Below, piece by piece: positions 1 through 64,000 of a stretch of 64,000 bases of DNA. The notes below the pieces were generated by a model. That model was not told the DNA's origin and did no database searches. It worked only from the letters and a program-made list of their open reading frames with translations. This DNA comes from Malania oleifera. Its lineage: Eukaryota > Streptophyta > Magnoliopsida > Santalales > Ximeniaceae. Both the position numbers and the translations under genes were made by a program. The stretch lies in the NCBI RefSeq assembly GCF_029873635.1, contig NC_080423.1, positions 111,555,087 through 111,619,086 of the forward strand, in the 5' to 3' direction. How positions within the stretch are numbered: the stretch's first letter is position 1; every line of letters begins with the position of its first letter.

Positions 1-3000
1 ATGATATTTTTACCTTCGATATTATGATATGCAATATTAGACGAAATTTTGGTGGCATTGAGAATATGAAATGTGATGTTTTGTGATATGAATAGGATAT
101 AAAATGTTTTTCTATAATGCTAGGGAAATATGAGAATAGTTTATGTAATATTGAAAAATGTGAAACTTTCCTTTCCTTTCCGGAATAGATATTCTATATA
201 CTATTATGAAATGGACTGAGTATTGAAACGGATGAGAAAGAAACAGGAATGATGTGAATAGTTAATGTGATAGATACTATTAGTGGATACGATATAATAC
301 TAAAATATGAGTATTAAAATGTGAATATTGCTATGGTAAATGCTTCAATGGTGAATGTTGAAATATTTTACTTACTAATAAATGTGAATACTGGAATGTG
401 AATATACAACAGTTGAATACTGCAATGAAAATGTTTATGGAATACTGAAATACTACTATGAGAATGTTAATATTGCACACGTGAATACTATAATATGAAT
501 GTTAACTGTTAATACTAAAATGTGAATATATAAACATGTGAATTACACTTTTAACTCAAAAGTAATATGAATACGGAAGAATTTGAATGATAAATGTTAA
601 ATGATTAACCCTTATGGACGATTGTTGATATTGGAGCACGGTAAACCGTTAGATTTTGCTAGTTTGTGATTTACGTGCAATCACATGGACTCGTGAAGCG
701 TGTGGCGTGATATTTCGAATGAGCCAAGTAGAAGGGTAGTTTTGCCCTTGGGTCCGAACCAAGGTTTATTATGGCAGAAACCATTCGGACTACAACACAA
801 GTAAATATGGATTGGTTTATATTTTATCTAATCAGATGTGGAAAGGGGGGTGGGGGAAAAAGTTCCAACCGTGTTACTATTCATCCATCAGGCCGGGGAG
901 TCCGCACAACCTTGACCCACAGGGGGGCAGCATGTGTGGAGAATATCCTCAACAAGGCAAGCCATGGTTTACCAACGGGATTACTAGTTGCTGAGGACAA
1001 CTCATGTCGAATGATAAATAAAATTGAAAGTGAAACGAAAGAGTGTGAGTTTAATACATAAATAATTTAATGGACGAATTAGAACTCCCTCGTCTGCTCA
1101 CTCCCTTCCCGCCTGAGTTTTATATTGAAGTAAAGGATGTGAGTTCCTGATGAGTACATTGTAGTCAAAAAACCCTAGTTCATAATCATTAAAGGTTCAA
1201 ATGATAATCAATCAAAGGGGAGCTACATGTATGGGTGTGTAATCTCCCCCTATCCTCTGGAACTTTTTCGCTCGCTGATAAACAGGTTTCCTATGAATTG
1301 AGAGTTTAAAAACCAAAGAGCCTTCACATCTTTGAAAAGCGTGTGTTGTTTATCTTATAGGATTATAAATTATAAATGCTAATTGTAATATGGTTCTATA
1401 TGTTTCTTCTCAGAGTATTATAATGAAATGAATATATGTTAGTGATATAATGAAACTCATACTAACCACACACTCTAAATAATTTAATTCCCGTCTTAAC
1501 TGAGATAGGTCTCACCCATCATTTTAAATACTATCCAGGAAACCGTAATATGCCCTGGAGCATAAGCTCCAAGATAACGGGAGTTGAGACCCCCTGTTAG
1601 ACATGGGTGAGTGTTCTTTTTTTGAGTTGGGGATGTATGTTTCCCCCTAGAAGTTTGATTGATTTTTGTGATGAGTTAGCTATGTATCTTATATGTTTTA
1701 TAGATTTTTAGTACTGAAGTGTATCTATATGTTTATAGATGTTTGTACTCTTGGTTATCTGTATTTTGGTGGTGTGTATGTAATGTATGGTCTTTCAACT
1801 TTGGTATGTACTTTATATGATAGACTAATTACCCCTATCCTTTTAAGAACCCACCCGTGAGATATCAGTAAATAAATAAGATAAGGGTAAAACCGTAATT
1901 TGAGCAAGCTTCATCTCGATGAAACTCCAGTTTCGTCGACAAAGGCTCTTCTATTAATGTTCAAACGACAAATGCAAGGTTTGATGATGAGGTAGAAAGC
2001 CGAGAAGGTTTTTGAGTAAATCCCAAAAAATCTCAGGCTTGTCACGACATGCCAATGCCAACAACAAACCAATGACCAAGCAGCAAACGCCAGCAGATTT
2101 GCCGGACTCTCCTCACCTAAGACCCAAAAAGGAAGGTTGGTCCAGGAAACGCAACGTCGACGAATTTCCTTCGCTAAAGCTTCTCAAACAGGTCGCCTAG
2201 TCAAGGATCTAAAATATCCTTTTTCTTTTGCTTCTTGTCTAAGATATTCAAATATTCTCGCTCCTCTCTCTCCTCCTCTAGAAAATCTAAGCTCCCTCTC
2301 CTCTCTCTTCCTTGATTTCGTCTCTCTTCTATTCTTCTCTTTCTTCTGATTTTCGTTCTCCGCCGTTTCGTCATTAGAATCGACGATCCACGTTATTGTG
2401 GGGATCCAGCAAAGGAATCTTTTAATGCGTTCTGTGGAAACAATCTTCGTTTTTAGTTCGTTCAGGTTTTGACCAAAAATCGAGGTAAGAGACCTTGGTT
2501 TTTCATGGCCGTTTTTCATTCATTCAAACTAGATCTTTATAGACGTAAGATTTTACGTATTAATCCGTACTGTGATTTATGGTTGGGGAACTCGGTTCTT
2601 TGTATTACGATCCGTAGAGTTTGTGTTAGATTTTTGGGGAAAGGTAAGGGGATATTCTTTTAATATATTTATCGGTTATTTTTGAAATTGGATTTTGGTA
2701 GAACTGCGGTTCAACACAATCCTGTGTATGTTTTAGCTCAACTTATACTTATTTGGGAAGTCCTAACAAATAAAATTACGAGATTTTCAAGTTACAAACC
2801 AATTTTTGGGTAAAAAGAGGGGCGTCATGTTGCATCACATTGGGTTTCGTTGGAAAATCGAGAATATTTTTTAATATATTGTGTTATGGAGATGTTGTGC
2901 CTTGACTGTTTTAAACTATTTTTGAAAATCATGGATTTTGTTATTACCAATGACGTGTGGTCATGGAATTTGTTATATGACTATTTGCATTGCGTTGTGA

Positions 3001-3515
3001 TTTGTCTGAAACGATATATAGGAAGTGTGTTCTGAATTGTTCCACGGTATGAAGAAGAGTGTCCAACTTTAATACAACTTTATATTCTGAGGGAGTGAAA
3101 TACCACCTACCAATGGCAAGAGTGTCCGGCTTTATAAGATTCACGGGTGTGAAATAATCTCCTCTTACGACTGATCACCCACTAATGGTGGTAGATCCCC
3201 CAGAATGTACGAATAACAATGCCATGGAGCTGGGGGCTACGTTACGCCAGTGTCGGGGAACGCTGTGTAATGCTGGGGCCCAAGCTTCGTGCCGAAGGTG
3301 TGACGACAACCGGGTTTACTACTTGATCATGGTCTGGTGTTGAGAGCCCTAACTGGAACTATTTTGTGGATATACTAGAAACTGAACTGTGTATGTTTTA
3401 TGTCCCTAGATAACCCTCATATACCACACAAAAACCGTCTAAAACCCCCCTACACCCTGATTTTGGCTACAGATATGTGTCCTCACGCTCCTATCGTCTT
3501 ACATATTTTCAGGGT
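1..3515 (+). mobile_element. Duplicated LTR fragments (LTR I plus chromovirus B 5' LTR), forward copy
   Basis: This stretch matches 7505-10575 almost end to end. Positions 1-1840 correspond to LTR I and 1841-3515 to the start of chromovirus B's 5' LTR, including the same I/B insertion junction (near 1840 here, 9169 there). Because the junction is shared, the copy was made after B inserted, or it is an assembly product. Against 7505-10575 it carries many 1-3 base insertions but fewer substitutions, which looks like uncorrected long-read noise. It has no intact coding sequence. GTCGAC-type palindromes occur around 1920-2170. Confidence 0.75.
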
Positions 3516-3529
3516 CCTTGCTAGACGCT

Positions 3530-5135
3530 TTGAATTGTAACTGAAAATCTCGTAATTCTGTTAGACTTCCCCAAATAAGTAGCTAACATACCAGATTGTG
3601 AACCGCAGTTCTACCAAATCCAATTTTCCAAAATAACCGATATAAACATAATCCCCTTACCTTTCCCCAAAAATCTAACACAAACTCTACGTATCTTAAC
3701 AACGACGAGTTCCCAAAACCCTATAAATACATACTATAATTAACTTACAATCTTACTCTCTACAGATCTAGTGACGGAAATGAAACTAGTCTTACCTCGA
3801 TTTTTGGGTGCACAACCTGAGACCTAACCACGAAGATCTTTCCAAACGCATAAAGATTCCTTGCTGACCCCACAATAACTTCGTATGTCGATTCCTAATG
3901 ACGAACGAGAAGAATCAGAAGAGAAGGTGGAGCGTCATTTCTTCCTAAATCTAGAGAGAGCGAGAGAGAGAATATTTTTTGATATCTTAGACAAGAAGCA
4001 TAAAAAAGAATTTATAGATCCTTTTGACTCGGCTAACCTCGTTGATAGCTTAGCGAAGGAACTTCGTCGACGTTGCGGGTGGCATTGTCGACAGCCTGGA
4101 TTTTTTGGATTTCTCAAAATCTCTCGGCCTTCTACTCATCATCAACCCTCTGCCATTTTGTCGTTGAACCTTAGAAGAGCCTTTGTCCGACGAAACGGAG
4201 TTTTCCATCGATGAAGCTTGCTCAAATTACTGTTTACCAAAGGAGAAGACAAGCTTTTCTATTTATTTATGCATATCTTCACGGTTGGGTTCCTTTACAA
4301 GATAGTGGTAATTAGTCTATCATTAAATACTACCCTACATTGAAAGACCATGCATACACACATCCAAATACAAGATACCATAGTACTAAAAAACATCTAT
4401 AAACATATAGATAATATCTAACTCAATCCCCAAAAATTCAATCACACTCTAGGGAACAATACATCCCGACTCAAAAAAACCCCTCACCCTGTCTAATCGG
4501 TATCAACTTCCCTTTATCTATCTTGAGCTCTATCTCCAGGCCTATACGGTTTTTCCTGAAGTATTTTAAATGATTGGGTGAGACCTAGCTCAGTAAGCGA
4601 ATAAATGATTTATAGTGTGTGGTAGTTGAGTTTCATTAATATCATAACTAACTATCATTTCATTGTAATGACCTTCTGAGAAACCTATACCAATTTCGCA
4701 TTTATAATCATATAATATACAACACCGCTTTCAGCTTTAATTCCTCTTTTTAAATCTCATTCATATTGAACCCCATGTTATCAGCGAAAGTTCCCGATGC
4801 TCGTGTAGATTACACACCCATACATGTACTCCCCCTGATCTGATAGTCATTTGAACCTTACCTGATTAACTCTGGTTTGACTACAATTGATACTTATCAA
4901 GGCACTCACCTTACTCAATAAACCTCAGGCGGAGAGTTCTAATCGCCTTAATTATTTATGTTATTAAACTCTCACTCTTTCTTTTCACTTTCAATTTTAT
5001 TTCCATTCATCTCGCACCCTGAGTGTCCTCAGTACTAGTACATCCTCGTTTGTAATCATGGCTGCCCTGAGGATATTCTCCCCACCATGCTTGCCCCCAT
5101 GGTCAAGGTTGTGCGTCCTGAGTGGCTGAATCTAA
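3530..5135 (-). mobile_element. Inverted copy of the I/B LTR junction
   Basis: The reverse complement of this stretch matches about 8320-9935, again crossing the I/B junction (near 4310 here). Together with 870-2800 it forms a large inverted repeat with a loop of roughly 730 bases. The LTR inverted-repeat motif appears in reverse near 4575-4600, and GTCGAC-type palindromes lie at about 4050-4215. Short ORFs here are chance frames in non-coding LTR sequence. Confidence 0.75.
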
Positions 5136-5420
5136 CCACAGGGGGCAGTATAACCCACTACCATGGAGTAAAGCATTGCGTGGAAAATTTTTCAGACAGA
5201 TATCTTGACCATGGGAGAAGCTGGGTCCGTAGAGATCTTTTTCAGGGGACCATAACCTTGACCATGGGGAAAAACATGAGTAGATATTTTCGGGGTAGTA
5301 TAACCTCAATCATGGGGTGAAACATGGCGTGATAAATATCTTCAGAGCAGCATAACCCGACCATGCGGTGAAGCAATGGCGTAGAAAGATATCTATAAGG
5401 GCAGTGTTGCTATTGATGAA
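5135..5420 (+). repeat. Minisatellite of about 55-base units with CCATGG cores
   Basis: About five units read roughly ACCTTGACCATGGGG, then a GCATGGCGTG-like block, then AGATATCTTCAGGG. A single copy of this block occurs in the LTRs at 8345-8400 and 25820-25880, so the array looks like local expansion of an LTR segment at the fold-back's edge. Confidence 0.7.
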
Positions 5421-5790
5421 ATGAAATGAAAGTGAAAAGAAAGAGCGTGAGTTTAATATTATAGATTACACAAGGCGAAGTAAACTCTCTGTCTGATGGG
5501 CTTAACGAGTAAGTGAGTGCCCTATACAGTTACATTGTTAGTCCGTACCCATTTAATCAGTAGGGTTCAAACGTAATGGATTAGAGGGGAGCTGCATGTA
5601 TGGGCATGGTGATCTCCCGCTATCCTCAGGGACCTTCGCTGATAAATATGAGTTACATGTGATTGAGATGAAAGATGTGAATAAAACTTATAAAAGCTTG
5701 TGTTTTATATCTATATGATTATGTGAATGATTGATGTATTTTCTCATATAGTATTATCACTGAAATAGTATAGGAGTTCAGTCATATAAC
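5420..5790 (+). mobile_element. LTR fragment, F/I family
   Basis: It resembles 8480-8830 and 26040-26350: GAAAGAGCGTGAGTTTAAT, then the block ending in GGTGAGTGCC (decayed), GGGGAGCTGCATGTATGGG, and the AAGCTTATAAAAGCTTG-like stretch. No ends or target duplication are visible, so it is a remnant. Confidence 0.6.
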
Positions 5791-6713
5791 AATTAGCTCA
5801 AGGGCCAAATCGTCTCCTCAAGGAATACAGTTTAGTTTCAAATTTGGTGTAATTCAAAAAAAAAAAATAAGAAAAGAAAGTTTTACTGAACACAGTTCAG
5901 ATTCACTTCCTGGGATTTTTGAGATTTTGTGATGAAATTAAAAAAAAAAAAAACAAGACATAAACTATGGACATCTCACAAACAAAATTAACGACAAGAA
6001 ACTAATAACGATAAATAGACAACGGGACAAATTAATACAATTAATATCCCTACTCAACAATCCATTCACATAATAAAATAAATGATAACAAAATTAAATG
6101 CGGAACACAATCCTATATTAAGCATTCAGACAAGAAATAATTGAAATTTCGGACAAAAACCTAAAAATGAAAACTTTATGAATCAACTTAAACATTCAAC
6201 AACAAATTCATCAATTAACTACTAACTTAAATTTAAACTTAACACAATCAAGAAACCAAATTAATTCCAACAATGATATTGAAAGCTAACTTCAAAAATA
6301 ACCCAAACAGAATTTAAGCTTCAATAATGAAAAAGAGAATAATAAAAATTCTAATAGAAACTTTAAACAAAATTGAAAGTATTAATAATCCCAACTTTAA
6401 ATTGAAGAAAAATAAAATCTTGACAATGAAAATAAATCTAACATTAAACTAAGAAAATAGAGAAGAAGAAGAAGAAGAAGAAGAAGGAGAGAGAGAGAGA
6501 GAAGATATAGAGAGAGAGAGAGAGAGAGAGATAGAGAGAGAGATAGAGATGAACAAGCCTTGGAGAAGCCTCCCTTGCTACTGTGTGTGGCGCTCCTCCC
6601 CCCCAAGCTAGAAAAGAAGACTCCCCAAAACAAAAAGAAAGATAACCCCTAAAAAAACCTAGCCTACCCTTTTTGACTCTTCAAACTTTTCTTCTTTTTT
6701 TTCCAATACCCCC
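5790..6713 (-). mobile_element. Part of Tat/Athila-like LTR J
   Basis: This AT-rich stretch has no coding sequence. Read on the minus strand it continues smoothly from 35069 across the LTR I insertion: a run of Cs ends at 6713 and another starts at 35069. It contains A-runs, a GA-rich microsatellite and a C-run near 6598. The style (long AT-rich minus-strand LTR, with a leader at 35700-35850 ending in TTATTATTGCA) suggests a Tat/Athila-type gypsy LTR. Family assignment is inference. The left end is not defined. Confidence 0.4.
6464..6548. repeat. GAA/GA microsatellite
   Basis: (GAA)n passes into (GA)n with a few TAGA interruptions. It makes low-complexity serine/leucine-rich frames on the minus strand that are not genes. 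Confidence 0.9.
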
Positions 6714-9169
6714 TATAAGAAACTACCGACAAAAATTTAATAAGTGAAGTAATACAGTAAGAGAAAAGATAAGAGAACGAAGAAAGAACAAGAAAAAGAT
6801 GAAATTTTTAAAAAGGGAGATCTACAGAAATTCGTCAACGAACCCAGCGTCTTCGTCGATGAATGTCTCGTAGATTTCGTTGATGAAGTACACCTGTCTT
6901 GTCGACAAAGAGATACCGAGAGTATGATTTCAGGACATCAGGATTCGTTGACGAATCTAGGTCTTCGTCGACGAACTCCCTTTTTGGTTTCGTCGATGAG
7001 TCCACGTGTCTCGTCGTTGAAGACACGTGGCTAGCGGTTTATAAAAGGTGGGAAACGGGTTTTTACGAGAGAAAAACATGTTTTCTCTCCTTCTCTCTCT
7101 AAAATTCAAAACCCTCACCTTCTCTTATGATTTTTGCCTCGTTAAAGCCTGGTTTGATGATCAAAAACCGCCACGAGGTTCGTGGGAAGATTCTCTACAA
7201 TTTAACTGGAGCAGATTTTCAATTTGGAGTTCTGAGGTTTCATCCCAAAACCAGGGTAAGTAGAGCATTTTAGAGTTTAAAGGTTAATTTGGAGTATATA
7301 TGGCCTAAGAAATACTAAATGAGAATTATTCTGGGATTTTGTTAATTTAGTTGGGAAAATATGAATTTCAGGGTTTCAAGTTGTGAACGCCACGAGTGTA
7401 GGGTTGGGTTTATTAGTAAGCCTCTCAGTAAGTCAGGTAAGGGGAATAAATTATAACAGTATTTTCTGAAATTACTGGTTGAATGAATATGTGAAAAGGG
7501 AAAATATGATATTTTTACCTTCGAATATTATGATATGAATATTAGACGAAATTGTGTGGCATGTGAGCAATATTGAAATGTGATGTTTTGTGATATGAAA
7601 TATGATTATAGAAATGTTTTCTATAATGAATAGGGAAATATGAGAATATGTTATGTAATATTGAAAAATGTGGAACTTTCCGGAATGAGATATATATATA
7701 TACTATTATGAGAATGGAATGAGTATTGAAATGATGAGAAAGAAACAAGAATGATGTGAATAGTGAAATGTGATATATACTATTGTGATAAGATATGAAT
7801 ACTAAAATATGAGTATGAAAATGTGAATATTGCTATGTAAATGCTGCAATGTGAATGTTGAAATATGATTACTGGAAATGTGAATATGAAAATGTGAATA
7901 TTACAGTGTGAATACTGCAATGAAAATGTTGAAATGTGAATACTGAAATACGACTATGAGAATGTGAATATTGCAACGTGAATACTATAATATGAATGTG
8001 AAATGTGAATACTAGAATGGTGAATATATAAAAATGTGGAAAATTACAATGTGAATACTGCAAATATGAATACTGGAATGTGAATGAGAAATGTGAATGA
8101 TGAACCCTGATGGACGATTGTTGATATTGAGCACGGTACCGTTGCTAGTGGTGATTACGTGCAATCACATGGACTCGTGAAGCGTGTGGCGTGATAGTCG
8201 AATGAGCCAGTGAGAAGGGTAGTTTTGCCCTTTGGGTCCGAACCAAGGTTTATGGCAGACCATTCGTACTACAAACGAGTATATGGATTGTTTATTTTGA
8301 TCTAATCAGGTAGGCCAACCGTGGTTAGATTCAGCCATCAGGCCGCACAACCTTGACCATGGGGGCAAGCATGGTGTGGAGAATATCCTCAAGGCAGCCA
8401 TGAGTTACAAACGTGGATGTACTAGTTACTGAGGACACTCATGTGCGAGATGATGAAATAAAATTGAAAGTGAAAAGAAAGAGTGTGAGTTTAATAACAT
8501 AAATAATTAAGGCGAATTAGAACTCTCCGCCTGAGGGTTTATTGAGTAAGGTGAGTGCCTTGATAAGTATCAATTGTAGTCAAACCCGAGTTAATCAGGT
8601 AAGGTTACAAATGATATCAGATCAGAGGGGAGCTACATGTATGGGTGTGTAATCTCCCCTATCCTCGGGAACTTTCGCTGATAAACATGGGTTCAATATG
8701 AATGAGATTTAAAAAGAGAATTAAAGCTTTGAAAAGCGTGTGTTGTATATCTATATGATTATAAATGCGAAATTGGTATATGTTTCTCAGAAGGTATTAT
8801 CAATGAAATGAATATATGTTATGATATAATGAAACTCATACTACCACACACTATAAATAATTTATTCCGTCTTACTGAGATAGGTCTCACCCAATCATTT
8901 AAATACTTCAGGAAACCGTAATAGGCCTGGAGATAGAGCTCCAAGATAAAGGGAAGTTGATACCCTGATTAGACAGGGTGAGTGTTTTTTTTGAGTTAGG
9001 GATGTATGTTTCCCCTAGAGTTTGATTGATTTTTGGGGATGAGTTAGATATGTATCTATATGTTTATAGATGTTTAGTACTCTGGTTATCTGTATTTTGG
9101 ATGGTGTGTATGTATGGTCTTTCACTGTTAGGTATGTATTTATATGATAGACTAATTACCCACTATCCT
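6714..9169 (+). mobile_element. LTR I, left part (host of chromovirus B)
   Basis: A probable LTR starts near 6714 (TATAAGAAAC, a decayed TGTAAGAACC-like start). In order it has: a GTCGAC palindrome array (6828-7020), a TATA box (TTTATAAAAGG near 7040), a CT-rich leader, CAGGGTAAG near 7255, an AATGTGAATA-type array (7800-8095), GGTACCGTTGC near 8135, the inverted repeat TGAGA-TAGG-TCTCA at 8876-8889, and ACTCTGGTTAT near 9080. B interrupts it, and it resumes at 34938. C-runs at both outer ends (before 6714 and after 35068) may be its target duplication. Confidence 0.65.
6828..7020 (+). promoter_or_regulatory. GTCGAC palindrome array of LTR I
   Basis: About seven copies or near copies of TTCGTCGACGAA lie directly upstream of the TATA-like TTTATAAAAGG. 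The copies are spaced about 20-35 bases apart with differing filler between them. Confidence 0.6.
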
Positions 9170-10948
9170 TGTAAGAACCCAACCCGTGAGATATGCAGTA
9201 AATAAATAAGAAAAGGGTAAAACAGTAATTTGAGCAAGCTTCATCGATGAAACTCCAGTTTCGTCGACAAAGGCTCTTCTAATGTTCAACGACAAAATGC
9301 AGAGGTTTGATGATGAGTAGAAGCCGAGAGATTTTGAGAAATCCAAAAATCTCAGGCTTGTCGACAATGCCACCGCAACGTCGACGAATTTCCTTCGCTA
9401 GCTCATCAACGAGGTTAGCCGAGTCAAAGGATCTATAAATATCTTTTTCTTTGCTTCTTGTCTAAGATATCAAAATATTCTCTCTCTCTCTCTCTCTAGA
9501 AATCGAAGCTCCACTCTCTCTCTCTTGATTTCTTCTCCGTTCGTCATTAGAATCGACGATCCGACGTTATTGTGGGGATCAGCAAAGGAATCTTTATGCG
9601 TTCTGTGGAACAGATCTTCGTTTTTAGGTCTTCAGGTTTTGACCCAAAAATCGAGGTAAGACTTGGTTTTCATTTCCGTTTCACTAGATCTGTAGAGAGT
9701 AAGATTGTAAGTAATTATCGTACTGTGATTTATAGGTTTTGGGAACTCGGTTCGTTGTTTAAGATCCGTAGAGTTTGTGTTAGATTTTTGGGGAAAGGTA
9801 AGGGGATTCTGTTTATATCGGTTATTTTTGAAATTGGATTTGGTAGAACTGCGGTTCACAATCCTGTGTATGTTTTAGCTACTTATTTGGGGAAGTCTAA
9901 CAAGTAAAATTACGAGATTTTCAAGTTACAATTTTTGGGAAAAAGGGGGCGTCAGGTTGCATCATTGGTTTCGTTGGAAAACCGAGGATATATTGTTGAA
10001 TATATTGTGTTATGGAGATGGTTGTGCCTTGACTTGTTTTAAACTATATTTTGAAAATCATGATTTTGTGATTACCAAATGAGTGTGGAATGAATTGTTA
10101 TATGAATATGCATTGAGTTGTGATTTGCTGAAACGAGATATAGGAATGTGTGTTCTGAATTGTTCCAGGTTATGAAAGAGTGTCCAACTTTATATCTGAG
10201 GGAGTGAAATACCACCTACCAATGGCAAGAGTGTCCGGCTTTATATTCAAGGGTGTGAAATATCGCCTCTTATCGACTGATCACCGAAGGGTGTAGATCC
10301 ACCAGATGTACCGATACAATGCCATGGGAGCTTGGGGCTACGCCATGTGTCGGGGACGCTGTGTAATGCGGGCCAGCTTCGTGCCGAAGGGTGTGACGAC
10401 ACCGGGTTACTTGATCATGTGTGTGTTGAGAGCTATACTGGAACTATTTTGTGGAAATACTAGAACTGAACTGTGTATGTTTTATGTCATGATAACACTC
10501 ATATACCACACACCGATATAACCTGATTTTGCCTTACAGAGATGTGTCTCACTCCTATCGTACTTACATATTTTCAGGTCCTTCGAGTAACCGGAACTAG
10601 CATCCTTGTGTGGGGAGCGTGATGGTCGATTTACTGCGTAGAGTACTTGTGTAAGTACTTGGACTATAATTGGGTTGTCGTTTTGCGTATTGCTGGCACC
10701 TTAGGTTATGTTTTGTATTATGGAGCTTAGACTTTATTTGTATAGACTCTGGTATGGTTCTATGTATGTATAGAATGAACTTTTCCGCTATGTATATGTC
10801 AAGTATGTAAATGTGTATAGGGTGTACGGGAACCCCACGAGGTTGGACCCTCATTCATTATATTATCATGTGTGTTTTGTATGATATAGGGACAAGTTAG
10901 GTTACTACATCACACCCTGGGGCCTATTGCCGGGTTTGGGGTGTGACA
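9170..10948 (+). repeat. 5' LTR of chromovirus B
   Basis: It runs from TGTAAGAACCC to GGGGTGTGACA. It contains palindromes at 9238-9425, a TATA box (CTATAAATATC near 9432), a CT run near 9480-9500, GAGGTAAG near 9652, the inverted-repeat block near 10534-10552 (decayed), and ACTCTGGTAT near 10746. Confidence 0.88.
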
Positions 10949-11239
10949 ACTTGGTATTAGAGTTAACCAGGTTGTTAGGTCTTGCAAACTTGGTTAGGCG
11001 TAGCTATGTGTACATACTAGAGTATAGGATATAAGAAATGGGTAGAATAGGTCATTGGTTCTTTTCTTGCTAGACAGGGACTCATTGGTGGTGTTTTGTG
11101 TTTTTCCTCGAATGAAAATTTCAATAAAATCACGACAAACCATTGAAGGTTTTGTGTCGGTGTGATAGGACAGACCTGGACTCGTGAGATTGGTAGTTAA
11201 CATGATTAGACATCAATGATTGTGTAAACTATATAGGAG

Positions 11240-13516
11240 TGTTGACCCTATGGGTCATATCCTGTTTTGATTATGACAAATACTCAGGTATTTAATGATT
11301 GCCAAGTTGATGTGCAGGTTTATCTTGGCAGTATCCTATGATGGCACTCAGAGACCCGGAGGAAAACGAAGACTCTGAAGACCCTTGATATAATTGATTT
11401 GTTGTAATTTATATTCGGGTCTATAATATTTAAGTAGGAAAGGTCTGTAATAGTAAATAGGTCTTTGGTTTGTAATAAGCTCACACACATCACATGCATG
11501 ATAATACATAAGCTCAAACAAACCATGAATGAGAAAATGACCATAGAAAGACCTTAGGGTGTAAAGGTCGACTGACACCTGACTTTTTCGGTGTCTTCAA
11601 ATTGGACCCCAAGTGCTTCTAGGACACTCATACTTTCACATATATTTGCTAGGCACTTAAATAGGGCTTTATTGTATTAAGACGGGACCGAAATGCACAC
11701 TCGCTGCACTTTCGGTCGATCGGCCAAATCAGTTCATTTTTGGCCTGGTCGACCGAACCATCCTCGGTTCAACTGTTGACCTAGGTCCCGGTCGACCGAG
11801 CCCTTACAGTTCATTTGACCCCGGTCGACCGAACCACCTGGGAGTCAACATTTTGACCTCCCGGTCGACCGACCAACTTTGTACTCCAACTACTTGGTCG
11901 ATCGAAAGGTCCTCGGGAGAATTCCCAGCGTTCTGGTCGACTGAACCATGCAGTTCAAAAAGGCCCGGTCGACCGAACCTCAGAAATTTGGAAAATCGCC
12001 TTGCCTCGGTCGACCGACCACTCAATTCAAAATACCCCTGGTCGACCGAGCCACTTGAGTCCTGGTCGACCGGACCTCTCGGGTTGCTCCTATTTTTTTT
12101 ACCGCGATTAAATGGTTTAAGCAGGGTTAAAATATTTGAAAGGTCATTAAACTTTCCTAATTATTCCAAATAGGTCCCCAACGGTTATATTTCAAGGGTT
12201 GTCTATAAATACCCCCTCATTTGAGATAATTAGCATTGGATTAAAAATATTGATTAAGAGAAATTCTCTGAAAATCCCAAATCCTATAATACTTATATCC
12301 AATCCCCATTCACTCCTGCTTACCTTCTTCGATTTCTTAAATTCTCTGTAAGTCGATTGAGTGTTTATATTTAATAGGTTTGCTCTCCTATTCATATTTG
12401 ATTGATTTATTTTCATTGAGAGCCAAACCTAAGTATTCTTAGAGACTTTGTTAATAAGTCTATCCTAAGAAGACTTTGATAGATCTTCTAAGATTTGCAC
12501 CTTCATTGCAACATCTTAAGAAGATTGTATTTGTTTTTGGTTGCAAAACATTTTCAAAATACTTTCAAATATCTAGTGTGCTTTGTCTTGATAAATCTTT
12601 GAAGAGATATTTGTTTGTGTGAGAAAAATCTTTGTTGCAATATTCATTGATTTATATCTTTAGTTGAATACAAAGATTAAACTCTTTTTGCAAACCAAAC
12701 TTATACATTGCTAGAACTTCATATACATATATGTATTGAGAAAACTTGTTGATTGAAATATATGAAGTTTGGATAATATCTTTGTTTGAGCACTTAGATT
12801 GAATACATCTTGTGATACAAAGATTGTAGTGTTCACATTCTCACGCACTGATTACAACGATAGTAAATCTATTTGAGAGTAGACATCTTAAACCACACTG
12901 AGCTTACATATTGAATCATATTGTGGTGTATGTGATATTGCGCGTATCTGGGTACACATCTGCTTTACTTGAAAGCTTATTCATTGTACCATTTGATTGT
13001 ATTTCAAATATTGTCTTATTTCCAGGCACGGGCCTAAAGAGGGAGACTAGCCCTGGAATAGTCCCGGATTGGCTTAGACCCGGTTAGGAAAGCTAGGTGT
13101 GTCGTCCTGTTAAGGCGTGTAGGTTGAGGTCAGCCCCGCTAATTGACCTAGTTAAGGTTGAGGTCAGCCCTGTGTTAATTTGACCTGGTTGTAAACAGTG
13201 ACGCTCCACCCTTAAGTGAGCCTTTAGTGGAATCCTCGAGCTTGCGAGCTAGAGGCGGGGACGTAGGCACAGTTGGCCGAACCCCGATAACATTTCGTGT
13301 GTTCATTTACATTTCCGCATTTTATATTTACCGCACATGTATGTTATGGGTGAATGATGCGTATAACTTAATTTCCACATTATATTTATCTACGCATTTG
13401 GAAATTGCATAGACTGACCATAGGTTGAGTATATATTGGTGTTGGATAGATTATCCTAGGAGAAAAAGTTTTAAATTCCAATTCACCCCCCTATTGCGAA
13501 TACACCAATTCTAACA
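11240..13516 (+). mobile_element. Solo LTR, SIRE-like Ty1/copia
   Basis: A 2277-base LTR runs from TGTTGACCC to CAATTCTAACA and is flanked by perfect 5-base duplications AGGAG (11235-11239, 13517-13521) inside B's leader. It has a palindrome array at 11710-12075, a TATA box (CTATAAATACC near 12202) and an AATTCACCCCC block near its end, typical of SIRE/Maximus-type copia LTRs. No internal region remains, so it is a solo LTR. It is related to LTR K at 36363-38330, which lies on the other strand. Confidence 0.85.
11710..12075 (+). promoter_or_regulatory. Array of GGTCGACCGA palindromes
   Basis: About ten copies of (C/T)GGTCGACCGA are spaced 23-45 bases apart, for example near 11746, 11790, 11822, 11862, 11967, 12007, 12040 and 12064. 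They lie about 130 bases upstream of the TATA box at 12202. Each is a palindrome centred on GTCGAC, as in the unrelated gypsy LTRs of this window. Confidence 0.8.
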
Positions 13517-14577
13517 AGGAGGTAGGAATTCTAACTGATTCCTATTCTATGTTTCAGAATGGAGCCCAAGGACAACAACTTGGATAGTGGCTCTAAGGAG
13601 ACTACGAGCAATGAGTCTCCTTCAGTGCCTCGAGGGCTGACGAGGCAGGTTATACGGGAGATCGGATGTAGTGTTAGGAGATGTGAACGTTCTCCTATTG
13701 CTGCGAGGTGTACCATTGAAAGGTTCACACGTATGCACCCTCCAACGATTTCATAAGGACTCGATCCGATGATAGCAGAGGACTGGGTCTAGAAGATCGA
13801 AAGGATTCTGGAGGTCCTACACTGCACAGATAAGCAGAGAGTCCTTTATGCCACCTTCCAGCTATCTGGGGAGGTCGGGCGATGGTGGATTGCGGTGAGT
13901 CTGCTGGAGAAGCAGAGAGCCGATCCTACAGAGATGACACGGAGCTGCTTGAAGGAAGTGTTCTTTGAGAGATACTTCCCGGCCTCCACACGTGATGTTA
14001 AGGTGGATGAGTTCTCTGTTTTGACACAGGGAGATATGATGCTGCAGGGGTATGCTGCTCGGTATATAGAGCTATCCCGTTTCGCTCCGTGCCTAATCTT
14101 GAACGAGTAAGAGAAGATTCAGAGGTTTGAGAAGGACCTAAGGAAAGACATCCACAAATTAGTGGGTATGCTGCAGATCCATGAGTTTTCAGTTTTGGTG
14201 GATAAGGCCACTGTGATCAAGACCGACATCCGAGAGGATGAGGTGGACCAAAAACCGAAGAAGAGGCTAGTGTCATCAGGTTCTCGTTAGGGATCATGGA
14301 AGAAGAGGAACCATGGCTTGAGTTACCGCTAGAATACCGTCAGGGTTCTCAAGTGGATTAGTCACGCGATTGTTGTATCAGATGCCATAGATGGCATAAA
14401 GGTGAGTGCCGGTCATTTGGGGGTAATTGTTACACTTGTAGAAAATTAGGCCACATGACTTGTGACTGCCGCGCACCGAAGAGAGACACACCTACATCCA
14501 GTGTGAACATAGGTAGCAATCAGATACATCGGGGGACCATCCAAGCAAACACAGCTCCGAAGAGGGTATATTCTCTT
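13517..14577 (+). mobile_element. gag region of chromovirus B
   Basis: Gag-like reading frames begin at the ATG near 13559 (MEPKDN) and share FQLSGEVGRWW and RFTRMHPP with element A's gag. A nucleocapsid zinc knuckle of CCHC type lies near 14430-14465 (GHMTCDC). It is broken and is interrupted at 14578 by LTR C. Confidence 0.85.
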
Positions 14578-15029
14578 TGTAGTGACCCGAAGAATAATAA
14601 CATTTTAATAATAAGAGGGAGAGAAAATAGATATAGAAATAGAAGGAGACCGCAAACTTCGTCGACGAACACAGGGTTTCGTCGACGAAGGCTTCAAGGA
14701 TTTCGTCGATGAGAAAATACCGAGAAGGGTTCTGAGGCAGCCTGAATTTCATCGACAAATACAGGGTCTCATGTTGCGGGAAATTGCCAAGCTTCGTCGA
14801 CGAACATAGGGTTTCGTCAACGAAGGCTTCAAGGATTTCATCGACGAACACAGGGCTTCGTCGACGAGAAAATACCGAAAAGGGTTCTGAGGCAGCCTGA
14901 ATTTCGTCGACGAATATAGGGTCTCGTCAACAAAATTTGTGAAGGACTCGTCAACGAAGAACAAGCTCATCGACGAAATCCCTTGTTTTATATATACGAA
15001 AATCCGTGAATTATTTCATTTTTAAGAAA

Positions 15030-15067
<38 letters not shown>

Positions 15068-15720
15068 ACGACTCTCTCTCCCTTCTCTCTTCATTTCTGG
15101 CCCCACCAGTTGCCAGATCGACGATCCGAAGCTACCACGACGCTCCTGGTGGAATTCTCTACAAGTGTTCCGGAGCGGATCATCGAGAAAATGAAGTTGG
15201 ATTTCATCCCAAATTCAGGGTAAGGTCTTTTATTGAGTTTTTGACTTTCTGATAGTTATAGGAAATGATGTAGACTAAGAAATACTGATGTTTTGTTCTG
15301 GGATATTGTCTTTTCAGGATGTTGAGTTAGGAATCCTGCGGGTATAGAGCCAGATTTTTTATAGGTGCTTTTCAAAGTTGAGGTAAGGGAAATATGCTAT
15401 GTTAGGAGTTTTTGTAATGATATTAAAGATTTTATAAATGCATAACTACACCATTTTACTATACAGAATTTCTAGAATATGAGTTTGAAACAGTATTTGT
15501 TTTAGCATATGAGTTTAAATGCTTGTGTGGCCTGAGTAAATTTTTATGAGACGAAGAAATTTATACAGTTATTATAATATATCATACTAAACTGAATTGA
15601 GGGATGGCGATACGTAACGCCTCAATCTCAGTGAGAGATTATACAGATAAGGATATACATATACAGAGAAATTTACATGCATATACAGTTTTTATACGAG
15701 TAGTTTCATGAACAGATATT

Positions 15721-15752
<32 letters not shown>

Positions 15753-16769
15753 CATGTATGCATATTTATTCAGATCAGTATGTGTATCACACTTTTATAC
15801 AGAATGTTATATATACAGAGATTACAACAATTACAGTACAGAAAGAAGGAGTTACGGTAATTTTGGAAACATGATGAAAACAGTAAAAGAGTATATATGT
15901 ATATAAGTATATAGTATCAGATCCCTGAGGAAAGATACACAAACAGATACAGATTACAGAGCACGATACCGTTGCTAGATACAGATAGAGTGCAACCACA
16001 TATCTCAGATAGTATGTGGGTACCGTCAGCCGTGCTCGGAGAGTATGTAGCTCCCCAGTACACTGGGTTGAGGGGGCCGGTTTGACGAGGTAGTAGCCAG
16101 TCCCGAGCTTAGGAGAGGATGCAGTTTGGCCGAGCTAAGGTAGTGTAGAGTATGATGACTTATCTGGAGGGCTGACCAGATAGAGTCCCACCTACGGGCC
16201 GCACAACCTTGTCATGAGGGGTCAAATCATTACGTACAGAGTCCCAGGGAATAAGTACAGTTATATCTATATGTATACAGTTTTACAATATATGATGAGT
16301 ATAGTATGGTATTATCAGTATGAAAAGTAGAAAATACAGACAATACAATACATTTTTAATTGAGCAAGAAAGATATGTTTTATAGATTATTTATTGCATT
16401 ACAGTTTAGTTGCTATTTTTAAGTATTCTTAACTTAGTTGCCACACATTAGTAATAGCATATTTCCACTTACTGAGCGTCGACTCACCCCATTATTTTAC
16501 CATTTTTCAGGTGAGCCAATTAGGCGAGCAGATCAGGCTTGCGGATAGAAAGTAGTTAGATCACCCTGGTTATAGGGTGAGTTTTTGTCAGAGCTGTATA
16601 TCTTTTTAAGTAGATGACACTAGAGGGATATTTTTGTATGGTTGGTATATTCTGGATTCTGGTATTGTACAGTTTATGTATAAATGGTTTTATGATTTGT
16701 GTTTCTGCTGCGTAGGAATGTTTATTGTATATATAAAAAAAAATGATAAGAATTTTGGAGGTCGTTACA
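14578..16769 (+). mobile_element. Solo LTR C (chromovirus-type)
   Basis: This 2192-base LTR runs from TGTAGTGACCC to GGTCGTTACA and sits between B's zinc knuckle and protease. CTTT-like target sequence is on both sides. Inside are the densest GTCGAC palindrome array (14655-14975), a TATA-like TTTATATATACG near 14988, a CT run at 15030-15066, CAGGGTAAGG near 15220, TACCGTTGC near 15969, GGGCCGCACAACC near 16197 and a variant of the inverted-repeat motif (TGAG-N6-CTCA) at 16473-16486. Confidence 0.8.
14655..14975 (+). promoter_or_regulatory. GTCGAC palindrome array of LTR C
   Basis: About eleven exact or near copies of TTCGTCGACGAA are spread over 320 bases, with fillers such as ACACAGGG and GGCTTCAAGGA repeating in register. 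They end just before the TATA-like box. The register implies tandem duplication of a longer unit of about 150-170 bases. Confidence 0.75.
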
Positions 16770-19561
16770 CTTTTACTCCAACAGATGCTGACCGTGCGGG
16801 GAATGTAGTGACAGATATTATTGCTTTCAAATAGAGTTGTTGTTTTATTTGATTCAGATGCAACCCACTCTTTTGTATCTATGAGCTTCGTAAAGCTGTG
16901 TGGAGTTGAGACCCAAGTTATGAATAAGGGGTTATCTGTAGCTACACTGTCTGGAAGTGTAATATCCTATAAGAGGATGTTGGGAGGCTACCCAATGGAA
17001 ATTCAGGGAAGGCTGCTACTGGTGAATCTTGTGGTGTACGATATGTCTAGTTTTGACATCATACTGGGGATGGATTGGTTATCCTCCAGTTATACTGTGA
17101 TCAACTGCCAAGGAAATACGATAGTATTCAGACCTCTTGGGGAGCAGGAGTATGAGTTTGTAGGATCGTGTGTGCGTTCGACGCCACAAATTCTATCAGC
17201 ATTACTATTGGACGGATTTTAGGGGTACATAGCTTGCGTGAAGGAACCACCACGGGATGAGTTGAAGCTCGAGGATATTCGAGTAGTTAACAAGTTCCTG
17301 GATGTATTTCCAGAAGACTTACCCAATTTACCTCCAGATCGTGAGGTGGAGTTTGTGATAGAGTTGCTGCCTGGAAAGGCACCGATCTCTAAAGCTTTAT
17401 ACCGGATGGCTCCAGCAAAACTTCAGGATTTGAAGGAGCAATTGTAGGAATTACTGGACAAGGGCTTTATTCGACTTAGTGTTTCACCATGGGGAGCTCC
17501 ATTTTTTTTTGTAAAGAAGAAGGACGGGTCGATGTGCATGTGCATTGATTACCGTGAGATCAACAAGGTGACTGTGAAGAATTATTACCCATTGACTCAT
17601 ATCGATGATCTCTTTGACCAGTTACAGGAGATGCAGGTCTTTTCAAAGATTGACGTACGGTCAGGGTATCATCAAGTGAGGGTTAGATCTGAGGATGTTG
17701 CGAAGAGTGCTTTACAAACTAGATACGACCACTACGATTTCTTAGTCATACCTTTTGGGTTGACGAATGCTCTGGCAGTGTTTATGGATCTGATGAATAG
17801 GGTTTTTCATGAGTACCTGGACCAGTTTTTAGTGGTATTTATCGACGATATTCTGGTATATTCGAGGAGTCCGGAAGAGCACGAAAATCATCTGAGGTTG
17901 GTGCTATAGATTCTGCAAGAGAGGAAACTATATGCCAAGCTGAAGAAATGTGGGTTCTGGTTGAATCAGGTCGCATTTTTGGGCCATGTGGTGTCTAAGG
18001 GTGGTATCTTAGTTGATCCTAGCAATATTAAAGTTGTGGTCGATGGGGTGAGACCGAAGAGTGTGTAGGAGGTTCAGAGTTTTCTGAGGCTGGCGGGTTA
18101 TTATCGTCAGTTCATGGAGGGATTCTCTAAGTTGTCTAGGCCTTTAACACGATTGACCAGGAAGGGTGTGAAGTTTGATTGGACCAAAGATTGTGAGTGG
18201 TGTTTCCAGGAGTTGAAACAGAGACTGGTTACTGCTCCAGTCTTGACCATTCCTTCTGGGGATGGCGATTTTGTGATCTATAGAGACACATCTATGAAGG
18301 GTTTGGGATGTGTGCTTATGAAATGGGGTAAGGTAATAGCTTATGATTCTTGGCAACTCAAAGAATACGAGAAGAATTATCCTAAGCATGATCTGGAATT
18401 GGGTGTTGTAGTTTATGCACTGAAGATCTGGCGACACTACTTGTATGGTGTTCAATGCAAGATTTTCACTAACCACAAAAGCCCCAGGTACTTTTTCACA
18501 CAGAAGGAGTTGAACATGAGGTAAAGATGGTGGCTTGAGCTGATCAAAGACTACAATTGCACCATTAGTTATCACCCGAGGAAATCTAACGTAGTAGTTG
18601 ATGTGCTAAGTCAGAAGTTGGAGCATGCGGCAATATCTGCATTTGTGGTTCAGCATCATATCCGACGGGATCTGGAAAGCCTTGGCATAGAGTTTGTGGC
18701 CGGAGATCATCGGGATTTCATTGTTAGTTTGGTGATCCAACCGACTTTGTTTAAACGTATTAAAGCCGTGCAGGCTAGTGATGCAGAGTTAGTTGAGATT
18801 ATGGAGAAAGTGTAGCAGGGGTTGGCTACGGATTTTAACATCTCTGAGGGAGGAGTGTTGAGGTTTGGAATCAGGCTGTGTGTTCCAAACGACGACGAGA
18901 TCAGAAGTACGACTATAGAGGAAGCGCATCGTTCTTTATGTATGATACATCCTAGTAGCACGAAGATGTATCGGGATTTGTGCGAGACCTTCTGGTGGAG
19001 TGGTATGAAAATGGAGATTGCTCGGTTCGTGGAGTAATGTCTGATGTGTTAGTAGGTGAAAGCTGAACATTAGAGGCTGGCAGGGTCGTTACAACCCTTA
19101 GTTATTCCAGAGTGGAAATGGGAGCACATTTCCATGGAATTTGTTACCGGATTGCCGCTAGTGCTTCATGGGCAAAATTCCTTTTGGGTAATCATGGACA
19201 GGTTGATGAAATCTGCTCACTTTGTACCGATGAAGGTTAACTACTCTTTGAGTAAGCTAGCAAACTTGTACGTGCATGAGATAGTTAGAATCCACAGGGT
19301 ACCAGTGTCCATTGTTTCAGATCGAGACCCAAGGTTTACCTCTAAATTCTGGAAGAGCTTGCACAAAGCACTGCGGACGAAGTTTACTTTCAATACAGCA
19401 TTCCACCCCCAAACTAATGGATGGTCGGAGAGAACAATACAGATTTTGGAGGATATGTTACGAGCTTGTGTGTTAGACTTCGGTGGTGGTTGAATTCAGT
19501 TTTTGCCACTAGTAGAGTTTTCCTATAATAATAGCTTCCAGGCTAGTATCGGGATGACACC
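16770..19561 (+). mobile_element. Protease to integrase region of chromovirus B
   Basis: Domains in order are: retropepsin-like protease (about 16820-17220), reverse transcriptase (about 17280-18060, with FIDDILVYS near 17840), RNase H (about 18230-18540), and integrase zinc finger and core (about 18900-19560, with WKWEHISMEFVTGLP near 19116). It aligns with 41570-44360 of element A. The region is broken and carries no intact polyprotein. Confidence 0.9.
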
Positions 19562-22159
19562 TGTAACGCCCCGAACCCTTAAACCCGGGTCCGGCGCATT
19601 AAACCTGATAAAATCCCGATAATCCATAATATATGCAGTGGAAAACATAAACATAATCTCCATATAACATAATACCAGAGTTTACTAATTCTAACTATAA
19701 TCCACAATAAATCATCCATCATCTGCATTTCCATAAATCTACATAGCTCCCAAAACATTTCAGTATTTTCACAATTATTCCTTACTCAACAGCCTTAAAA
19801 CATAAAGACATAAAACATAAATATTTACATTTCCCAAAATTAACATCGAAATATACCATTTTCTTTTTCTATTTTCCACTAATGCTATAAAAACCTTGAG
19901 CTTTCAAAGCTCGATCTCGAGGAAACCCTGAAAAATGATAAATTCATATTCGGGTGAGACACATCTCAGTAAGGGAAGAAACGATATATTAAAACGGCGT
20001 GTGACTAACATGAAGTTTATAAATATAATTTTAATAACATTTGCAAAACATTATCATAACACTGAAATCATTCTTTGAACCTAACCAAACACATGCAAAA
20101 GATTTAACCCACGAGATTACCTGAAGATAGGGGTGATTACCCGCCCATACAAGTAGCACCCCTTCATTCTAATACTTAGGTAACCCTAGGGTTGCTACTG
20201 AAGCATACCAGTGCACTCACCTTACTCAGTAAGCCCTCAAGTATTGGATTGATCTCGTACTCACAAAGTTCAAACAAAGGTTTACTGGTGAAAGCTCCCA
20301 AGAATAGGGAAATCTACCCGCTCATACAAGTAGTTTTCCTCTGCTCTAGCACATTATGCAGCTTACTGTTACACCTGATACAACTAGGGCACTCGCCTTT
20401 CTCAGCAAGTCCTCCGGCGAAGAGTTTGCCTCGCCCAAACGTAACATGTTCTACTAGCATAAATACTGCTAATACCATAATACATTATTCTTCCTGTCAT
20501 TGTTCAACCATTCACCTATGTTCATGTTCATAACTTTAACGTTTCACTTCATTTTACTTTAAGTGACTCTTTCCCATTTTACATTTTTCATATTTCACAT
20601 TTCATTTTCATTTCATTCATTTCCATTATCATTTCATTTCATTACATACCTAGCATCTTTCAGCTGTTTTACCCAGCATCTTTTAGCTGCTTTACCCATC
20701 ATTTTTCAGCTGTTATACATTTACCTAACATCTTTCAACTATTTTACCTAATATTTTCAGCTGTTACACATTTACCCAGCATCTTTCAGCTGTTTTACCC
20801 AACATTTTTCAGCTATTTACCCAACATTTTTCAGCTGTTTACATAGTAGCATTAACACACACAAGCAACATAATCCATATCATGTTTTATTCACAATGCA
20901 TTACTTACTTAACCTGCATCTTATACATTTAACATATATTTCCACACAACATTCTTATTTACTCGTGCCACACAATTTAGTAATAAAATTCATACACCGA
21001 GTGTAAATAAGTCAACCAACATTTAATGTTTATATACTGAAAATACCTTTGATTCCTTACATAATTACCTTGAAAATATTTTTCCACTTTCATCAGTTCA
21101 TTTTCACATATACATATCTAATACACAGCCATAAACTCAAAAATAATATTATTTAAAAAGTTGACATTTTAAACCCATACCGAAACATATACACGTACAT
21201 ATAACACAATTTCTTTCTCATTAAATACATAAAAATTCTAATTTAATATATATTTTTTCCCTTACCTGATTTCTTGAACTACGTCAATAGGGACCCCGAA
21301 AAATACCTACGGTGCTCACCCAGGCCCTGAATTAAAAATCCTAATTCCATTAAATTAATCCTAAATAAAATATTATTTTAATATTTCCTAGGCCCTTAAA
21401 TTCTAACAAAATAAATATATCCTTCAATATAACCAAATTACCAAATTTCTCAAATGTCACTCTCGCTTTGGAGTGGGGCCTAGAAAACCCCAATTGAAAC
21501 TTTACTTATGTTAAAATGACGACAATCACGACTATGACACCATGGTAGTGTCTGATCGTCGATTTAACAGCAGATTTAATAAGAAATTGAGAAATTATGG
21601 GAAAATTACCTTACCCTAGGAATGATGCCTACGTTGTTCCCACGACAAATCTGTTCCAATGGAAATGTCGGTGGAGGAATTAGGAATCCAACGGCACCTT
21701 CTATTTCCCGATCGGTCGAATATCCATCGATAAATAAGGGAGAAGAGAGAGGTGGAGATGGAGAGGCAACGGAGAGCGCAGAGCACAAAGAGAGAAGGAG
21801 AGACGCGCCAGTTATTTCAGGAAACTGAAAGCTTCTTGAAGATGTTTTTCTTCTTTTTTTCCTTTTTTTTCTTTACTTACTTAACTTAACTTAACTTACA
21901 TATACTTATATATATATATATATATATATAATCACCATTTTACTTTACTTAATTAATTCAAGTTAATAATGTTTAACTAATTAATTACTAATAAATAATT
22001 TTAATTTAATTATTTTTTTCTATTCCCTTTATTTGTTTATTTAATAAATCAATTTAATAATGTTTAACTAATTAATTGATTAATATTTTTAATTAATTAA
22101 TAATTTTATTATTATTACTTTTTTATTTAATAACTCTCTTTTTTTCCCAGGTTATTACA
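19562..22159 (-). mobile_element. Solo LTR D
   Basis: This 2598-base LTR is inserted in B's integrase on the minus strand. In its own direction it runs from TGTAATAACC to GGGGCGTTACA. Target copies are ACACC (19557-19561) and GCACC (22160-22164). Reverse-orientation marks include the inverted repeat TGAGATGTGTCTCA (19955-19968), CTTACTGAGTAAG (20221-20233), a CAGCTG-rich minisatellite (20640-20840) and a TA repeat. No coding region is present. Confidence 0.8.
20640..20840. repeat. Minisatellite in LTR D
   Basis: About eight units of 20-28 bases read ACCCAGCATCTTTCAGCTGTTTT with drift. The core CAGCTG recurs in most units. The array is private to this LTR. Confidence 0.8.
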
Positions 22160-22195
22160 GCACCGTTCGAGGCTCTGTATGGTCGAAGGTGTCAG

Positions 22196-22990
22196 TATGA
22201 CGACCTGCTTAATTTTCCACCCCCTTTTTTTAAAAAAAATAAAATAAAATAAAATCAATATCATAAATCCCAGCTCAGCAGATCATAATACACCTGCATC
22301 TGTGGGTACCAGGGATAAATCAGAACATAACACGGAAGCCTAAGCTGCTGGAAACATATAATCACAATATTGCAAATACAAAACATCCATCATATTACTA
22401 CAAATACCAGAGTCACTACATCCACTGTATCTCAATATATACATCCCAGAATAACAAATTTTAGGGACACTTCCTATAAAAATCTATCTGTCCCTACAAA
22501 ACTACCCTTCAAAAAGGGCAGACAACAGTTTTAACTCAACGGGGCTTTTCCCATTCTCCTATCTGGAGCTCCTGTAAAGTTTATAAAATTTTGGGGTGAG
22601 ACACCTCTCAGTAAGGGAAATAAACTAATACCAGTGTGTGACAACATGAGTATTTCGTGTTCTACATATACCATACATAATATATTCAATAACTGTTTTG
22701 TCAAATCTGGAAAAACATACATATATCAAATCATGGTAGAACATACTGCATTTTCATAAACAAATCTCATCTCATATAATAATAATAACATAAAACATTT
22801 TTGGTAGGTTAGCTGGCTGTTGTCATGTATTACCCCCACATGACTGGGTTGTGTGGCCCGAAAGCGGGACCTGACAATGATTGGCTGACCACTGCCAAGT
22901 TAAAAGCACAGTTTGTAAGTCTGATGGGTCTGCCTGACCTAGTCCGTACACTAGGGGCGCTCACACACATCTTAAAAACCACATCGACAA
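22196..22990 (-). mobile_element. LTR E, 3' part
   Basis: On the minus strand this is the end of an LTR finishing in GCAGGTCGTCATA, beside target copy GTCAG at 22191-22195. It contains the inverted repeat TGAGAGGTGTCTCA (22596-22609), ACTCTGGTAT near 22408 and the block GGGCCACACAACCC near 22850. The remaining part is at 26820-27624, on the other side of element F. Confidence 0.78.
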
Positions 22991-23984
22991 TGGTTGATTG
23001 TGAGCATGTGTGCTGGACTTTGGAGGTCGTTGGATACAGTATTTGCCACTGGTTGAGTTTACGTATAACAACAGCTACTAGGCCAGCATTGGGATGGCAC
23101 CATATGAGGCACTGTATGGCAGGAGGTGCCGATCCCCATTGTACTGGGATGAGGTTGGTGAGAGACAGGTATTGGGGCTAGAGCTGATACAGCAGATTCA
23201 GGATAAAGTCAGACTCATCAGAGACAGGATCAGGACAGCGCAGAGCCGGCAGAAGAGTTATGCTGATACTCGTCGGCGAGAATTGGAGTTTGACACAGGA
23301 GATCACGTATTCCTGAAGGTGGCACCGCAGAAAGGTGTTATGAGGTACGGGAGGAAGGGTAAGCTGAGCCCTAGGTATATTGGACCATTCGAGATTCTTG
23401 AGAGAGTGGGTCCAGTTGCCTATCGTTTGGCATTACCACCGGTCCTATCTAGGATCCATGACGTATTCCACGTTTCTATGCTGAGGAAATACGTCCCAGA
23501 CCCCTTCCATGTGATCAGATATGAGGCACTGCAGTTGGGTGATACTTTAGCTTATGAGGAAGTGCCAGTGCAGATTCTTGACTGGAAGGAACAGGAGCTA
23601 CGCACGAAGAAGATTCCACTGGTAAAAGTTCTATGGCGTAACCATGCTGTTGAGGAGGCTTCCTGGGAACTAGAGGATCAGATGCGCCAGAGATATCCGC
23701 ACTTATTCGGTGGAGTTAGAGCTGAGCCAGTCATGTGAATGGAATAGTATTGTAGTTTTTATTTGTATAGTATAACGTAAGATAAATAGAATTTTTAGTT
23801 TTGAAAAGTGAATGGTTTTGGAAAAATTTTGAATAGTTGTAATCTCCCAGAATCGTCGTTGTAACCACGGTATTCCTCCGCCATAAGTGAGGGTAATCAA
23901 TAAAAATTGAAAGTGTTTTCACTAAGAAAGGGAAACAGGGGAATGACAAATTTCGAGGACGAAATTTTTATAAGGAGGGGAGAA

Positions 23985-24269
23985 TGTAAAAACCCCAAAA
24001 AGAGATATAAAAGATTAATAAAATGATTCCAAAAAAATAAAAAAAAATAAAAAAATAAAAAAATAAGAAAATTAAATTAAATTAAATTAAAATTTTTTTT
24101 TAAAAAAATATTAATTAATTAATTAATTAGACGAATTTAAAAATAAAAGGAAAAAAAATTAATTGATTAAAATTAATTTTTTTTATTAAAAAAAATATTA
24201 TTAATATTAATTAAATATTATTATTATTATATTTATCCTCCTGAAGCTTCAACAAGCTTCAGGAGATTC

Positions 24270-24352
<83 letters not shown>

Positions 24353-26819
24353 TTCTTCTTCTTCTTCTTTTCTTTTCTTTTCTCTGTAACTCTCTGCATC
24401 TCTCTCTCTCTCCTCACGTTCTCTCTCCCTCTCTCCTCGATTTCATGACGGATTTTCGCCCGATCGAAAATCCAAAAATACCACTGGACTCCATTCGCCG
24501 CTGCCGTCATTTCTACCGGAGTGGATCGGTGGTAGGAGCGGCGTAAGCGTATTCCCTGGGGTAAGCCATTTCCCCCTTTTTCTTTAATTTCTTGCAAAAT
24601 ATAAGCCCAATTGACGAACGGACACCACCACGAGAATCTAGGAATGATTCTCTACAAGTCTAGTGGGACGGAATTCTCGTGGGGGTGTCGGGCCAAAACT
24701 CCAAATTTGGGGTGCGGTGATTATTAAGGGGCTTATTTTTAATTAATTAGCATTAATTTAGAAATGCTAAAATATTGAGCATTTTGGGTTGAAGTAGGAT
24801 TTCTGGAATTTTGGGCCCGGGTGAGCGTCGCGGGTGTAATTTTGGGACCCGTAGGCAAAATTTAGAAAATTAAGTGGGGGTGTTAAATAATAGTTTAAAT
24901 ATTAATTTGAGGTATATGGAGTCTAGGGAAGGCTAGATGGGTATTATTTTGGAGAAATAGATTAATTAATTTGGAGAAAATGTAAATTGCAGGAGTTGAA
25001 TTTCAGACGCCAAGGGCGTAGAATTTGGGATTCTAGGGAGACTCTCAGGAAGTCAGGTAAGGGGAATAAATTATAGCAGTGTTTTTAGAATTATTATTTG
25101 AATGAATATGTGAAATTGAGCATATGATATTTTGTCTGAAAATTATTATGATATAAATATCAGATAAATTGTGTGGCATTTAAGTAATTGTAAATTGTGA
25201 TATTTTGGAGTGTAAAATATAATAATGTGTAATTTCTGAGAAAATATTGAAATGAGAATTACTGATCTGATTTGTGAAAAATAATGTAATATGGTATTAT
25301 TATATGAGTGGAAATGTTTTGCCTGGAAAATGAGATTTTGTGAATTATTGATATTGGAAAATAATGAAATGTTGTATTTATTTGTGAGTGAAAATTATTT
25401 GCATGAGAAATGAGTATTTTGGGAAAATGTGAAAAATACATGAAATATGATATATGATATTACGAGATGATGAAATGTGCACAGAAAATGATGAGAATAT
25501 TTATATTGAACTGAATTGTGATATACTGAAATATAATTGATGAAATGCCAATACCGCATAATGATTGCGGGTATGTGGTGGTAAACCCTGTTGGATGGTT
25601 ATGATATTTAGCACGGTACCGTTGCGAGTGGTTTTAGTGCAACCACACGGACTCTTGGAGCATGTGGCGTGACAGTCGACTGTGCCATTGTGTAGGGTTG
25701 TTGGGCCCCCTGAGTCCGGATCAGGGTATTAGGCCGGCCAGTCGTACTACAGACGCAATATGTGATATGATATTTGATCTAACTGGGTCGGCCAACAGTG
25801 GTTAGATCCAGCCTTCGGGCCGCACAACCTTGATCATGGGGGGAAGCATGGCGTGTATAGAAAGATCCTCAGGGTGGCCATGAGTTACAAACGCGATGTT
25901 GGTATTTGATACCGAGGATACTCATGAGCCGAAAAGTAAAGTGGAAATAAAAAGTGAAAGAATGATAAAATTGGCTAAAACGAGAAATGAAAGAAAGAAT
26001 GGAAATTGAGAAATAAAGAATGATAAAATTGAGAAATGGAACAGTGTGAGTTAATAATATAAATAATTAAAGCGAAGTGAAACTCTCCGCCTAAGGGCTT
26101 ACTGAGTAAGGTGAGTGCCCTGATGGGTATCAGATGTGGCTATACCTGACTGCATAACGTGTTAGGGCAGAGGGAAGCTACCTGTATGGGTAGGTAATCT
26201 TCCCTATTCTCAGGAACTTCGCGTGTAAATATGTGTTGGAAATCATTAAATTTGATAAATGATTTTTAAGCTTATAAAAGCTTATGTTGTATATTTATAT
26301 GATTATATGTTTGTGAATATCAGTGTATTTTCTCAAATGAAATGGTGATTTGAAAAGTAAACTGTATTATAATTCTACTCATTTAACCACACACTGTAAA
26401 TAATCTATTCCTTCTTACTGAGATGTGTCTCACCCAAATTATCTAAATTTTTCAGGGAACAGAGATAGGCCAGGTGGTAGAGCTCCGTGATCATAGGGAG
26501 CTGGGACCCTGAGATACAGGGTGAGTTTTGACTAGGGAGGTGTGGTTTCCTAGGATTGTATTATTTTTGGGTATGAGATAGTGTTGTGTATTTATGTATG
26601 TTGATACTCTGGGTATTGTATTCTGACTTATGTGTATATACTGGCTTCCGCTGTTAGGTTGTTTAATAAAATACTTTTTACCCGGTATCCAATGCGGGTC
26701 GGGTCGTATGAATGGTACTAGGATTGTTGACGTGGCCGATTTGTGGATGTTGTGGATTTATGACGTGATTATTTATTTATTAAAAGAAAAAAAAATTGTA
26801 CAAAAATCGGGGCGTCACA
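23985..26819 (+). repeat. 3' LTR of element F
   Basis: It contains an AT-rich start, a 12-base-stem hairpin centred between two AAGCTT sites (24238-24265), an (ATT)n run (24271-24350), a CT-rich leader, GGGGTAAGCC near 24560, GGTACCGTTGC near 25615, GGGCCGCACAACC near 25818, the palindrome CTTACTGAGTAAG (26098-26110) and the inverted repeat TGAGATGTGTCTCA (26419-26432). It has no GTCGAC array. Confidence 0.85.
24271..24375. repeat. (ATT)n/(CTT)n microsatellite
   Basis: About 26 ATT repeats are followed by CTT repeats. The minus-strand polyasparagine frame here is an artefact of the repeat. Confidence 0.95.
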
Positions 26820-27117
26820 TACCTGGCTACTGAGAAAGCCCCCAAAATATTCTAGTCTAACACCTGAAGGATTTCCTAACCAATACCTTGAAAATGAAAA
26901 CTCCCAGTATTAAACTTTAGTATTTTCATGCGTACATCATTTTCTATAACTATCTCAAGACCAAATTTGACTTAAAAAGCATTACCTCAACTCACGGATG
27001 ATTTCCAACTTGCTTTCACCAACAATCCGCTCTAGTAGGTTTGGAGAGAACTTCCCCAGGAGCGTCGTGGTGGCTTCAAACTGTCGATCCGGCGTAAATC
27101 TAGCCCGAAATCGAAAA

Positions 27118-27181
<64 letters not shown>

Positions 27182-27624
27182 CGAAGGGGAGAGAGAGAGA
27201 GGAGAGAGTCAGCTTCTTTAGGAAGTTCAAAATTTGGATTTTGCTATTTATAGAGCAGGGGATTCGTCGACGAGCCACGTCATTCGTCGATGAATCCTTC
27301 AATAATTTTGTCGTTGAAATTCAGTTGGCTCAAACGTATCTCGGTATTTCTTCGTCGACGAATCCCCTGTATTCGTCAACGAATTCTCTTATACCCTCAT
27401 CGACGAGTCCCCTGTATTCATCGATAAATTTTATTATACCTTCGTCGACGAATCCCCTGTATTCGTCAACGAAGCACTGATGATTTCCCCTTGGTTATTC
27501 CTTCCAAAGTGCAATGTCATCGACGAACACAAACATCGACGAAGTCGACTGCCTCCTTCTATTTTCGGTTTCCATTTTCCTCTCTTTTTATTATATAAAC
27601 CTCATTATTATTCGGTTCGTTACA
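26820..27624 (-). mobile_element. LTR E, 5' part
   Basis: On the minus strand this is the LTR start (TGTAACGAACCG, ending at 27624), with a GTCGAC palindrome array (27255-27535), TATA-like CTATAAATAGC near 27243, a long GA/CT microsatellite (27125-27200) and a leader resembling 53570-53690 of LTR N. The right target copy GTCAG at 27625-27629 matches the left copy at 22191-22195 exactly, proving that the two E pieces belong together. Confidence 0.82.
27125..27210. repeat. (GA)n microsatellite in LTR E leader
   Basis: About 28 GA units are followed by a second interrupted run. Equivalent CT runs stand in the same leader position in LTRs C (15030), N (53485, 53518) and B (9480). Confidence 0.95.
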
Positions 27625-27990
27625 GTCAGTCTCCTCTGTATTGGGATGAGATTAGTGAACATCAGGTTTTAGGACCTAAACTCGTGCAATAGGTGTCTGA
27701 GAAGGTGTGTTTGATCCAGGTTAGAATTAAATCGGCTCAAAGTCGGCAGAAGAGTTACACGGATGTTCGCCACCGTAAGTTGGAATTCAAGGTGAGGGGC
27801 AAGATATTCTTGAGAATCGCTTCGATGAAAAGGATGATGAGATTCAGGAAAAAAGGTAAGCTGAGCCCGAGGTATATCGAACCATTCAAGGTTCTTGAGC
27901 GAATGGGTCTGCTAATTTAACAGATTGCACTACCCCCAGTGCTCTCGAGGATCCACGATGTGTTTCACGTATCTATGTTGACGAGGTACG
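27625..27990 (+). mobile_element. Integrase C-terminal piece of chromovirus B
   Basis: It aligns with 44390-44755 of element A (SPLYWDEISEHQVLGPKLVQ, then KGKLSPRYIEPFKVLERMG). It is one of the islands of B left between LTR insertions and is broken. LTR G begins at 27991. Confidence 0.85.
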
Positions 27991-29773
27991 TGTAACGACC
28001 CGAATTTTAAATGAAATTTAAATGATAAAAAAAAAAAGGAAATGGAAGTTGGGAAAAGAAGGGATGCTGCTAAGCTTCGTCGACGAACACAGGGTTTTGT
28101 CGACGAAGGCTTTAAAGATTTCATCGACGAGAAAACACCGAAAGGGGTTCTGAGGTAACCTGAATTTCGTAGACGAATACAGGATCTCATCGACAAAATT
28201 TATGAAGGACTCATCGACGAAGGTCGGGCTCGTCGACGAATTTCGTTGTCCTATAAATATGGAAATCCGGAAGTTTAAAGCTTCTTTAAGAAGCTAACTC
28301 TTTTCCCTCTCTCTCCCCTTCGGTCCTCTCTCCTTTTTTTGTCGATTTCGAGCCAGATCTTCGCTGGATCGACAATCCGAAGTCACCATGACGCTCCTGG
28401 CGGAGTTCTCTCCAAATATGCTGGAGTGGATCATCGGTGAAAGTAAGGTGGAAACCATCCCAAATCCAGGGTAAGGCTTTTTACTTAATATTTGGATTTG
28501 TGACAGTTGAGAAAAGTGTTTTATGCGTTAAAATATTAAAGTTTAATATTGAGAGTTTTCATTTCCAGGGGTGTTGATTGGGAACGTTGGGAATCATCCC
28601 TGAGTTGAGGTAATACTTTTAAGCCGAATTTGACTTAATGGTAGTTATAAGAAATGTTATACACGTTGAAATACTAAAGTTTAATTCTGTGAGTTTTTAT
28701 TTTCAGGGTATTGAGTTAGGAACCCTGCGAGGGCGGGGAAGACTTTCTTAAGGGCTGTTCAGGAATCAGGTAAGGGAATAAAATTAACTAGTTTTGTTTT
28801 GAGAAAATGCATGTATATATATATAGCATCTGGTTTCAGGAAAAATAAATATATTTATATATATGATTTATATTTAGAAAATACTGTTTAAATGATGATA
28901 TGTTGAATACGTGGAAAATTTGTTCAGTGTGGCATGAGTATAAAAATGTTGTGAAATAATGTTTTCTGGGGAATGGGGATGATATGGATTTCTATGAAGG
29001 AAAACCGGCATACGGGATGAGATATTTATATATATATATATATATATGATTTTATAGCGTATGGACCATGCTATGTGGATGGGATTTGCCGGTATACGGG
29101 CCGAGCCATGTGATTTTCTAGCATACGGGCCGGGCTATGTGATTTGCCAGCGTACGGGTTGGGCTATGTTATTTGCCGGCGTACAGGCTGAGCTATATGA
29201 TTTTTGAGCGTACGAGCTGAGCTATGTGATTTGCCGGCGTACGGGCCGAGCTATGTGATTTGGCAACGTACGAGCTGGGCTATGTGATTTGCTAGCATAC
29301 GGGCCAAGCTATAAAAAAATGTGTAATACCAGCGTACGAGCCGATGATTTTCATGATACATGTATATATATGCAAATGATATGATTGATGTGAAAATGAA
29401 TGATATGTGATATCTATGTATCACGATTTTAGTATATGTATATGATATCAGAACCTGGTTGGCTTGTTTTAGGCTAGCACTTGCATGGTACCGTTGCTAT
29501 GTGTCCATGGTCTTCGTGATCATGATATCTGTGTTAACGCCGCTGTACGGAGTGGTGTGAGATTGGATGGTCGATGTGGTTATTTTCAAGAAGTATGCTG
29601 TTATCGCCCCTGGTGTACGGACCAGTCTGGATAGACCCATCGGACCTACAGATTAGACTATTGACTTGGCAGTGGTCGGCCAACCATTGTCAGGTCCTGC
29701 CTTCGGGCCACACAACCCAGTCATGTGGGGATAATACATGACAGCAGCTAGCTAACCTACCAGGAATGTTTTA
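27991..29773 (+). mobile_element. LTR G, 5' part
   Basis: The LTR starts TGTAACGACCCG with target copy GTACG (27986-27990). It has palindromes at 28075-28245, TATA (CTATAAATATGG near 28251), CAGGGTAAGG near 28470, CAGGTAAGGG near 28770, a minisatellite (28990-29345), GGTACCGTTGC near 29488 and GGGCCACACAACCC near 29706. LTR H interrupts it at 29774; it resumes at 32128. Confidence 0.82.
28990..29345. repeat. GGCGTACGGGCC minisatellite in LTR G
   Basis: About eight or nine units of 35-40 bases read GCCGGCGTACGGGCCGAGC plus TATGTGATTT with drift. A related array stands at the same LTR position in N (54070-54310). Confidence 0.88.
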
Positions 29774-30056
29774 TGTAAAAACCCCTAAAACAGAGATATA
29801 AAAAAAAAAAAAAAAAATTTAGTGGAGTGATTTCCAAAAAAAAAAAAAATTAAAAAAATAATAAAAATAATAAAATAATAAAAAATAAAATAAATAAATA
29901 ATTAATTAATTAAATAATTAAATATTTAATTAATTAACTAATTAATTAATCGGATTTAAAAGAAAAAAAAAATTAAAAAAAATTAATTAATTAATTAAAA
30001 TTTATTTTTATTTTTATTAATAAAATATATTATTATTAATAATATTAATTAAATAT

Positions 30057-30091
<35 letters not shown>

Positions 30092-32127
30092 AACCACCTG
30101 AAGCTTCTTGAAGCTTCAGGTGGATTCCTAAAGGTAATTCACGCGCCAGATTTAATTCATACTATTCTTCTTCTTCTTCTTCTTTATTTATTTATTTATC
30201 TTTTGACCTGCAACTCTCAGAACTCTCTCTCTCTCCTCACGTTCTCTCTCCCTCTCTCCTTGATTTCGCGACGGATTTTCGCCCGATCGAAAATCCGAAG
30301 ATACCACTGGACTCCATTCGCTGCTGCCGTCATTTCTACTGGAGCGGATCGATGGTAGGAGCGGCGTAGGCATATTCCCTGGGGTAAGCCATTTCCCCCT
30401 TTTTCTTTAATTTCTTGCAAAATATAAGCCCAATTGACGAACGGACACCACCACGAGAATCTAGGGATGATTCTCTACAAGTCTAGTGGGACGGAATTCT
30501 CATGGGGGTGTCGGGCCAAAACTCCAAATTTGGGGTGCGGCGATTATTAAGGGGCTTATTTTTAATTAATTAGCATTAATTTAAAAATGCTAAAATATTA
30601 AGCATCTGCGAATGAAATAGGATTTTCGAAATTTAGGGCTCGGGTGAGCGCCGCGGGTGTAATTTTGGGTCCTAAGGAATTTCTTAATAGTCAGGTAAGG
30701 GAATAAACTAAAGCAGTAATTTTTCATACAAATTATTATTGATTATGAGTAAATTTATTTTCAGAAAAGCATATGTTATATTGTGTATTACACATGAAAT
30801 GTACGATTGGGAAAAATATTGCTATGATGATTAAAATATATATGTATGTATGAGATGTAAGGAATTCACGATTTTAGAATATGAAGAATGACTTTTAATA
30901 GCATATGTGTGGCATGAATATTATTTTATGTGAAATGTATTATGATGTGAAAGATTTTACGAATCAAGCAGTTATGGAAATATGAGTTATGTTGTGATAA
31001 ATGATGTATTTTCAGTATATATATACCTGAAACAATTTTGGCGCGAGTCCATATATTTATGTTATCGGCACGAGGCCGTATTTATGTTATTGGCGCGAGG
31101 CCATGTATTTATGTTATCGGCACGAGGCCGAATCTATGCTATCGGCACGAGGCCGTATTTATATTATTGGCACGAGGCCATATTTACTATGATTTTGGCG
31201 CGAGGCCATATGTATGATTTCGGCGCGAGGCCGTATCTATGTTTTCGGCACGAGGCCGTAATGATGTTATGTATGATCATGTATTATATGTTTTCATAAC
31301 CAGGATGTTAGTTTAGTTCAGACCAGGAGCTCGGTACCGTAGCTATGGGTTCATTTTGGCACGAGGCCTTATTAGTGCTACCGTCCCACGAGGGGATGGG
31401 AGATGGATAGTCGATGTGGCTTTCAGTAGAGTGTGGACGTCCACCTGGCAGTCCGGACCAGGGTGTGGAGGGCTCATCGTACTTACAAACATATTTGATT
31501 CGGCAGTGGTCGGCCAGCCATTGTCGGGTCCCGCCTTCGGGCTGCACAACCCGTCATAGGGGGTAATACATGACACCAGCTAGCTAGTCATCCTGGGTTT
31601 GTTTTCAGTACTACAATTATAACAGATGATTTTATGTGTGATATGATTTGTTAACAGATGTGAAAATATATGTTTACCCAGTACGATATGATTATGTTTA
31701 TAGAATTATGAAATGTACTGTATACGTACAAATGCATTAAATATTCATGTTGCCACACAGCTGTATTTAGTTTATTTTCCCTTACTGAGAAGTGTCTCAC
31801 CCCCAAACTTAATTAATTTTTCAGGAGCTCCTGAGAGACTGGCGGGTCAGGGCCGCCGTTGAGCTAGTGAGATTACCCTGTGAGAAGGGTAAGATTTTGT
31901 AATAGTGTCAGAGTTATTTTGTGTTTGACCCTAGAGATATTTGGATGTATGTGAGGATGTATAGAATGCTCTGGTATTATATTTTATGACTGGATGTTTG
32001 AGATTTTATGTGTACTGCTGCTAGGTTTTCCGCTGTGTATGACAGGTGTCCCCGCTACCCACGGGTTCGGGTTGACCATTTTATTTATTATGTGATATTT
32101 TATGTTAAGAATTTGAGGGACGTTACA
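29774..32127 (+). mobile_element. Solo LTR H (apparently chimeric)
   Basis: A 2354-base LTR runs from TGTAAAAACCCC to GGGACGTTACA inside LTR G. Its first part, to about 30660, is nearly identical to F's LTR: hairpin (30094-30123), CT leader and the block 30417-30600 matching 24597-24780. After about 30660 it switches to a different subfamily with its own minisatellite (31035-31265), the inverted repeat TGAGAAGTGTCTCA (31786-31799) and GCTCTGGTAT near 31964. I could not define a convincing target duplication. Confidence 0.72.
31035..31265. repeat. GGCACGAGGCCG minisatellite in LTR H
   Basis: About nine units of 25-30 bases read ATTTATGTTATCGGCACGAG plus GCCGT with drift. The ORF across it is a product of the repeat, not a gene. 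Confidence 0.88.
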
Positions 32128-32666
32128 ATGTTATTATTATGATATGAGATGAGACATTATGTTATGAAAATGTAGTATGTTCTGTCATGTTTTGATATAC
32201 ATATGTTTTCCTAGATTTGATAAACAGTACTGAATATGTTATATATGATATATGTTGAACACGAAATACTCATGTTGCCACACACTAGTATTAGTTTATT
32301 TCCCTTACTGAGAGGTGTCTCACCCCTAAATTTCATTAACTTTTCTAGAGCCTCAGATAGGAAAGCGGGAAAAGCTCTGCTAATATAGAGCTGTTATCTG
32401 CCCTTGTTGGAAGGGTAAGTCTTGGTTGGGACAATTAGATTTTTGTGGGAATCATCCCTAGATTTATTTTGGGATGTATATACTGAGAGATAGTGTTTGT
32501 AGTACTCTGGTATATGTTATGCACTTTATGATGAGATGTATATGATTTTATACTTTCTGCTGCGTAAGCTTCTGTTGTATGTTCTTATTTATCGCTGGTA
32601 CCCACGGGTCCAGGTGGATTGTGACCTGCTGAGCTGGAATGTGAGATGTGTGATGATGATTTATAA

Positions 32667-32721
<55 letters not shown>

Positions 32722-32751
32722 TAAATATGTGAAAATGAGCAGGTCGTGACA
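32128..32751 (+). mobile_element. LTR G, 3' part
   Basis: It carries the inverted repeat TGAGAGGTGTCTCA (32309-32322), ACTCTGGTAT near 32505, an (AAT)n run (32668-32720) and the end GCAGGTCGTGACA. The right target copy GTATG (32752-32756) differs from GTACG on the left by one base. Confidence 0.82.
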
Positions 32752-33269
32752 GTATGTCTCGGATTCGTCGCATATTATTAATTATGAGAACTTGGAAATT
32801 GGGAATGCTTTAACATATGAGGAAGTACTCGTTCAAGTTCTAGAGCGTAAAGTTCAGAAGCTATGTACCAAGGATATACCGTTGGTGAAGGTATTGTGGC
32901 AGAATCATAAGTTTGAGGAAGCTTCTTGGGAATTGATAGCAGAGATATGCCGGCAGTATCCACAGATGTTCTGAGTAGTAGTTTTTATAGTCGTGTTAGT
33001 TGAGTACATGTGAATAATGCTGCTATTGTATTATGATAGGTAGTTAGTTTCTGGAAGCATGTGTTTTTGTGAACTCCCTAGATGGTATATGTATGTAACC
33101 ATGGTATACCTCCACCATAAGCGAGGGTATGTATGTATTGTGACGGGGCTGCGTTGTAAGTGGTTGCCGGCTCTTCCTAGAGTCGAGTATGTGTATTTGG
33201 TTGTGTGGATGAGTTCGTAAATGAGAGATTACAAATTTTGAGGATGAAATTTTTGTAAGGAGGGGAGGT
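32752..33269 (+). mobile_element. Chromodomain end and purine tract of chromovirus B
   Basis: It encodes a chromodomain-like end (TKDIPLVKVLWQNHKFEEAS), then a stretch with ACCTCCACCATAAG and the conserved GATGAAATTTTTGTAAGG with purine tract AGGAGGGGAGG, immediately before the 3' LTR. The order matches 44790-45245 of element A. Confidence 0.88.
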
Positions 33270-34937
33270 TGTAAGAACCCGACTCGTGAAATATGAAATA
33301 AATAAATAAGAAAAGGGTAAAATAGTAATTTGAGCAGGCTTCGTCGCCGAAGCTAGAGTTTCATCGATGAAGGCCCTTCTAATGTTTGGTGACAAAATGC
33401 AAAGGTTCGTCGATGAGGAGAAGCCGAGAGATTTTGGGAAAACCAAAAATCTCAAGCTTGTCAATGAGGCCACCGCAACGTAGACGAATTTCCTTCACTG
33501 GCTCATCGACGAAGATGCCGCCTCCTCGACGAGGTTGGCTGGGTCAAAGGCTCTATAAATATCTTTTCCTTTGCTTCTTGGCTAAGATATCAAAATACTC
33601 TCTCTCTCTCTCTCTCTCTAGAACTCAAAGCTCCACTCTCTCTCTCTCTCTTGATTTCTTCGCCGTTCATCGTTAGAATCGACGATTCGACATTTCTGCA
33701 TGGATTAGGAAAAGAATCTCTACGTGTTCTGTGGAACGGATCTTCATTTTGAGGTCTTCGGGTTTGGACCCAAAAATTGAGGTGAGACTCGATTTTCATT
33801 TTCGTTTCGGTAGATCTGTAGAGAGTAAGATTGTAAATACTGTGATTTATAGGTTTTGGGAACTCGGTTCGTTGTTTAGGAACCTAAAGTTCATGTTAGA
33901 TTTTTGGGGAAAGGTAAGAGGATTCTATTTATATCGGTTATTTTTGAAATCGGATTTGGTAGAACTATGGTTCATAATCCTGTGTATGTATGTTTTGGTT
34001 ACTTATTTGGGGAAATCTAACGGGTAAAATTATAGGGTTTTCACGTTACAATTTTTGGGAAAAAAGGGGCGTCGGGTTGCATCTCTAGTTTCATTGGAAA
34101 ATCGAGGATATATTGTTGAATATATTGTGTTATGGAGATGGTCGTGCCTTGACTTGTTTTAAACTGTATTTTGAAAATTATGATTTTGTGATTACCAAAT
34201 GAGTGGGGAATGAATTGTTATATGAATATGCATTGAGTTGTGCTTTGCTGAAATAAGATATTAGAACATGTGTTCCAAATTGTTTCAAGTTGTGAAAGAG
34301 TGTCCGGCTCTATATTCGATGCTGTGAAATACCACCTGTCAGTGGCAAGAGTGTCCGGCTCTATATCTGAGGGCATGAAATATCACCTCTTACCGGGGAC
34401 GCCGTGTAATGTGGGCCAGCTTCGTGCCGAAGGGTGTGACGACACTGGGTTGCTTGATCATGTGTGTGTTGAGAACTATACTGGAACTATTTTGTGGAAA
34501 TACTGGAACTGAACTGTATATATTTTATGTCATGATAACACTCATATGTCACACACCAATATAACCTAATTCTGCCTTATCGAGATGTTTCTCACCCCTA
34601 TTGTCCACATATTTTCAGGTACTTCAAGTAACCGGAACTAGCGTCCTTGTGTGGGGAGCAAGGTGGTCGGTTTACTACGTGGAGTACTTTTGTAAGTACT
34701 TGGACTGTAACAGGATTGTCGTTTTGGGTATTGCTGGCACCTTGGGTTATGTTTTATATTATGGAGGTTAGACTCTATTTGCATAGACTCTACTATGGTA
34801 CTATGTATGTATGGAATGAACTTTTTCGCTGCATATATGTCGTGTATGTGAATGTGTATAGGGTGTACGGGTTCACAAGGACAGGTTAGGTTACTACATC
34901 ACACCCTGGCGTCCATTGTCGAGTTTGGGGCGTGACT
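33270..34937 (+). repeat. 3' LTR of chromovirus B
   Basis: It pairs with 9170-10948. It has palindromes at 33335-33540, TATA near 33556, a CT run at 33598-33618, AGAGTGTCCGGCTC units near 34298 and 34350, and a decayed inverted repeat at 34581-34594. It is followed by the target copy ATCCT. Confidence 0.88.
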
Positions 34938-35068
34938 ATCCTCTTTAGGTCGATTTTATGTTGATACAGTATCAGAGATTCTAACGTGGCCAATGTGATG
35001 GTTGAGTATATGTGAATATGTTTTATTTATATTGGAAAAAAAATGGTTTGAAAAGTCGGGGCGTCACA
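34938..35068 (+). mobile_element. LTR I, right tail
   Basis: It resembles the last 130 bases of F's LTR (CTAACGTGGCC near 34982 versus TTGACGTGGCC near 26730; end CGGGGCGTCACA). It closes LTR I, interrupted at 9169 by B, and begins with B's target copy. Confidence 0.7.
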
Positions 35069-36100
35069 CCCCATTTTTTATGCTATTAAAGCCCTCCAAA
35101 ACGTGGTCTTCCAGTAGCCCTCAAAGAGACTCTGTGCCTCTTTGCATGGGCAGGTCACGTCATGGGTCTCACAATGGTCTTTTCCTTTTAATTCAATAGC
35201 ACACAACCAGTCCTGCAATTTCAAGCCCAATTTTGACCTTCCTACATCTCGTATCTCTCAAAACTCAAAACATGAACGTTGTAAGGAATTTTTTTGGCTT
35301 TCCATATCATCATGAATCATTTCAATCGAAGCTTGGATGAGAATGTTATGCCCGAATTACAAAATAGTGTCGAAATAGTCCATAAAAAACAGTATATGGT
35401 AACTTCACGTCCGATTTAGACCTTGATGCAACCAGTATTTCTCAAAACGCAAAACATGAAAGTTATAGAGCTTTTTCTTAGATTTCTACAGCATCTTGAG
35501 TCATCTAATCGAAGGTCGGATGAGAGATGCACAAATTATGAAACAATGTCGAAATTGTCCATAATCACCCAATTAGCTTCGTTTTGTGTTCAATGACTCT
35601 ATTTGCATCATTTTATTCTTTATCCTCCATGAACCCCATATACGCGGCTCTTTCAATGAAAAACTATGACCCTCACGTGCATGGTTCACTTTGCATGCAT
35701 GGCCCGCTTTTCCTCACGCATGACTAGCGTACATTTTAATTTCAGCTTTAATGTCCAAAAAACATCTTGCAATAATAAGATACCAAAAATCCATAAATTA
35801 GCGAATAAAAACTCAAATATTATAAATTGAGCTTACTGTTAAAATATTGAACATAATTTTGCATTTAATTAAAATTATAATTTTTAATGCATGATTTTAA
35901 ATGCCTAATTACGCAACTTTGACGCATAATCAATGGCATTCTCCTCTCTCTTGATTTTCTATATTCCTCTTATGGTTCCCAAAATCCTTAACACTTAAAA
36001 CATTATAAACTTTGTAAAGGCATTAGTAACTAGAGTGCAATAAAAGCATATGCATGACACTCAAATGATATGCGTTAAGTTCATGTCATGCTCATTCAAA
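35069..36100 (-). mobile_element. Part of Tat/Athila-like LTR J
   Basis: This is AT-rich and non-coding. On the minus strand it contains a leader-like block with TTATTATTGCA (35770 region) and two diverged copies of a block with CAAAACATGAA (35265-35350 and 35440-35520), a phrase common in Tat/Athila-type LTRs. It continues at 6713 beyond LTR I. The right end, around 36100, is approximate. Confidence 0.42.
35222..35560. repeat. Two diverged tandem copies, about 185 bases
   Basis: Both copies share TTTCTCAAAACNCAAAACATG, then GTTNTAGAG-like text, then TCNAATCGAAG and GGATGAGA, separated by about 185 bases. They are probably a subterminal LTR duplication. Confidence 0.6.
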
Positions 36101-38330
36101 TCGTTTTCATGATTGGGAAACTTTGCATTTTGAAACATTTTCAATGGGATATGATTACTTTAACAATCACTTTCCAAATCCTCCAATCATCTGATTTAAC
36201 AAAAATGCTAATTTTCAATGTCCACAAGGTAAAAACTATAAAAGAGAAGTAGTGGAGGATTTGCAAAGGATTGACCCTCAAACAGGGATACTCCAAATAT
36301 GAGCTGTTGCAAACTGTATGCAAATATGGTTAAACTTATTGCAATCGAGCTCTGATACCAATTGATGGGAATGGTGTAATTACAAGAGGGGGTGAATTGG
36401 AGATTTAAAACTTTTTAGGTCAGTTTAAGATCTCAGATAGTATTTCACAACTTAGGATTTTTCTAAGCAGTCTCAATTCCCCCAATAAATCAAGTATGCA
36501 AATATTTAAAACATATGACATTCTCTACAAATTAAATATTTTCATACAACAAACACATCATATCCCCATTAAGATTTAAAGCGTGTATGTGAAATAATTA
36601 GCTATGTGTGCTGACATACACATGTGCAGCATATCTTATTTAATTTAAATGTGTGCAGATAAATAATTATAACTATAAATGAACAAGCATACACATATGA
36701 AAATTGAAGTGTAGAAAAATAAATGAGATAGACACACACACACACACACACACACAATTTGTTATTAAGGTTCGGTCAAACCAGCCTACGTCCCTGCTTT
36801 TGGCATACCCTCCAAGGATTCCACTATCCCTGCTCACTTAAACGGGCAGAACAAGAGCCGTTTACAACCTTTCCTTACGGGGCAAGGTAAACCCTAGCTA
36901 CACTTACTAGGCGTAGCTATAACTCAACAACACTTTATGGGTGGTGCCCACACCCAACTCAATTACCAAACTAAGCTCAACTAGTCTCCCTTACGGGGCG
37001 GAGACTCCCTAATTCAATTTACGAGCTGAACACAACCAGTCTCCCTTACGGGGCTGAAATTCCCCAGTTGAATTTACGAGCGGAACCCAACTGGTACAAT
37101 AAAAATATTTTTGTACAAAATACATACTTCTAAATACAAGAAGAGATGTACAACAATAAAGCTCCTAAAATGCACTCTCTAATGATATGAAATAAGATCA
37201 AGGAGTAAAAGTGTTTTGCTTAATATAAAATTTTCACTCTTTGAAAATAATGCATATGCTAAATACTCAAAGATTGAAACCCTATAAAATATTTCTCCAC
37301 AAAAATATTTATCAAAGGAAAACAATATAAAAAACCTTTAATCTTACTCTCAAGGATTGTTTTTCAAAAGTAAAAGCTTGAGAGAGTAAGTGCTCATAAA
37401 TAAATGCCCAAATAAAATGCTCTTTTCCAAAATATTTTTTTGAAATTAATAATAGGAAAGAGAGTTTGAGAGAGTGTAAAACTTTACCCCAAATAAGATT
37501 TTGCAATAAAAATATTTTTCGGGGAACTTTGATTAAGAAAAGTTTTGAGAGAATTTTAAAACTAATCAAAGTTACTAATTGTGCTAATGAAATGGGTATT
37601 TATAGACTCTCAAAAAAATATGACCATTGGGGACACGCTCGTCATTTTGGAAAAAATTAAGTGAAAAATTAATGACGATTAGCGTTTAAAAAATAAGTCA
37701 ACCCAAGAGGTTCGATCGACCGGAGCAAGGGTTGGTTGGCTGACCTCACTTAAAGATTTTGAATTTACTTTTGGGTTTGGTTGGCTATGGGAGGCGACCG
37801 GTCGGCTGACCAAGGCAATTTTTTGAACCTTTGTAGGTTCGGTCGACTGAGCCTAAGTCTGAATTGCTGGTTCTTAAGGTCCAGTCAGCTAATGGCATTT
37901 TGACCTAAGAGATCGGTAGGTCTAGGCATGTAGAAAGTCTAAGTTTTAAAGTCGGTTGACCGGAAGCAGTGTTAAAAAATGGTCAGTCGACCGAGCCTAG
38001 TCAAACATTTGACTTATGGCTGGTCGGTCGACTAATGCACATTTGAAAAAGATTTTGTATGAAAGTTTTAGGTCCATTAAGGTCATTCTATGATTATCTG
38101 ACCTTTTCATCCATATCATGCAAATGCATGCATTATTACAAACCAAGGATATAAAACAAAAATGCATTACAATAGAGCAAATATGTCTTATTCTTTTTCC
38201 TTTTTGCTCTTCTGACTTCATGGAATGTGTCTGATTGTATGAGCTTTTAAGTTCATCAAGCCTCCGTTTTCTTTTCTCTTATGTGCGTGTTTTGAAATAA
38301 AACCTGTTCACAAACTAAATAAATACATAA
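36100..38330 (-). mobile_element. SIRE-like copia element K: leader and most of 5' LTR
   Basis: On the minus strand the LTR runs from 47168 (TGTTG) through 47116, skips element A, continues from 38330 to 36363 (ending CCCATCA), and is followed by a primer-binding site complementary to initiator tRNA-Met (36349-36360). The leader enters a gag-like start near 36320-36141 (DDWRIWKV). The LTR shows decayed GTCGAC palindromes (37700-38040) and TATA (CTATAAATACC, minus strand, near 37598). The rest of the element is not recognisable in the window. It is broken. Confidence 0.75.
36733..36756. repeat. (AC)n microsatellite
   Basis: About twelve AC units lie inside the K LTR. Confidence 0.95.
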
Positions 38331-40207
38331 TGTAAGAACCCGAACCATGATAACTGGGTTTAAATAAGTTAGAGAGGGGCAAATTAGGAATTTGGCAGAT
38401 TTCGTCGACGAAGCCATATTTCGTCGATGAAGCCTTTGTTCTTCTCGTTGAAGAAATTCAGAGACTTGTCGACGAGGAGAAGCCAAGGAGTTTCGGAAAT
38501 CAGGAATATCAGGATTCGTCGACTAGGCCACCGATACATCGACGAAGTCAGTGGAAGATTCGTCGATGGAGGCACCATTTTGTCGACGAATTGAGCCGGG
38601 TCAAAGGGCTATAAATAGAAAATTTCCTTACTTCTTCATTAAGAAAACTCAATTCTATCTCTCTCTCTCTCTAGAACTCTCCCTACTCTCTCTCTCTCTA
38701 GATTTCTTCGCCGATCGTTGTTAGAATCGGAAATCTGAAGTTACCACGATGATCGTGGAAGGATTCTCTACGATTTCTACGGATCGGAATCTTGTTTCGG
38801 AGATTTTCGGGTTTTGGCAAAAAATTGAGGTAAGACTCGGTTTTCAATTCTGATCCAGTAGTTTTGTAGGTAACTATCTTGTGAGCATATTCTATACTGT
38901 GATTTGTAGGTTTTGGAACTCGGTTTGCTATTTAGGGGCCTTAGAGTTCGGGATTTGTTATTCGAGGAAAAGGTAAGGGGAACTATGTTTGTATTGGTTA
39001 TTTTTAAAATCAGACTCGGTGAAACTGTAGTTCATGGTCCTGTGTGTGTTTTGGCTACTCATTTGGGGGAATCTAACGGGGAAAACTATGGGTTTTTCAT
39101 TATTATAGTTTTGGGAAAAAGGGGGCGACGAGCTGCATCCTTGGTTTTGTTGAAAACCGTGAGTATATGTTGATTTATACTGTGATATTAGGATGACCGT
39201 GCCTTGACTTGTTTAAACTATATTTGTTTGAAAAACCATGATTTAAATTACCAAATGGGGTGGTTTGTTTGGTTATATGAGCATGCATGTGTGTGTGATA
39301 TGTTGAAATGCTAATAGGAACGCGGTTATGAATTGTTCCAGGTATTGAGTGTCCGGCTCTATATCTAGGGGCGTGTGTTTACCGCCTGCCATGTGGGTAG
39401 GAGTGTTCAGCTCTATATCCGAGGGCGTGTGTTATCGCCTGCCATGTAGGCAAGAGTGTCCGGCTCTATATCCGAGGGCGTGAGCCTATTCCAACAGATC
39501 AGGTTGAAGGGTGTGGATCCACCAGTTATGCGCTGGTACAATGCCATGGGAGTCGAGGACTAGCCATGTGCTGGTGGCACCGTGTTCGCGGGTTGGCTAT
39601 GGGCCAAGGGCGTATGTCGTGGGCCGGCTTCGGGCTGAAGGATGTGATGACACCAAGATTACTGATCATGTGTATGTGTATAAGTGTGTGTGTGCACTGT
39701 GGAAACTAGTACTGGAATGCATTTAACTGCGTGTATGTTGTATCATGATAACACTCAAATGCCACACACCGATATAACTTGTGTTCTTCCTTACTGAGAG
39801 GTGTCTCACCACTGCTGTACGTACATTTTTTACAGGTCCTTCGGGTAATCGAAACTAGCGTCCTGCTGTAGGGAGTGTAGTGGCCGGTGTACCGCATTTA
39901 GCGCTGGGTAAGTGCTAGGACTGTAATTTTGGTGGGTTGCCATTTTGGGATGTATTGGGCACTCGTTTGTACGTTTTGATTGAGCATTGTGTCTGCTCTT
40001 GTATAGACTTTGGTATGGTACTCTATATGTATGTATGGTTGTTCCACTGTGTGTATGATTGTGTTTGGATGTGTTTAGGGTGCCTGGGAACCCCACGGGG
40101 TTGGACCCTCATCCTTTGCACTATATCTGTGATGATTTGTATGATACAGGGACATGTTAGGTTACATTCTCACCCTTGGGTCCCATTTCGGTGTTCGGGG
40201 CGTGACA
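38331..40207 (+). repeat. 5' LTR of chromovirus A
   Basis: It has palindromes (38398-38592), TATA (CTATAAATAG near 38612), CT runs (38656-38700), GAGGTAAGAC near 38828, three AGAGTGTCCGGCTC units (39350-39490), the inverted repeat TGAGAGGTGTCTCA (39794-39807) and ACTTTGGTAT near 40007. Confidence 0.93.
38398..38592 (+). promoter_or_regulatory. GTCGAC palindrome array, element A 5' LTR
   Basis: About eight copies or near copies of TTCGTCGACGAA occur, last near 38580, about 20 bases before the TATA box at 38612. The 3' LTR has the matching array at 45315-45490. Confidence 0.7.
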
Positions 40208-40530
40208 GCTTGGTATCAGAGCTAACCAGGTTACTAGATCTTGTAGACTTGGCTAGGCTTAGTTGCGAGTACATACCAGAGTATAGGATGTGGATATGGG
40301 TAGAGTTGGTTGAGAGTTGTTTAGTTGCTAGACCAAGATTTGTCGACTGTATTCCGTGTTTTTCCTGGGATGACGATTCCAGTAAAAGTAGGGCAGATCA
40401 TTGATGACTTTCGTGTCGGTGTGATGGGACAAACCTAGACTTGGCAAGGAGTAGTTAACGAGATTAGTGTAGATTATTGTGTTAACTGTATCTGTTATAG
40501 GGATACTGATAGATTCCTATTGTACTGCAG

Positions 40531-41480
40531 AATGGAGCCTAAGGATAATAACCTGGGAAGTGGCTCCGAGGAGACTGCGAGTGATGAGTCTCCTTCTATG
40601 CCTCGAGGTTTGACGAGGCAGGTATTACGGGAGATCAAGCGGAGTGTGAGGAGACGCGAGCGCTTTCCTACTACTGCGGGGTGCACCATTAAAAGGTTCA
40701 CACGCATGCATCCTCCGATGTTCTCTGGAGGACCTGACCCGATGATAACAGAGGATTGGGTGGAGAACACTGAGAGTATCTTGGAGGTCCTGCACTGCAT
40801 GGTTAGGCAGGGAGTCCTTTATGCCACCTTCCAGCTATCTGGGGAGGTGGGTCGATGGTGGACTGCGGTGAGTCTGCTGGATAAGCAGAGAGCCGGTCCT
40901 GAGGAGATGACGTGGAGCCGATTCAAGGAGGTGTTCTTTGACAGATACTTTTCGGCTTTTATACGTGATGCGAAGGCAGATGAGTTTTCAACGCTGACTC
41001 AAGGGAGTTTGACGATGCAGGGGTATGCGGCTCGATACGTAGAGTTGTCCCGCTTTGCATCATGTATGATCTCGAGCGAGTATGAGAAGACTCGAAGGTT
41101 TGAGAAGGGTTTGAGGAAGGATATCCGTAGACTGGTGGGTATGCTTCAGATCCATGAGTTCTCGGTGTTGGTGGATAAAGCCACGGCGAACAAGACTGGT
41201 ATTTGAGAGGACGAGGTGGATCAGGAATCGAGGAAGAGGACAGTACCTTCTGGTTCTCAGACAGGATCTCATTAGTGATCGTGGAAGAAGACGAGCAAGG
41301 GCTCGGGTTACCATCAGAATACCGAGCGCCAGGATTATCAGATAAGCCAGACTGGTGGTCGTTGTATCAGATGTTATCGGTGGCACGAGGGTGAGTGCCG
41401 GTCATTTGGGGGTAACTACTATAATTGTGGCCGGCCAGGCCACATGTCTCGTGATTGTTGTGCACCGAGGCGAGACGTGC
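40531..41480 (+). mobile_element. gag region of chromovirus A
   Basis: A gag frame starts at 40531 (MEPKDNNLG) with the retrotransposon-gag core around GRWWTAVSLLDKQRAG and WSRFKEVFFDRYF. A CCHC zinc knuckle (YNCGRPGHMSRDCC) lies near 41420-41462. The region is preserved well enough to identify but is broken. Confidence 0.9.
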
Positions 41481-41559
41481 CTACAGTTAGTGGGGACCGA
41501 GGGAGCAATCAGATACCTCAGGGAACCATTCAGACGAATATAGCTCTGGCCAGAGTATA

Positions 41560-44500
41560 CTCTCTTACTCCAGCGGACGCTGAGCATGCAGGTAACGTGG
41601 TGATAGGTACCTTGTTATTGCTTTCGAATAAAGCTTCTGTTTTCTTTGATTCGAGTGCAACCCATTCCTTTGTATCTATGAATTTTGTGGGACGGTGTGG
41701 GGTTGAGACTCGAGACATGAATGAGGTGTTATCTGTTACTACACCATCTAAGAGTGTATCTTTCTGTAGGAAGATGTGGGTAGACTGCCCAGTGGTAATT
41801 CAGGAGAAGCTGCTACCGACGAATCTTGTGGTATACGACATGTCAGGGTTCGATGTCATTATGGGGATGGAGTGGGTGTTCTCCAGTTATGCTGTGATCG
41901 ACTATCGTAGGAAGGTGGTAGTTTTCAAACCTCCTAGGGAGCAGGAGTACGAATTTGTGGGATCGTGTGTGCGTCCAGCACCACAGATTCTGTTAGCACA
42001 CTACAAGTGAGGAGGCTACTCTTGGACGGATGTCAGGGGTACCTAGCTTGTATGAAGGAATCGCCACGGGATGTATTGAGACTCGAGGACATTCGGGTAG
42101 TCAGTGAATTCCCAAATGTGTTTCCAAATGATTTACCCGGTTTACCTCCAGATTGTGAGGCAGAATTTGCGATAGAGTTGCTGCCTGGTAAGGCACCGAT
42201 CTCTAAAGCTCCTTACCGGATGGCTCCAGTAGAACTTCAGGAGTTGAAGGAGCAGTTGCAGGAATTAATGGACAGGGGATTCATTCGACCTAGTGTTTCG
42301 CCCTAGGGAGCTCCAGTACTGTTTGTGAAGAAGAAGGACGGGTCGATGCGGATGTGCGTTGATTACCGTGAGATTAATAAGGTGACTATGAAAAATTGAT
42401 ATCCTTTACCGCGTATAGATGATCTCTTTGACCAGTTGCAGGGCACGCGGGTCTTTTCGAAGATCGACTTGCGATCAGGATATCATCAGGTGAGGGTCAA
42501 AATGGAGGATGTAGCAAAAACTGCTTTCCGAAACAGATATAGCCACTGTGAGTTCTTAGTCATGCCTTTTGGGTTGACGAATGCTTCGGCGGTGTTCATG
42601 GATTTGATGAACAGGGTTTTCCATGAGTACCTGGATCGGTTCGTAGTGATAATCATTGATGACATTCTGGTTTACTCGAGGAGTACAAAAGAACACGTGG
42701 AACATTTGAGGTTAGTGTTGCGGGAGAAGAAGCTGTATGTTAAGATGAAGAAATGTGAATTCTGGTTGAGTCAGATTGCGCTCTTAGGCAATGTGGTTAC
42801 TAGGGATGGTATATCAGTTGATCCCAATAAGATTGAAGCTGTGGTCGACTGGGTAAGACCGAAGAATGTGCAGGAGGTTTGAAGTTTTCTGGGACTGACA
42901 GGTTACTATCATCGATTCGTAGATGGTTTCTCTAAACTAACTGGACCTCTGACACGATTAAGTAGGAAAGGAGTGTAGTTTGAATGGATCGGTGATTGCG
43001 AGCAGTGCTTTCAGAAGTTGAAGCACTGGCTGGTTACTGCTCCAGTTTTGACCATTCCTTTGGGGGATGGTGGGTTTGTGATTTATAGCAATGCATCTCT
43101 AAAAGGCCTTGGATATGTGCTCATGCAGCAGGGCAAGGTAGTAGTTTATGCCTCTCAGCAACTGAAGGAATATGAGAAGAATTAACCTACGCATGATTTG
43201 GAATTGGCTGTTGTGGTATATGCATTGAAGATCTGGCGACATTATCTGTATGGGATGCTGTGTGAAATCTTCACTGATCATAAGAGTCTTAGGTATTTCT
43301 TCACACAGAAGGAGTTGAGCATGAGGCAGAGGCAGTGGCTAGAGTTGTTAAGGACTACGATTGCATGATCAGTTATCACCCAGGGAAGGCTAATGTGGTA
43401 GCTGATGCATTGAGTCAAAAGTCAGGGCCTACGGCTGTATCTGCAGTTGTAACTCAGTGTCACATCAGACGGGATTTGGAAAGCTTAGGTATAGAGTTGG
43501 TGGTTGGTGATCATCAGGCTTATCTTGCTGGGTTGGTGGTCCAACCAACCTTATTTGAGCGTATAAAAGCCGCGCAGGCTAGTGATGTAGAGTTGGCAGA
43601 GGTTATGGAAAAGGTACAATAGGGACTGGCTACAAAGTTTAATATCTCTAAGGGGGTGTATTGAGGTTTGGGACCATATTGTGTGTTCCGAATGATGATG
43701 AGATCAGAAGGACGATTCTAGAGGAGGCGCAACGTTCTATGTATACGGTACATCCTGGTAGTACGAAGATGTATCGGGACTTGCACGAGATCTTCTGGTG
43801 GTCTAGTATGAAAAGGCAGATTGCTCAGTTCGTGGAGCAGTGTCTGACGTGTCGGCAAGTGAAAACTAAACATCAGAGGCCGGTAGGGCCGTTGCAGCCT
43901 TTGCCTATTCTGGTGTGGAAATGGGAGCATATTTTCATGGATTTTGTGACCGGTTTGCCACTAGCACTTCACGGGCAGTATGCTATTTGGGTGAACGTGA
44001 ATAGATTGACAAAATATGCTCATTTCATACCAATGAAAGTTGGCTATCCTTTGAGTAGGCTAGTAGATTTGTATGTGCATGAGATTGTGAGAATGCGCGG
44101 AGTACCGGTGTCCATAGTATCAGATCGGGATCGAAGGTTTACTTCTCGATTCGGGATGAGCTTGCAGGAGGCATTGGGGATGAAGCTTACTTTCAGTACA
44201 GCGTTCCACCCCCAGACTAATGGATAGTTGGAGAGGACGATACAGATATTGGAAGATATGTTGTGAGCTTGTGTGTTGGACTTCGATGGTAGCTGGATAC
44301 AATTTATGCCACTTGTAGAGTTCTCTTATAACAACAGCTTCCAGTCTAGTATCAGGATGGCACCGTTCGAGGCTTTGTATGGTCGGAGGTGTCAATCTCC
44401 TTTGTGTTGGGATGAGGTTGGTGAACGTTAGGTGTTAGGACCTGAACTCATGCAGCATACGTCTGAGAAGGTGGGTTTGATCTGGGAGAGGATTAGATCA

Positions 44501-44990
44501 ACTAAGAGTCGGCAGAAGAGTTATGCAGATGTTCGCCGCCATGAGTTAGAGTTCGAAATGGGAGGTAAGGTATTTCTGTGTATCGCTCCGATGAACAGGG
44601 TGATGAGATTTGGGAGGAAGGGCAAGTTGAGCCCAAGGTATATCGGACCATTCGAGATACTTGAGCAGGTGGGTCTAGTAGCCTACAAGATTGCATTACC
44701 TCCAGCACTTTCGAGGGTCCACGATGTGTTTCACGTATCCATGTTGAGGAGGTACGTGTTGGATCCTTCGCATGTTATTAGTTATGATGAGTTGGAAATT
44801 GGGGATACTTTAGCATATGAGGAGATACCTGTTCAGGTTCTGGACCGTAAAGTTCAGAAGCTTCGTACCAAAGAGATACCGTTAGTGAAGGTATTGTGGC
44901 GAAACCACGAGATTAAGGAAGCTTCTTGGGAACTGGAAACGGAAATACGTCAGAAAGTATCCACAATTGTTTTGAGCACTTGTACATGAT
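41560..44990 (+). mobile_element. pol region of chromovirus A
   Basis: Domains in order are: retropepsin-like protease (about 41600-41990), reverse transcriptase (about 42040-42880, with [10 protein letters not shown] near 42650), RNase H (about 43000-43400), integrase zinc finger and core (about 43730-44400, with WKWEHIFMDFVTGLP near 43918) and C-terminal chromodomain (about 44830-44960, IPLVKVLWRNHEIKEASWEL). The chromodomain and purine tract place it among chromoviruses, probably the Tekay clade. It is broken, with no complete polyprotein. Confidence 0.92.
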
Positions 44991-45245
44991 CCTACTATGG
45001 GTTAGGATAGGTGGTTAGTCATTGGAAGTGTGTGTGTGTATTGTGAATTCCTGAGACAGTTGTATATGTAACCACGATATTCCTCCGCCATAAATAAGGG
45101 TATGTATGTGTATGTGTATGGTGGGACTGCGCTGTAGTAGTCGCCAGTTTCTTGGTTGTAGTTCGTATATGTGTTTGATTGTATGTGTAAGTTTGTGAAT
45201 GAGAGATGGCAAATTTCAAGGACGAAATTTTTGTAAGGAGGGGAG

Positions 45246-47110
45246 GTTGTAAGAACCCGAACCATGATAACTAGGTTTAACTAAGTAAGAGAGGGGCAAA
45301 TTGGGAATTTGGCAGATTTCATCAACGAAGCCTTTGTTCTTCTCATCGACGAAATTCAGAGACTCGTCGACGAGGAGAAGCCGAGGAGTTTCGAAAATCA
45401 AAAATATTAGGATTCGTCGATGAGGCCACCGATTCATCGACGAAGTCAGTGGAAGATTCGTCGACGAAGGCACCATTTCGTCGACGAATTGGGCTGGTTC
45501 AAAGGGCTATAAATAGAAATTTTCCTTACTTTTTCATTAAGAAAACTAAATTCTATCTCTTTCTCTCTCTCTAAAACTCTCCCTACTCTCTCTTTCTCTA
45601 GATTTCTTCGCCGATCGTTGCTAGAATTGGAAATCTGAAGTTACCACGAGGATCGTGGAAGGATTCTCTACGATTTCTACGAATCGAAATCTTGTTTCAG
45701 AGATTTTGGGGTTTTGGCAAAAAATTGAGGTAAGGCTCGATTTTCAATTCTGATCTAGTAGTTTTATAGGTAACTGTCTTGTGAGCATATTCTATACTGT
45801 GATTTGTAGGTTTTGGAACTCGGTTTTCTGTTTAGGGGCCTTAGAGTTCAGGATTTATTATTCGGGGAAAAGGTAAAGGGAACTATGTTTATATTGGTTA
45901 TTTTTGAAATCAGACTCAGTGAAACTATGGTTCACGGTCCTGTGTGTGTTTTGGCTACTCATTTTGGGGAATCTAACGGGGAAAACTATGAATTTTTCAT
46001 TATTACAGTTTTGGAAAAAAGGGGGCGAAAGGCTGCATCCTTGGTTTTGTTGAAAACCGTGGGTATATGTTGATTTATACTGTGATATTGGGATGGCTGT
46101 GCCTTGACTTGTTTAAATTGTATTTGTTTGAAAAACCATGATTTAGATTACCAAATGAGTGTGGTTTGTTTGGTTATATGAGCATGCATATGTGTGTGAT
46201 ATGTTGAAATGATAGTAGGAACGCGGTTCTGAATTGTTCCAGGTACTGAGAGTGTCCGGCTCTATATCCAAGGGCGTGTGTTTACCGCTTGCCATGTGGG
46301 CAAGAGTGTCCGGCTCTATATCCGAGAGCGTGTGTTATTGCTTGCCATGTAGGCAAGAGTGTCCGGCTCTATGTCTAAGGGCGTGAGCCTATTCCGGCAG
46401 ATCAGGCCAAAGGGTGTGGATCCACCAGTTATGCGCTAGTACGATGCCATGGGAGTCGAGGACTAGCTATGTGCTGGTGGCACCATCTTCGCGGGCTGGC
46501 TATGGGCCAACGCCGTATGTCGCAGGCCGGCTTCAGGCCGAAGGGTGTGACGACACCAAGATTACTAATCATGTGTATGTGTATGGGTGCGTGTGTGCAC
46601 TGTGGAAATTAGTACTGAAATGCATTTAACTGCGTGTATGTTGTATCATAATAACACTCAAATGTCACACACCGATATAACCTGTGTTCTTCCTTTCTGA
46701 GAAGTGTCTCACCCCTGCTGTACGTACATTTTTTACAGGTCCTTCGGGTAACCGGAATTAGCATCCTGGTGTTGGGAGCGTAGTGGCAGGTGTACCGCGT
46801 TTAGCGCTGGGTAAATGCTAGGACTGTAATTTTGGTGGGTTGCCATTTTGGCATGTATTGGGCACCCATTTGTACGTTTTGATAGAGCATTCTGTCTGCT
46901 CTTGTATAGACTCTGGTATGGTACTACATATGTATGTATGATTGTTCTACTGCGTGTATGATTGTGTTTGGATGTGTTTAGGATGCCTGGGAACTCCACG
47001 TGGTTGGACCCTCATCCTTTGTTCTGAATCTGTGATGATTTGTATGATATAGGGACATGTTAGGTTACATTCTCACCCCTAGGTTCCATTTCGGGGTTCG
47101 GGGCGTGACA
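45246..47110 (+). repeat. 3' LTR of chromovirus A
   Basis: It pairs with 38331-40207 over its whole length and carries the same palindrome array, three AGAGTGTCCGGCTC units (46250-46385), an inverted repeat at 46697-46710 and ACTCTGGTAT near 46909. It is followed by target copy CATAA. Confidence 0.93.
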
Positions 47111-47168
47111 CATAAGATCCTTGCACTTTGTCAGCATCAAAACAGGGATCAGACTCAAAAAATCAACA
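47111..47168 (-). mobile_element. Start of K's LTR beyond element A
   Basis: Read on the minus strand from 47168 it gives TGTTGATTTTTTGAG and then CCCTGTTTTGATGCTGACAA, matching the start of the SIRE-like solo LTR at 11240. It shows that A inserted near the 5' end of K's LTR. Confidence 0.78.
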
Positions 47169-48235
47169 ATTTTTAAACTCATCCCTATGGTATAAGTGCA
47201 TTTATCATGTAACGGAGGAGGTTGGGTTTTTTAAAACTCTTAATGATAATTTGTATCTCTTATGAGTGGGGTGTCGGAATTACAAGAGTACCCTTGATTG
47301 ATTTCACCTATGTGAACATGGGAGTGGGGCCGCTCTCTTTGAGAATTGGGCTTATTCTCAAATACGCTCATGAAATTGGGATTAGCACAAGGCCAAAACG
47401 TGCTGCCTATTAAAGCTCATGTCAACACTTGAATGATTATGTATGAGCAGTAATTTTTTATTTCCCTTAAGCGGTTATAGTTCAAGTCTGAGACCGCTAC
47501 TGACTTTGGAGTAAAAATTATTGTTCATTAAGAGAAAGTTCAATGCGGAGCACACCATCATTATGCATAATCATTCAGCTTTGATTGTTAAACTCTCTAC
47601 ATGCATGGTATATACATAATATTAAAATGAGGGGCAAATTGTTAGTGAATTTCAATATTATTATTATATTGTTTGTGTATTATAATAACATTATTATTTT
47701 ATCTTGGAAAAGAAGATGTACTTTGGATTGGGTTATGGTCATTCATTCATGTATCTTATAAATGCATAAGATTAATTATATGAATGTACCTTGAATCTAA
47801 GGTTGTATTTACTTAATATATATAACTTATTTGTTAAGTACATGGAGAATGAATGGTCATTTTATACCTATAAATCGACCTTTGAGGCATTAACACAATA
47901 TATCAATATCTTCTCTTCATTGTAGTCATATCATCCTTCTTTTGAGTTTAGAGAGTTTGACAAGTAAATAAATGTGTTTTTTTGTAGAGCTTTGAACCCC
48001 TCCATTTTGTGCAGAATTGGAGAGAGTCATACGATTCAAATTGGGTTGTTGTATCTTGGGGGAGATAAGTCTTAAGAAGTTATACTACACCAATATGTGG
48101 GCTAAGCTAAAGAAGTCTCAAAGGGTTTGAATCTCCTTAAAGAGAACGAAATATCCGTGTCTTAGCCTATTTGTGAATCGTGATTTTATTTTTATTTTAT
48201 TTGTATTTAAGTTTTATTATTTTATATATATTACT
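47169..48235 (+). mobile_element. Copia element Q: 3' tail and partial LTR
   Basis: 47169-47639 matches 57241-57720 (the region after pol in copia element L), including GTGGGGCCGCTCTCT and the purine tract AAAATGAGGGGC. An LTR starts at 47640 (TGTTAGTGAATTT) and resembles 60351-60758 and 55373-55600, with CTATAAATCGACC near 47869 as a TATA box. Its end fades near 48235. K interrupts it at 47168. It is non-coding and broken. Confidence 0.8.
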
Positions 48236-48972
48236 TCATGATCACATTTTGTTATGTATCTATATTTTAATTGAATTAGATATTTATAATTACTTTTAAT
48301 CTGATATATCATAGACACCATAACATCATATTAATTTTAATATATATCATTAGCATGTTTACAAATATACTAATAATTTATTGTAGCGTAAAAAAACAAG
48401 AGTTATATATTTGAGGTAATGAAGAGTTGTTGAAGGACATACAAATTTTTTTGAATATTTGTTAAATTATTTATTTTGTTTCCAAATGAACATATTTAAT
48501 TATGGGGTTCTATTTTTTTTATCTTATGTTTTTAAATATGAATTTCCAATCAAGGTAAAAGACATTTATCTCCTTTAAGATTTGTCAAAAAAGATAGAAA
48601 CCTCTTATGAGATTTCAAAAATACCATATACCTCCTCTAAGGTTTTAAAAATATTACAAACCTCTCATGAGTTTTGCAAAAAAAAAAAAAATATATCTCC
48701 TAAAAAATTCATCTTTTGATAAATCTTAGGAGAGACACTTGAAATTTTTAAAATCTCAATGAAGGTTTTTGAAAATTTTTAAACCTCATGAAAAATAATT
48801 ATATTTTTACAAAACCTTAAGAAAAATTAGTACCTTTTGCACTTAATTTAAATATCAATAAAATTTAATATTATTTAATATTATTTTGTTCAAATCCATA
48901 AATGCAAGCATCTTTCTCACGATGCTCTTTTTCCCAAACATGGAGCTTTTGCTCAAAAAAATAAAAATAAAA
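48236..48972. other. AT-rich intergenic DNA with decayed repeats
   Basis: No gene is seen. 48550-48850 contains about four units near 40 bases with CCTCTTATGAGATTTCAAAA, followed by similar text in inverted orientation. This resembles the subterminal repeats of decayed DNA transposons but has no defined ends. Confidence 0.5.
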
Positions 48973-49101
48973 ATGCAGGAGGTATGGAAATTTGATGTCA
49001 GCCGCATCGCTGCTGTTCTGCTGCGGTACCCCAAGGAAGGACCAGCGCAGTCGCAGCCATCGTCATCGTCATCGTCGTCGGCATCTAGAAGTTTATCCTG
49101 A
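48973..49101 (+). other. Small upstream ORF (42 codons) before the PPR gene
   Basis: An ATG at 48973 opens a 42-codon frame (MQEVWKFDVSRIAAVLLRYP at its start, then a serine run from a CATCGT-type trinucleotide repeat) ending 58 bases before the PPR start codon. GC content jumps here relative to the AT-rich DNA upstream, as expected of a transcribed leader. It could be an upstream ORF, a remnant exon or chance. I do not recognise the peptide. Confidence 0.3.
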
Positions 49102-49159
49102 ACCTACCTACATCCTCCTCCTCCTCCCCAGCCAGTTTTGGAGGTAGTTGTGATTGATT

Positions 49160-50776
49160 ATGGTGGCAAGTTTTATTGTTATAAAGAATGTAATCCGGCA
49201 TTGCAAGACCATCCACCAGGTCCACCAGGTCCACGCCCACGCCGTCACCTCCGGTTCTCTCTCTCTCCACCCCTCCCTCTTCCTCTCCTCCATTCTCCAC
49301 GCTTTCACTACCCTTCTCGCCGCCGCCGCCGCCAACCCCAACACTTCTCACCCTCCACCCTCACTCTTACTTAGCTATGCGCTTTCTGTTTTCAACCTCA
49401 TCCCCAACCCCTCCTCCTTCTCCTACAACACCATCATCCGGGCTCACACCTCCCTCCTCCTCAGCCCCTTCTCCGCCCTCGCTTTCTTTTCCCGGATGCG
49501 CCGCCTCTCCGTCCCTCCCGACTCCCACACCTTCCCTTTCGCTCTCAAGGCTTCCGCCCATCTCCGCTCCCTTCCCCTTGCCCAAGCCCTCCACTCCCAA
49601 GCTCTCAAGTTTGGATTCTGCGCCGACTTGTTCCTCCGAAACTCCCTCATCTATTCCTACTCCGTTTCTGGCTCACTAATGGAAGCACGCCGCGTGTTCC
49701 ATGACGGTTACCCCAGGGACGTCGACCTCGTCTCCTACAACACTTTGATTAATGCCCTTGTGAAGGCCCGTGAGACCGGGGCTGCACGCCAGCTGTTTGA
49801 TGCAATGCCTGTTAGAGACGCCCTGTCGTGGGGCACCCTTCTATCCGGCTACGCCCAGAACAACCAGTGTCGGGAAGCCCTCCAAATCTTCAATCAAATG
49901 CTCACTTCTACATATGTTCGTCCCGACAATGTAGCTCTGGTTTCTGCCTTGTCTGCCTGCGCTCAGCTGGGAGAGTTACAGCAGGGCAAGACCATCCACG
50001 ATTTCATCAAAAGAAACAGTACCCATATTGATTCATTCTTGTGCACTGCCTTGGTGGATCTCTATGCCAAGTGTGGGAGCATTGATACTGCAAAGGAGAT
50101 CTTTGAGTCAACCCCGGACAGGAACTTGTTCACGTGGAATGCCCTACTTGTTGGGCTTGCATTGCATGGGCATGGCCGGCTTTTACTGGATTATTTCTCC
50201 CGGATGATCAAGGCCAGAGTTGGTCCCGACGGGGTCACGTTCTTAGGAGTCTTGATTGGTTGCAGTCACGCAGGTCTAGTTTGTGAAGCCCGACGGATTT
50301 TTGATGAGATGGAAGCAGTGTATGGCGTTCCTCGTGAGCTGAAGCATTATGGTTGCATGGCTGATTTGCTAGGACGGGCTGGTTTGATTGAAGTGGCAGT
50401 GGAAATGATAGAGGGTATGCCAATGAAGGGTGACCTGTTTGTGTGGGGTGGCTTGCTAGGTGGATGTCGAATACATGGAAATGTTGAGATTGCAGAGAAA
50501 GTAGCAGAGCATGTGATGGCGATGAACCCAGAAGATGGAGGGGTTTACTCGGTCATGGCGAATGTTTATGCCAATGCAGAACGATGGGATGATGTTTTAA
50601 GGATGAGGAGATGGTTGGGAGCAAGAAGGGGGGTAAAGAAGAACACAGGGGGTAGTTTGATTCGATTGAATGGAATTGCCCATGAGTTTGTTGCGGGGGA
50701 TGGCTCGCATCCCGAAACTGGTGAGATATATTTTGTTCTAGATGTCTTTATAAAGCATCAGTTAGAACCATGCTGA
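49160..50776 (+). CDS. PLS-class pentatricopeptide repeat protein, E/E+ type
   Basis: This is an intronless gene of 538 codons. The first ATG in frame is at 49160; the frame also extends two codons upstream to a TTG, which plants do not normally use. Residues 15-35 (CKTIHQVHQVHAHAVTSG) are the usual opening of this family. PPR motifs of P, L and S type run from about residue 88 (SYNTIIRAH) to 425, including SYNTLINALVKA (192), SWGTLLSGYAQ (223) and TWNALLVGLALHGHG (325). An E domain (about 429-490) and E+ domain (about 491-525) follow, with no DYW domain. Such proteins bind single-stranded organelle RNA and usually serve C-to-U editing, recruiting a separate deaminase. From memory it resembles Arabidopsis At5g61800. 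No targeting peptide is obvious by eye, but organelle location is expected. The frame is complete and looks functional. Confidence 0.95.
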   Translation: MVASFIVIKNVIRHCKTIHQVHQVHAHAVTSGSLSLHPSLFLSSILHAFTTLLAAAAANPNTSHPPPSLLLSYALSVFNLIPNPSSFSYNTIIRAHTSLLLSPFSALAFFSRMRRLSVPPDSHTFPFALKASAHLRSLPLAQALHSQALKFGFCADLFLRNSLIYSYSVSGSLMEARRVFHDGYPRDVDLVSYNTLINALVKARETGAARQLFDAMPVRDALSWGTLLSGYAQNNQCREALQIFNQMLTSTYVRPDNVALVSALSACAQLGELQQGKTIHDFIKRNSTHIDSFLCTALVDLYAKCGSIDTAKEIFESTPDRNLFTWNALLVGLALHGHGRLLLDYFSRMIKARVGPDGVTFLGVLIGCSHAGLVCEARRIFDEMEAVYGVPRELKHYGCMADLLGRAGLIEVAVEMIEGMPMKGDLFVWGGLLGGCRIHGNVEIAEKVAEHVMAMNPEDGGVYSVMANVYANAERWDDVLRMRRWLGARRGVKKNTGGSLIRLNGIAHEFVAGDGSHPETGEIYFVLDVFIKHQLEPC

Positions 50777-51663
50777 CACGCTTATATCACACATAATATT
50801 TCAAGTATAGATGTGCATGTAATGATATCTGTTTGCAAAGTGTGAATTGATTGCAATTAATAATTATATGCTCAATTTTGTAACTAACACAAGATTGAAA
50901 GATTTTGATTAATGATTAGCAATTTCTCAGCTTCTCTTCTCAAGCAAGCCAGTTATTGGTTGAGCAATTAGATTTCATTATTAGGTTCCCATATTTATTG
51001 GATATTTTCCACCTCAAATGTGAGATCCAAATCCAAGACAGGAATAGATATGTTAATATCTCTCCCATCATGAAAGGATACAGAGTTTTAAAGAGAATCC
51101 TTTTGCAGATCCGTACTTATCAACACATAAATGAATTGATAAAAGGAAAAGTCTATGCCACATAAATCAGGTTGACTCAGATAGATTATCATAAGATTTA
51201 TTTAACCCAGTGCATTTTCAAGATGATGCCATGACGGGAGAGCCAAAAGCTCTCATTACCTAGTATTGTTTCCCCATTTCTACAGTACCTACATAATGAA
51301 TAGGCTGACACTTTATTATATAGAACAAACAGAGAATAATGGGACAATTAATGATCTAAAGATAATGGTGGCCTACCCAGCTTAGCCATTTTCCTTGGCG
51401 AAGGAAGCATCGGTTAATAGTTCTAATATGAGTCTTGTCTTGTTATATATGGATCATATGTCTTACTACTTGTCTTTTCTCCTCTTGATTGATCAACAAG
51501 AAACAAGGAAATCTTTCTTGCATGGAATGCCTTCTGCTTTTGGTTCACTACCTTTTAAACTATATTAGGAACTGCGATTAGCATGCCTTTGAATTTGTTT
51601 CATTTAGTAAACTGCTCTTTTGTGGACAAAACTATTATTTGATCAATAATTTAATATTTAACA
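50777..51663. other. Intergenic DNA downstream of the PPR gene
   Basis: No gene or clear repeat is visible. AATAAT-like sequence at 50858-50864 could serve as a poly(A) signal for the PPR transcript, but plant signals are too loose to assign one. Confidence 0.5.
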
Positions 51664-51986
51664 TCTCCTTCCATACAGATAATCCCTCCAAATTTTCAAT
51701 GCATACACCACTGCAACTAATTCCAGATCATGGGTAGGATAATTCTTTTTATATTCTTTTAACTGTCAAGAGGCATATGCTACAACTGTACCATATTGCA
51801 TCAAAACACATCTGAGCCCCTTCAAGGACACGTCACTGTAGATCACATAATCATCATTCCCTAATGGAATAGTTAATACTGGTGTAGTGACGAGTCGCTG
51901 CTTCAATTCCTAGAAGCTCTGTTCGCAATCATCATTCCATTCAAACCTATCATTCTTCCTGGTTAGTCGCGTCAAAGGCCCTAATT
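51664..51986 (-). mobile_element. Gypsy RNase H fragment
   Basis: Translated on the minus strand it gives RNase H phrases parallel to those at 18230-18450 and 43010-43260 ([34 protein letters not shown]). It is a broken fragment of a chromovirus, cut at 51987 by LTR P. Confidence 0.8.
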
Positions 51987-53098
51987 GTAACGACTTGCCT
52001 ATTTTACCATATATATTTTTTCACATAAAGACATAACATCATTCATAATTACCATGTTTCCCTATTATACTGATATAAACATGGTCCGCCCAGATACGGG
52101 TACTGGGGACATACCTCTCAAACAACTTTGACACCTAAGCAGCAAGAAACGTAATTTACATACAACTATCCAATCAATCACAATACCAGAGTTCTATTAA
52201 ATCCACTAATTATATATATACAATCATCTACCAAAAGATTAAAATGTATCCTAGGGCCATTTCCCAAAGTAAATCTGACCCTAGCATAACAACTCACCCT
52301 TCTGACAGGGTAGCACAGTCCAACTCTACCGTTGCGGAGCTCTATCTGCTTCTCTACCCGGATTTCCTAAAATGTTTTAATGTTAGGGTGAGATACCTCT
52401 CAGTAAGGGAAATAAACTAGTATCAGTGTGTGACAACATGAGTATTTTCGTGTTGTACATATAAATAGTACATAAAACATAATTGGAAAAATCTGACTAT
52501 ACTAAATTGAGTAAAATATGATTTGTCAATTCATAATATAACACATTGCATACTGTACATGGAAAACATCTTATATAACTGTACTATACTGAAATAACAT
52601 TCAGGATGGATAGCTAGCTGATGTCATGTCTTACCCTCACATGACTGGGTTGTGTGGCCCTAAGGCGAGACCTAGCAATGGTTGGCCGACCATGCTAGAA
52701 CAAACATAAATCTGTAAGTAAGATGGGCTTCCCCCACCTGGTCCCGAACTGCCAAGGGAACATCACCACTCTACACTGAAGCCACATCGACTGCCATCTC
52801 CCACACAACTAGTTGTGTGGTAGCACTATTATAATTCTGAACATATAGCTACAGTACCGTGCTCCTGAAAATTGAACTATATCATATCATCCGGGTTCTG
52901 ATAACAATAATATGTTTCATATATTGAACATAATATCTGACATGATAATATTTCATGAATTCTGTAATATCATACATGAATATGGCATCTGCGCCAACAT
53001 GAATCATGACATCTGCGCCAGTATAACATAGCATGTAATCTTGGCATCTACGTCGGCATATCATAATATACTAAACATGAATTTCTTACACTATTTTT
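51987..53098 (-). mobile_element. LTR P, 3' part
   Basis: On the minus strand it ends GGCAAGTCGTTACA (51987). It has the inverted repeat TGAGAGGTATCTCA (52388-52401), ACTCTGGTAT near 52178, GGGCCACACAACCC near 52645, GGTACTGTAGC near 52853 and three units of an own array with GGCGCAGATG (52984-53060). The 5' half of the LTR is absent; LTR N begins directly at 53099. Confidence 0.72.
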
Positions 53099-53164
53099 GT
53101 AACGACCCGAATAATAATGAGGTTTATATAATAAAGAGAGAGAAAAATGGAAACAGGAAACAGA

Positions 53165-53430
53165 AGGAGGTAGTCGACGAAGTGTTCGTCAACGACATTA
53201 CATTTTGGAAGGAAAAACAAAAAGGGGGATCATTAGGGCTTCGTCGACGAATCCCCTGTATTCGTCGACGAGGGCTTTAGAGAATTCATCAACGAAGACT
53301 GAATTTCGTTGATGAAAAATTATCGAGAGAGGTTTTGAACTGACTGAATTTCGTCGACGAGGATTGAATTTCGTCGATGAAATTAATGAAGGATTCGTCG
53401 ACGAATGACGTGACTCATCGACGAATTCCC
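53165..53430 (+). promoter_or_regulatory. GTCGAC palindrome array of LTR N
   Basis: About nine copies or near copies of TTCGTCGACGAA occur, the last ending a few bases before the TATA box. Unit order and fillers (TCCCCTGTATTCGTCGACGA) also occur in LTR E on the other strand. Confidence 0.7.
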
Positions 53431-53516
53431 CTGTTCTATAAATATGAAAAATCCGATTTTTAATTTCATTGTTAAGCTATCTTCATCCTCTCTCTCTCTC
53501 TCTCTCCCTCCCCTTC

Positions 53517-53554
<38 letters not shown>

Positions 53555-54069
53555 TTTTGGGCCAAATCTTCGCCGAATCGACGATTTGAAGTCACCACGA
53601 CGCTCCTAGGGAAGTTCTCTCCAAATCTGTCGGAGCGGATCGTTGGTGAAAGCGAGTTGGAAATCATCCTAGAGTTGAGATAAGGCCTTTTAAACCAAAT
53701 TTGGTCTTATGATAATTATAGGAAATGATATACGCATGAAAATACTGAAGTTTAATACTGAGAGTTTTCATTTTCAGGGTATTGGTTAGGAAATTCTACG
53801 GGTGTTAGACTAGAATATTTTTGGGCTTTCTCAGTGGCCAGGTAAGGGGATAAATTAAACTAATTCTTTTGAGAAAATATATATATAGCATTTGATTTCA
53901 GGAATGTAAATATGTTTACATATATATATGATTTATATTTGGGAAAATATTGTTGAAAACGATGGTATGTTGAGTATGTGAAAAATCTGTTAGTGTGGTA
54001 AGAGTATAAAATGTTACGAAATACTGTTTTCTGAAATGGGATTATGACATAGATTTTTATAATGGGAAA

Positions 54070-54310
54070 ACTGGCGTACGGGCTGAGATTTTTATACATG
54101 TTTGCCGGCGTACGGGCCGTGCTATGATGTGATTTGCCGGCGTATGGGCCATGCTATGATGTGATTTGTCGGCGTACGGATTGTGGTATGTTGTGATTTG
54201 CTGGCGTACGAGCCGTGCTATGATGTGATTTGCCAACGTACGAGTTGTTCTATGATTTGCCGGTGTACGGGCCGAGCTATGATAAATGTGTAATACCGGT
54301 GTACGGGCCG
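54070..54310. repeat. GGCGTACGGGCC minisatellite in LTR N
   Basis: About six or seven units of 35-42 bases belong to the same repeat family as LTR G (28990-29345) but differ in copy number and filler. Confidence 0.85.
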
Positions 54311-55316
54311 ATGATTTTCTTGATATACGTATATATGCAAAATGATATGATTGGTGTGAAAATTAATGATATGAAATATGCATGTATCACAGTTTTAATA
54401 TATGTTATATGGTATTAGAACTTGGTTGACTTGGTTTAGGCTAGCACTTGCACGGTACCGTTGCTATGTGTCCATAGTTTTCGTGATCATGATATCTGTG
54501 TTAACGCCGCTGTATGGAGTGGTGTGAGATTGGATGGTCGATGTGGTTTTAAGAAGTGTGTGAGCGCCTCTGGTGTACGGATCAGGTCTGGCAGACCCAT
54601 CGGACTTACAGACTGTACGATTGACTTGGCAGTGGTCGGCCAACCATTGTCAGGTCCGCCTTCAGGCCACACAACCCAGTCATGTGGGGGTAATACATGA
54701 CAACATTTAGCTAACCTACTAGGAATGTTTTATGTTATTATTATTATATGAGATGAGATTTGTTTATGAAAATGCATTATGTTTTACCATGATTTGATAT
54801 ATGTATGTTTTCCCAAATTTGACAAAATAGTTACTGAATATATTATGTATGGTATATGTAGAACACGAAATACTCATGTTGTCATACACTGGGATTAGTT
54901 TATTTTCCTTACTGAGAGGTGTCTCACCCCTAAATTTTATAAACTTTATAGGAGCCCAGATAGGAGGGCGGGAAAAGCCCCGCTGAGCTAAAGCTGTTGT
55001 CTGCCCTTTTTGAAGGGTAAGTTTTAGTAGGGACATATAAATTTTTGTGGCAAATGTCTCTAGATTTTGTTATTTTGGGATGTATATATTGGGATACAGT
55101 GGATGTACTGACTCTGGTATTTGTAGTAATATGATGAATGTTTTGTATTTACAATATTGTGATTATATGTTTCCCCGTTGCTTAGGCTTCCGCTATGTGT
55201 TCTGATATATCCCTAGTACCCACGGGTCCAGGTGGATTATGATCTACTGAGGGGATTTATGATAATGATTTTATAAAAAAAAAAAAAAAGTGGGAAAAAT
55301 TAAGCAGGTCATCACA

Positions 55317-57814
55317 AATACAACAAGTATTTGTCATTATCAAAGTCGGGTGTGACCTATAAGGTCAACAGGAGCTTTGGACTCCTCTATTTGTATAGAA
55401 TTGGAGAGAGTCGTACGATTCTGATCGGGTTGTTGTATCCTGAGGGAGACAAGTCTTGAGAAGTTCTGTTACACCGGTTCGTGGGCTAAGCCAATAAACC
55501 GCAGAGGGCTTGAATCTCCTTAAAGAGAGCGAGATATCCGTGTCTCAGCTTATTTGTGAATCGTGATTTATTTTTTTATTTTTTATTTGTAAATTTATCA
55601 TTTTATATTATTAGTATTTCTAACAATTTTAAGGAGATTCAAAGTATGGAGCCTACAGTCCTTGAGAAACCAAGTGAAAATGTTGGAGATCGCGACAAGA
55701 CTTTTCGGTTTAGAGGAGCCTACTTCAAAAGATGGAAAGACAAAAAAGTTTTACATAATAAGTATGACACCAAGGAGGAAAAAGGTAAGATGTAATTCTG
55801 CAAGAAAATGGTAATACTAATAACGGTAATACCATAAAGGTAAATTTTATTACTTCCGAACATAATACTTTGTTCAAAGGTCTTTTTCCTAAAAACCCTC
55901 AATTAAAACCTAAGAGGAGAAATATGAAAAATAACAATAGACCTCACAAAATGAATAGGGGCAATCCTAATCAAAAGAATTTGAATCAAGGACCCCTTTA
56001 CAAGAAAAACAACAATGTTTCTAATGTTTGTGGCAAAAATAGGCATATTACTCGAATTTGTAAATTTTGAAAATGTGGACCTATTCCTCAATCTAATATT
56101 ATTGAGGAATAGTTTGTGGTGATGTTTATTGATATAAATATGGTCCACAATATTGAGGGGTGGTGGGCAGACTCAAGTGCTAATAGGCATGTCTGTTATG
56201 ATAAATCTTGGTTCAACATGTACACTCCTTTTTGAGGAACCAAAAACTATGCTAAAGAATAATATTTTGAGATGAAAGATTTAAGAGAGGCTAATATTAT
56301 TTTAGGCATCAAAATTACAAGATCGTGTGATGGTATATATCTTGATCAGTCGCATTATATTGACAAAATTTTGAATAAATATGACTATAATAATTGCAAG
56401 CATGTTACTACTCCTTTTGATTCAAGTAATCACTTATTTCCTGTTAAGAATAAGAATAAAGTGGTTAATCAAGAGGAAAATAATAGCATTATTGGTAGCC
56501 TGGGATATGCAACTGATTTAACTAGACCTGACATTACATATGCAGTAGGAATACTTAGTAGATTTTTGAGTAAGCCAGGAAAAGAACATTGGAATGTTCT
56601 TGAAAGTGTAATGAAATATTTAGTTGGTACCAAAAAATTATGACTTATCTTTTACTAAGTATCCTACTGTACTTGAAGGTTTTTGTGATGCTGATTGGAA
56701 TACTTTGTCAGGTGATTCTCTCTCTACCACAAGTTATATTTTTACTTTAGGTGGTGGTGCTATTTGCTGGAAATCTAAAAAACAAACAATAATTGCTAAC
56801 TCAACTATGGAAGCTGAGCTTATTGCTTTAACATGAGCTAGTGAAGAAGCAAGTTGGTTAAAAGATATGTTGTAAGAAATCCCATTTTGGGAAAAACCAA
56901 TACCACCTATCCTAATTAACTGTGATAGTACTACTGCAATTAGTAGAGTGAACAACCGTTATTATAATGGTAAATCTAGACCCATAAGAAGAAAACACAA
57001 TACTGTGAGATCATGTTTGAGTAGTGACATCATTAATGTGAGTTATATAAAATCTTCTGAAAATCTTGCGGATCCATTAACTAAGGCCTTAGCAAGAGAA
57101 AGGGTCTAGAATACATCGAGGGGGATGGGATTAAAGCCCGTATAATCATGAACCACGTATGAGGATACCCAACCCAAGGGCCAGAGATCCTGTAATTGAG
57201 TTTAATGGGAAGAACGAATCATATGGTGGTCGTAAGAAATGCACTATTATTTTTAAAACTCATCCCTATGGTGTAAGTGCATTTATCCTGTAACGAAGGA
57301 GGTTGAACTTTTTAAAACTCTTAATGATAATATGTATCTCTTATGAGTGGAGTGTCAGAGTTACAGGAGCACCCTTGATAGATTTCACCTATGTGAGCAT
57401 GGGAGTGGGGCCGCTCTCTATGAGAATTGGGCTTATTCTCAAATATGCTCATGAAACTAGGTTAAGCACAACGCCGAAACGTGCTGGCTATTAAAGCTCA
57501 TGTCAACACCTGAGTGGTTATGTGTGAGCAGTAATACTTTATTTCCCTTAAGCAATCATAGTTCAAGTCTGAGACCACTACTGACTCTGGAGTAAAGATT
57601 ATTGTTCGTTAAGTGAATGTTCAATGCAGAGCACACCTTCATTATGCATAATTGTTCATCTTTGTTTGTTAAACTCTCTACATGCATGATACATACATAA
57701 AATTAAAATGAGGGGGGAATTGTTAGTGTATTTTAATATTTTTTTAATATTATTATTTTATCTTGGAAAAGAATATGTATATTATTATTTTATCTTGAAA
57801 AGATGAAGATGTAT
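55317..57814 (+). mobile_element. Copia element L: partial 5' LTR, reduced gag/pol, start of 3' LTR
   Basis: 55373-55634 matches the downstream part of the Q and L LTRs and ends TATTTCTAACA. A gag-like piece (55648-56070, including a zinc-knuckle-like CGKNRH) and a late reverse transcriptase/RNase H piece (56272-57110; IILGIKITRS, YATDLTRPDITYAVG, GFCDADWN, TMEAELIAL) follow. A purine tract (AAAATGAGGGGGG) leads to the 3' LTR at 57721. Much of pol is missing and the element is broken. It is from the same family as Q at 47169. Confidence 0.85.
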
Positions 57815-60350
57815 TGTGACACCTCGAACCCGCCAAGTGGGGCCCGAATGCCACGTGTTCCAATCACCTGTATCCGATACCATAATTAACATGCACACAA
57901 CGGAACATAAATAAATAACCTCAAATAAATACCAGAGTTCTTTATAACAACCCAAAAACGAACACTACAACATCCAGATATCCATATCCACAACCAGCAT
58001 TTAAAATGTAATCCCGTACAAATATATTTATACATATATCAGTATCTCACAATACTCCAAAAAGAAACCAGCAAAAATAGTTCCAGCCTAGGCTTTCAAA
58101 CCCAGTCTCCAGAAGAACCTGAAAAATTGTTAATCCACTAGGGTGAGACACTTTTCAGTAAGGGTGGAATAAATTATAACAGTGTGTGAGAAATGAGTTT
58201 TAATATTTATATATCAAAATAAACTGTTTCTCACATAATATCAATAACAACTGAAAAAAATGTACCATTAATAACATCCCCGATATCTAATATCATACAC
58301 ACATCCAATATGCACAAGTACATAATTTTTATGTAGGCCAAAGTCCCTAAGGATAAGGAAGATTATCCGCCCATACAAGTAGCTTCCCTCTGCTCTGATA
58401 CTAAAACTACTTACCAGAGCACTCACCTTACTTAGTAAGCCCTCAGGTGAAAAATTATCTCGCCGCCAGTATACACATCTTTATTATTTTAAAGGCGAAG
58501 GTTTTCGAGAATCGGGATGTCTACCCGCCCATACAAGTAGCATCCCTTTGCACTGATATCAAGGAACTACCTAGCAGATCACTCACCTTTCTTAGTAAGC
58601 CTTCAGTGGTATGTTTACCTCGCCGCATGCACACACATGCATTCACAATATGTTATACCATTATTTTTATGTTATAATTAAATTCACATGTGCACAACAC
58701 ATCCACACAGGAATCACGCATCTCATACTTCATCTTCCAATGTCCTCGGTACGTGGTCCACACAGAGCAACTGCATACATGTCAGTACGTGGCCCACACA
58801 GGCACCTACGTACTTCTTATCTACACGTGGCCCACACATGCACCACTACCCACACGGGATACATAACATGGCCCACACAGGCGCCATTATCCACACAAGA
58901 TATAACGTGGCCCACACGGGCACCACTACCCACACAGGGTACATAACATGGCCCACACAGGCGCCATTATCCACACATGATATAATGTGGCCCACACAGG
59001 CACCACTCCAGCTTCTGCAACACATGGCCCACACAGGCACCACTATTCACCAGTATCCAATCCTCATGACCTACCCGTCATACATCAGTAGAACAAGTTC
59101 CTCGACCTACCAATGTCCAACCCCATATAAATAACAATATGACAAGCTCCTCGACCTGTCAATGTCATATCATGATTTATATTTAGGCAATATAACAACC
59201 TCCTCATACCAACATTATATTGAGATGCATACGAATAACCAAACCAGTTAGTTCACACTGACGCATCAATGCATTTCCACATAGGAATCCAACAAATCAA
59301 TTCATTTCTCACACAGTATTCTAACAGATCAATATATTTCCACACAGGAGTCAAGCATAACAATTAATTCATCATATCATAATAATTCCAATCGCCCCCA
59401 CATGCAAGCCCAAATACCACAATAATTCATATTCAATTTATTAGAAAAAATTTCTCCCATGCCACATGAATTTAATATCATATGCAATTATCCCAAATAT
59501 AAATCTTAAACAAAATCATCATTTTCTAGTACTCAAACGATTCTAAAAATTATATAGATAAATAATAAATTTCATACACTCGTAAATAACCGGTTCATCT
59601 TAATAAAATACTGATATAATTTTATTCCCCCTTACCTGATTCCTTGAATCACACCTGCAGGGCTCCCAAAATTATACCCGTAGCGCTCACTCGAACCCTG
59701 ATTCAATCAAATCCCAATAAAATATTATTTTAATATTTCCTAATTTACAATAATTAAATAATAATTAATTTTTAAATAACCCATTTATCCTAATTTTGGG
59801 CTATTTCTACAACGATCCCACGAGAAATTCGCTTCGCTAGATTTGTAGAGAATCATCCCTAAATTCTCGTGGTGGTGTCCAATCGTCAATTTGACTTAAA
59901 ATTTAACAAAAAATGAGGTAAGAATGAGAATTTGTCTTACTTCAAGAGATTTGCCTACGTTACTCTAATGACAAATCCACTTAGGTAGATATGTCGGTGA
60001 CGGAGAATGGAGTCTAGTGGTATTTTCAGATTTCCAATTGGTTGAGAATCCGCCGCGAAATCATAGAAAGAAGAGTGGAGAACGTGAGTTAAGAGAATTT
60101 TTTTTTTCTTCTTTCCTTCCTGTTTTGCGCTTGAAAAGAATTTTGTTTTTTTCTTCTTTCCTCTTCCTACTTTGTTCCAGCAGGAAACTTAGCCTTTAAG
60201 TTTTCCTCTTTTTTTTTTACCTTTCCTTTATCCACACTTTAAACTTTTATATATACTTATATATATATCCAAAATCCTCAAATTTCTTAATTTAATTAAT
60301 TTTTATTTTATTTTATTTATTATTATTATTATTTTTTTTTTGTCGTTACA
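57815..60350 (-). mobile_element. Solo LTR M
   Basis: This 2536-base minus-strand LTR lies inside L's 3' LTR. In its own direction it runs from TGTAACGAC to GAGGTGTCACA. Target copies are TGTAT (57810-57814) and TTTAT (60351-60355), one mismatch. It has a decayed inverted repeat near 58144-58157, ACTCTGGTAT near 57934, a duplicated segment with TACTTGTATGGGCGG (58370 and 58540 regions), a minisatellite (58740-59050) and a leader near 59810-59880 similar to F's. No coding region is present. Confidence 0.8.
58740..59050. repeat. TGGCCCACACAGGCACC minisatellite in LTR M
   Basis: About eight or nine units of 30-40 bases read CATGGCCCACACAGGCACCA then CTACCCACA and ATATAA. Both strands give long low-complexity frames here that are not genes. 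Confidence 0.88.
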
Positions 60351-60758
60351 TTTATCTTGGATTAGGTTCATTTATTCATATATCTCTTAAATGCACAAGG
60401 TTAATTAGATGAATGTACCTTGAATCTAGGGTTGTATCTATTTAATATATATATAACTTATTTATTAAGTACATGGAAAATGAAAAATCATTTTGTGCTT
60501 ATAAATAGACCCTTGAGATATTAGTACAACATAAACCAATTATCTTCATTCTCATCTTATCATTTTTCTTTTGAGTCTAGAGAGTTTATCAAGCAAAGAA
60601 AGATGTTTTTTTTATAGAGTTTTGGACTCCTCTGTTTGTACAGAATTGAAGAGAGTCATACAATTTAGATCGGACTGTTGTATCCTAGGGGAGATAAGTC
60701 TTGAGGAAATTTGTTGCACCAGTTCGTAGGGTAAGCTAATAAACCACAGAGGACTTGT
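60351..60758 (+). mobile_element. Copia L 3' LTR, remainder
   Basis: It continues from 57814 after LTR M and parallels 47715-48130. It has a TATA-like box (TTATAAATAGACCC near 60500) and GGGGAGATAAGTCTTGAGG. The match stops near 60758, short of the LTR end seen at 55634. Confidence 0.8.
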
Positions 60759-61861
60759 TGTAAAATGAAAAGAAAAGAAAATAAGAAGGAAATTCATTTT
60801 CGACTATATTTTCTCTTTATATCAAATACCATATAAAATAAAAAATTATTCTAGTATGATATTAAAAATTAAGAAAAATCAATTTTGATATATTTTTTAT
60901 TTATTTTTCTCATTTTCCTTTATATCCAAAAATGAAAAAATAGAATCCTTCTTATTTTCCTTTCTTTTTTCCAATATTTTTCAAGTTCCAAATGGGTTGT
61001 AAATGAATGTGTAAATGTTATATTGCTCCATAATTTTAAAGTTCAAATCAGTGACCAATCTAGAAAAGTCACTAGGTTAGTCGAATTTGGTCGAACTAGT
61101 GAATCAATCTAGTGGTTGAAACATAATATCATATGTATAATTATAAAATTAATGCTAATTATACATACTTTATATTAATCATTAAAAATAAAAAATAAAG
61201 TTAATCAGTAAAGCCTTTCCTAGAAAAAAAAAAACTTTTTTTTCCTATAAAAATAGTATTTGACTTATTATATAACATTAGTTTTATGTTTATACATATT
61301 TTTCTTTTAATTCTTTGAAAACTTAAAAAGAAAAAAATATGTTAAAAAATCCTTATTTCTGTATTTCAAAATGGTCAATACAGATATTCATTATATGCAA
61401 TTAAAGAATACATGAAATGCTTTTTTTTTTTTAGATAGGTGGAGGCAGATTGAAAAGTGCATATTTTTACTTTTTATACTTATATAATTCTTTCTTTAAA
61501 AAGTTTATTAAAAATAATAAAAAACACAAATACTTATTTCCTATAGGAGAACGGGGTATATTCGAAAGTAAAAATTTTCTCCCCTCATTTCATTCTCTCT
61601 CTCCCTCTCTATGTCTCTTAGGGAAGTGACTCTAGAGTCATTCACTGTCAAAATGAACAAAACTAACAATAGTGAGAGAAAGAGTATCCGTGAATTTAAG
61701 AGATTTATAAATGGTAAGTTGAGACTTGATTGAGAGACATTAAAAACGGATCATTTAGTTATTTAAATTTTTTAATTCGAAATAAAATTAAATTTCACAA
61801 TTTTTAAAAAAGAAGACTTGTAATTTAGTTAGTATTTGAAGTCCATTTATAAATTCATAAT

Positions 61862-61890
61862 TCGTGCATAGCACAGGTTCTCTACTAGCA
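61862..61890 (+). mobile_element. Possible Helitron 3' end (decayed)
   Basis: CGTGCATAGCACAGG can form a short GTGC/GCAC hairpin and is followed after about ten bases by CTAG, the layout of a plant Helitron 3' terminus. The next base is C rather than the expected T, and no 5' TC end was located. Weak call. Confidence 0.25.
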
Positions 61891-61912
61891 TTCAATAACA
61901 TTTAACAATATA

Positions 61913-62210
61913 AGTAAATAAAAAAGAAATCAATAAATTCAATTATTATTAGTGGTTGTCAAAATATTAGTACAATTAGTATTAGAAGTTACAAAAATTA
62001 AATTATAAATTTATGGAGAGATTTTAAAATACTAATTATTTTATTAATGCAGGTTCGCGACATAAGTGAATAAAAAATAAATTAATAAATTCAATTACTA
62101 TTAACGATTGCAAATAATGTTATTATAATCATTACTGGAGGTTACAAAAATTAAATTATAAATTTATTAGGAGATTTCAAAATACTAACATTTTATTACT
62201 GCATGTTTCT
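61913..62210. repeat. Two tandem copies of about 155 bases
   Basis: Both copies share AATAAATTCAATTA, then GTTACAAAAATTAAATTATA, GAGATTTNAAAATACTAA and TTTTATTANTGCA, offset by about 155 bases. A third partial match starts near 62455. Confidence 0.7.
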
Positions 62211-62870
62211 AAAATATAAATTATGTTATTTATTTTTTCAAAATTTTTATTTATAATAGTTATTGAAGTTATTATTTCTATTATCAATGATTAACAAAAA
62301 TTATTAATTCAATTATTAATGGTAAGGTTTTTTTATGTGTACAAATTTATAAGCATTCTTAGCTTTGAATATTGCTTCCACAAAGTGAAATTTTTTTAAA
62401 AATAATAATAATAATAATAATTATACCTAATGCATTAGACACTGTTAGTGAATAAAATATAAATCAATAAATTTACATATTATTATCTATTGTCCATAGA
62501 GTTGAGTCTAGAGGGGTGGTGAATAAACTTTTTTATGAATTTATACTTTTCTCTACAAAATAAAAAATTTTAATAAGATACAAATGATTATTTAATTAAT
62601 ATTTTATAAAAATAATTTTTGTCAAAATGAAAAGTTTAATATGGGCAATCCCATTATGAAAATAAAGTAGCTAAGCTAAGAATGATAAATCTGAAAAAAA
62701 AAAATGTAGAGTCGTTTTGGCTTGGGAAATGGATCAAAACGCGTGCATGTGACGTTGTGATATGGTCATATTTACTGTTTTTTATATTAAATAATAATAA
62801 TAATAATGTGAAGAATATAATAAAGAGATGGGAAAAGCACTGGATTCTTATGTGGCAGGGAGTGATTGGT

Positions 62871-63173
62871 TGATTTCACGTGGCAGGTAATGTTATTGGC
62901 CGAAACAGCTCGAAGGAAAAAAGAGAATCTGTATATGAATGAATGCGGAGGACTTCCTCCTGCTGCACTAAAGTCTAAAGCCGAAGCCGTGAAGGTGTAG
63001 GGCTCTCTAACCTACTTCTTAGCTCTATATAAATATTCTTAGCTCTATATAAATATTTGAAGGAAGAAGAAGCCTGTGTGTGTGTGTGTGTGTGTGTGTT
63101 TATGTTGCAGTGGAAATTGAAATTTCATTACTGAGATTTGAATTTATAAATTCAGTGATTAGTAATAGTAGAA
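62871..63173 (+). promoter_or_regulatory. Calnexin gene promoter and 5' leader
   Basis: It holds a G-box/ABRE-like CACGTGGC (62877-62884), an ATTGG (reverse CCAAT box) at 62895-62899, and a perfect 20-base tandem duplication (63016-63035, 63036-63055) that doubles the TATA box TATATAAAT. A (GT)n run at 63075-63099 lies in the probable 5' leader. CCAAT and CCACG (reverse strand) lie 11 bases apart; the ER-stress element ERSE has 9. That the site responds to ER stress is therefore only a suggestion. Confidence 0.6.
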
Positions 63174-64000
63174 ATGGGAGAGGGGAAACCAGTCCCTCTG
63201 CAGTCTATGATGCTCTTGCCCTTGTTCATCATAGCTTCTTGCCTCACCTCTCAGCTCTCCGCTTCTCATGATACGGTATTTATTTTATTTTATTTTAATT
63301 ATTTAGTTAATTACTTGATATCCTAGCTCCCTCCTCCTCCTCCTCCTTCAATCCAATCTATGCTGTACGGTTTGTTTATTTCTGTTTTCTTTTTCTTCTG
63401 AAATTCTGTTTGTGTTGTGGGGTTCTAGATCTTTTACGAGTCGTTTGACGAAGCATTTGATGGCCGCTGGATCGTGTCTACCAAAGAAGACTACAAAGGT
63501 TAGGTTTCATTCTGGATGGATCTGTTTTGTTTCCTTAATGTCGTATCTATATACTCTCTCTCTCTCTCCAGCATTCTTTTCTTTCCAGCTTTCTTCTTTA
63601 CGTTTACTTATATACCGTTGCTGTACATATCTTCTTTGTTGTCATTGCCTGCTGGTTTCTGAAAGAAGGAAATCCTATGACATTCATCTCTAGTTCATGC
63701 TTTGTTATGTGCTTGCGCGATGAGACGTGCATCTTTCTGTTATCGTTTATGGGCAACAAGTTTCAGGATGAACTCGCGCACACACACGCACACGCACACG
63801 CACACACTCTAATGAGACTTGTGAATGCATCATCCTTGGGCATTTTCATTTTCTAAGGAACCAAACTCCTAAGAAACTACTCGTTTATGCTGCCCATTCA
63901 TTCGACCTTCAATCGAAATCATGATATTATTGATATTTCTATGTGGATCGTTATCTGTTTCAAAGAAATTCTCTACGATTCTAATTTAAAGAAAAAAAAA
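63174..64000 (+). CDS. Calnexin, first two exons (gene continues beyond the window)
   Basis: Exon 1 (63174-63275) encodes 34 residues: MGEGKPVPLQ, a hydrophobic signal-peptide core (about residues 12-23) and a likely cleavage before SHDT. A phase-0 intron (63276-63428, GT..AG) follows. Exon 2 (63429-63498) encodes IFYESFDEAFDGRWIVSTKE and then DYK, the start of the calnexin/calreticulin lectin domain in its calnexin form. A phase-1 donor (GTTAGG) opens intron 2 at 63499, which runs to the window end. Calnexin is an ER-membrane chaperone that binds monoglucosylated glycans on folding glycoproteins and needs calcium. Only about 57 of the roughly 530-550 residues are visible. The P-domain and membrane anchor, which would confirm calnexin over calreticulin, lie outside, but the YESFDE-FDGRWIVS wording is calnexin-like. 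Confidence 0.88.
63775..63808. repeat. (CA)n/(CACG)n microsatellite in calnexin intron 2
   Basis: ACACAC units are interspersed with CACG over about 33 bases. No other feature is seen in the visible part of the intron. Confidence 0.9.

What the first reader, a model, noticed from the sequence alone, without database searches (positions are those of the whole stretch)
6828..53430. Palindrome arrays centred on GTCGAC upstream of TATA in two unrelated LTR superfamilies
Chromovirus LTRs (A, B, C, E, G, I, N) carry about seven to eleven copies of TTCGTCGACGAA just before the TATA box. The SIRE-like copia LTRs (11240-13516 and, decayed, K) carry about ten copies of GGTCGACCGA in the same place. The flanking bases differ but the palindromic GTCGAC core and the position agree. 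Gypsy and copia LTRs share no ancestry here, so this suggests convergent recruitment of a host dimeric DNA-binding protein, or a shared silencing or methylation target (each unit has one or two CpGs).
Basis: partly seen in the sequence, partly recalled or inferred. Interest (0 to 1): 0.75.

Follow-up and report, generated by a model that had tools for sequence, protein, structure and literature searches.

The report
Shared palindrome arrays in retrotransposon promoters
In one large plant genome, unrelated families of jumping genes carry clusters of short mirror-image DNA sites with the same six-letter centre just upstream of their promoters, as if several had learned to use the same plant control protein; one half of this was already published, the other half I did not find in print.

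Summary
Arrays of TTCGTCGACGAA lie 10-20 bp before the TATA box of nine gypsy-type LTRs; a CGGTCGACCG array lies about 130 bp before TATA in a copia solo LTR. The copia half is published: Bousios 2010 (PMC2829016) lists CGGTCGACCG as the LTR repeat of a Vitis Sirevirus.

The window's own 1.49-Gb genome holds 37,861 exact TTCGTCGACGAA (reversed-pattern control 67) and 37,462 CGGTCGACCG (256). I also found a third class, AACCGTCGACGGTT (2,630; control 4), present letter for letter in gypsy and copia LTRs that show no other detectable similarity. In 20 sampled 10-kb stretches GTCGAC is the only strongly enriched, clustered six-base palindrome apart from simple repeats.

Between families motifs are kept (80% identity; spacers 48%) and spacing is quantised. 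In the one LTR pair tested, motifs decay like the rest of the LTR, which argues against a special methylation hot spot.

Best reading: sites for a host dimeric DNA-binding protein, used by several LTR lineages. The protein is not identified; RNA-structure and U3-exchange rivals remain. New variant of a known kind.

The parts
6831..7021 (+). TTCGTCGACGAA-class array, 8 sites, steps 21-24-22-46-20-25-21, TATAAAAG at about 7040
9240..9413 (+). decayed array of the same type, 6 sites (4 of them at up to 3 mismatches); TATAAATA at about 9434
11240..13516 (+). Sirevirus-like copia solo LTR with flanking AGGAG target-site duplication
11713..12072 (+). CGGTCGACCG array, 11 sites, steps alternating 32-33 and 39-43 (last 24); TATAAATA at about 12204
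14658..14977 (+). TTCGTCGACGAA-class array, 12 sites; TATATATA at about 14989
27263..27543 (-). TTCGTCGACGAA-class array on - strand, about 10 sites; TATA box (- strand) at 27245-27252
28076..28240 (+). TTCGTCGACGAA-class array, 7 sites, steps 20-24-46-20-24-19; TATAAATA at about 28252; preceded by a stretch (27625-27993) that matches the integrase end of the 38331-47110 element
33340..33533 (+). decayed array of the 9240 family, 6 sites; TATAAATA at about 33554
37713..38034 (-). decayed copia-type array (CGGTCGACCG class), 6 sites at up to 2 mismatches, steps 41-31-113-41-86
38401..38590 (+). 8-site array in the upstream LTR of a chromovirus-type element, steps 19-24-21-50-20-24-20; TATAAATA at 38610
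45318..45488 (+). 7-site array in the downstream LTR of the same element; TATAAATA at about 45508
44432..44986 (+). integrase C-terminus (SH3_Tf2-1) with a weak, below-cutoff Chromo match, of the element flanked by the 38331 and 45248 LTRs
53240..53425 (+). TTCGTCGACGAA-class array, 8 sites (two lone sites at 53170 and 53185 before it); TATAAATA at about 53437
4063..4215 (-). remnant array of the 9240-type LTR in inverse orientation
1932..2164 (+). strongly decayed remnant of the same LTR family (two recognisable sites)

Best explanation
The arrays are the U3 enhancer part of LTR promoters: rows of binding sites for a host sequence-specific protein that binds as a dimer to GTCGAC-centred palindromes and activates transcription from the adjacent TATA box. 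Several LTR-retrotransposon lineages in this plant (gypsy LTRs with two array types, a Sirevirus-like copia, a copia with Pol_BBD/SH3_retrovirus domains and another copia-type element) carry such rows with their own flanking bases (YTCGTCGACGAR, AACCGTCGACGGTT, CGGTCGACCG). Shown: the arrays, their position, their genome-wide abundance, motif conservation between families with ordinary decay in one LTR pair, quantised spacing, and the same 14-mer in gypsy and copia. Inferred: that a host protein binds them, that it is one protein or one protein family, and that it activates rather than represses.
For: Genome-wide excess over reversed-pattern controls: 37,861 vs 67, 2,630 vs 4, 37,462 vs 256; the reversed patterns hold GpC where the motifs hold CpG. 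Oriented position: 812+778 genomic cases of TTCGTCGACGAA 5-35 bp before CTATAAATA (orientation control not obtained). 13 of 15 GTCGAC clusters (3 or more exact sites; window plus 20 sampled loci) have a TATA box within 150 bp downstream in one orientation, against 18.8% of random places. In held loci 54 sites lie upstream and 7 downstream of a TATA within 60 bp (402 strand-sites; 12 of the loci were fetched for the motif). Conservation: over 36 pairs of nine U3s motif identity is 0.80 and spacer identity 0.48; non-CpG positions 2, 5, 8, 11 changed in only 5, 5, 5 and 6 of 240 clustered sites. Spacing: of the first 50 genomic pairs listed, 33 are at 19-21 bp and 17 at 23-25 bp although 12-42 was allowed, with many different spacers. 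Sharing: the exact AACCGTCGACGGTT lies in gypsy LTRs (L033, L034) and copia LTRs (L021, L035), with no gypsy-copia blastn similarity left after motif masking. Between integrase end (44986) and 3' LTR (45248) of the window's element only about 260 bp remain, little room for an element-encoded DNA-binding protein.
Against: No binding protein was identified and no expression or binding data were available. The three classes differ at the bases next to the core and in length, so one protein would have to be tolerant. Spacing rules differ between classes. Variation at positions 1 and 12 of the TTC class is independent between half-sites (Fisher OR 1.09, p 0.77), so strict dyad symmetry is not demanded there. 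Published Sirevirus motifs in other plants conserve CGG..CCG and not GTCGAC, and their authors found no common binding factor. The alignments were guided by the motifs and sites were chosen by similarity, which inflates motif over spacer identity. The masked comparison is not very sensitive: only 6 of 13 within-class pairs still match after masking, so its silence between gypsy and copia is weaker than it looks. The genome-wide orientation control did not complete.
Confidence: 0.55

Rival explanations
1. The arrays matter as RNA or DNA structure: in the 3' end of the transcript the copies pair with one another into hairpins that feed small-RNA silencing (or serve RNA processing), as proposed for maize Sirevirus palindromes.
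For: RNA folds of three arrays are far more stable than dinucleotide shuffles: z -6.1, -4.5, -7.2, with 0 of 200, 0 of 200 and 0 of 100 shuffles as stable. Palindrome-rich LTR regions are small-RNA mapping hotspots in maize Sireviruses (passages of PMC5311732 and PMC10760457).
Against: Any set of repeated palindromes folds well, so this does not discriminate. No compensatory covariation between half-sites. Structure alone does not predict one common centre across superfamilies, nor fixed spacing next to TATA. Being a silencing target is a cost and would not by itself conserve the motif between active families (inference).
Confidence: 0.15
2. The arrays are ordinary inherited U3 features of each lineage and the common GTCGAC centre is a coincidence.
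For: Most chromovirus-type LTRs of the window are related and share the 20-24-20-46 layout, so they count as few events. Sirevirus interiors vary between species. Two arrays sharing a given 6-bp palindromic centre has a prior chance of about 1 in 64, or more if CpG centres are favoured (my estimate).
Against: A third class, identical over 14 bp, occurs in both superfamilies; GTCGAC is the only strongly enriched clustered palindrome of 64 apart from simple repeats in 200 kb.
Confidence: 0.12
3. The arrays spread between lineages by template switching or gene conversion of U3 segments rather than arising independently; function as in the main explanation.
For: Exchange of an LTR segment between a copia and a gypsy family has been proposed for RLG_Quinta and RLC_Gisela in wheat (passage of PMC11302176). 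The 14-mer is identical in both superfamilies. Spacer similarity is lost even between related arrays (0 of 3 pairs of the window's TTC-class U3s match once motifs are masked), so an old exchange would leave no trace.
Against: With motifs masked no similarity is left between gypsy and copia array regions. Distances to the TATA-like box differ: gypsy 20-21 bp in 3 of 4 loci and 64 bp in L033, copia 88 and 95 bp.
Confidence: 0.14
4. The sites bind a protein encoded by the elements themselves, for example an anti-silencing factor of the VANC kind (recalled, not tested).
For: Arrays of short motifs in non-coding parts are what such factors recognise (recalled).
Against: Sharing across gypsy and copia; about 260 bp between integrase and 3' LTR in the window's chromovirus-type element, so little room for a second gene there. 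Internal regions of the other families were not surveyed.
Confidence: 0.04

Closest known systems
Sirevirus repeated motifs (RM boxes), Bousios et al. 2010, PMC2829016 (abstract, sections 9, 10, 19 and passages read)
   Same: Palindromic motif in at least eight copies per element, clustered in the upstream half of the LTR before a conserved TATA box, rich in CpG. The Vitis element has exactly CGGTCGACCG, 10 copies in the LTR.
   Different: That paper reports RMs as a Sirevirus-specific feature, absent from the classic Ty1/copia it compared. Here similar arrays sit in gypsy LTRs and in further copia-type elements, and they share a GTCGAC centre rather than CGG..CCG.
Maize Sirevirus cis-region palindromes (Bousios et al. 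2016, not held; seen only through passages of PMC10760457 and PMC5311732)
   Same: Clusters of palindromes in the LTR regulatory region, strong predicted secondary structure.
   Different: Different palindrome (CACCGGAC..GTCCGGTG, which one of these passages also reports in Helitrons); small-RNA data exist for maize, none here.
Arrays of repeats, sometimes palindromic, in cis-regulatory regions of other TE families (one sentence of PMC10760457 citing others; Tnt1 box I mentioned; Tto1 recalled)
   Same: Short repeated elements that act in TE promoters; so palindromic TE arrays outside Sireviruses are not new as such.
   Different: I did not see those papers. No centre shared across superfamilies is mentioned in the passages seen.
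RLG_Quinta / RLC_Gisela shared LTR motif in einkorn wheat, PMC11302176 (passages read)
   Same: A regulatory stretch shared by a gypsy and a copia LTR.
   Different: A 162-bp homologous segment, probably acquired by exchange, not an array of short palindromes.

Membership tests
Sirevirus RM array (copia LTR 11240-13516) | palindromic motif with CGG..CCG signature, at least eight copies | tested here: met
   11 sites at up to 2 mismatches to CGGTCGACCG in 11713-12072; identical to the Vitis RM
Sirevirus RM array (copia LTR 11240-13516) | array starts 200-400 bp into the LTR and lies upstream of a TATA box near mid-LTR | tested here: inconclusive
   TATA at about position 965 of 2,277 behind the array fits; the main array starts about 470 bp into the LTR, later than the published range (a lone site is at about 325 bp)
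Sirevirus RM array (copia LTR 11240-13516) | CpG-island character | tested here: met
   CpG o/e 1.13 in the array, 0.65 in the LTR behind it
Sirevirus (copia genus) | Sirevirus gag-pol phylogeny | not testable with these tools
   the window copy is a solo LTR without coding sequence
Sirevirus RM array (chromovirus-type LTRs) | CGG..CCG signature in the palindrome | tested here: not met
   240 clustered sites follow YTCGTCGACGAR
Chromovirus (Ty3/gypsy), element 38331-47110 | gypsy-type RT and integrase with Tf2-like SH3 | tested here: met
   RVT_1, Integrase_H2C2, SH3_Tf2-1
Chromovirus (Ty3/gypsy), element 38331-47110 | C-terminal chromodomain | tested here: inconclusive
   Chromo match at the expected place but below Pfam's cutoff, E 0.0014; a second integrase at 23082-23735 gives E 0.022
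Chromovirus clade (Tekay, Reina, CRM, Galadriel) | RT phylogeny placing it in one clade | not tested
   no reference RT set used
Sites of a named plant transcription factor | binding in DAP-seq, ChIP or EMSA | not testable with these tools
   no motif library or binding data available

The most novel reading that the evidence does not exclude
One host DNA-binding protein of this plant lineage, specific for GTCGAC-centred palindromes, has become the common transcriptional switch of several unrelated LTR-retrotransposon superfamilies, which independently evolved arrays of its site with lineage-specific flanks and spacing. A large share of the genome's retrotransposons would then be under one regulator, with about 78,000 exact sites of the three classes (sum).
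Probability: 0.3. Interest if true: 0.82.

Novelty: new variant of a known kind. Interest (0 to 1): 0.6.

Why it matters
Which host proteins switch on plant LTR retrotransposons is mostly unknown outside a few stress-induced families. A centre shared by gypsy and copia arrays in one genome gives a concrete probe (a 12- to 14-bp palindrome) with which to fish for that protein, and tens of thousands of natural variants to map its specificity. It also shows that palindromic promoter arrays of the Sirevirus kind occur in gypsy elements too.

Tried and rejected
Special methylation target: not supported for the chromovirus-type arrays. In the one LTR pair available motif CpGs differ in 8 of 38 aligned cells, U3 spacer CpGs in 2 of 10 and CpGs in the rest of the LTR in 27 of 134; non-CpG 4 of 46, 10 of 177 and 102 of 1,456.

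Selection for dyad symmetry by compensatory change: tested over six position pairs in 240 clustered sites, none significant.

Helical phasing: in the AACC class 19 spacings fit a 10.3-10.4 bp period (R 0.81; 0 of 20,000 random sets as good), but spacings within related LTRs are not independent and I left out the three spacings of L036 (30, 46, 31), of which 46 is off phase. The TTC class (122 spacings, only those in the three main peaks were entered) does not fit (R 0.30-0.33); the window copia array fits weakly (R 0.57-0.59, n 10). I do not build on it.

Relatives elsewhere: no match of the paired TTC motif in viral contigs. No plant genome other than the window's own was searched.

Literature: among the titles and abstract openings shown by ten searches I saw no paper on palindromic arrays in gypsy LTR promoters. 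Lists were capped (40 of 85 shown; 14 of 16; 20 of 171), and only open PMC papers are held. Passages only were read of PMC5311732, PMC10760457, PMC11963269, PMC11302176, PMC11656987, PMC12786077 and PMC6911290. W-box, DRE and MYB resemblances were considered from memory and left out, as no motif library was at hand.

TATA-like boxes of the AACC loci were sought with a word list that I widened after seeing the sequences; in L016 the box is only TTAATAGG.

Missing control: the genome-wide orientation control (CTATAAATA before the motif) did not complete; the held-data version (54 vs 7) stands in for it.

Full report
What is there. The window is a nest of decayed LTR retrotransposons (self-comparison). 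Nine LTR promoters carry arrays of TTCGTCGACGAA (6-12 recognisable sites; the 9240 copy has 4 at up to 3 mismatches) ending 10-20 bp before a TATA box. A copia solo LTR at 11240-13516, flanked by AGGAG on both sides, carries 11 sites of CGGTCGACCG about 130 bp before TATA; a decayed copia array lies at 37713-38034 on the - strand. Counts exceed shuffles by far: 35 vs 0.02, 24 vs 1.36, and 51 vs 5.57 for bare GTCGAC. 46 of 51 GTCGAC fall into 3.3 kb of arrays and 5 into the other 60.7 kb, at spans drawn by hand after the sites were seen.

Which elements. The element with LTRs at 38331 and 45248 encodes Retrotrans_gag, a zinc knuckle, RVP_2, RVT_1, Integrase_H2C2 and SH3_Tf2-1, with a weak Chromo match below Pfam's cutoff behind the integrase (E 0.0014). 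This fits a chromovirus; I did not place it in a clade. The 28076 array follows a stretch that matches this element's integrase end (27625-27993). For the other LTRs the assignment rests on similarity or layout and, for 6831, on layout alone. The copia LTR holds no coding sequence, so its Sirevirus status rests on motif, LTR layout and CpG content.

The copia half is known. Bousios et al. 2010 (PMC2829016; abstract, sections 9, 10 and 19 and passages read) describe palindromic repeated motifs upstream of TATA in Sirevirus LTRs. Their Table 3 gives CGGTCGACCG for a Vitis element with 10 LTR copies. They name CGG..CCG as the conserved signature, with variable interior, and call the motif Sirevirus-specific among the copia elements compared. 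Hence one shared centre between this array and a gypsy array would by itself be weak evidence.

The genome. The window lies in a 1.49-Gb genome without name; I infer a plant from its elements and from a 540-residue PPR reading frame at 49154-50776. Exact counts against the pattern read backwards: TTCGTCGACGAA 37,861 vs 67, CGGTCGACCG 37,462 vs 256, AACCGTCGACGGTT 2,630 vs 4. The reversed patterns have GpC in place of CpG, so they are not CpG-matched; CpG is the rarer of the two in such genomes, which makes the comparison conservative (inference). In 20 stretches of 10 kb chosen by place on ten contigs (200 kb, 5 kb of it N), GTCGAC occurs 57 times against 9.2 expected, and 35 of the 57 are clustered. 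Of the 64 six-base palindromes only the simple repeats CGCGCG and GCGCGC are more enriched; among the 20 most enriched, shown in the output, the others with clustered copies are TATATA, ATATAT and, at 1.7-fold, ATGCAT. With 8-base palindromes the clustered ones are GGTCGACC and CGTCGACG (4 and 3 triples), then GAAATTTC (2) and TTACGTAA (1).

A third class across superfamilies. Listing the GTCGAC clusters of the sample showed AACCGTCGACGGTT. Seven loci were read; four of them (L033-L036) were fetched by the exact motif, and L015 has near matches only. L033 and L034 follow a gypsy integrase end (SH3_Tf2-1); L015 matches L034, and L016 matches L015, outside the motifs. L021 is copia (Pol_BBD, SH3_retrovirus, weak RVT_2). 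L035 is copia-type by its PBS, its C-rich LTR end and a gag that reaches Pfam copia gag models only weakly (E 0.013 and 0.092). L036 lies near a gypsy gag, but I could not tell whether its array is in an LTR. With motifs masked, blastn (E up to 0.01) finds no similarity between gypsy and copia array regions. Within classes 6 of 13 pairs still match: 4 of 6 AACC gypsy, 2 of 3 Sirevirus-like, 0 of 3 TTC class, 0 of 1 AACC copia. So the silence between superfamilies is suggestive, not proof of independent origin. TATA-like boxes follow the last site by 20-21 bp in three of four gypsy loci (64 bp in L033) and by 88 and 95 bp in the copia loci, with a word list that I widened after seeing the sequences.

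Position and spacing. 13 of 15 clusters with three or more exact GTCGAC in window and sampled loci have a TATA box within 150 bp downstream in one orientation (L029 and L031 have none); random places 18.8%. Genome-wide 812+778 exact cases have CTATAAATA 5-35 bp behind TTCGTCGACGAA; the mirrored control was asked for repeatedly and never answered. In held loci 54 sites lie upstream and 7 downstream of TATA (402 strand-sites; 12 of these loci were fetched because they hold the motif). Of the first 50 genomic pairs listed, all on one contig, 33 are spaced 19-21 and 17 spaced 23-25 bp although 12-42 was allowed, with many different spacers; the full count is 3,123 pairs, control 0. The window copia array alternates 32-33 and 39-43 bp.

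Conservation and decay. In 240 clustered TTC-class sites (up to 3 mismatches, window plus L001-L032) positions 2, 5, 8 and 11 changed 5, 5, 5 and 6 times. The six CpG positions changed 27 to 53 times, 190 of 220 changes being C to T or G to A. Positions 1 and 12 are T/C and A/G. Selecting sites by similarity biases these numbers towards conservation, though not between CpG and non-CpG positions. Over 36 pairs of nine U3s motif identity is 0.80 and spacer identity 0.48. In the two closest pairs the relation reverses (0.86 vs 0.93; 0.83 vs 0.88), as expected if motifs are held by selection between active families and then decay through CpG. In the LTR pair of one element motif CpGs differ in 8 of 38 cells and CpGs in the rest of the LTR in 27 of 134. 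So, on this one pair, the arrays are no special mutational or methylation hot spot after insertion.

Structure. RNA folds of three arrays have z-scores of -6.1, -4.5 and -7.2. This agrees with the maize Sirevirus work (passages of PMC10760457 and PMC5311732) but follows from any palindrome array and does not decide.

Mechanism. I favour binding of a host dimeric protein to GTCGAC-centred sites as an enhancer next to TATA. Shown are the position, the abundance, the between-family conservation, the spacing and the sharing of an identical 14-mer by gypsy and copia. Inferred are the protein, its being one protein, and activation. Against it stand the differing flanks and spacings, the lack of half-site covariation, and the absence of any binding data.

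Novelty. Palindromic LTR arrays are a known kind, and PMC10760457 cites work on repeat arrays, sometimes palindromic, in other TE families (those papers were not seen). Gypsy arrays of this kind and a 14-mer shared by gypsy and copia were not among the titles and abstract openings shown by my ten searches, some with capped lists and all limited to open PMC papers. Hence a new variant of a known kind, interest 0.6.

Noticed in passing
L015:456-665, L016:570-686 (- strand), L033:1470-1618, L034:1401-1585, L021:7138-7253 (- strand), L035:1459-1607 (- strand): Third palindrome class AACCGTCGACGGTT in both gypsy and copia LTRs, spacings mostly close to multiples of 10.3-10.4 bp; no such array in the window.
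   Followed up: partly
window 29079-29312 and 54101-54283: Related 29-32 bp minisatellites (TTTGCC.GCGTACGGGCCG) in matching regions behind two of the arrays, probably inside long LTRs.
   Followed up: no
window 39347-39482 and 46249-46385: A 53-bp repeat, about 2.5 copies, in both LTRs of the element at 38331-47110.
   Followed up: no
window 31035-31270: 25-bp minisatellite TATTTATGTTATCGGCACGAGGCCG, about 8.5 copies.
   Followed up: no
window 11235-13521: The copia solo LTR sits right at the junction between a chromovirus-type LTR (similarity ends at 11234) and its internal region (similarity resumes at 13523).
   Followed up: no
window 49154-50776: 540-residue open frame with PPR repeats and E/E+ motifs, a host-type gene in this repeat-rich window; other host genes were not looked for.
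   Followed up: no
L036:1501-1621: AACC-class sites about 380 bp upstream of a gypsy gag frame (from 2003); unclear whether they lie in an LTR or in a leader.
   Followed up: partly

Follow-up and report, generated by a model that had tools for sequence, protein, structure and literature searches.

Why do LTRs of two retrotransposon superfamilies, Ty3/gypsy and copia, carry arrays of palindromes with the same GTCGAC core upstream of the TATA box? The original prediction, made for the 64,000 nt analysed here (the window), read this agreement, between LTRs of separate ancestry, as convergent recruitment of a host dimeric DNA-binding protein or as a shared silencing or methylation target. The copia unit in the window, YYGGTCGACCGA, proves to belong to a separate, already described array, and its likeness to the chromovirus cassette is confined to the hexamer GTCGAC. 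A stronger result than the window pair is a chromovirus-type array inside a copia LTR family outside the window. Judging from sequence comparison, it is probable that gypsy and copia lineages share a single promoter cassette that derives from one source and was likely moved by recombination; its predicted role is that of a docking array.

GTCGAC palindrome arrays do precede TATA boxes in both superfamilies, as had been proposed: the window contains 51 GTCGAC where 5.57 are expected (maximum of 100 shuffles, 10). With up to 2 mismatches allowed, 64 sites match TTCGTCGACGAA and 14 match TCGGTCGACCGA. Across the 1.49 Gb genome TTCGTCGACGAA occurs 37,861 times and TCGGTCGACCGA 17,197 times, against 67 and 47 for the same patterns read backward, which are weak controls because they contain no CpG (a CpG-matched control palindrome would be TTCGACGTCGAA). 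Among palindromic hexamers that are not AT-only, GTCGAC is the most enriched in a genome sample of 15 random stretches of 10 kb (72 observed, 7.5 expected in 150 kb); 15 of the 72 are isolated, with no neighbour within 250 bp, at least 3 of these (in L028, L030, and L034) belong to arrays called by unit similarity, and with those 3 removed 12 isolated copies are left, compared with the 7.5 expected. Ten GTCGAC clusters were found in the sample; nine lie within LTRs as judged by LTR similarity or by TATA plus leader, and the tenth (L035, 2316) was assigned to an LTR by the chromovirus box alone, so that GTCGAC arrays are not equally common outside LTR promoters. A search of viral contigs found no paired units.

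The chromovirus-type (T-type) and Sirevirus-type (S-type) features of the window are as follows.

6831-7021, plus strand: T-type array (D), 8 units, spacing 21-24-22-46-20-25-21, mid box GAGATACCGAGAG, TATA at about 7040
9240-9388, plus strand: T-type array (A), decayed, 4 units at ≤3 mismatches
11240-13517, plus strand: solo Sirevirus-type (copia) LTR, target duplication AGGAG at 11235-11239 and 13518-13522
11712-12073, plus strand: S-type array, 11 units of YYGGTCGACCGA at ≤3 mismatches, spacing mostly alternating between 32-33 and 39-43
12204-12210, plus strand: TATAAAT of the solo Sirevirus LTR, about 130 bp past the last unit
14658-14977, plus strand: T-type array (C/E), 12 units, mid box twice
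27263-27543, minus strand: T-type array (C), 10-11 units
28076-28240, plus strand: T-type array (C), 7 units, TATA at about 28252
33340-33533, plus strand: T-type array (A), 6-7 units, decayed
36400-38330 (approximate limits), minus strand: second Sirevirus-type LTR (K), S-type array at 37712-38035, TATA near 37604
38331-47110, plus strand: Ty3/gypsy chromovirus-type element with both LTRs, gag, and pol; 3′ LTR at 45248-47110
38401-38590, plus strand: T-type array (B) of the 5′ LTR (LTR start 38331), 8 units, spacing 19-24-21-50-20-24-20
45318-45488, plus strand: T-type array (B) of the 3′ LTR
53170-53425, plus strand: T-type array (C), 9-10 units, TATA at about 53437

The T-type unit is a 12 bp palindrome with consensus YTCGTCGACGAR (175 units in 22 arrays), lacking the CGG-CCG core of the Sirevirus repeated motif (RM); a perfect unit contains three CpGs, not the one or two first supposed. 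Arrays contain 4-12 units at ≤3 mismatches, a range that includes the seven to eleven copies originally counted and extends beyond it on both sides. Typically eight units are spaced 21-25-20 / 47 / 20-25-20, with a box, RARATACCGAGAG, in register after unit 4 between the two halves; of the 69 pairs of adjacent spacings that were classed, 67 alternate between 20-21 and 24-25. A TATA match is present in 21 of the 22 arrays (window and fetched loci), and in 17 of those 21 it lies 8-20 bp beyond the end of the last unit. The element at 38331-47110, flanked by a CATAA target duplication (38326-38330 and 47111-47115), is not a Sirevirus, given its gypsy order and its Retrotrans_gag, RVP_2, RVT_1, and Integrase_H2C2 domains; a candidate chromodomain (PF00385), in the expected place at the integrase C-terminus, scores 18.9 bits, with a cut-off of 25.1.

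The solo LTR, whose end is 13517 and not 13516 as first given, has a CACCCCCC tract near its 3′ end and no coding part of its own; its copia link comes from a related LTR in L033, which is followed by TGGTATCAAAGCC and a copia gag (PF14223). Its 11 units (about ten had been counted at first) and CGG-CCG halves agree with the definition of the Sirevirus RM, at least eight palindrome copies before TATA. Over 173 units in 18 arrays the S-type consensus is YYGGTCGACCGA, with position 2 a C in 96 and a T in 77. The two array types had been described as occupying the same place: both are indeed upstream of TATA, but T-type arrays nearly abut it, whereas S-type arrays end 107-160 bp before (TATA match in 12 of 18), and S-type spacings are 32-34 and 37-43 compared with 20-21 and 24-25.

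Sirevirus palindromes have been known since 2010. In the available text of Bousios et al. (PMC2829016), the RM is a series of many palindromic units that lies in the upstream half of the LTR and precedes a conserved TATA box; the grape consensus, CGGTCGACCG, matches the copia unit of our window; the part conserved across species is the CGG-CCG core, found in 12 of 13 Sirevirus elements, rather than GTCGAC; the RM is called Sirevirus-specific in a comparison of Ty1/copia elements; and no single RM-binding factor could be named. The arrays described here differ from that account in that i) they are also found in Ty3/gypsy LTRs, where the units have no CGG-CCG, the two-by-four layout is fixed, and a box is added; and ii) one Sirevirus family bears the gypsy-type array.

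That family is represented by a copia element at L029 and L039, with an LTR running from C1:15000749 downward, a poly-C tract and GGTATCAGAGC at the LTR end, and then PF14223 gag, gag_pre-integrs, rve, and RVT_2; its copia gag, integrase, RVT_2, and poly-C tract identify it as a putative Sirevirus. Its unit is nonetheless the chromovirus unit YTCGTCGACGAR, in the chromovirus layout 21-25-20 / 47 / 20-25-20. The LTR start is repeated, with 4182 first-look candidates and 40 scored matches, the other 39 of which are 94-96% identical over 307-310 bp. Among the 12 of 40 scored matches that were fetched (ranks 2-13), 11 contain units; L048 is interrupted by an insertion, and L046, L049, and L051 have internal deletions. 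The box register could be found in 10 of the 12, and 4 of these 10 have the exact box AAAATACCGAGAG, whose score is matched by 1 of 299,640 sampled 13-mers, and that one comes from a chromovirus-type array; the scores of the remaining six are matched by 2, 2, 8, 25, 26, and 366, and the box of L029 itself is weak (50 of 299,640 score as well). When the box was scanned at every position of S-type and U-type arrays (U being a third type with another core), the best scores ranged from -1.3 to 11.0, the highest (L019) equalling the two weaker Sirevirus copies, but out of register.

In-register spacers (box included) of four L029-type copies gave z > 2 in all four against 5 of 17 chromovirus arrays, and no consistent in-register spacer signal against the other 12; when units were masked and register was disregarded, no likeness emerged between the L029 array and chromovirus arrays (2/200 for 1 of 28 targets). 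Given the negative masked comparison and the 12 arrays lacking a spacer signal, the case for homology is made by unit, layout, and box, features that may each be functional and therefore under constraint. Flanks outside the array showed no similarity to chromovirus flanks in 41 of 42 comparisons; the exception, downstream of window array 53170, reached 0 of 100 shuffles, and we take this similar flank as native since a corresponding stretch is visible by eye in the sister LTR L027. This sister shares the LTR start and TATA flank of L029 but has a different palindrome.

Four other explanations must be weighed, one for the window pair, one for the L029 family, and two for the arrays at large. 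The GTCGAC shared by the window Sirevirus unit and the chromovirus unit was taken as convergence, yet the agreement of TTCGTCGACGAA and CGGTCGACCG is six bases, and there are 16 possible CG-centred palindromic hexamers, so that two CpG-rich, CG-centred palindromes would agree by chance 1 time in 16. We put coincidence at about an even chance: lattice and TATA distance differ between the two types, blastn of 3 S-type against 6 T-type U3 regions gave nothing better than E = 0.086, and in the available text of PMC2829016 grape alone of 13 published Sirevirus repeats has a GTCGAC centre, but GTCGAC is also the most enriched hexamer of its class in the sampled genome, and the U-type core is rarer (150-kb sample counts of 18 for CGGTCGACCG, 8 for TCGTCGACGA, and 4 for the U-type CAGACGTCTG). 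For the L029 family the alternative would be that chromoviruses and this Sirevirus family each built an array for the same host protein of fixed geometry. An array before TATA in both lineages, units conserved over spacers, mostly unrelated spacers between lineages, and unrelated sequence outside the array are all consistent with two such origins; these, however, would have had to hit the same 12-mer, the same lattice, and the same 13-bp box in register, while Sirevirus-like relatives use other palindromes and lattices. We regard this as unlikely, and transfer likely fits the L029 family better than independent convergence. For the array itself, the assumption of wholly separate gypsy and copia ancestry thus likely breaks down.

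Two further explanations concern what the arrays do, if anything. They could be functionless products of replication slippage, in keeping with their regular series of units and with tandem repeat calls at 14793-14867 and 27351-27473; slippage, however, copies spacers along with units, whereas here the units stay alike as the spacers diverge, the repeat finder passes over most arrays, and the position before TATA is fixed, making this explanation very improbable. Alternatively, the arrays might matter chiefly as RNA, neighbouring units pairing as U3 hairpins that would feed siRNAs and methylation, a role already suggested for the Sirevirus palindromes of maize. Predicted array RNA folds are far more stable than shuffles (z -5.5 for 14650-14985 and -8.6 for 11700-12080, with 0 of 100 shuffles as good in each case); changes appear to bear the mark of methylation (transitions make up 120 of the 151 differences between the two LTRs of one pair, and CpG transitions 152 of 296 chromovirus unit differences); and maize Sirevirus palindromes, according to the available text of PMC10760457, have excess small RNAs. 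Yet any palindrome folds, and the same 12-mer has been kept across diverged chromovirus LTRs; if G-U pairs are tolerated, C>T should outnumber G>A on the sense strand, which chromovirus units do not show (70 vs 82); Sirevirus S units do (125 vs 73), but position 2 holds 77 of the 125; and silencing alone would give an element no reason to keep the array. We consider an RNA role of this kind doubtful. The maize palindromes (Bousios et al. 2016, via PMC10760457) resemble ours as cis-region clusters with strong predicted RNA structure and differ in sequence (CACCGGACNNNGTCCGGTG) and in the small RNA and methylation data behind them.

Returning to the shared cassette, the conservation pattern is consistent with a bound protein. 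Comparison between 19 chromovirus arrays gives 84% identity at non-CpG unit positions, a value inflated because units are repeats chosen by similarity, compared with 47-48% for spacers and 47-55% for post-TATA sequence; this conservation of non-CpG unit positions over spacers suggests a sequence-specific binder. Among the inner positions of chromovirus units, G and C of the GTCGAC core change most readily because they lie within CpGs. Symmetric unit positions showed no coupling (Fisher p 0.21-1, six pairs), so that compensatory change gives no argument for dyad selection, and in one LTR pair CpG retention after insertion (12 of 22 for the array and 42 of 67 outside it) gave no sign of protection.

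We therefore picture a cassette of about eight YTCGTCGACGAR units, with RARATACCGAGAG between the halves, that resides in chromovirus LTR promoters and in those of one Sirevirus family. A dimeric DNA-binding protein would dock there and either drive the TATA box close by or shield it; IDD zinc fingers and methyl-CpG proteins are possible candidates. Passage between superfamilies might have occurred by template switching between co-packaged RNAs or by gene conversion of DNA, with chromoviruses as the presumed donor because arrays are found in several chromovirus subfamilies but, of the four or more Sirevirus-like types observed, in one. We lean slightly towards the fuller claim that the complete array, eight palindromes plus box, moves between gypsy and copia elements and that two superfamilies depend on one DNA-binding factor.

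If so, LTR enhancers would be parts exchangeable between superfamilies, and a gypsy array inside a copia LTR would be a natural swap experiment, the same cassette in two promoter contexts, with dated copies numbering in the tens of thousands within a single genome through which to follow binder, silencing, and decay. A search of titles and abstracts, covering few subscription journals, found no description of such arrays in chromovirus LTRs or of exchange with copia. A possible model is the VANDAL/VANC system, in which, according to the available text of PMC10398659, non-coding tandem repeats of a transposon are bound by a sequence-specific anti-silencing protein, although VANDALs are DNA transposons with an element-coded binder and rapidly diverging repeats. 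Clusters of GCTAGC in L026, considered as another promoter palindrome, were set aside as a long tandem repeat which, by eye, is not placed before a TATA box.

GTCGAC occurs at 51 sites in the window, against 5.57 expected, and these sites are part of near-palindrome series upstream of TATA boxes. Fifteen genome stretches of 10 kb, at positions fixed in advance, held 72 sites where 7.5 would be expected; among 10-base palindromes other than AT-only ones, CGGTCGACCG (n = 18) and TCGTCGACGA (n = 8) showed the strongest enrichment there. Across the 1.49 Gb of the Malania oleifera genome searched, exact sites number 37,861 for TTCGTCGACGAA and 17,197 for TCGGTCGACCGA, compared with 67 and 47 for the respective backward patterns, which lack any CpG. 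As originally predicted, the arrays are tied to LTRs: nine of the 10 GTCGAC clusters in the sample lie within LTRs, as judged by similarity or by TATA plus leader, and the remaining one is placed in an LTR by the chromovirus box only. Isolated sites, with no neighbor within 250 bp, account for 15 of the 72, and at least 3 of these 15 are array members.

Elements carrying arrays in the window:
38331-47110: Ty3/gypsy element with gag, protease, RT and integrase; target duplication CATAA
11240-13517: solo copia LTR, flanked on both sides by AGGAG
about 36400-38330, minus strand: K, a decayed second LTR of the 11240-13517 kind

The LTRs of the gypsy element are 90.7% alike across their aligned portion and its chromodomain match scores under the cut-off; the other chromovirus-type arrays of the window were assigned through LTR similarity to this element or to one another. 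We regard the solo LTR as copia because, in a stretch fetched from elsewhere in the genome (L033), a related LTR is followed by TGGTATCAAAGCC and a copia gag, beyond which a second such LTR starts.

The chromovirus-kind (T-type) unit has the consensus YTCGTCGACGAR, drawn from 175 units in 22 arrays, 21 of them chromovirus-type and one the Sirevirus array of stretch L029. Specifically, i) T2, T5, A8 and A11 are 97-98% kept throughout this set, and CpG transitions make up 152 of the 296 differences among units; ii) spacings alternate between 19-22 and 24-25 in 67 of 69 classed neighboring pairs, and many arrays consist of two four-unit blocks (about 21-25-20, 45-51, 20-25-20, when units with up to 4 mismatches are admitted) whose middle spacer opens with a 13-bp box, RARATACCGAGAG or a variant; iii) identity among 19 chromovirus arrays is 84% at non-CpG unit positions, 47-48% in spacers and 47-55% after the TATA box, this contrast being partly built in because units were chosen by similarity; and iv) the flanking CpGs have lost the inner base 75 times versus 32 for the outer (p = 4e-5), so that GTCGAC is not the best-preserved portion of the chromovirus unit, a loss that could reflect either context or constraint.

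The array of the copia LTR (S-type) has the consensus YYGGTCGACCGA (173 units, 18 arrays) and spacings alternating between 31-34 and 37-43 in 82 of 83 classed pairs. A TATA box was matched for 12 of the 18 arrays, and these end 107-160 bp before it. Bousios et al. (PMC2829016) describe a repeat of at least 8 palindromes with a CGG-CCG core, placed upstream within the LTR and ahead of a TATA box, and give CGGTCGACCG for the grape element; among the copia elements that they compared, they regard it as specific to Sireviruses. The S-type array is this repeat, so that what is seen here in copia LTRs is already known. The original prediction paired this unit with the T-type unit; the common hexamer stands, but no likeness was found beyond it, and the chance of sharing GTCGAC is not small (1 in 16 for CG-centered palindromes).

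A T-type array does occur in a Sirevirus family. It was met in L029, one of the 15 sampled stretches; the first 57 bases of the L029 LTR that holds it match the solo Sirevirus LTR at 84%. In the neighboring stretch L039 the end of this LTR shows a poly-C tract and GGTATCAGAGC, and a coding part has copia gag (PF14223), gag_pre-integrs, rve and RVT_2. Further copies of the LTR start occur across the genome: of 4182 candidates, 40 were scored as matches, and all 39 besides that of L029 are 94-96% identical. Twelve of the 40 (ranks 2 to 13) were fetched, and 11 contain T-type units; an insertion interrupts the array after unit 1 in one copy (L048), three (L046, L049, L051) have deletions, and complete copies are spaced 21-25-20-47-20-25-20. 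For 10 of the 12 a position could be assigned to the box, which reads AAAATACCGAGAG in four and is a close variant in the rest. The four score 19.5, equalled by 1 of 299,640 sampled 13-mers, itself inside a chromovirus-type array; the other six are equalled by 2, 2, 8, 25, 26 and 366, and the box of L029 itself by 50. A scan of every position of 11 S-type arrays and four of a third kind (U-type) gave a best score of 11.0. When spacers were compared in register, 5 of 17 chromovirus arrays were similar at z > 2 to all four L029-type copies used; without register the L029 array showed no similarity to chromovirus arrays. Beyond the array, one copy (L041) was unlike the chromovirus flanks in 41 of 42 comparisons.

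The sharing of unit, lattice and in-register box, with no consistent similarity outside, indicates that the cassette of the gypsy and the copia lineage probably has a single origin. Transfer from chromovirus to Sirevirus would be the simpler direction. The cassette may have been retained through a putative sequence-specific binder, suggested by the conservation of non-CpG bases, which would act as a dimer because the units are palindromic. Predicted RNA folding of the arrays is strong (z -5.5 and -8.6), one pair of LTRs differs at 151 places of which 120 are transitions, and the differences among units and LTRs carry the mark of cytosine methylation; together, the folding and this mark argue that silencing acts on these LTRs. 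Such silencing may use the array, as is reported for maize Sireviruses (PMC10760457); an anti-silencing protein of the VANC kind (PMC10398659), whether element-coded or host, would fit the array too.

Sirevirus-like LTRs also carry a third palindrome array, of TTCAGACGTCTGAA-like units spaced about 21-22:
L025, 2859-3081
L034, 6199-6462 and 9033-9191
L027, 3308-3611

The LTR in L027 is a sister of that in L029: the two align over the beginning of the LTR and again beyond the TATA region, and TTCAGACGTCTGAA-like units lie between these parts in L027. In L033 (5998-9950, minus strand) a copia (Sirevirus) pol is accompanied, where env would lie, by a gene resembling Transposase_32 (PF20167), and the LTR that follows shows by eye neither GTCGAC nor TTCAGACGTCTGAA-like palindromes. 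Sirevirus-like LTRs thus exist here in at least four states, one being the chromovirus cassette. At about 1420 on the minus strand of L001, a chromovirus LTR, running from near its start to TATA, is fused directly to a Sirevirus LTR from within its S-type array; this single locus is perhaps a deletion product.

The window has tandem repeats of 29-32 bp with CGTACG, separate from the palindrome arrays, at 29079-29312 and 54101-54283, and five tandem copies of a repeat of about 41 bp (ACGTGGCCCACACAGGCACC...) at 58825-59045. A 540-codon open frame at 49154-50776 encodes a pentatricopeptide repeat protein like At5g61800, with its best named matches in eudicots.
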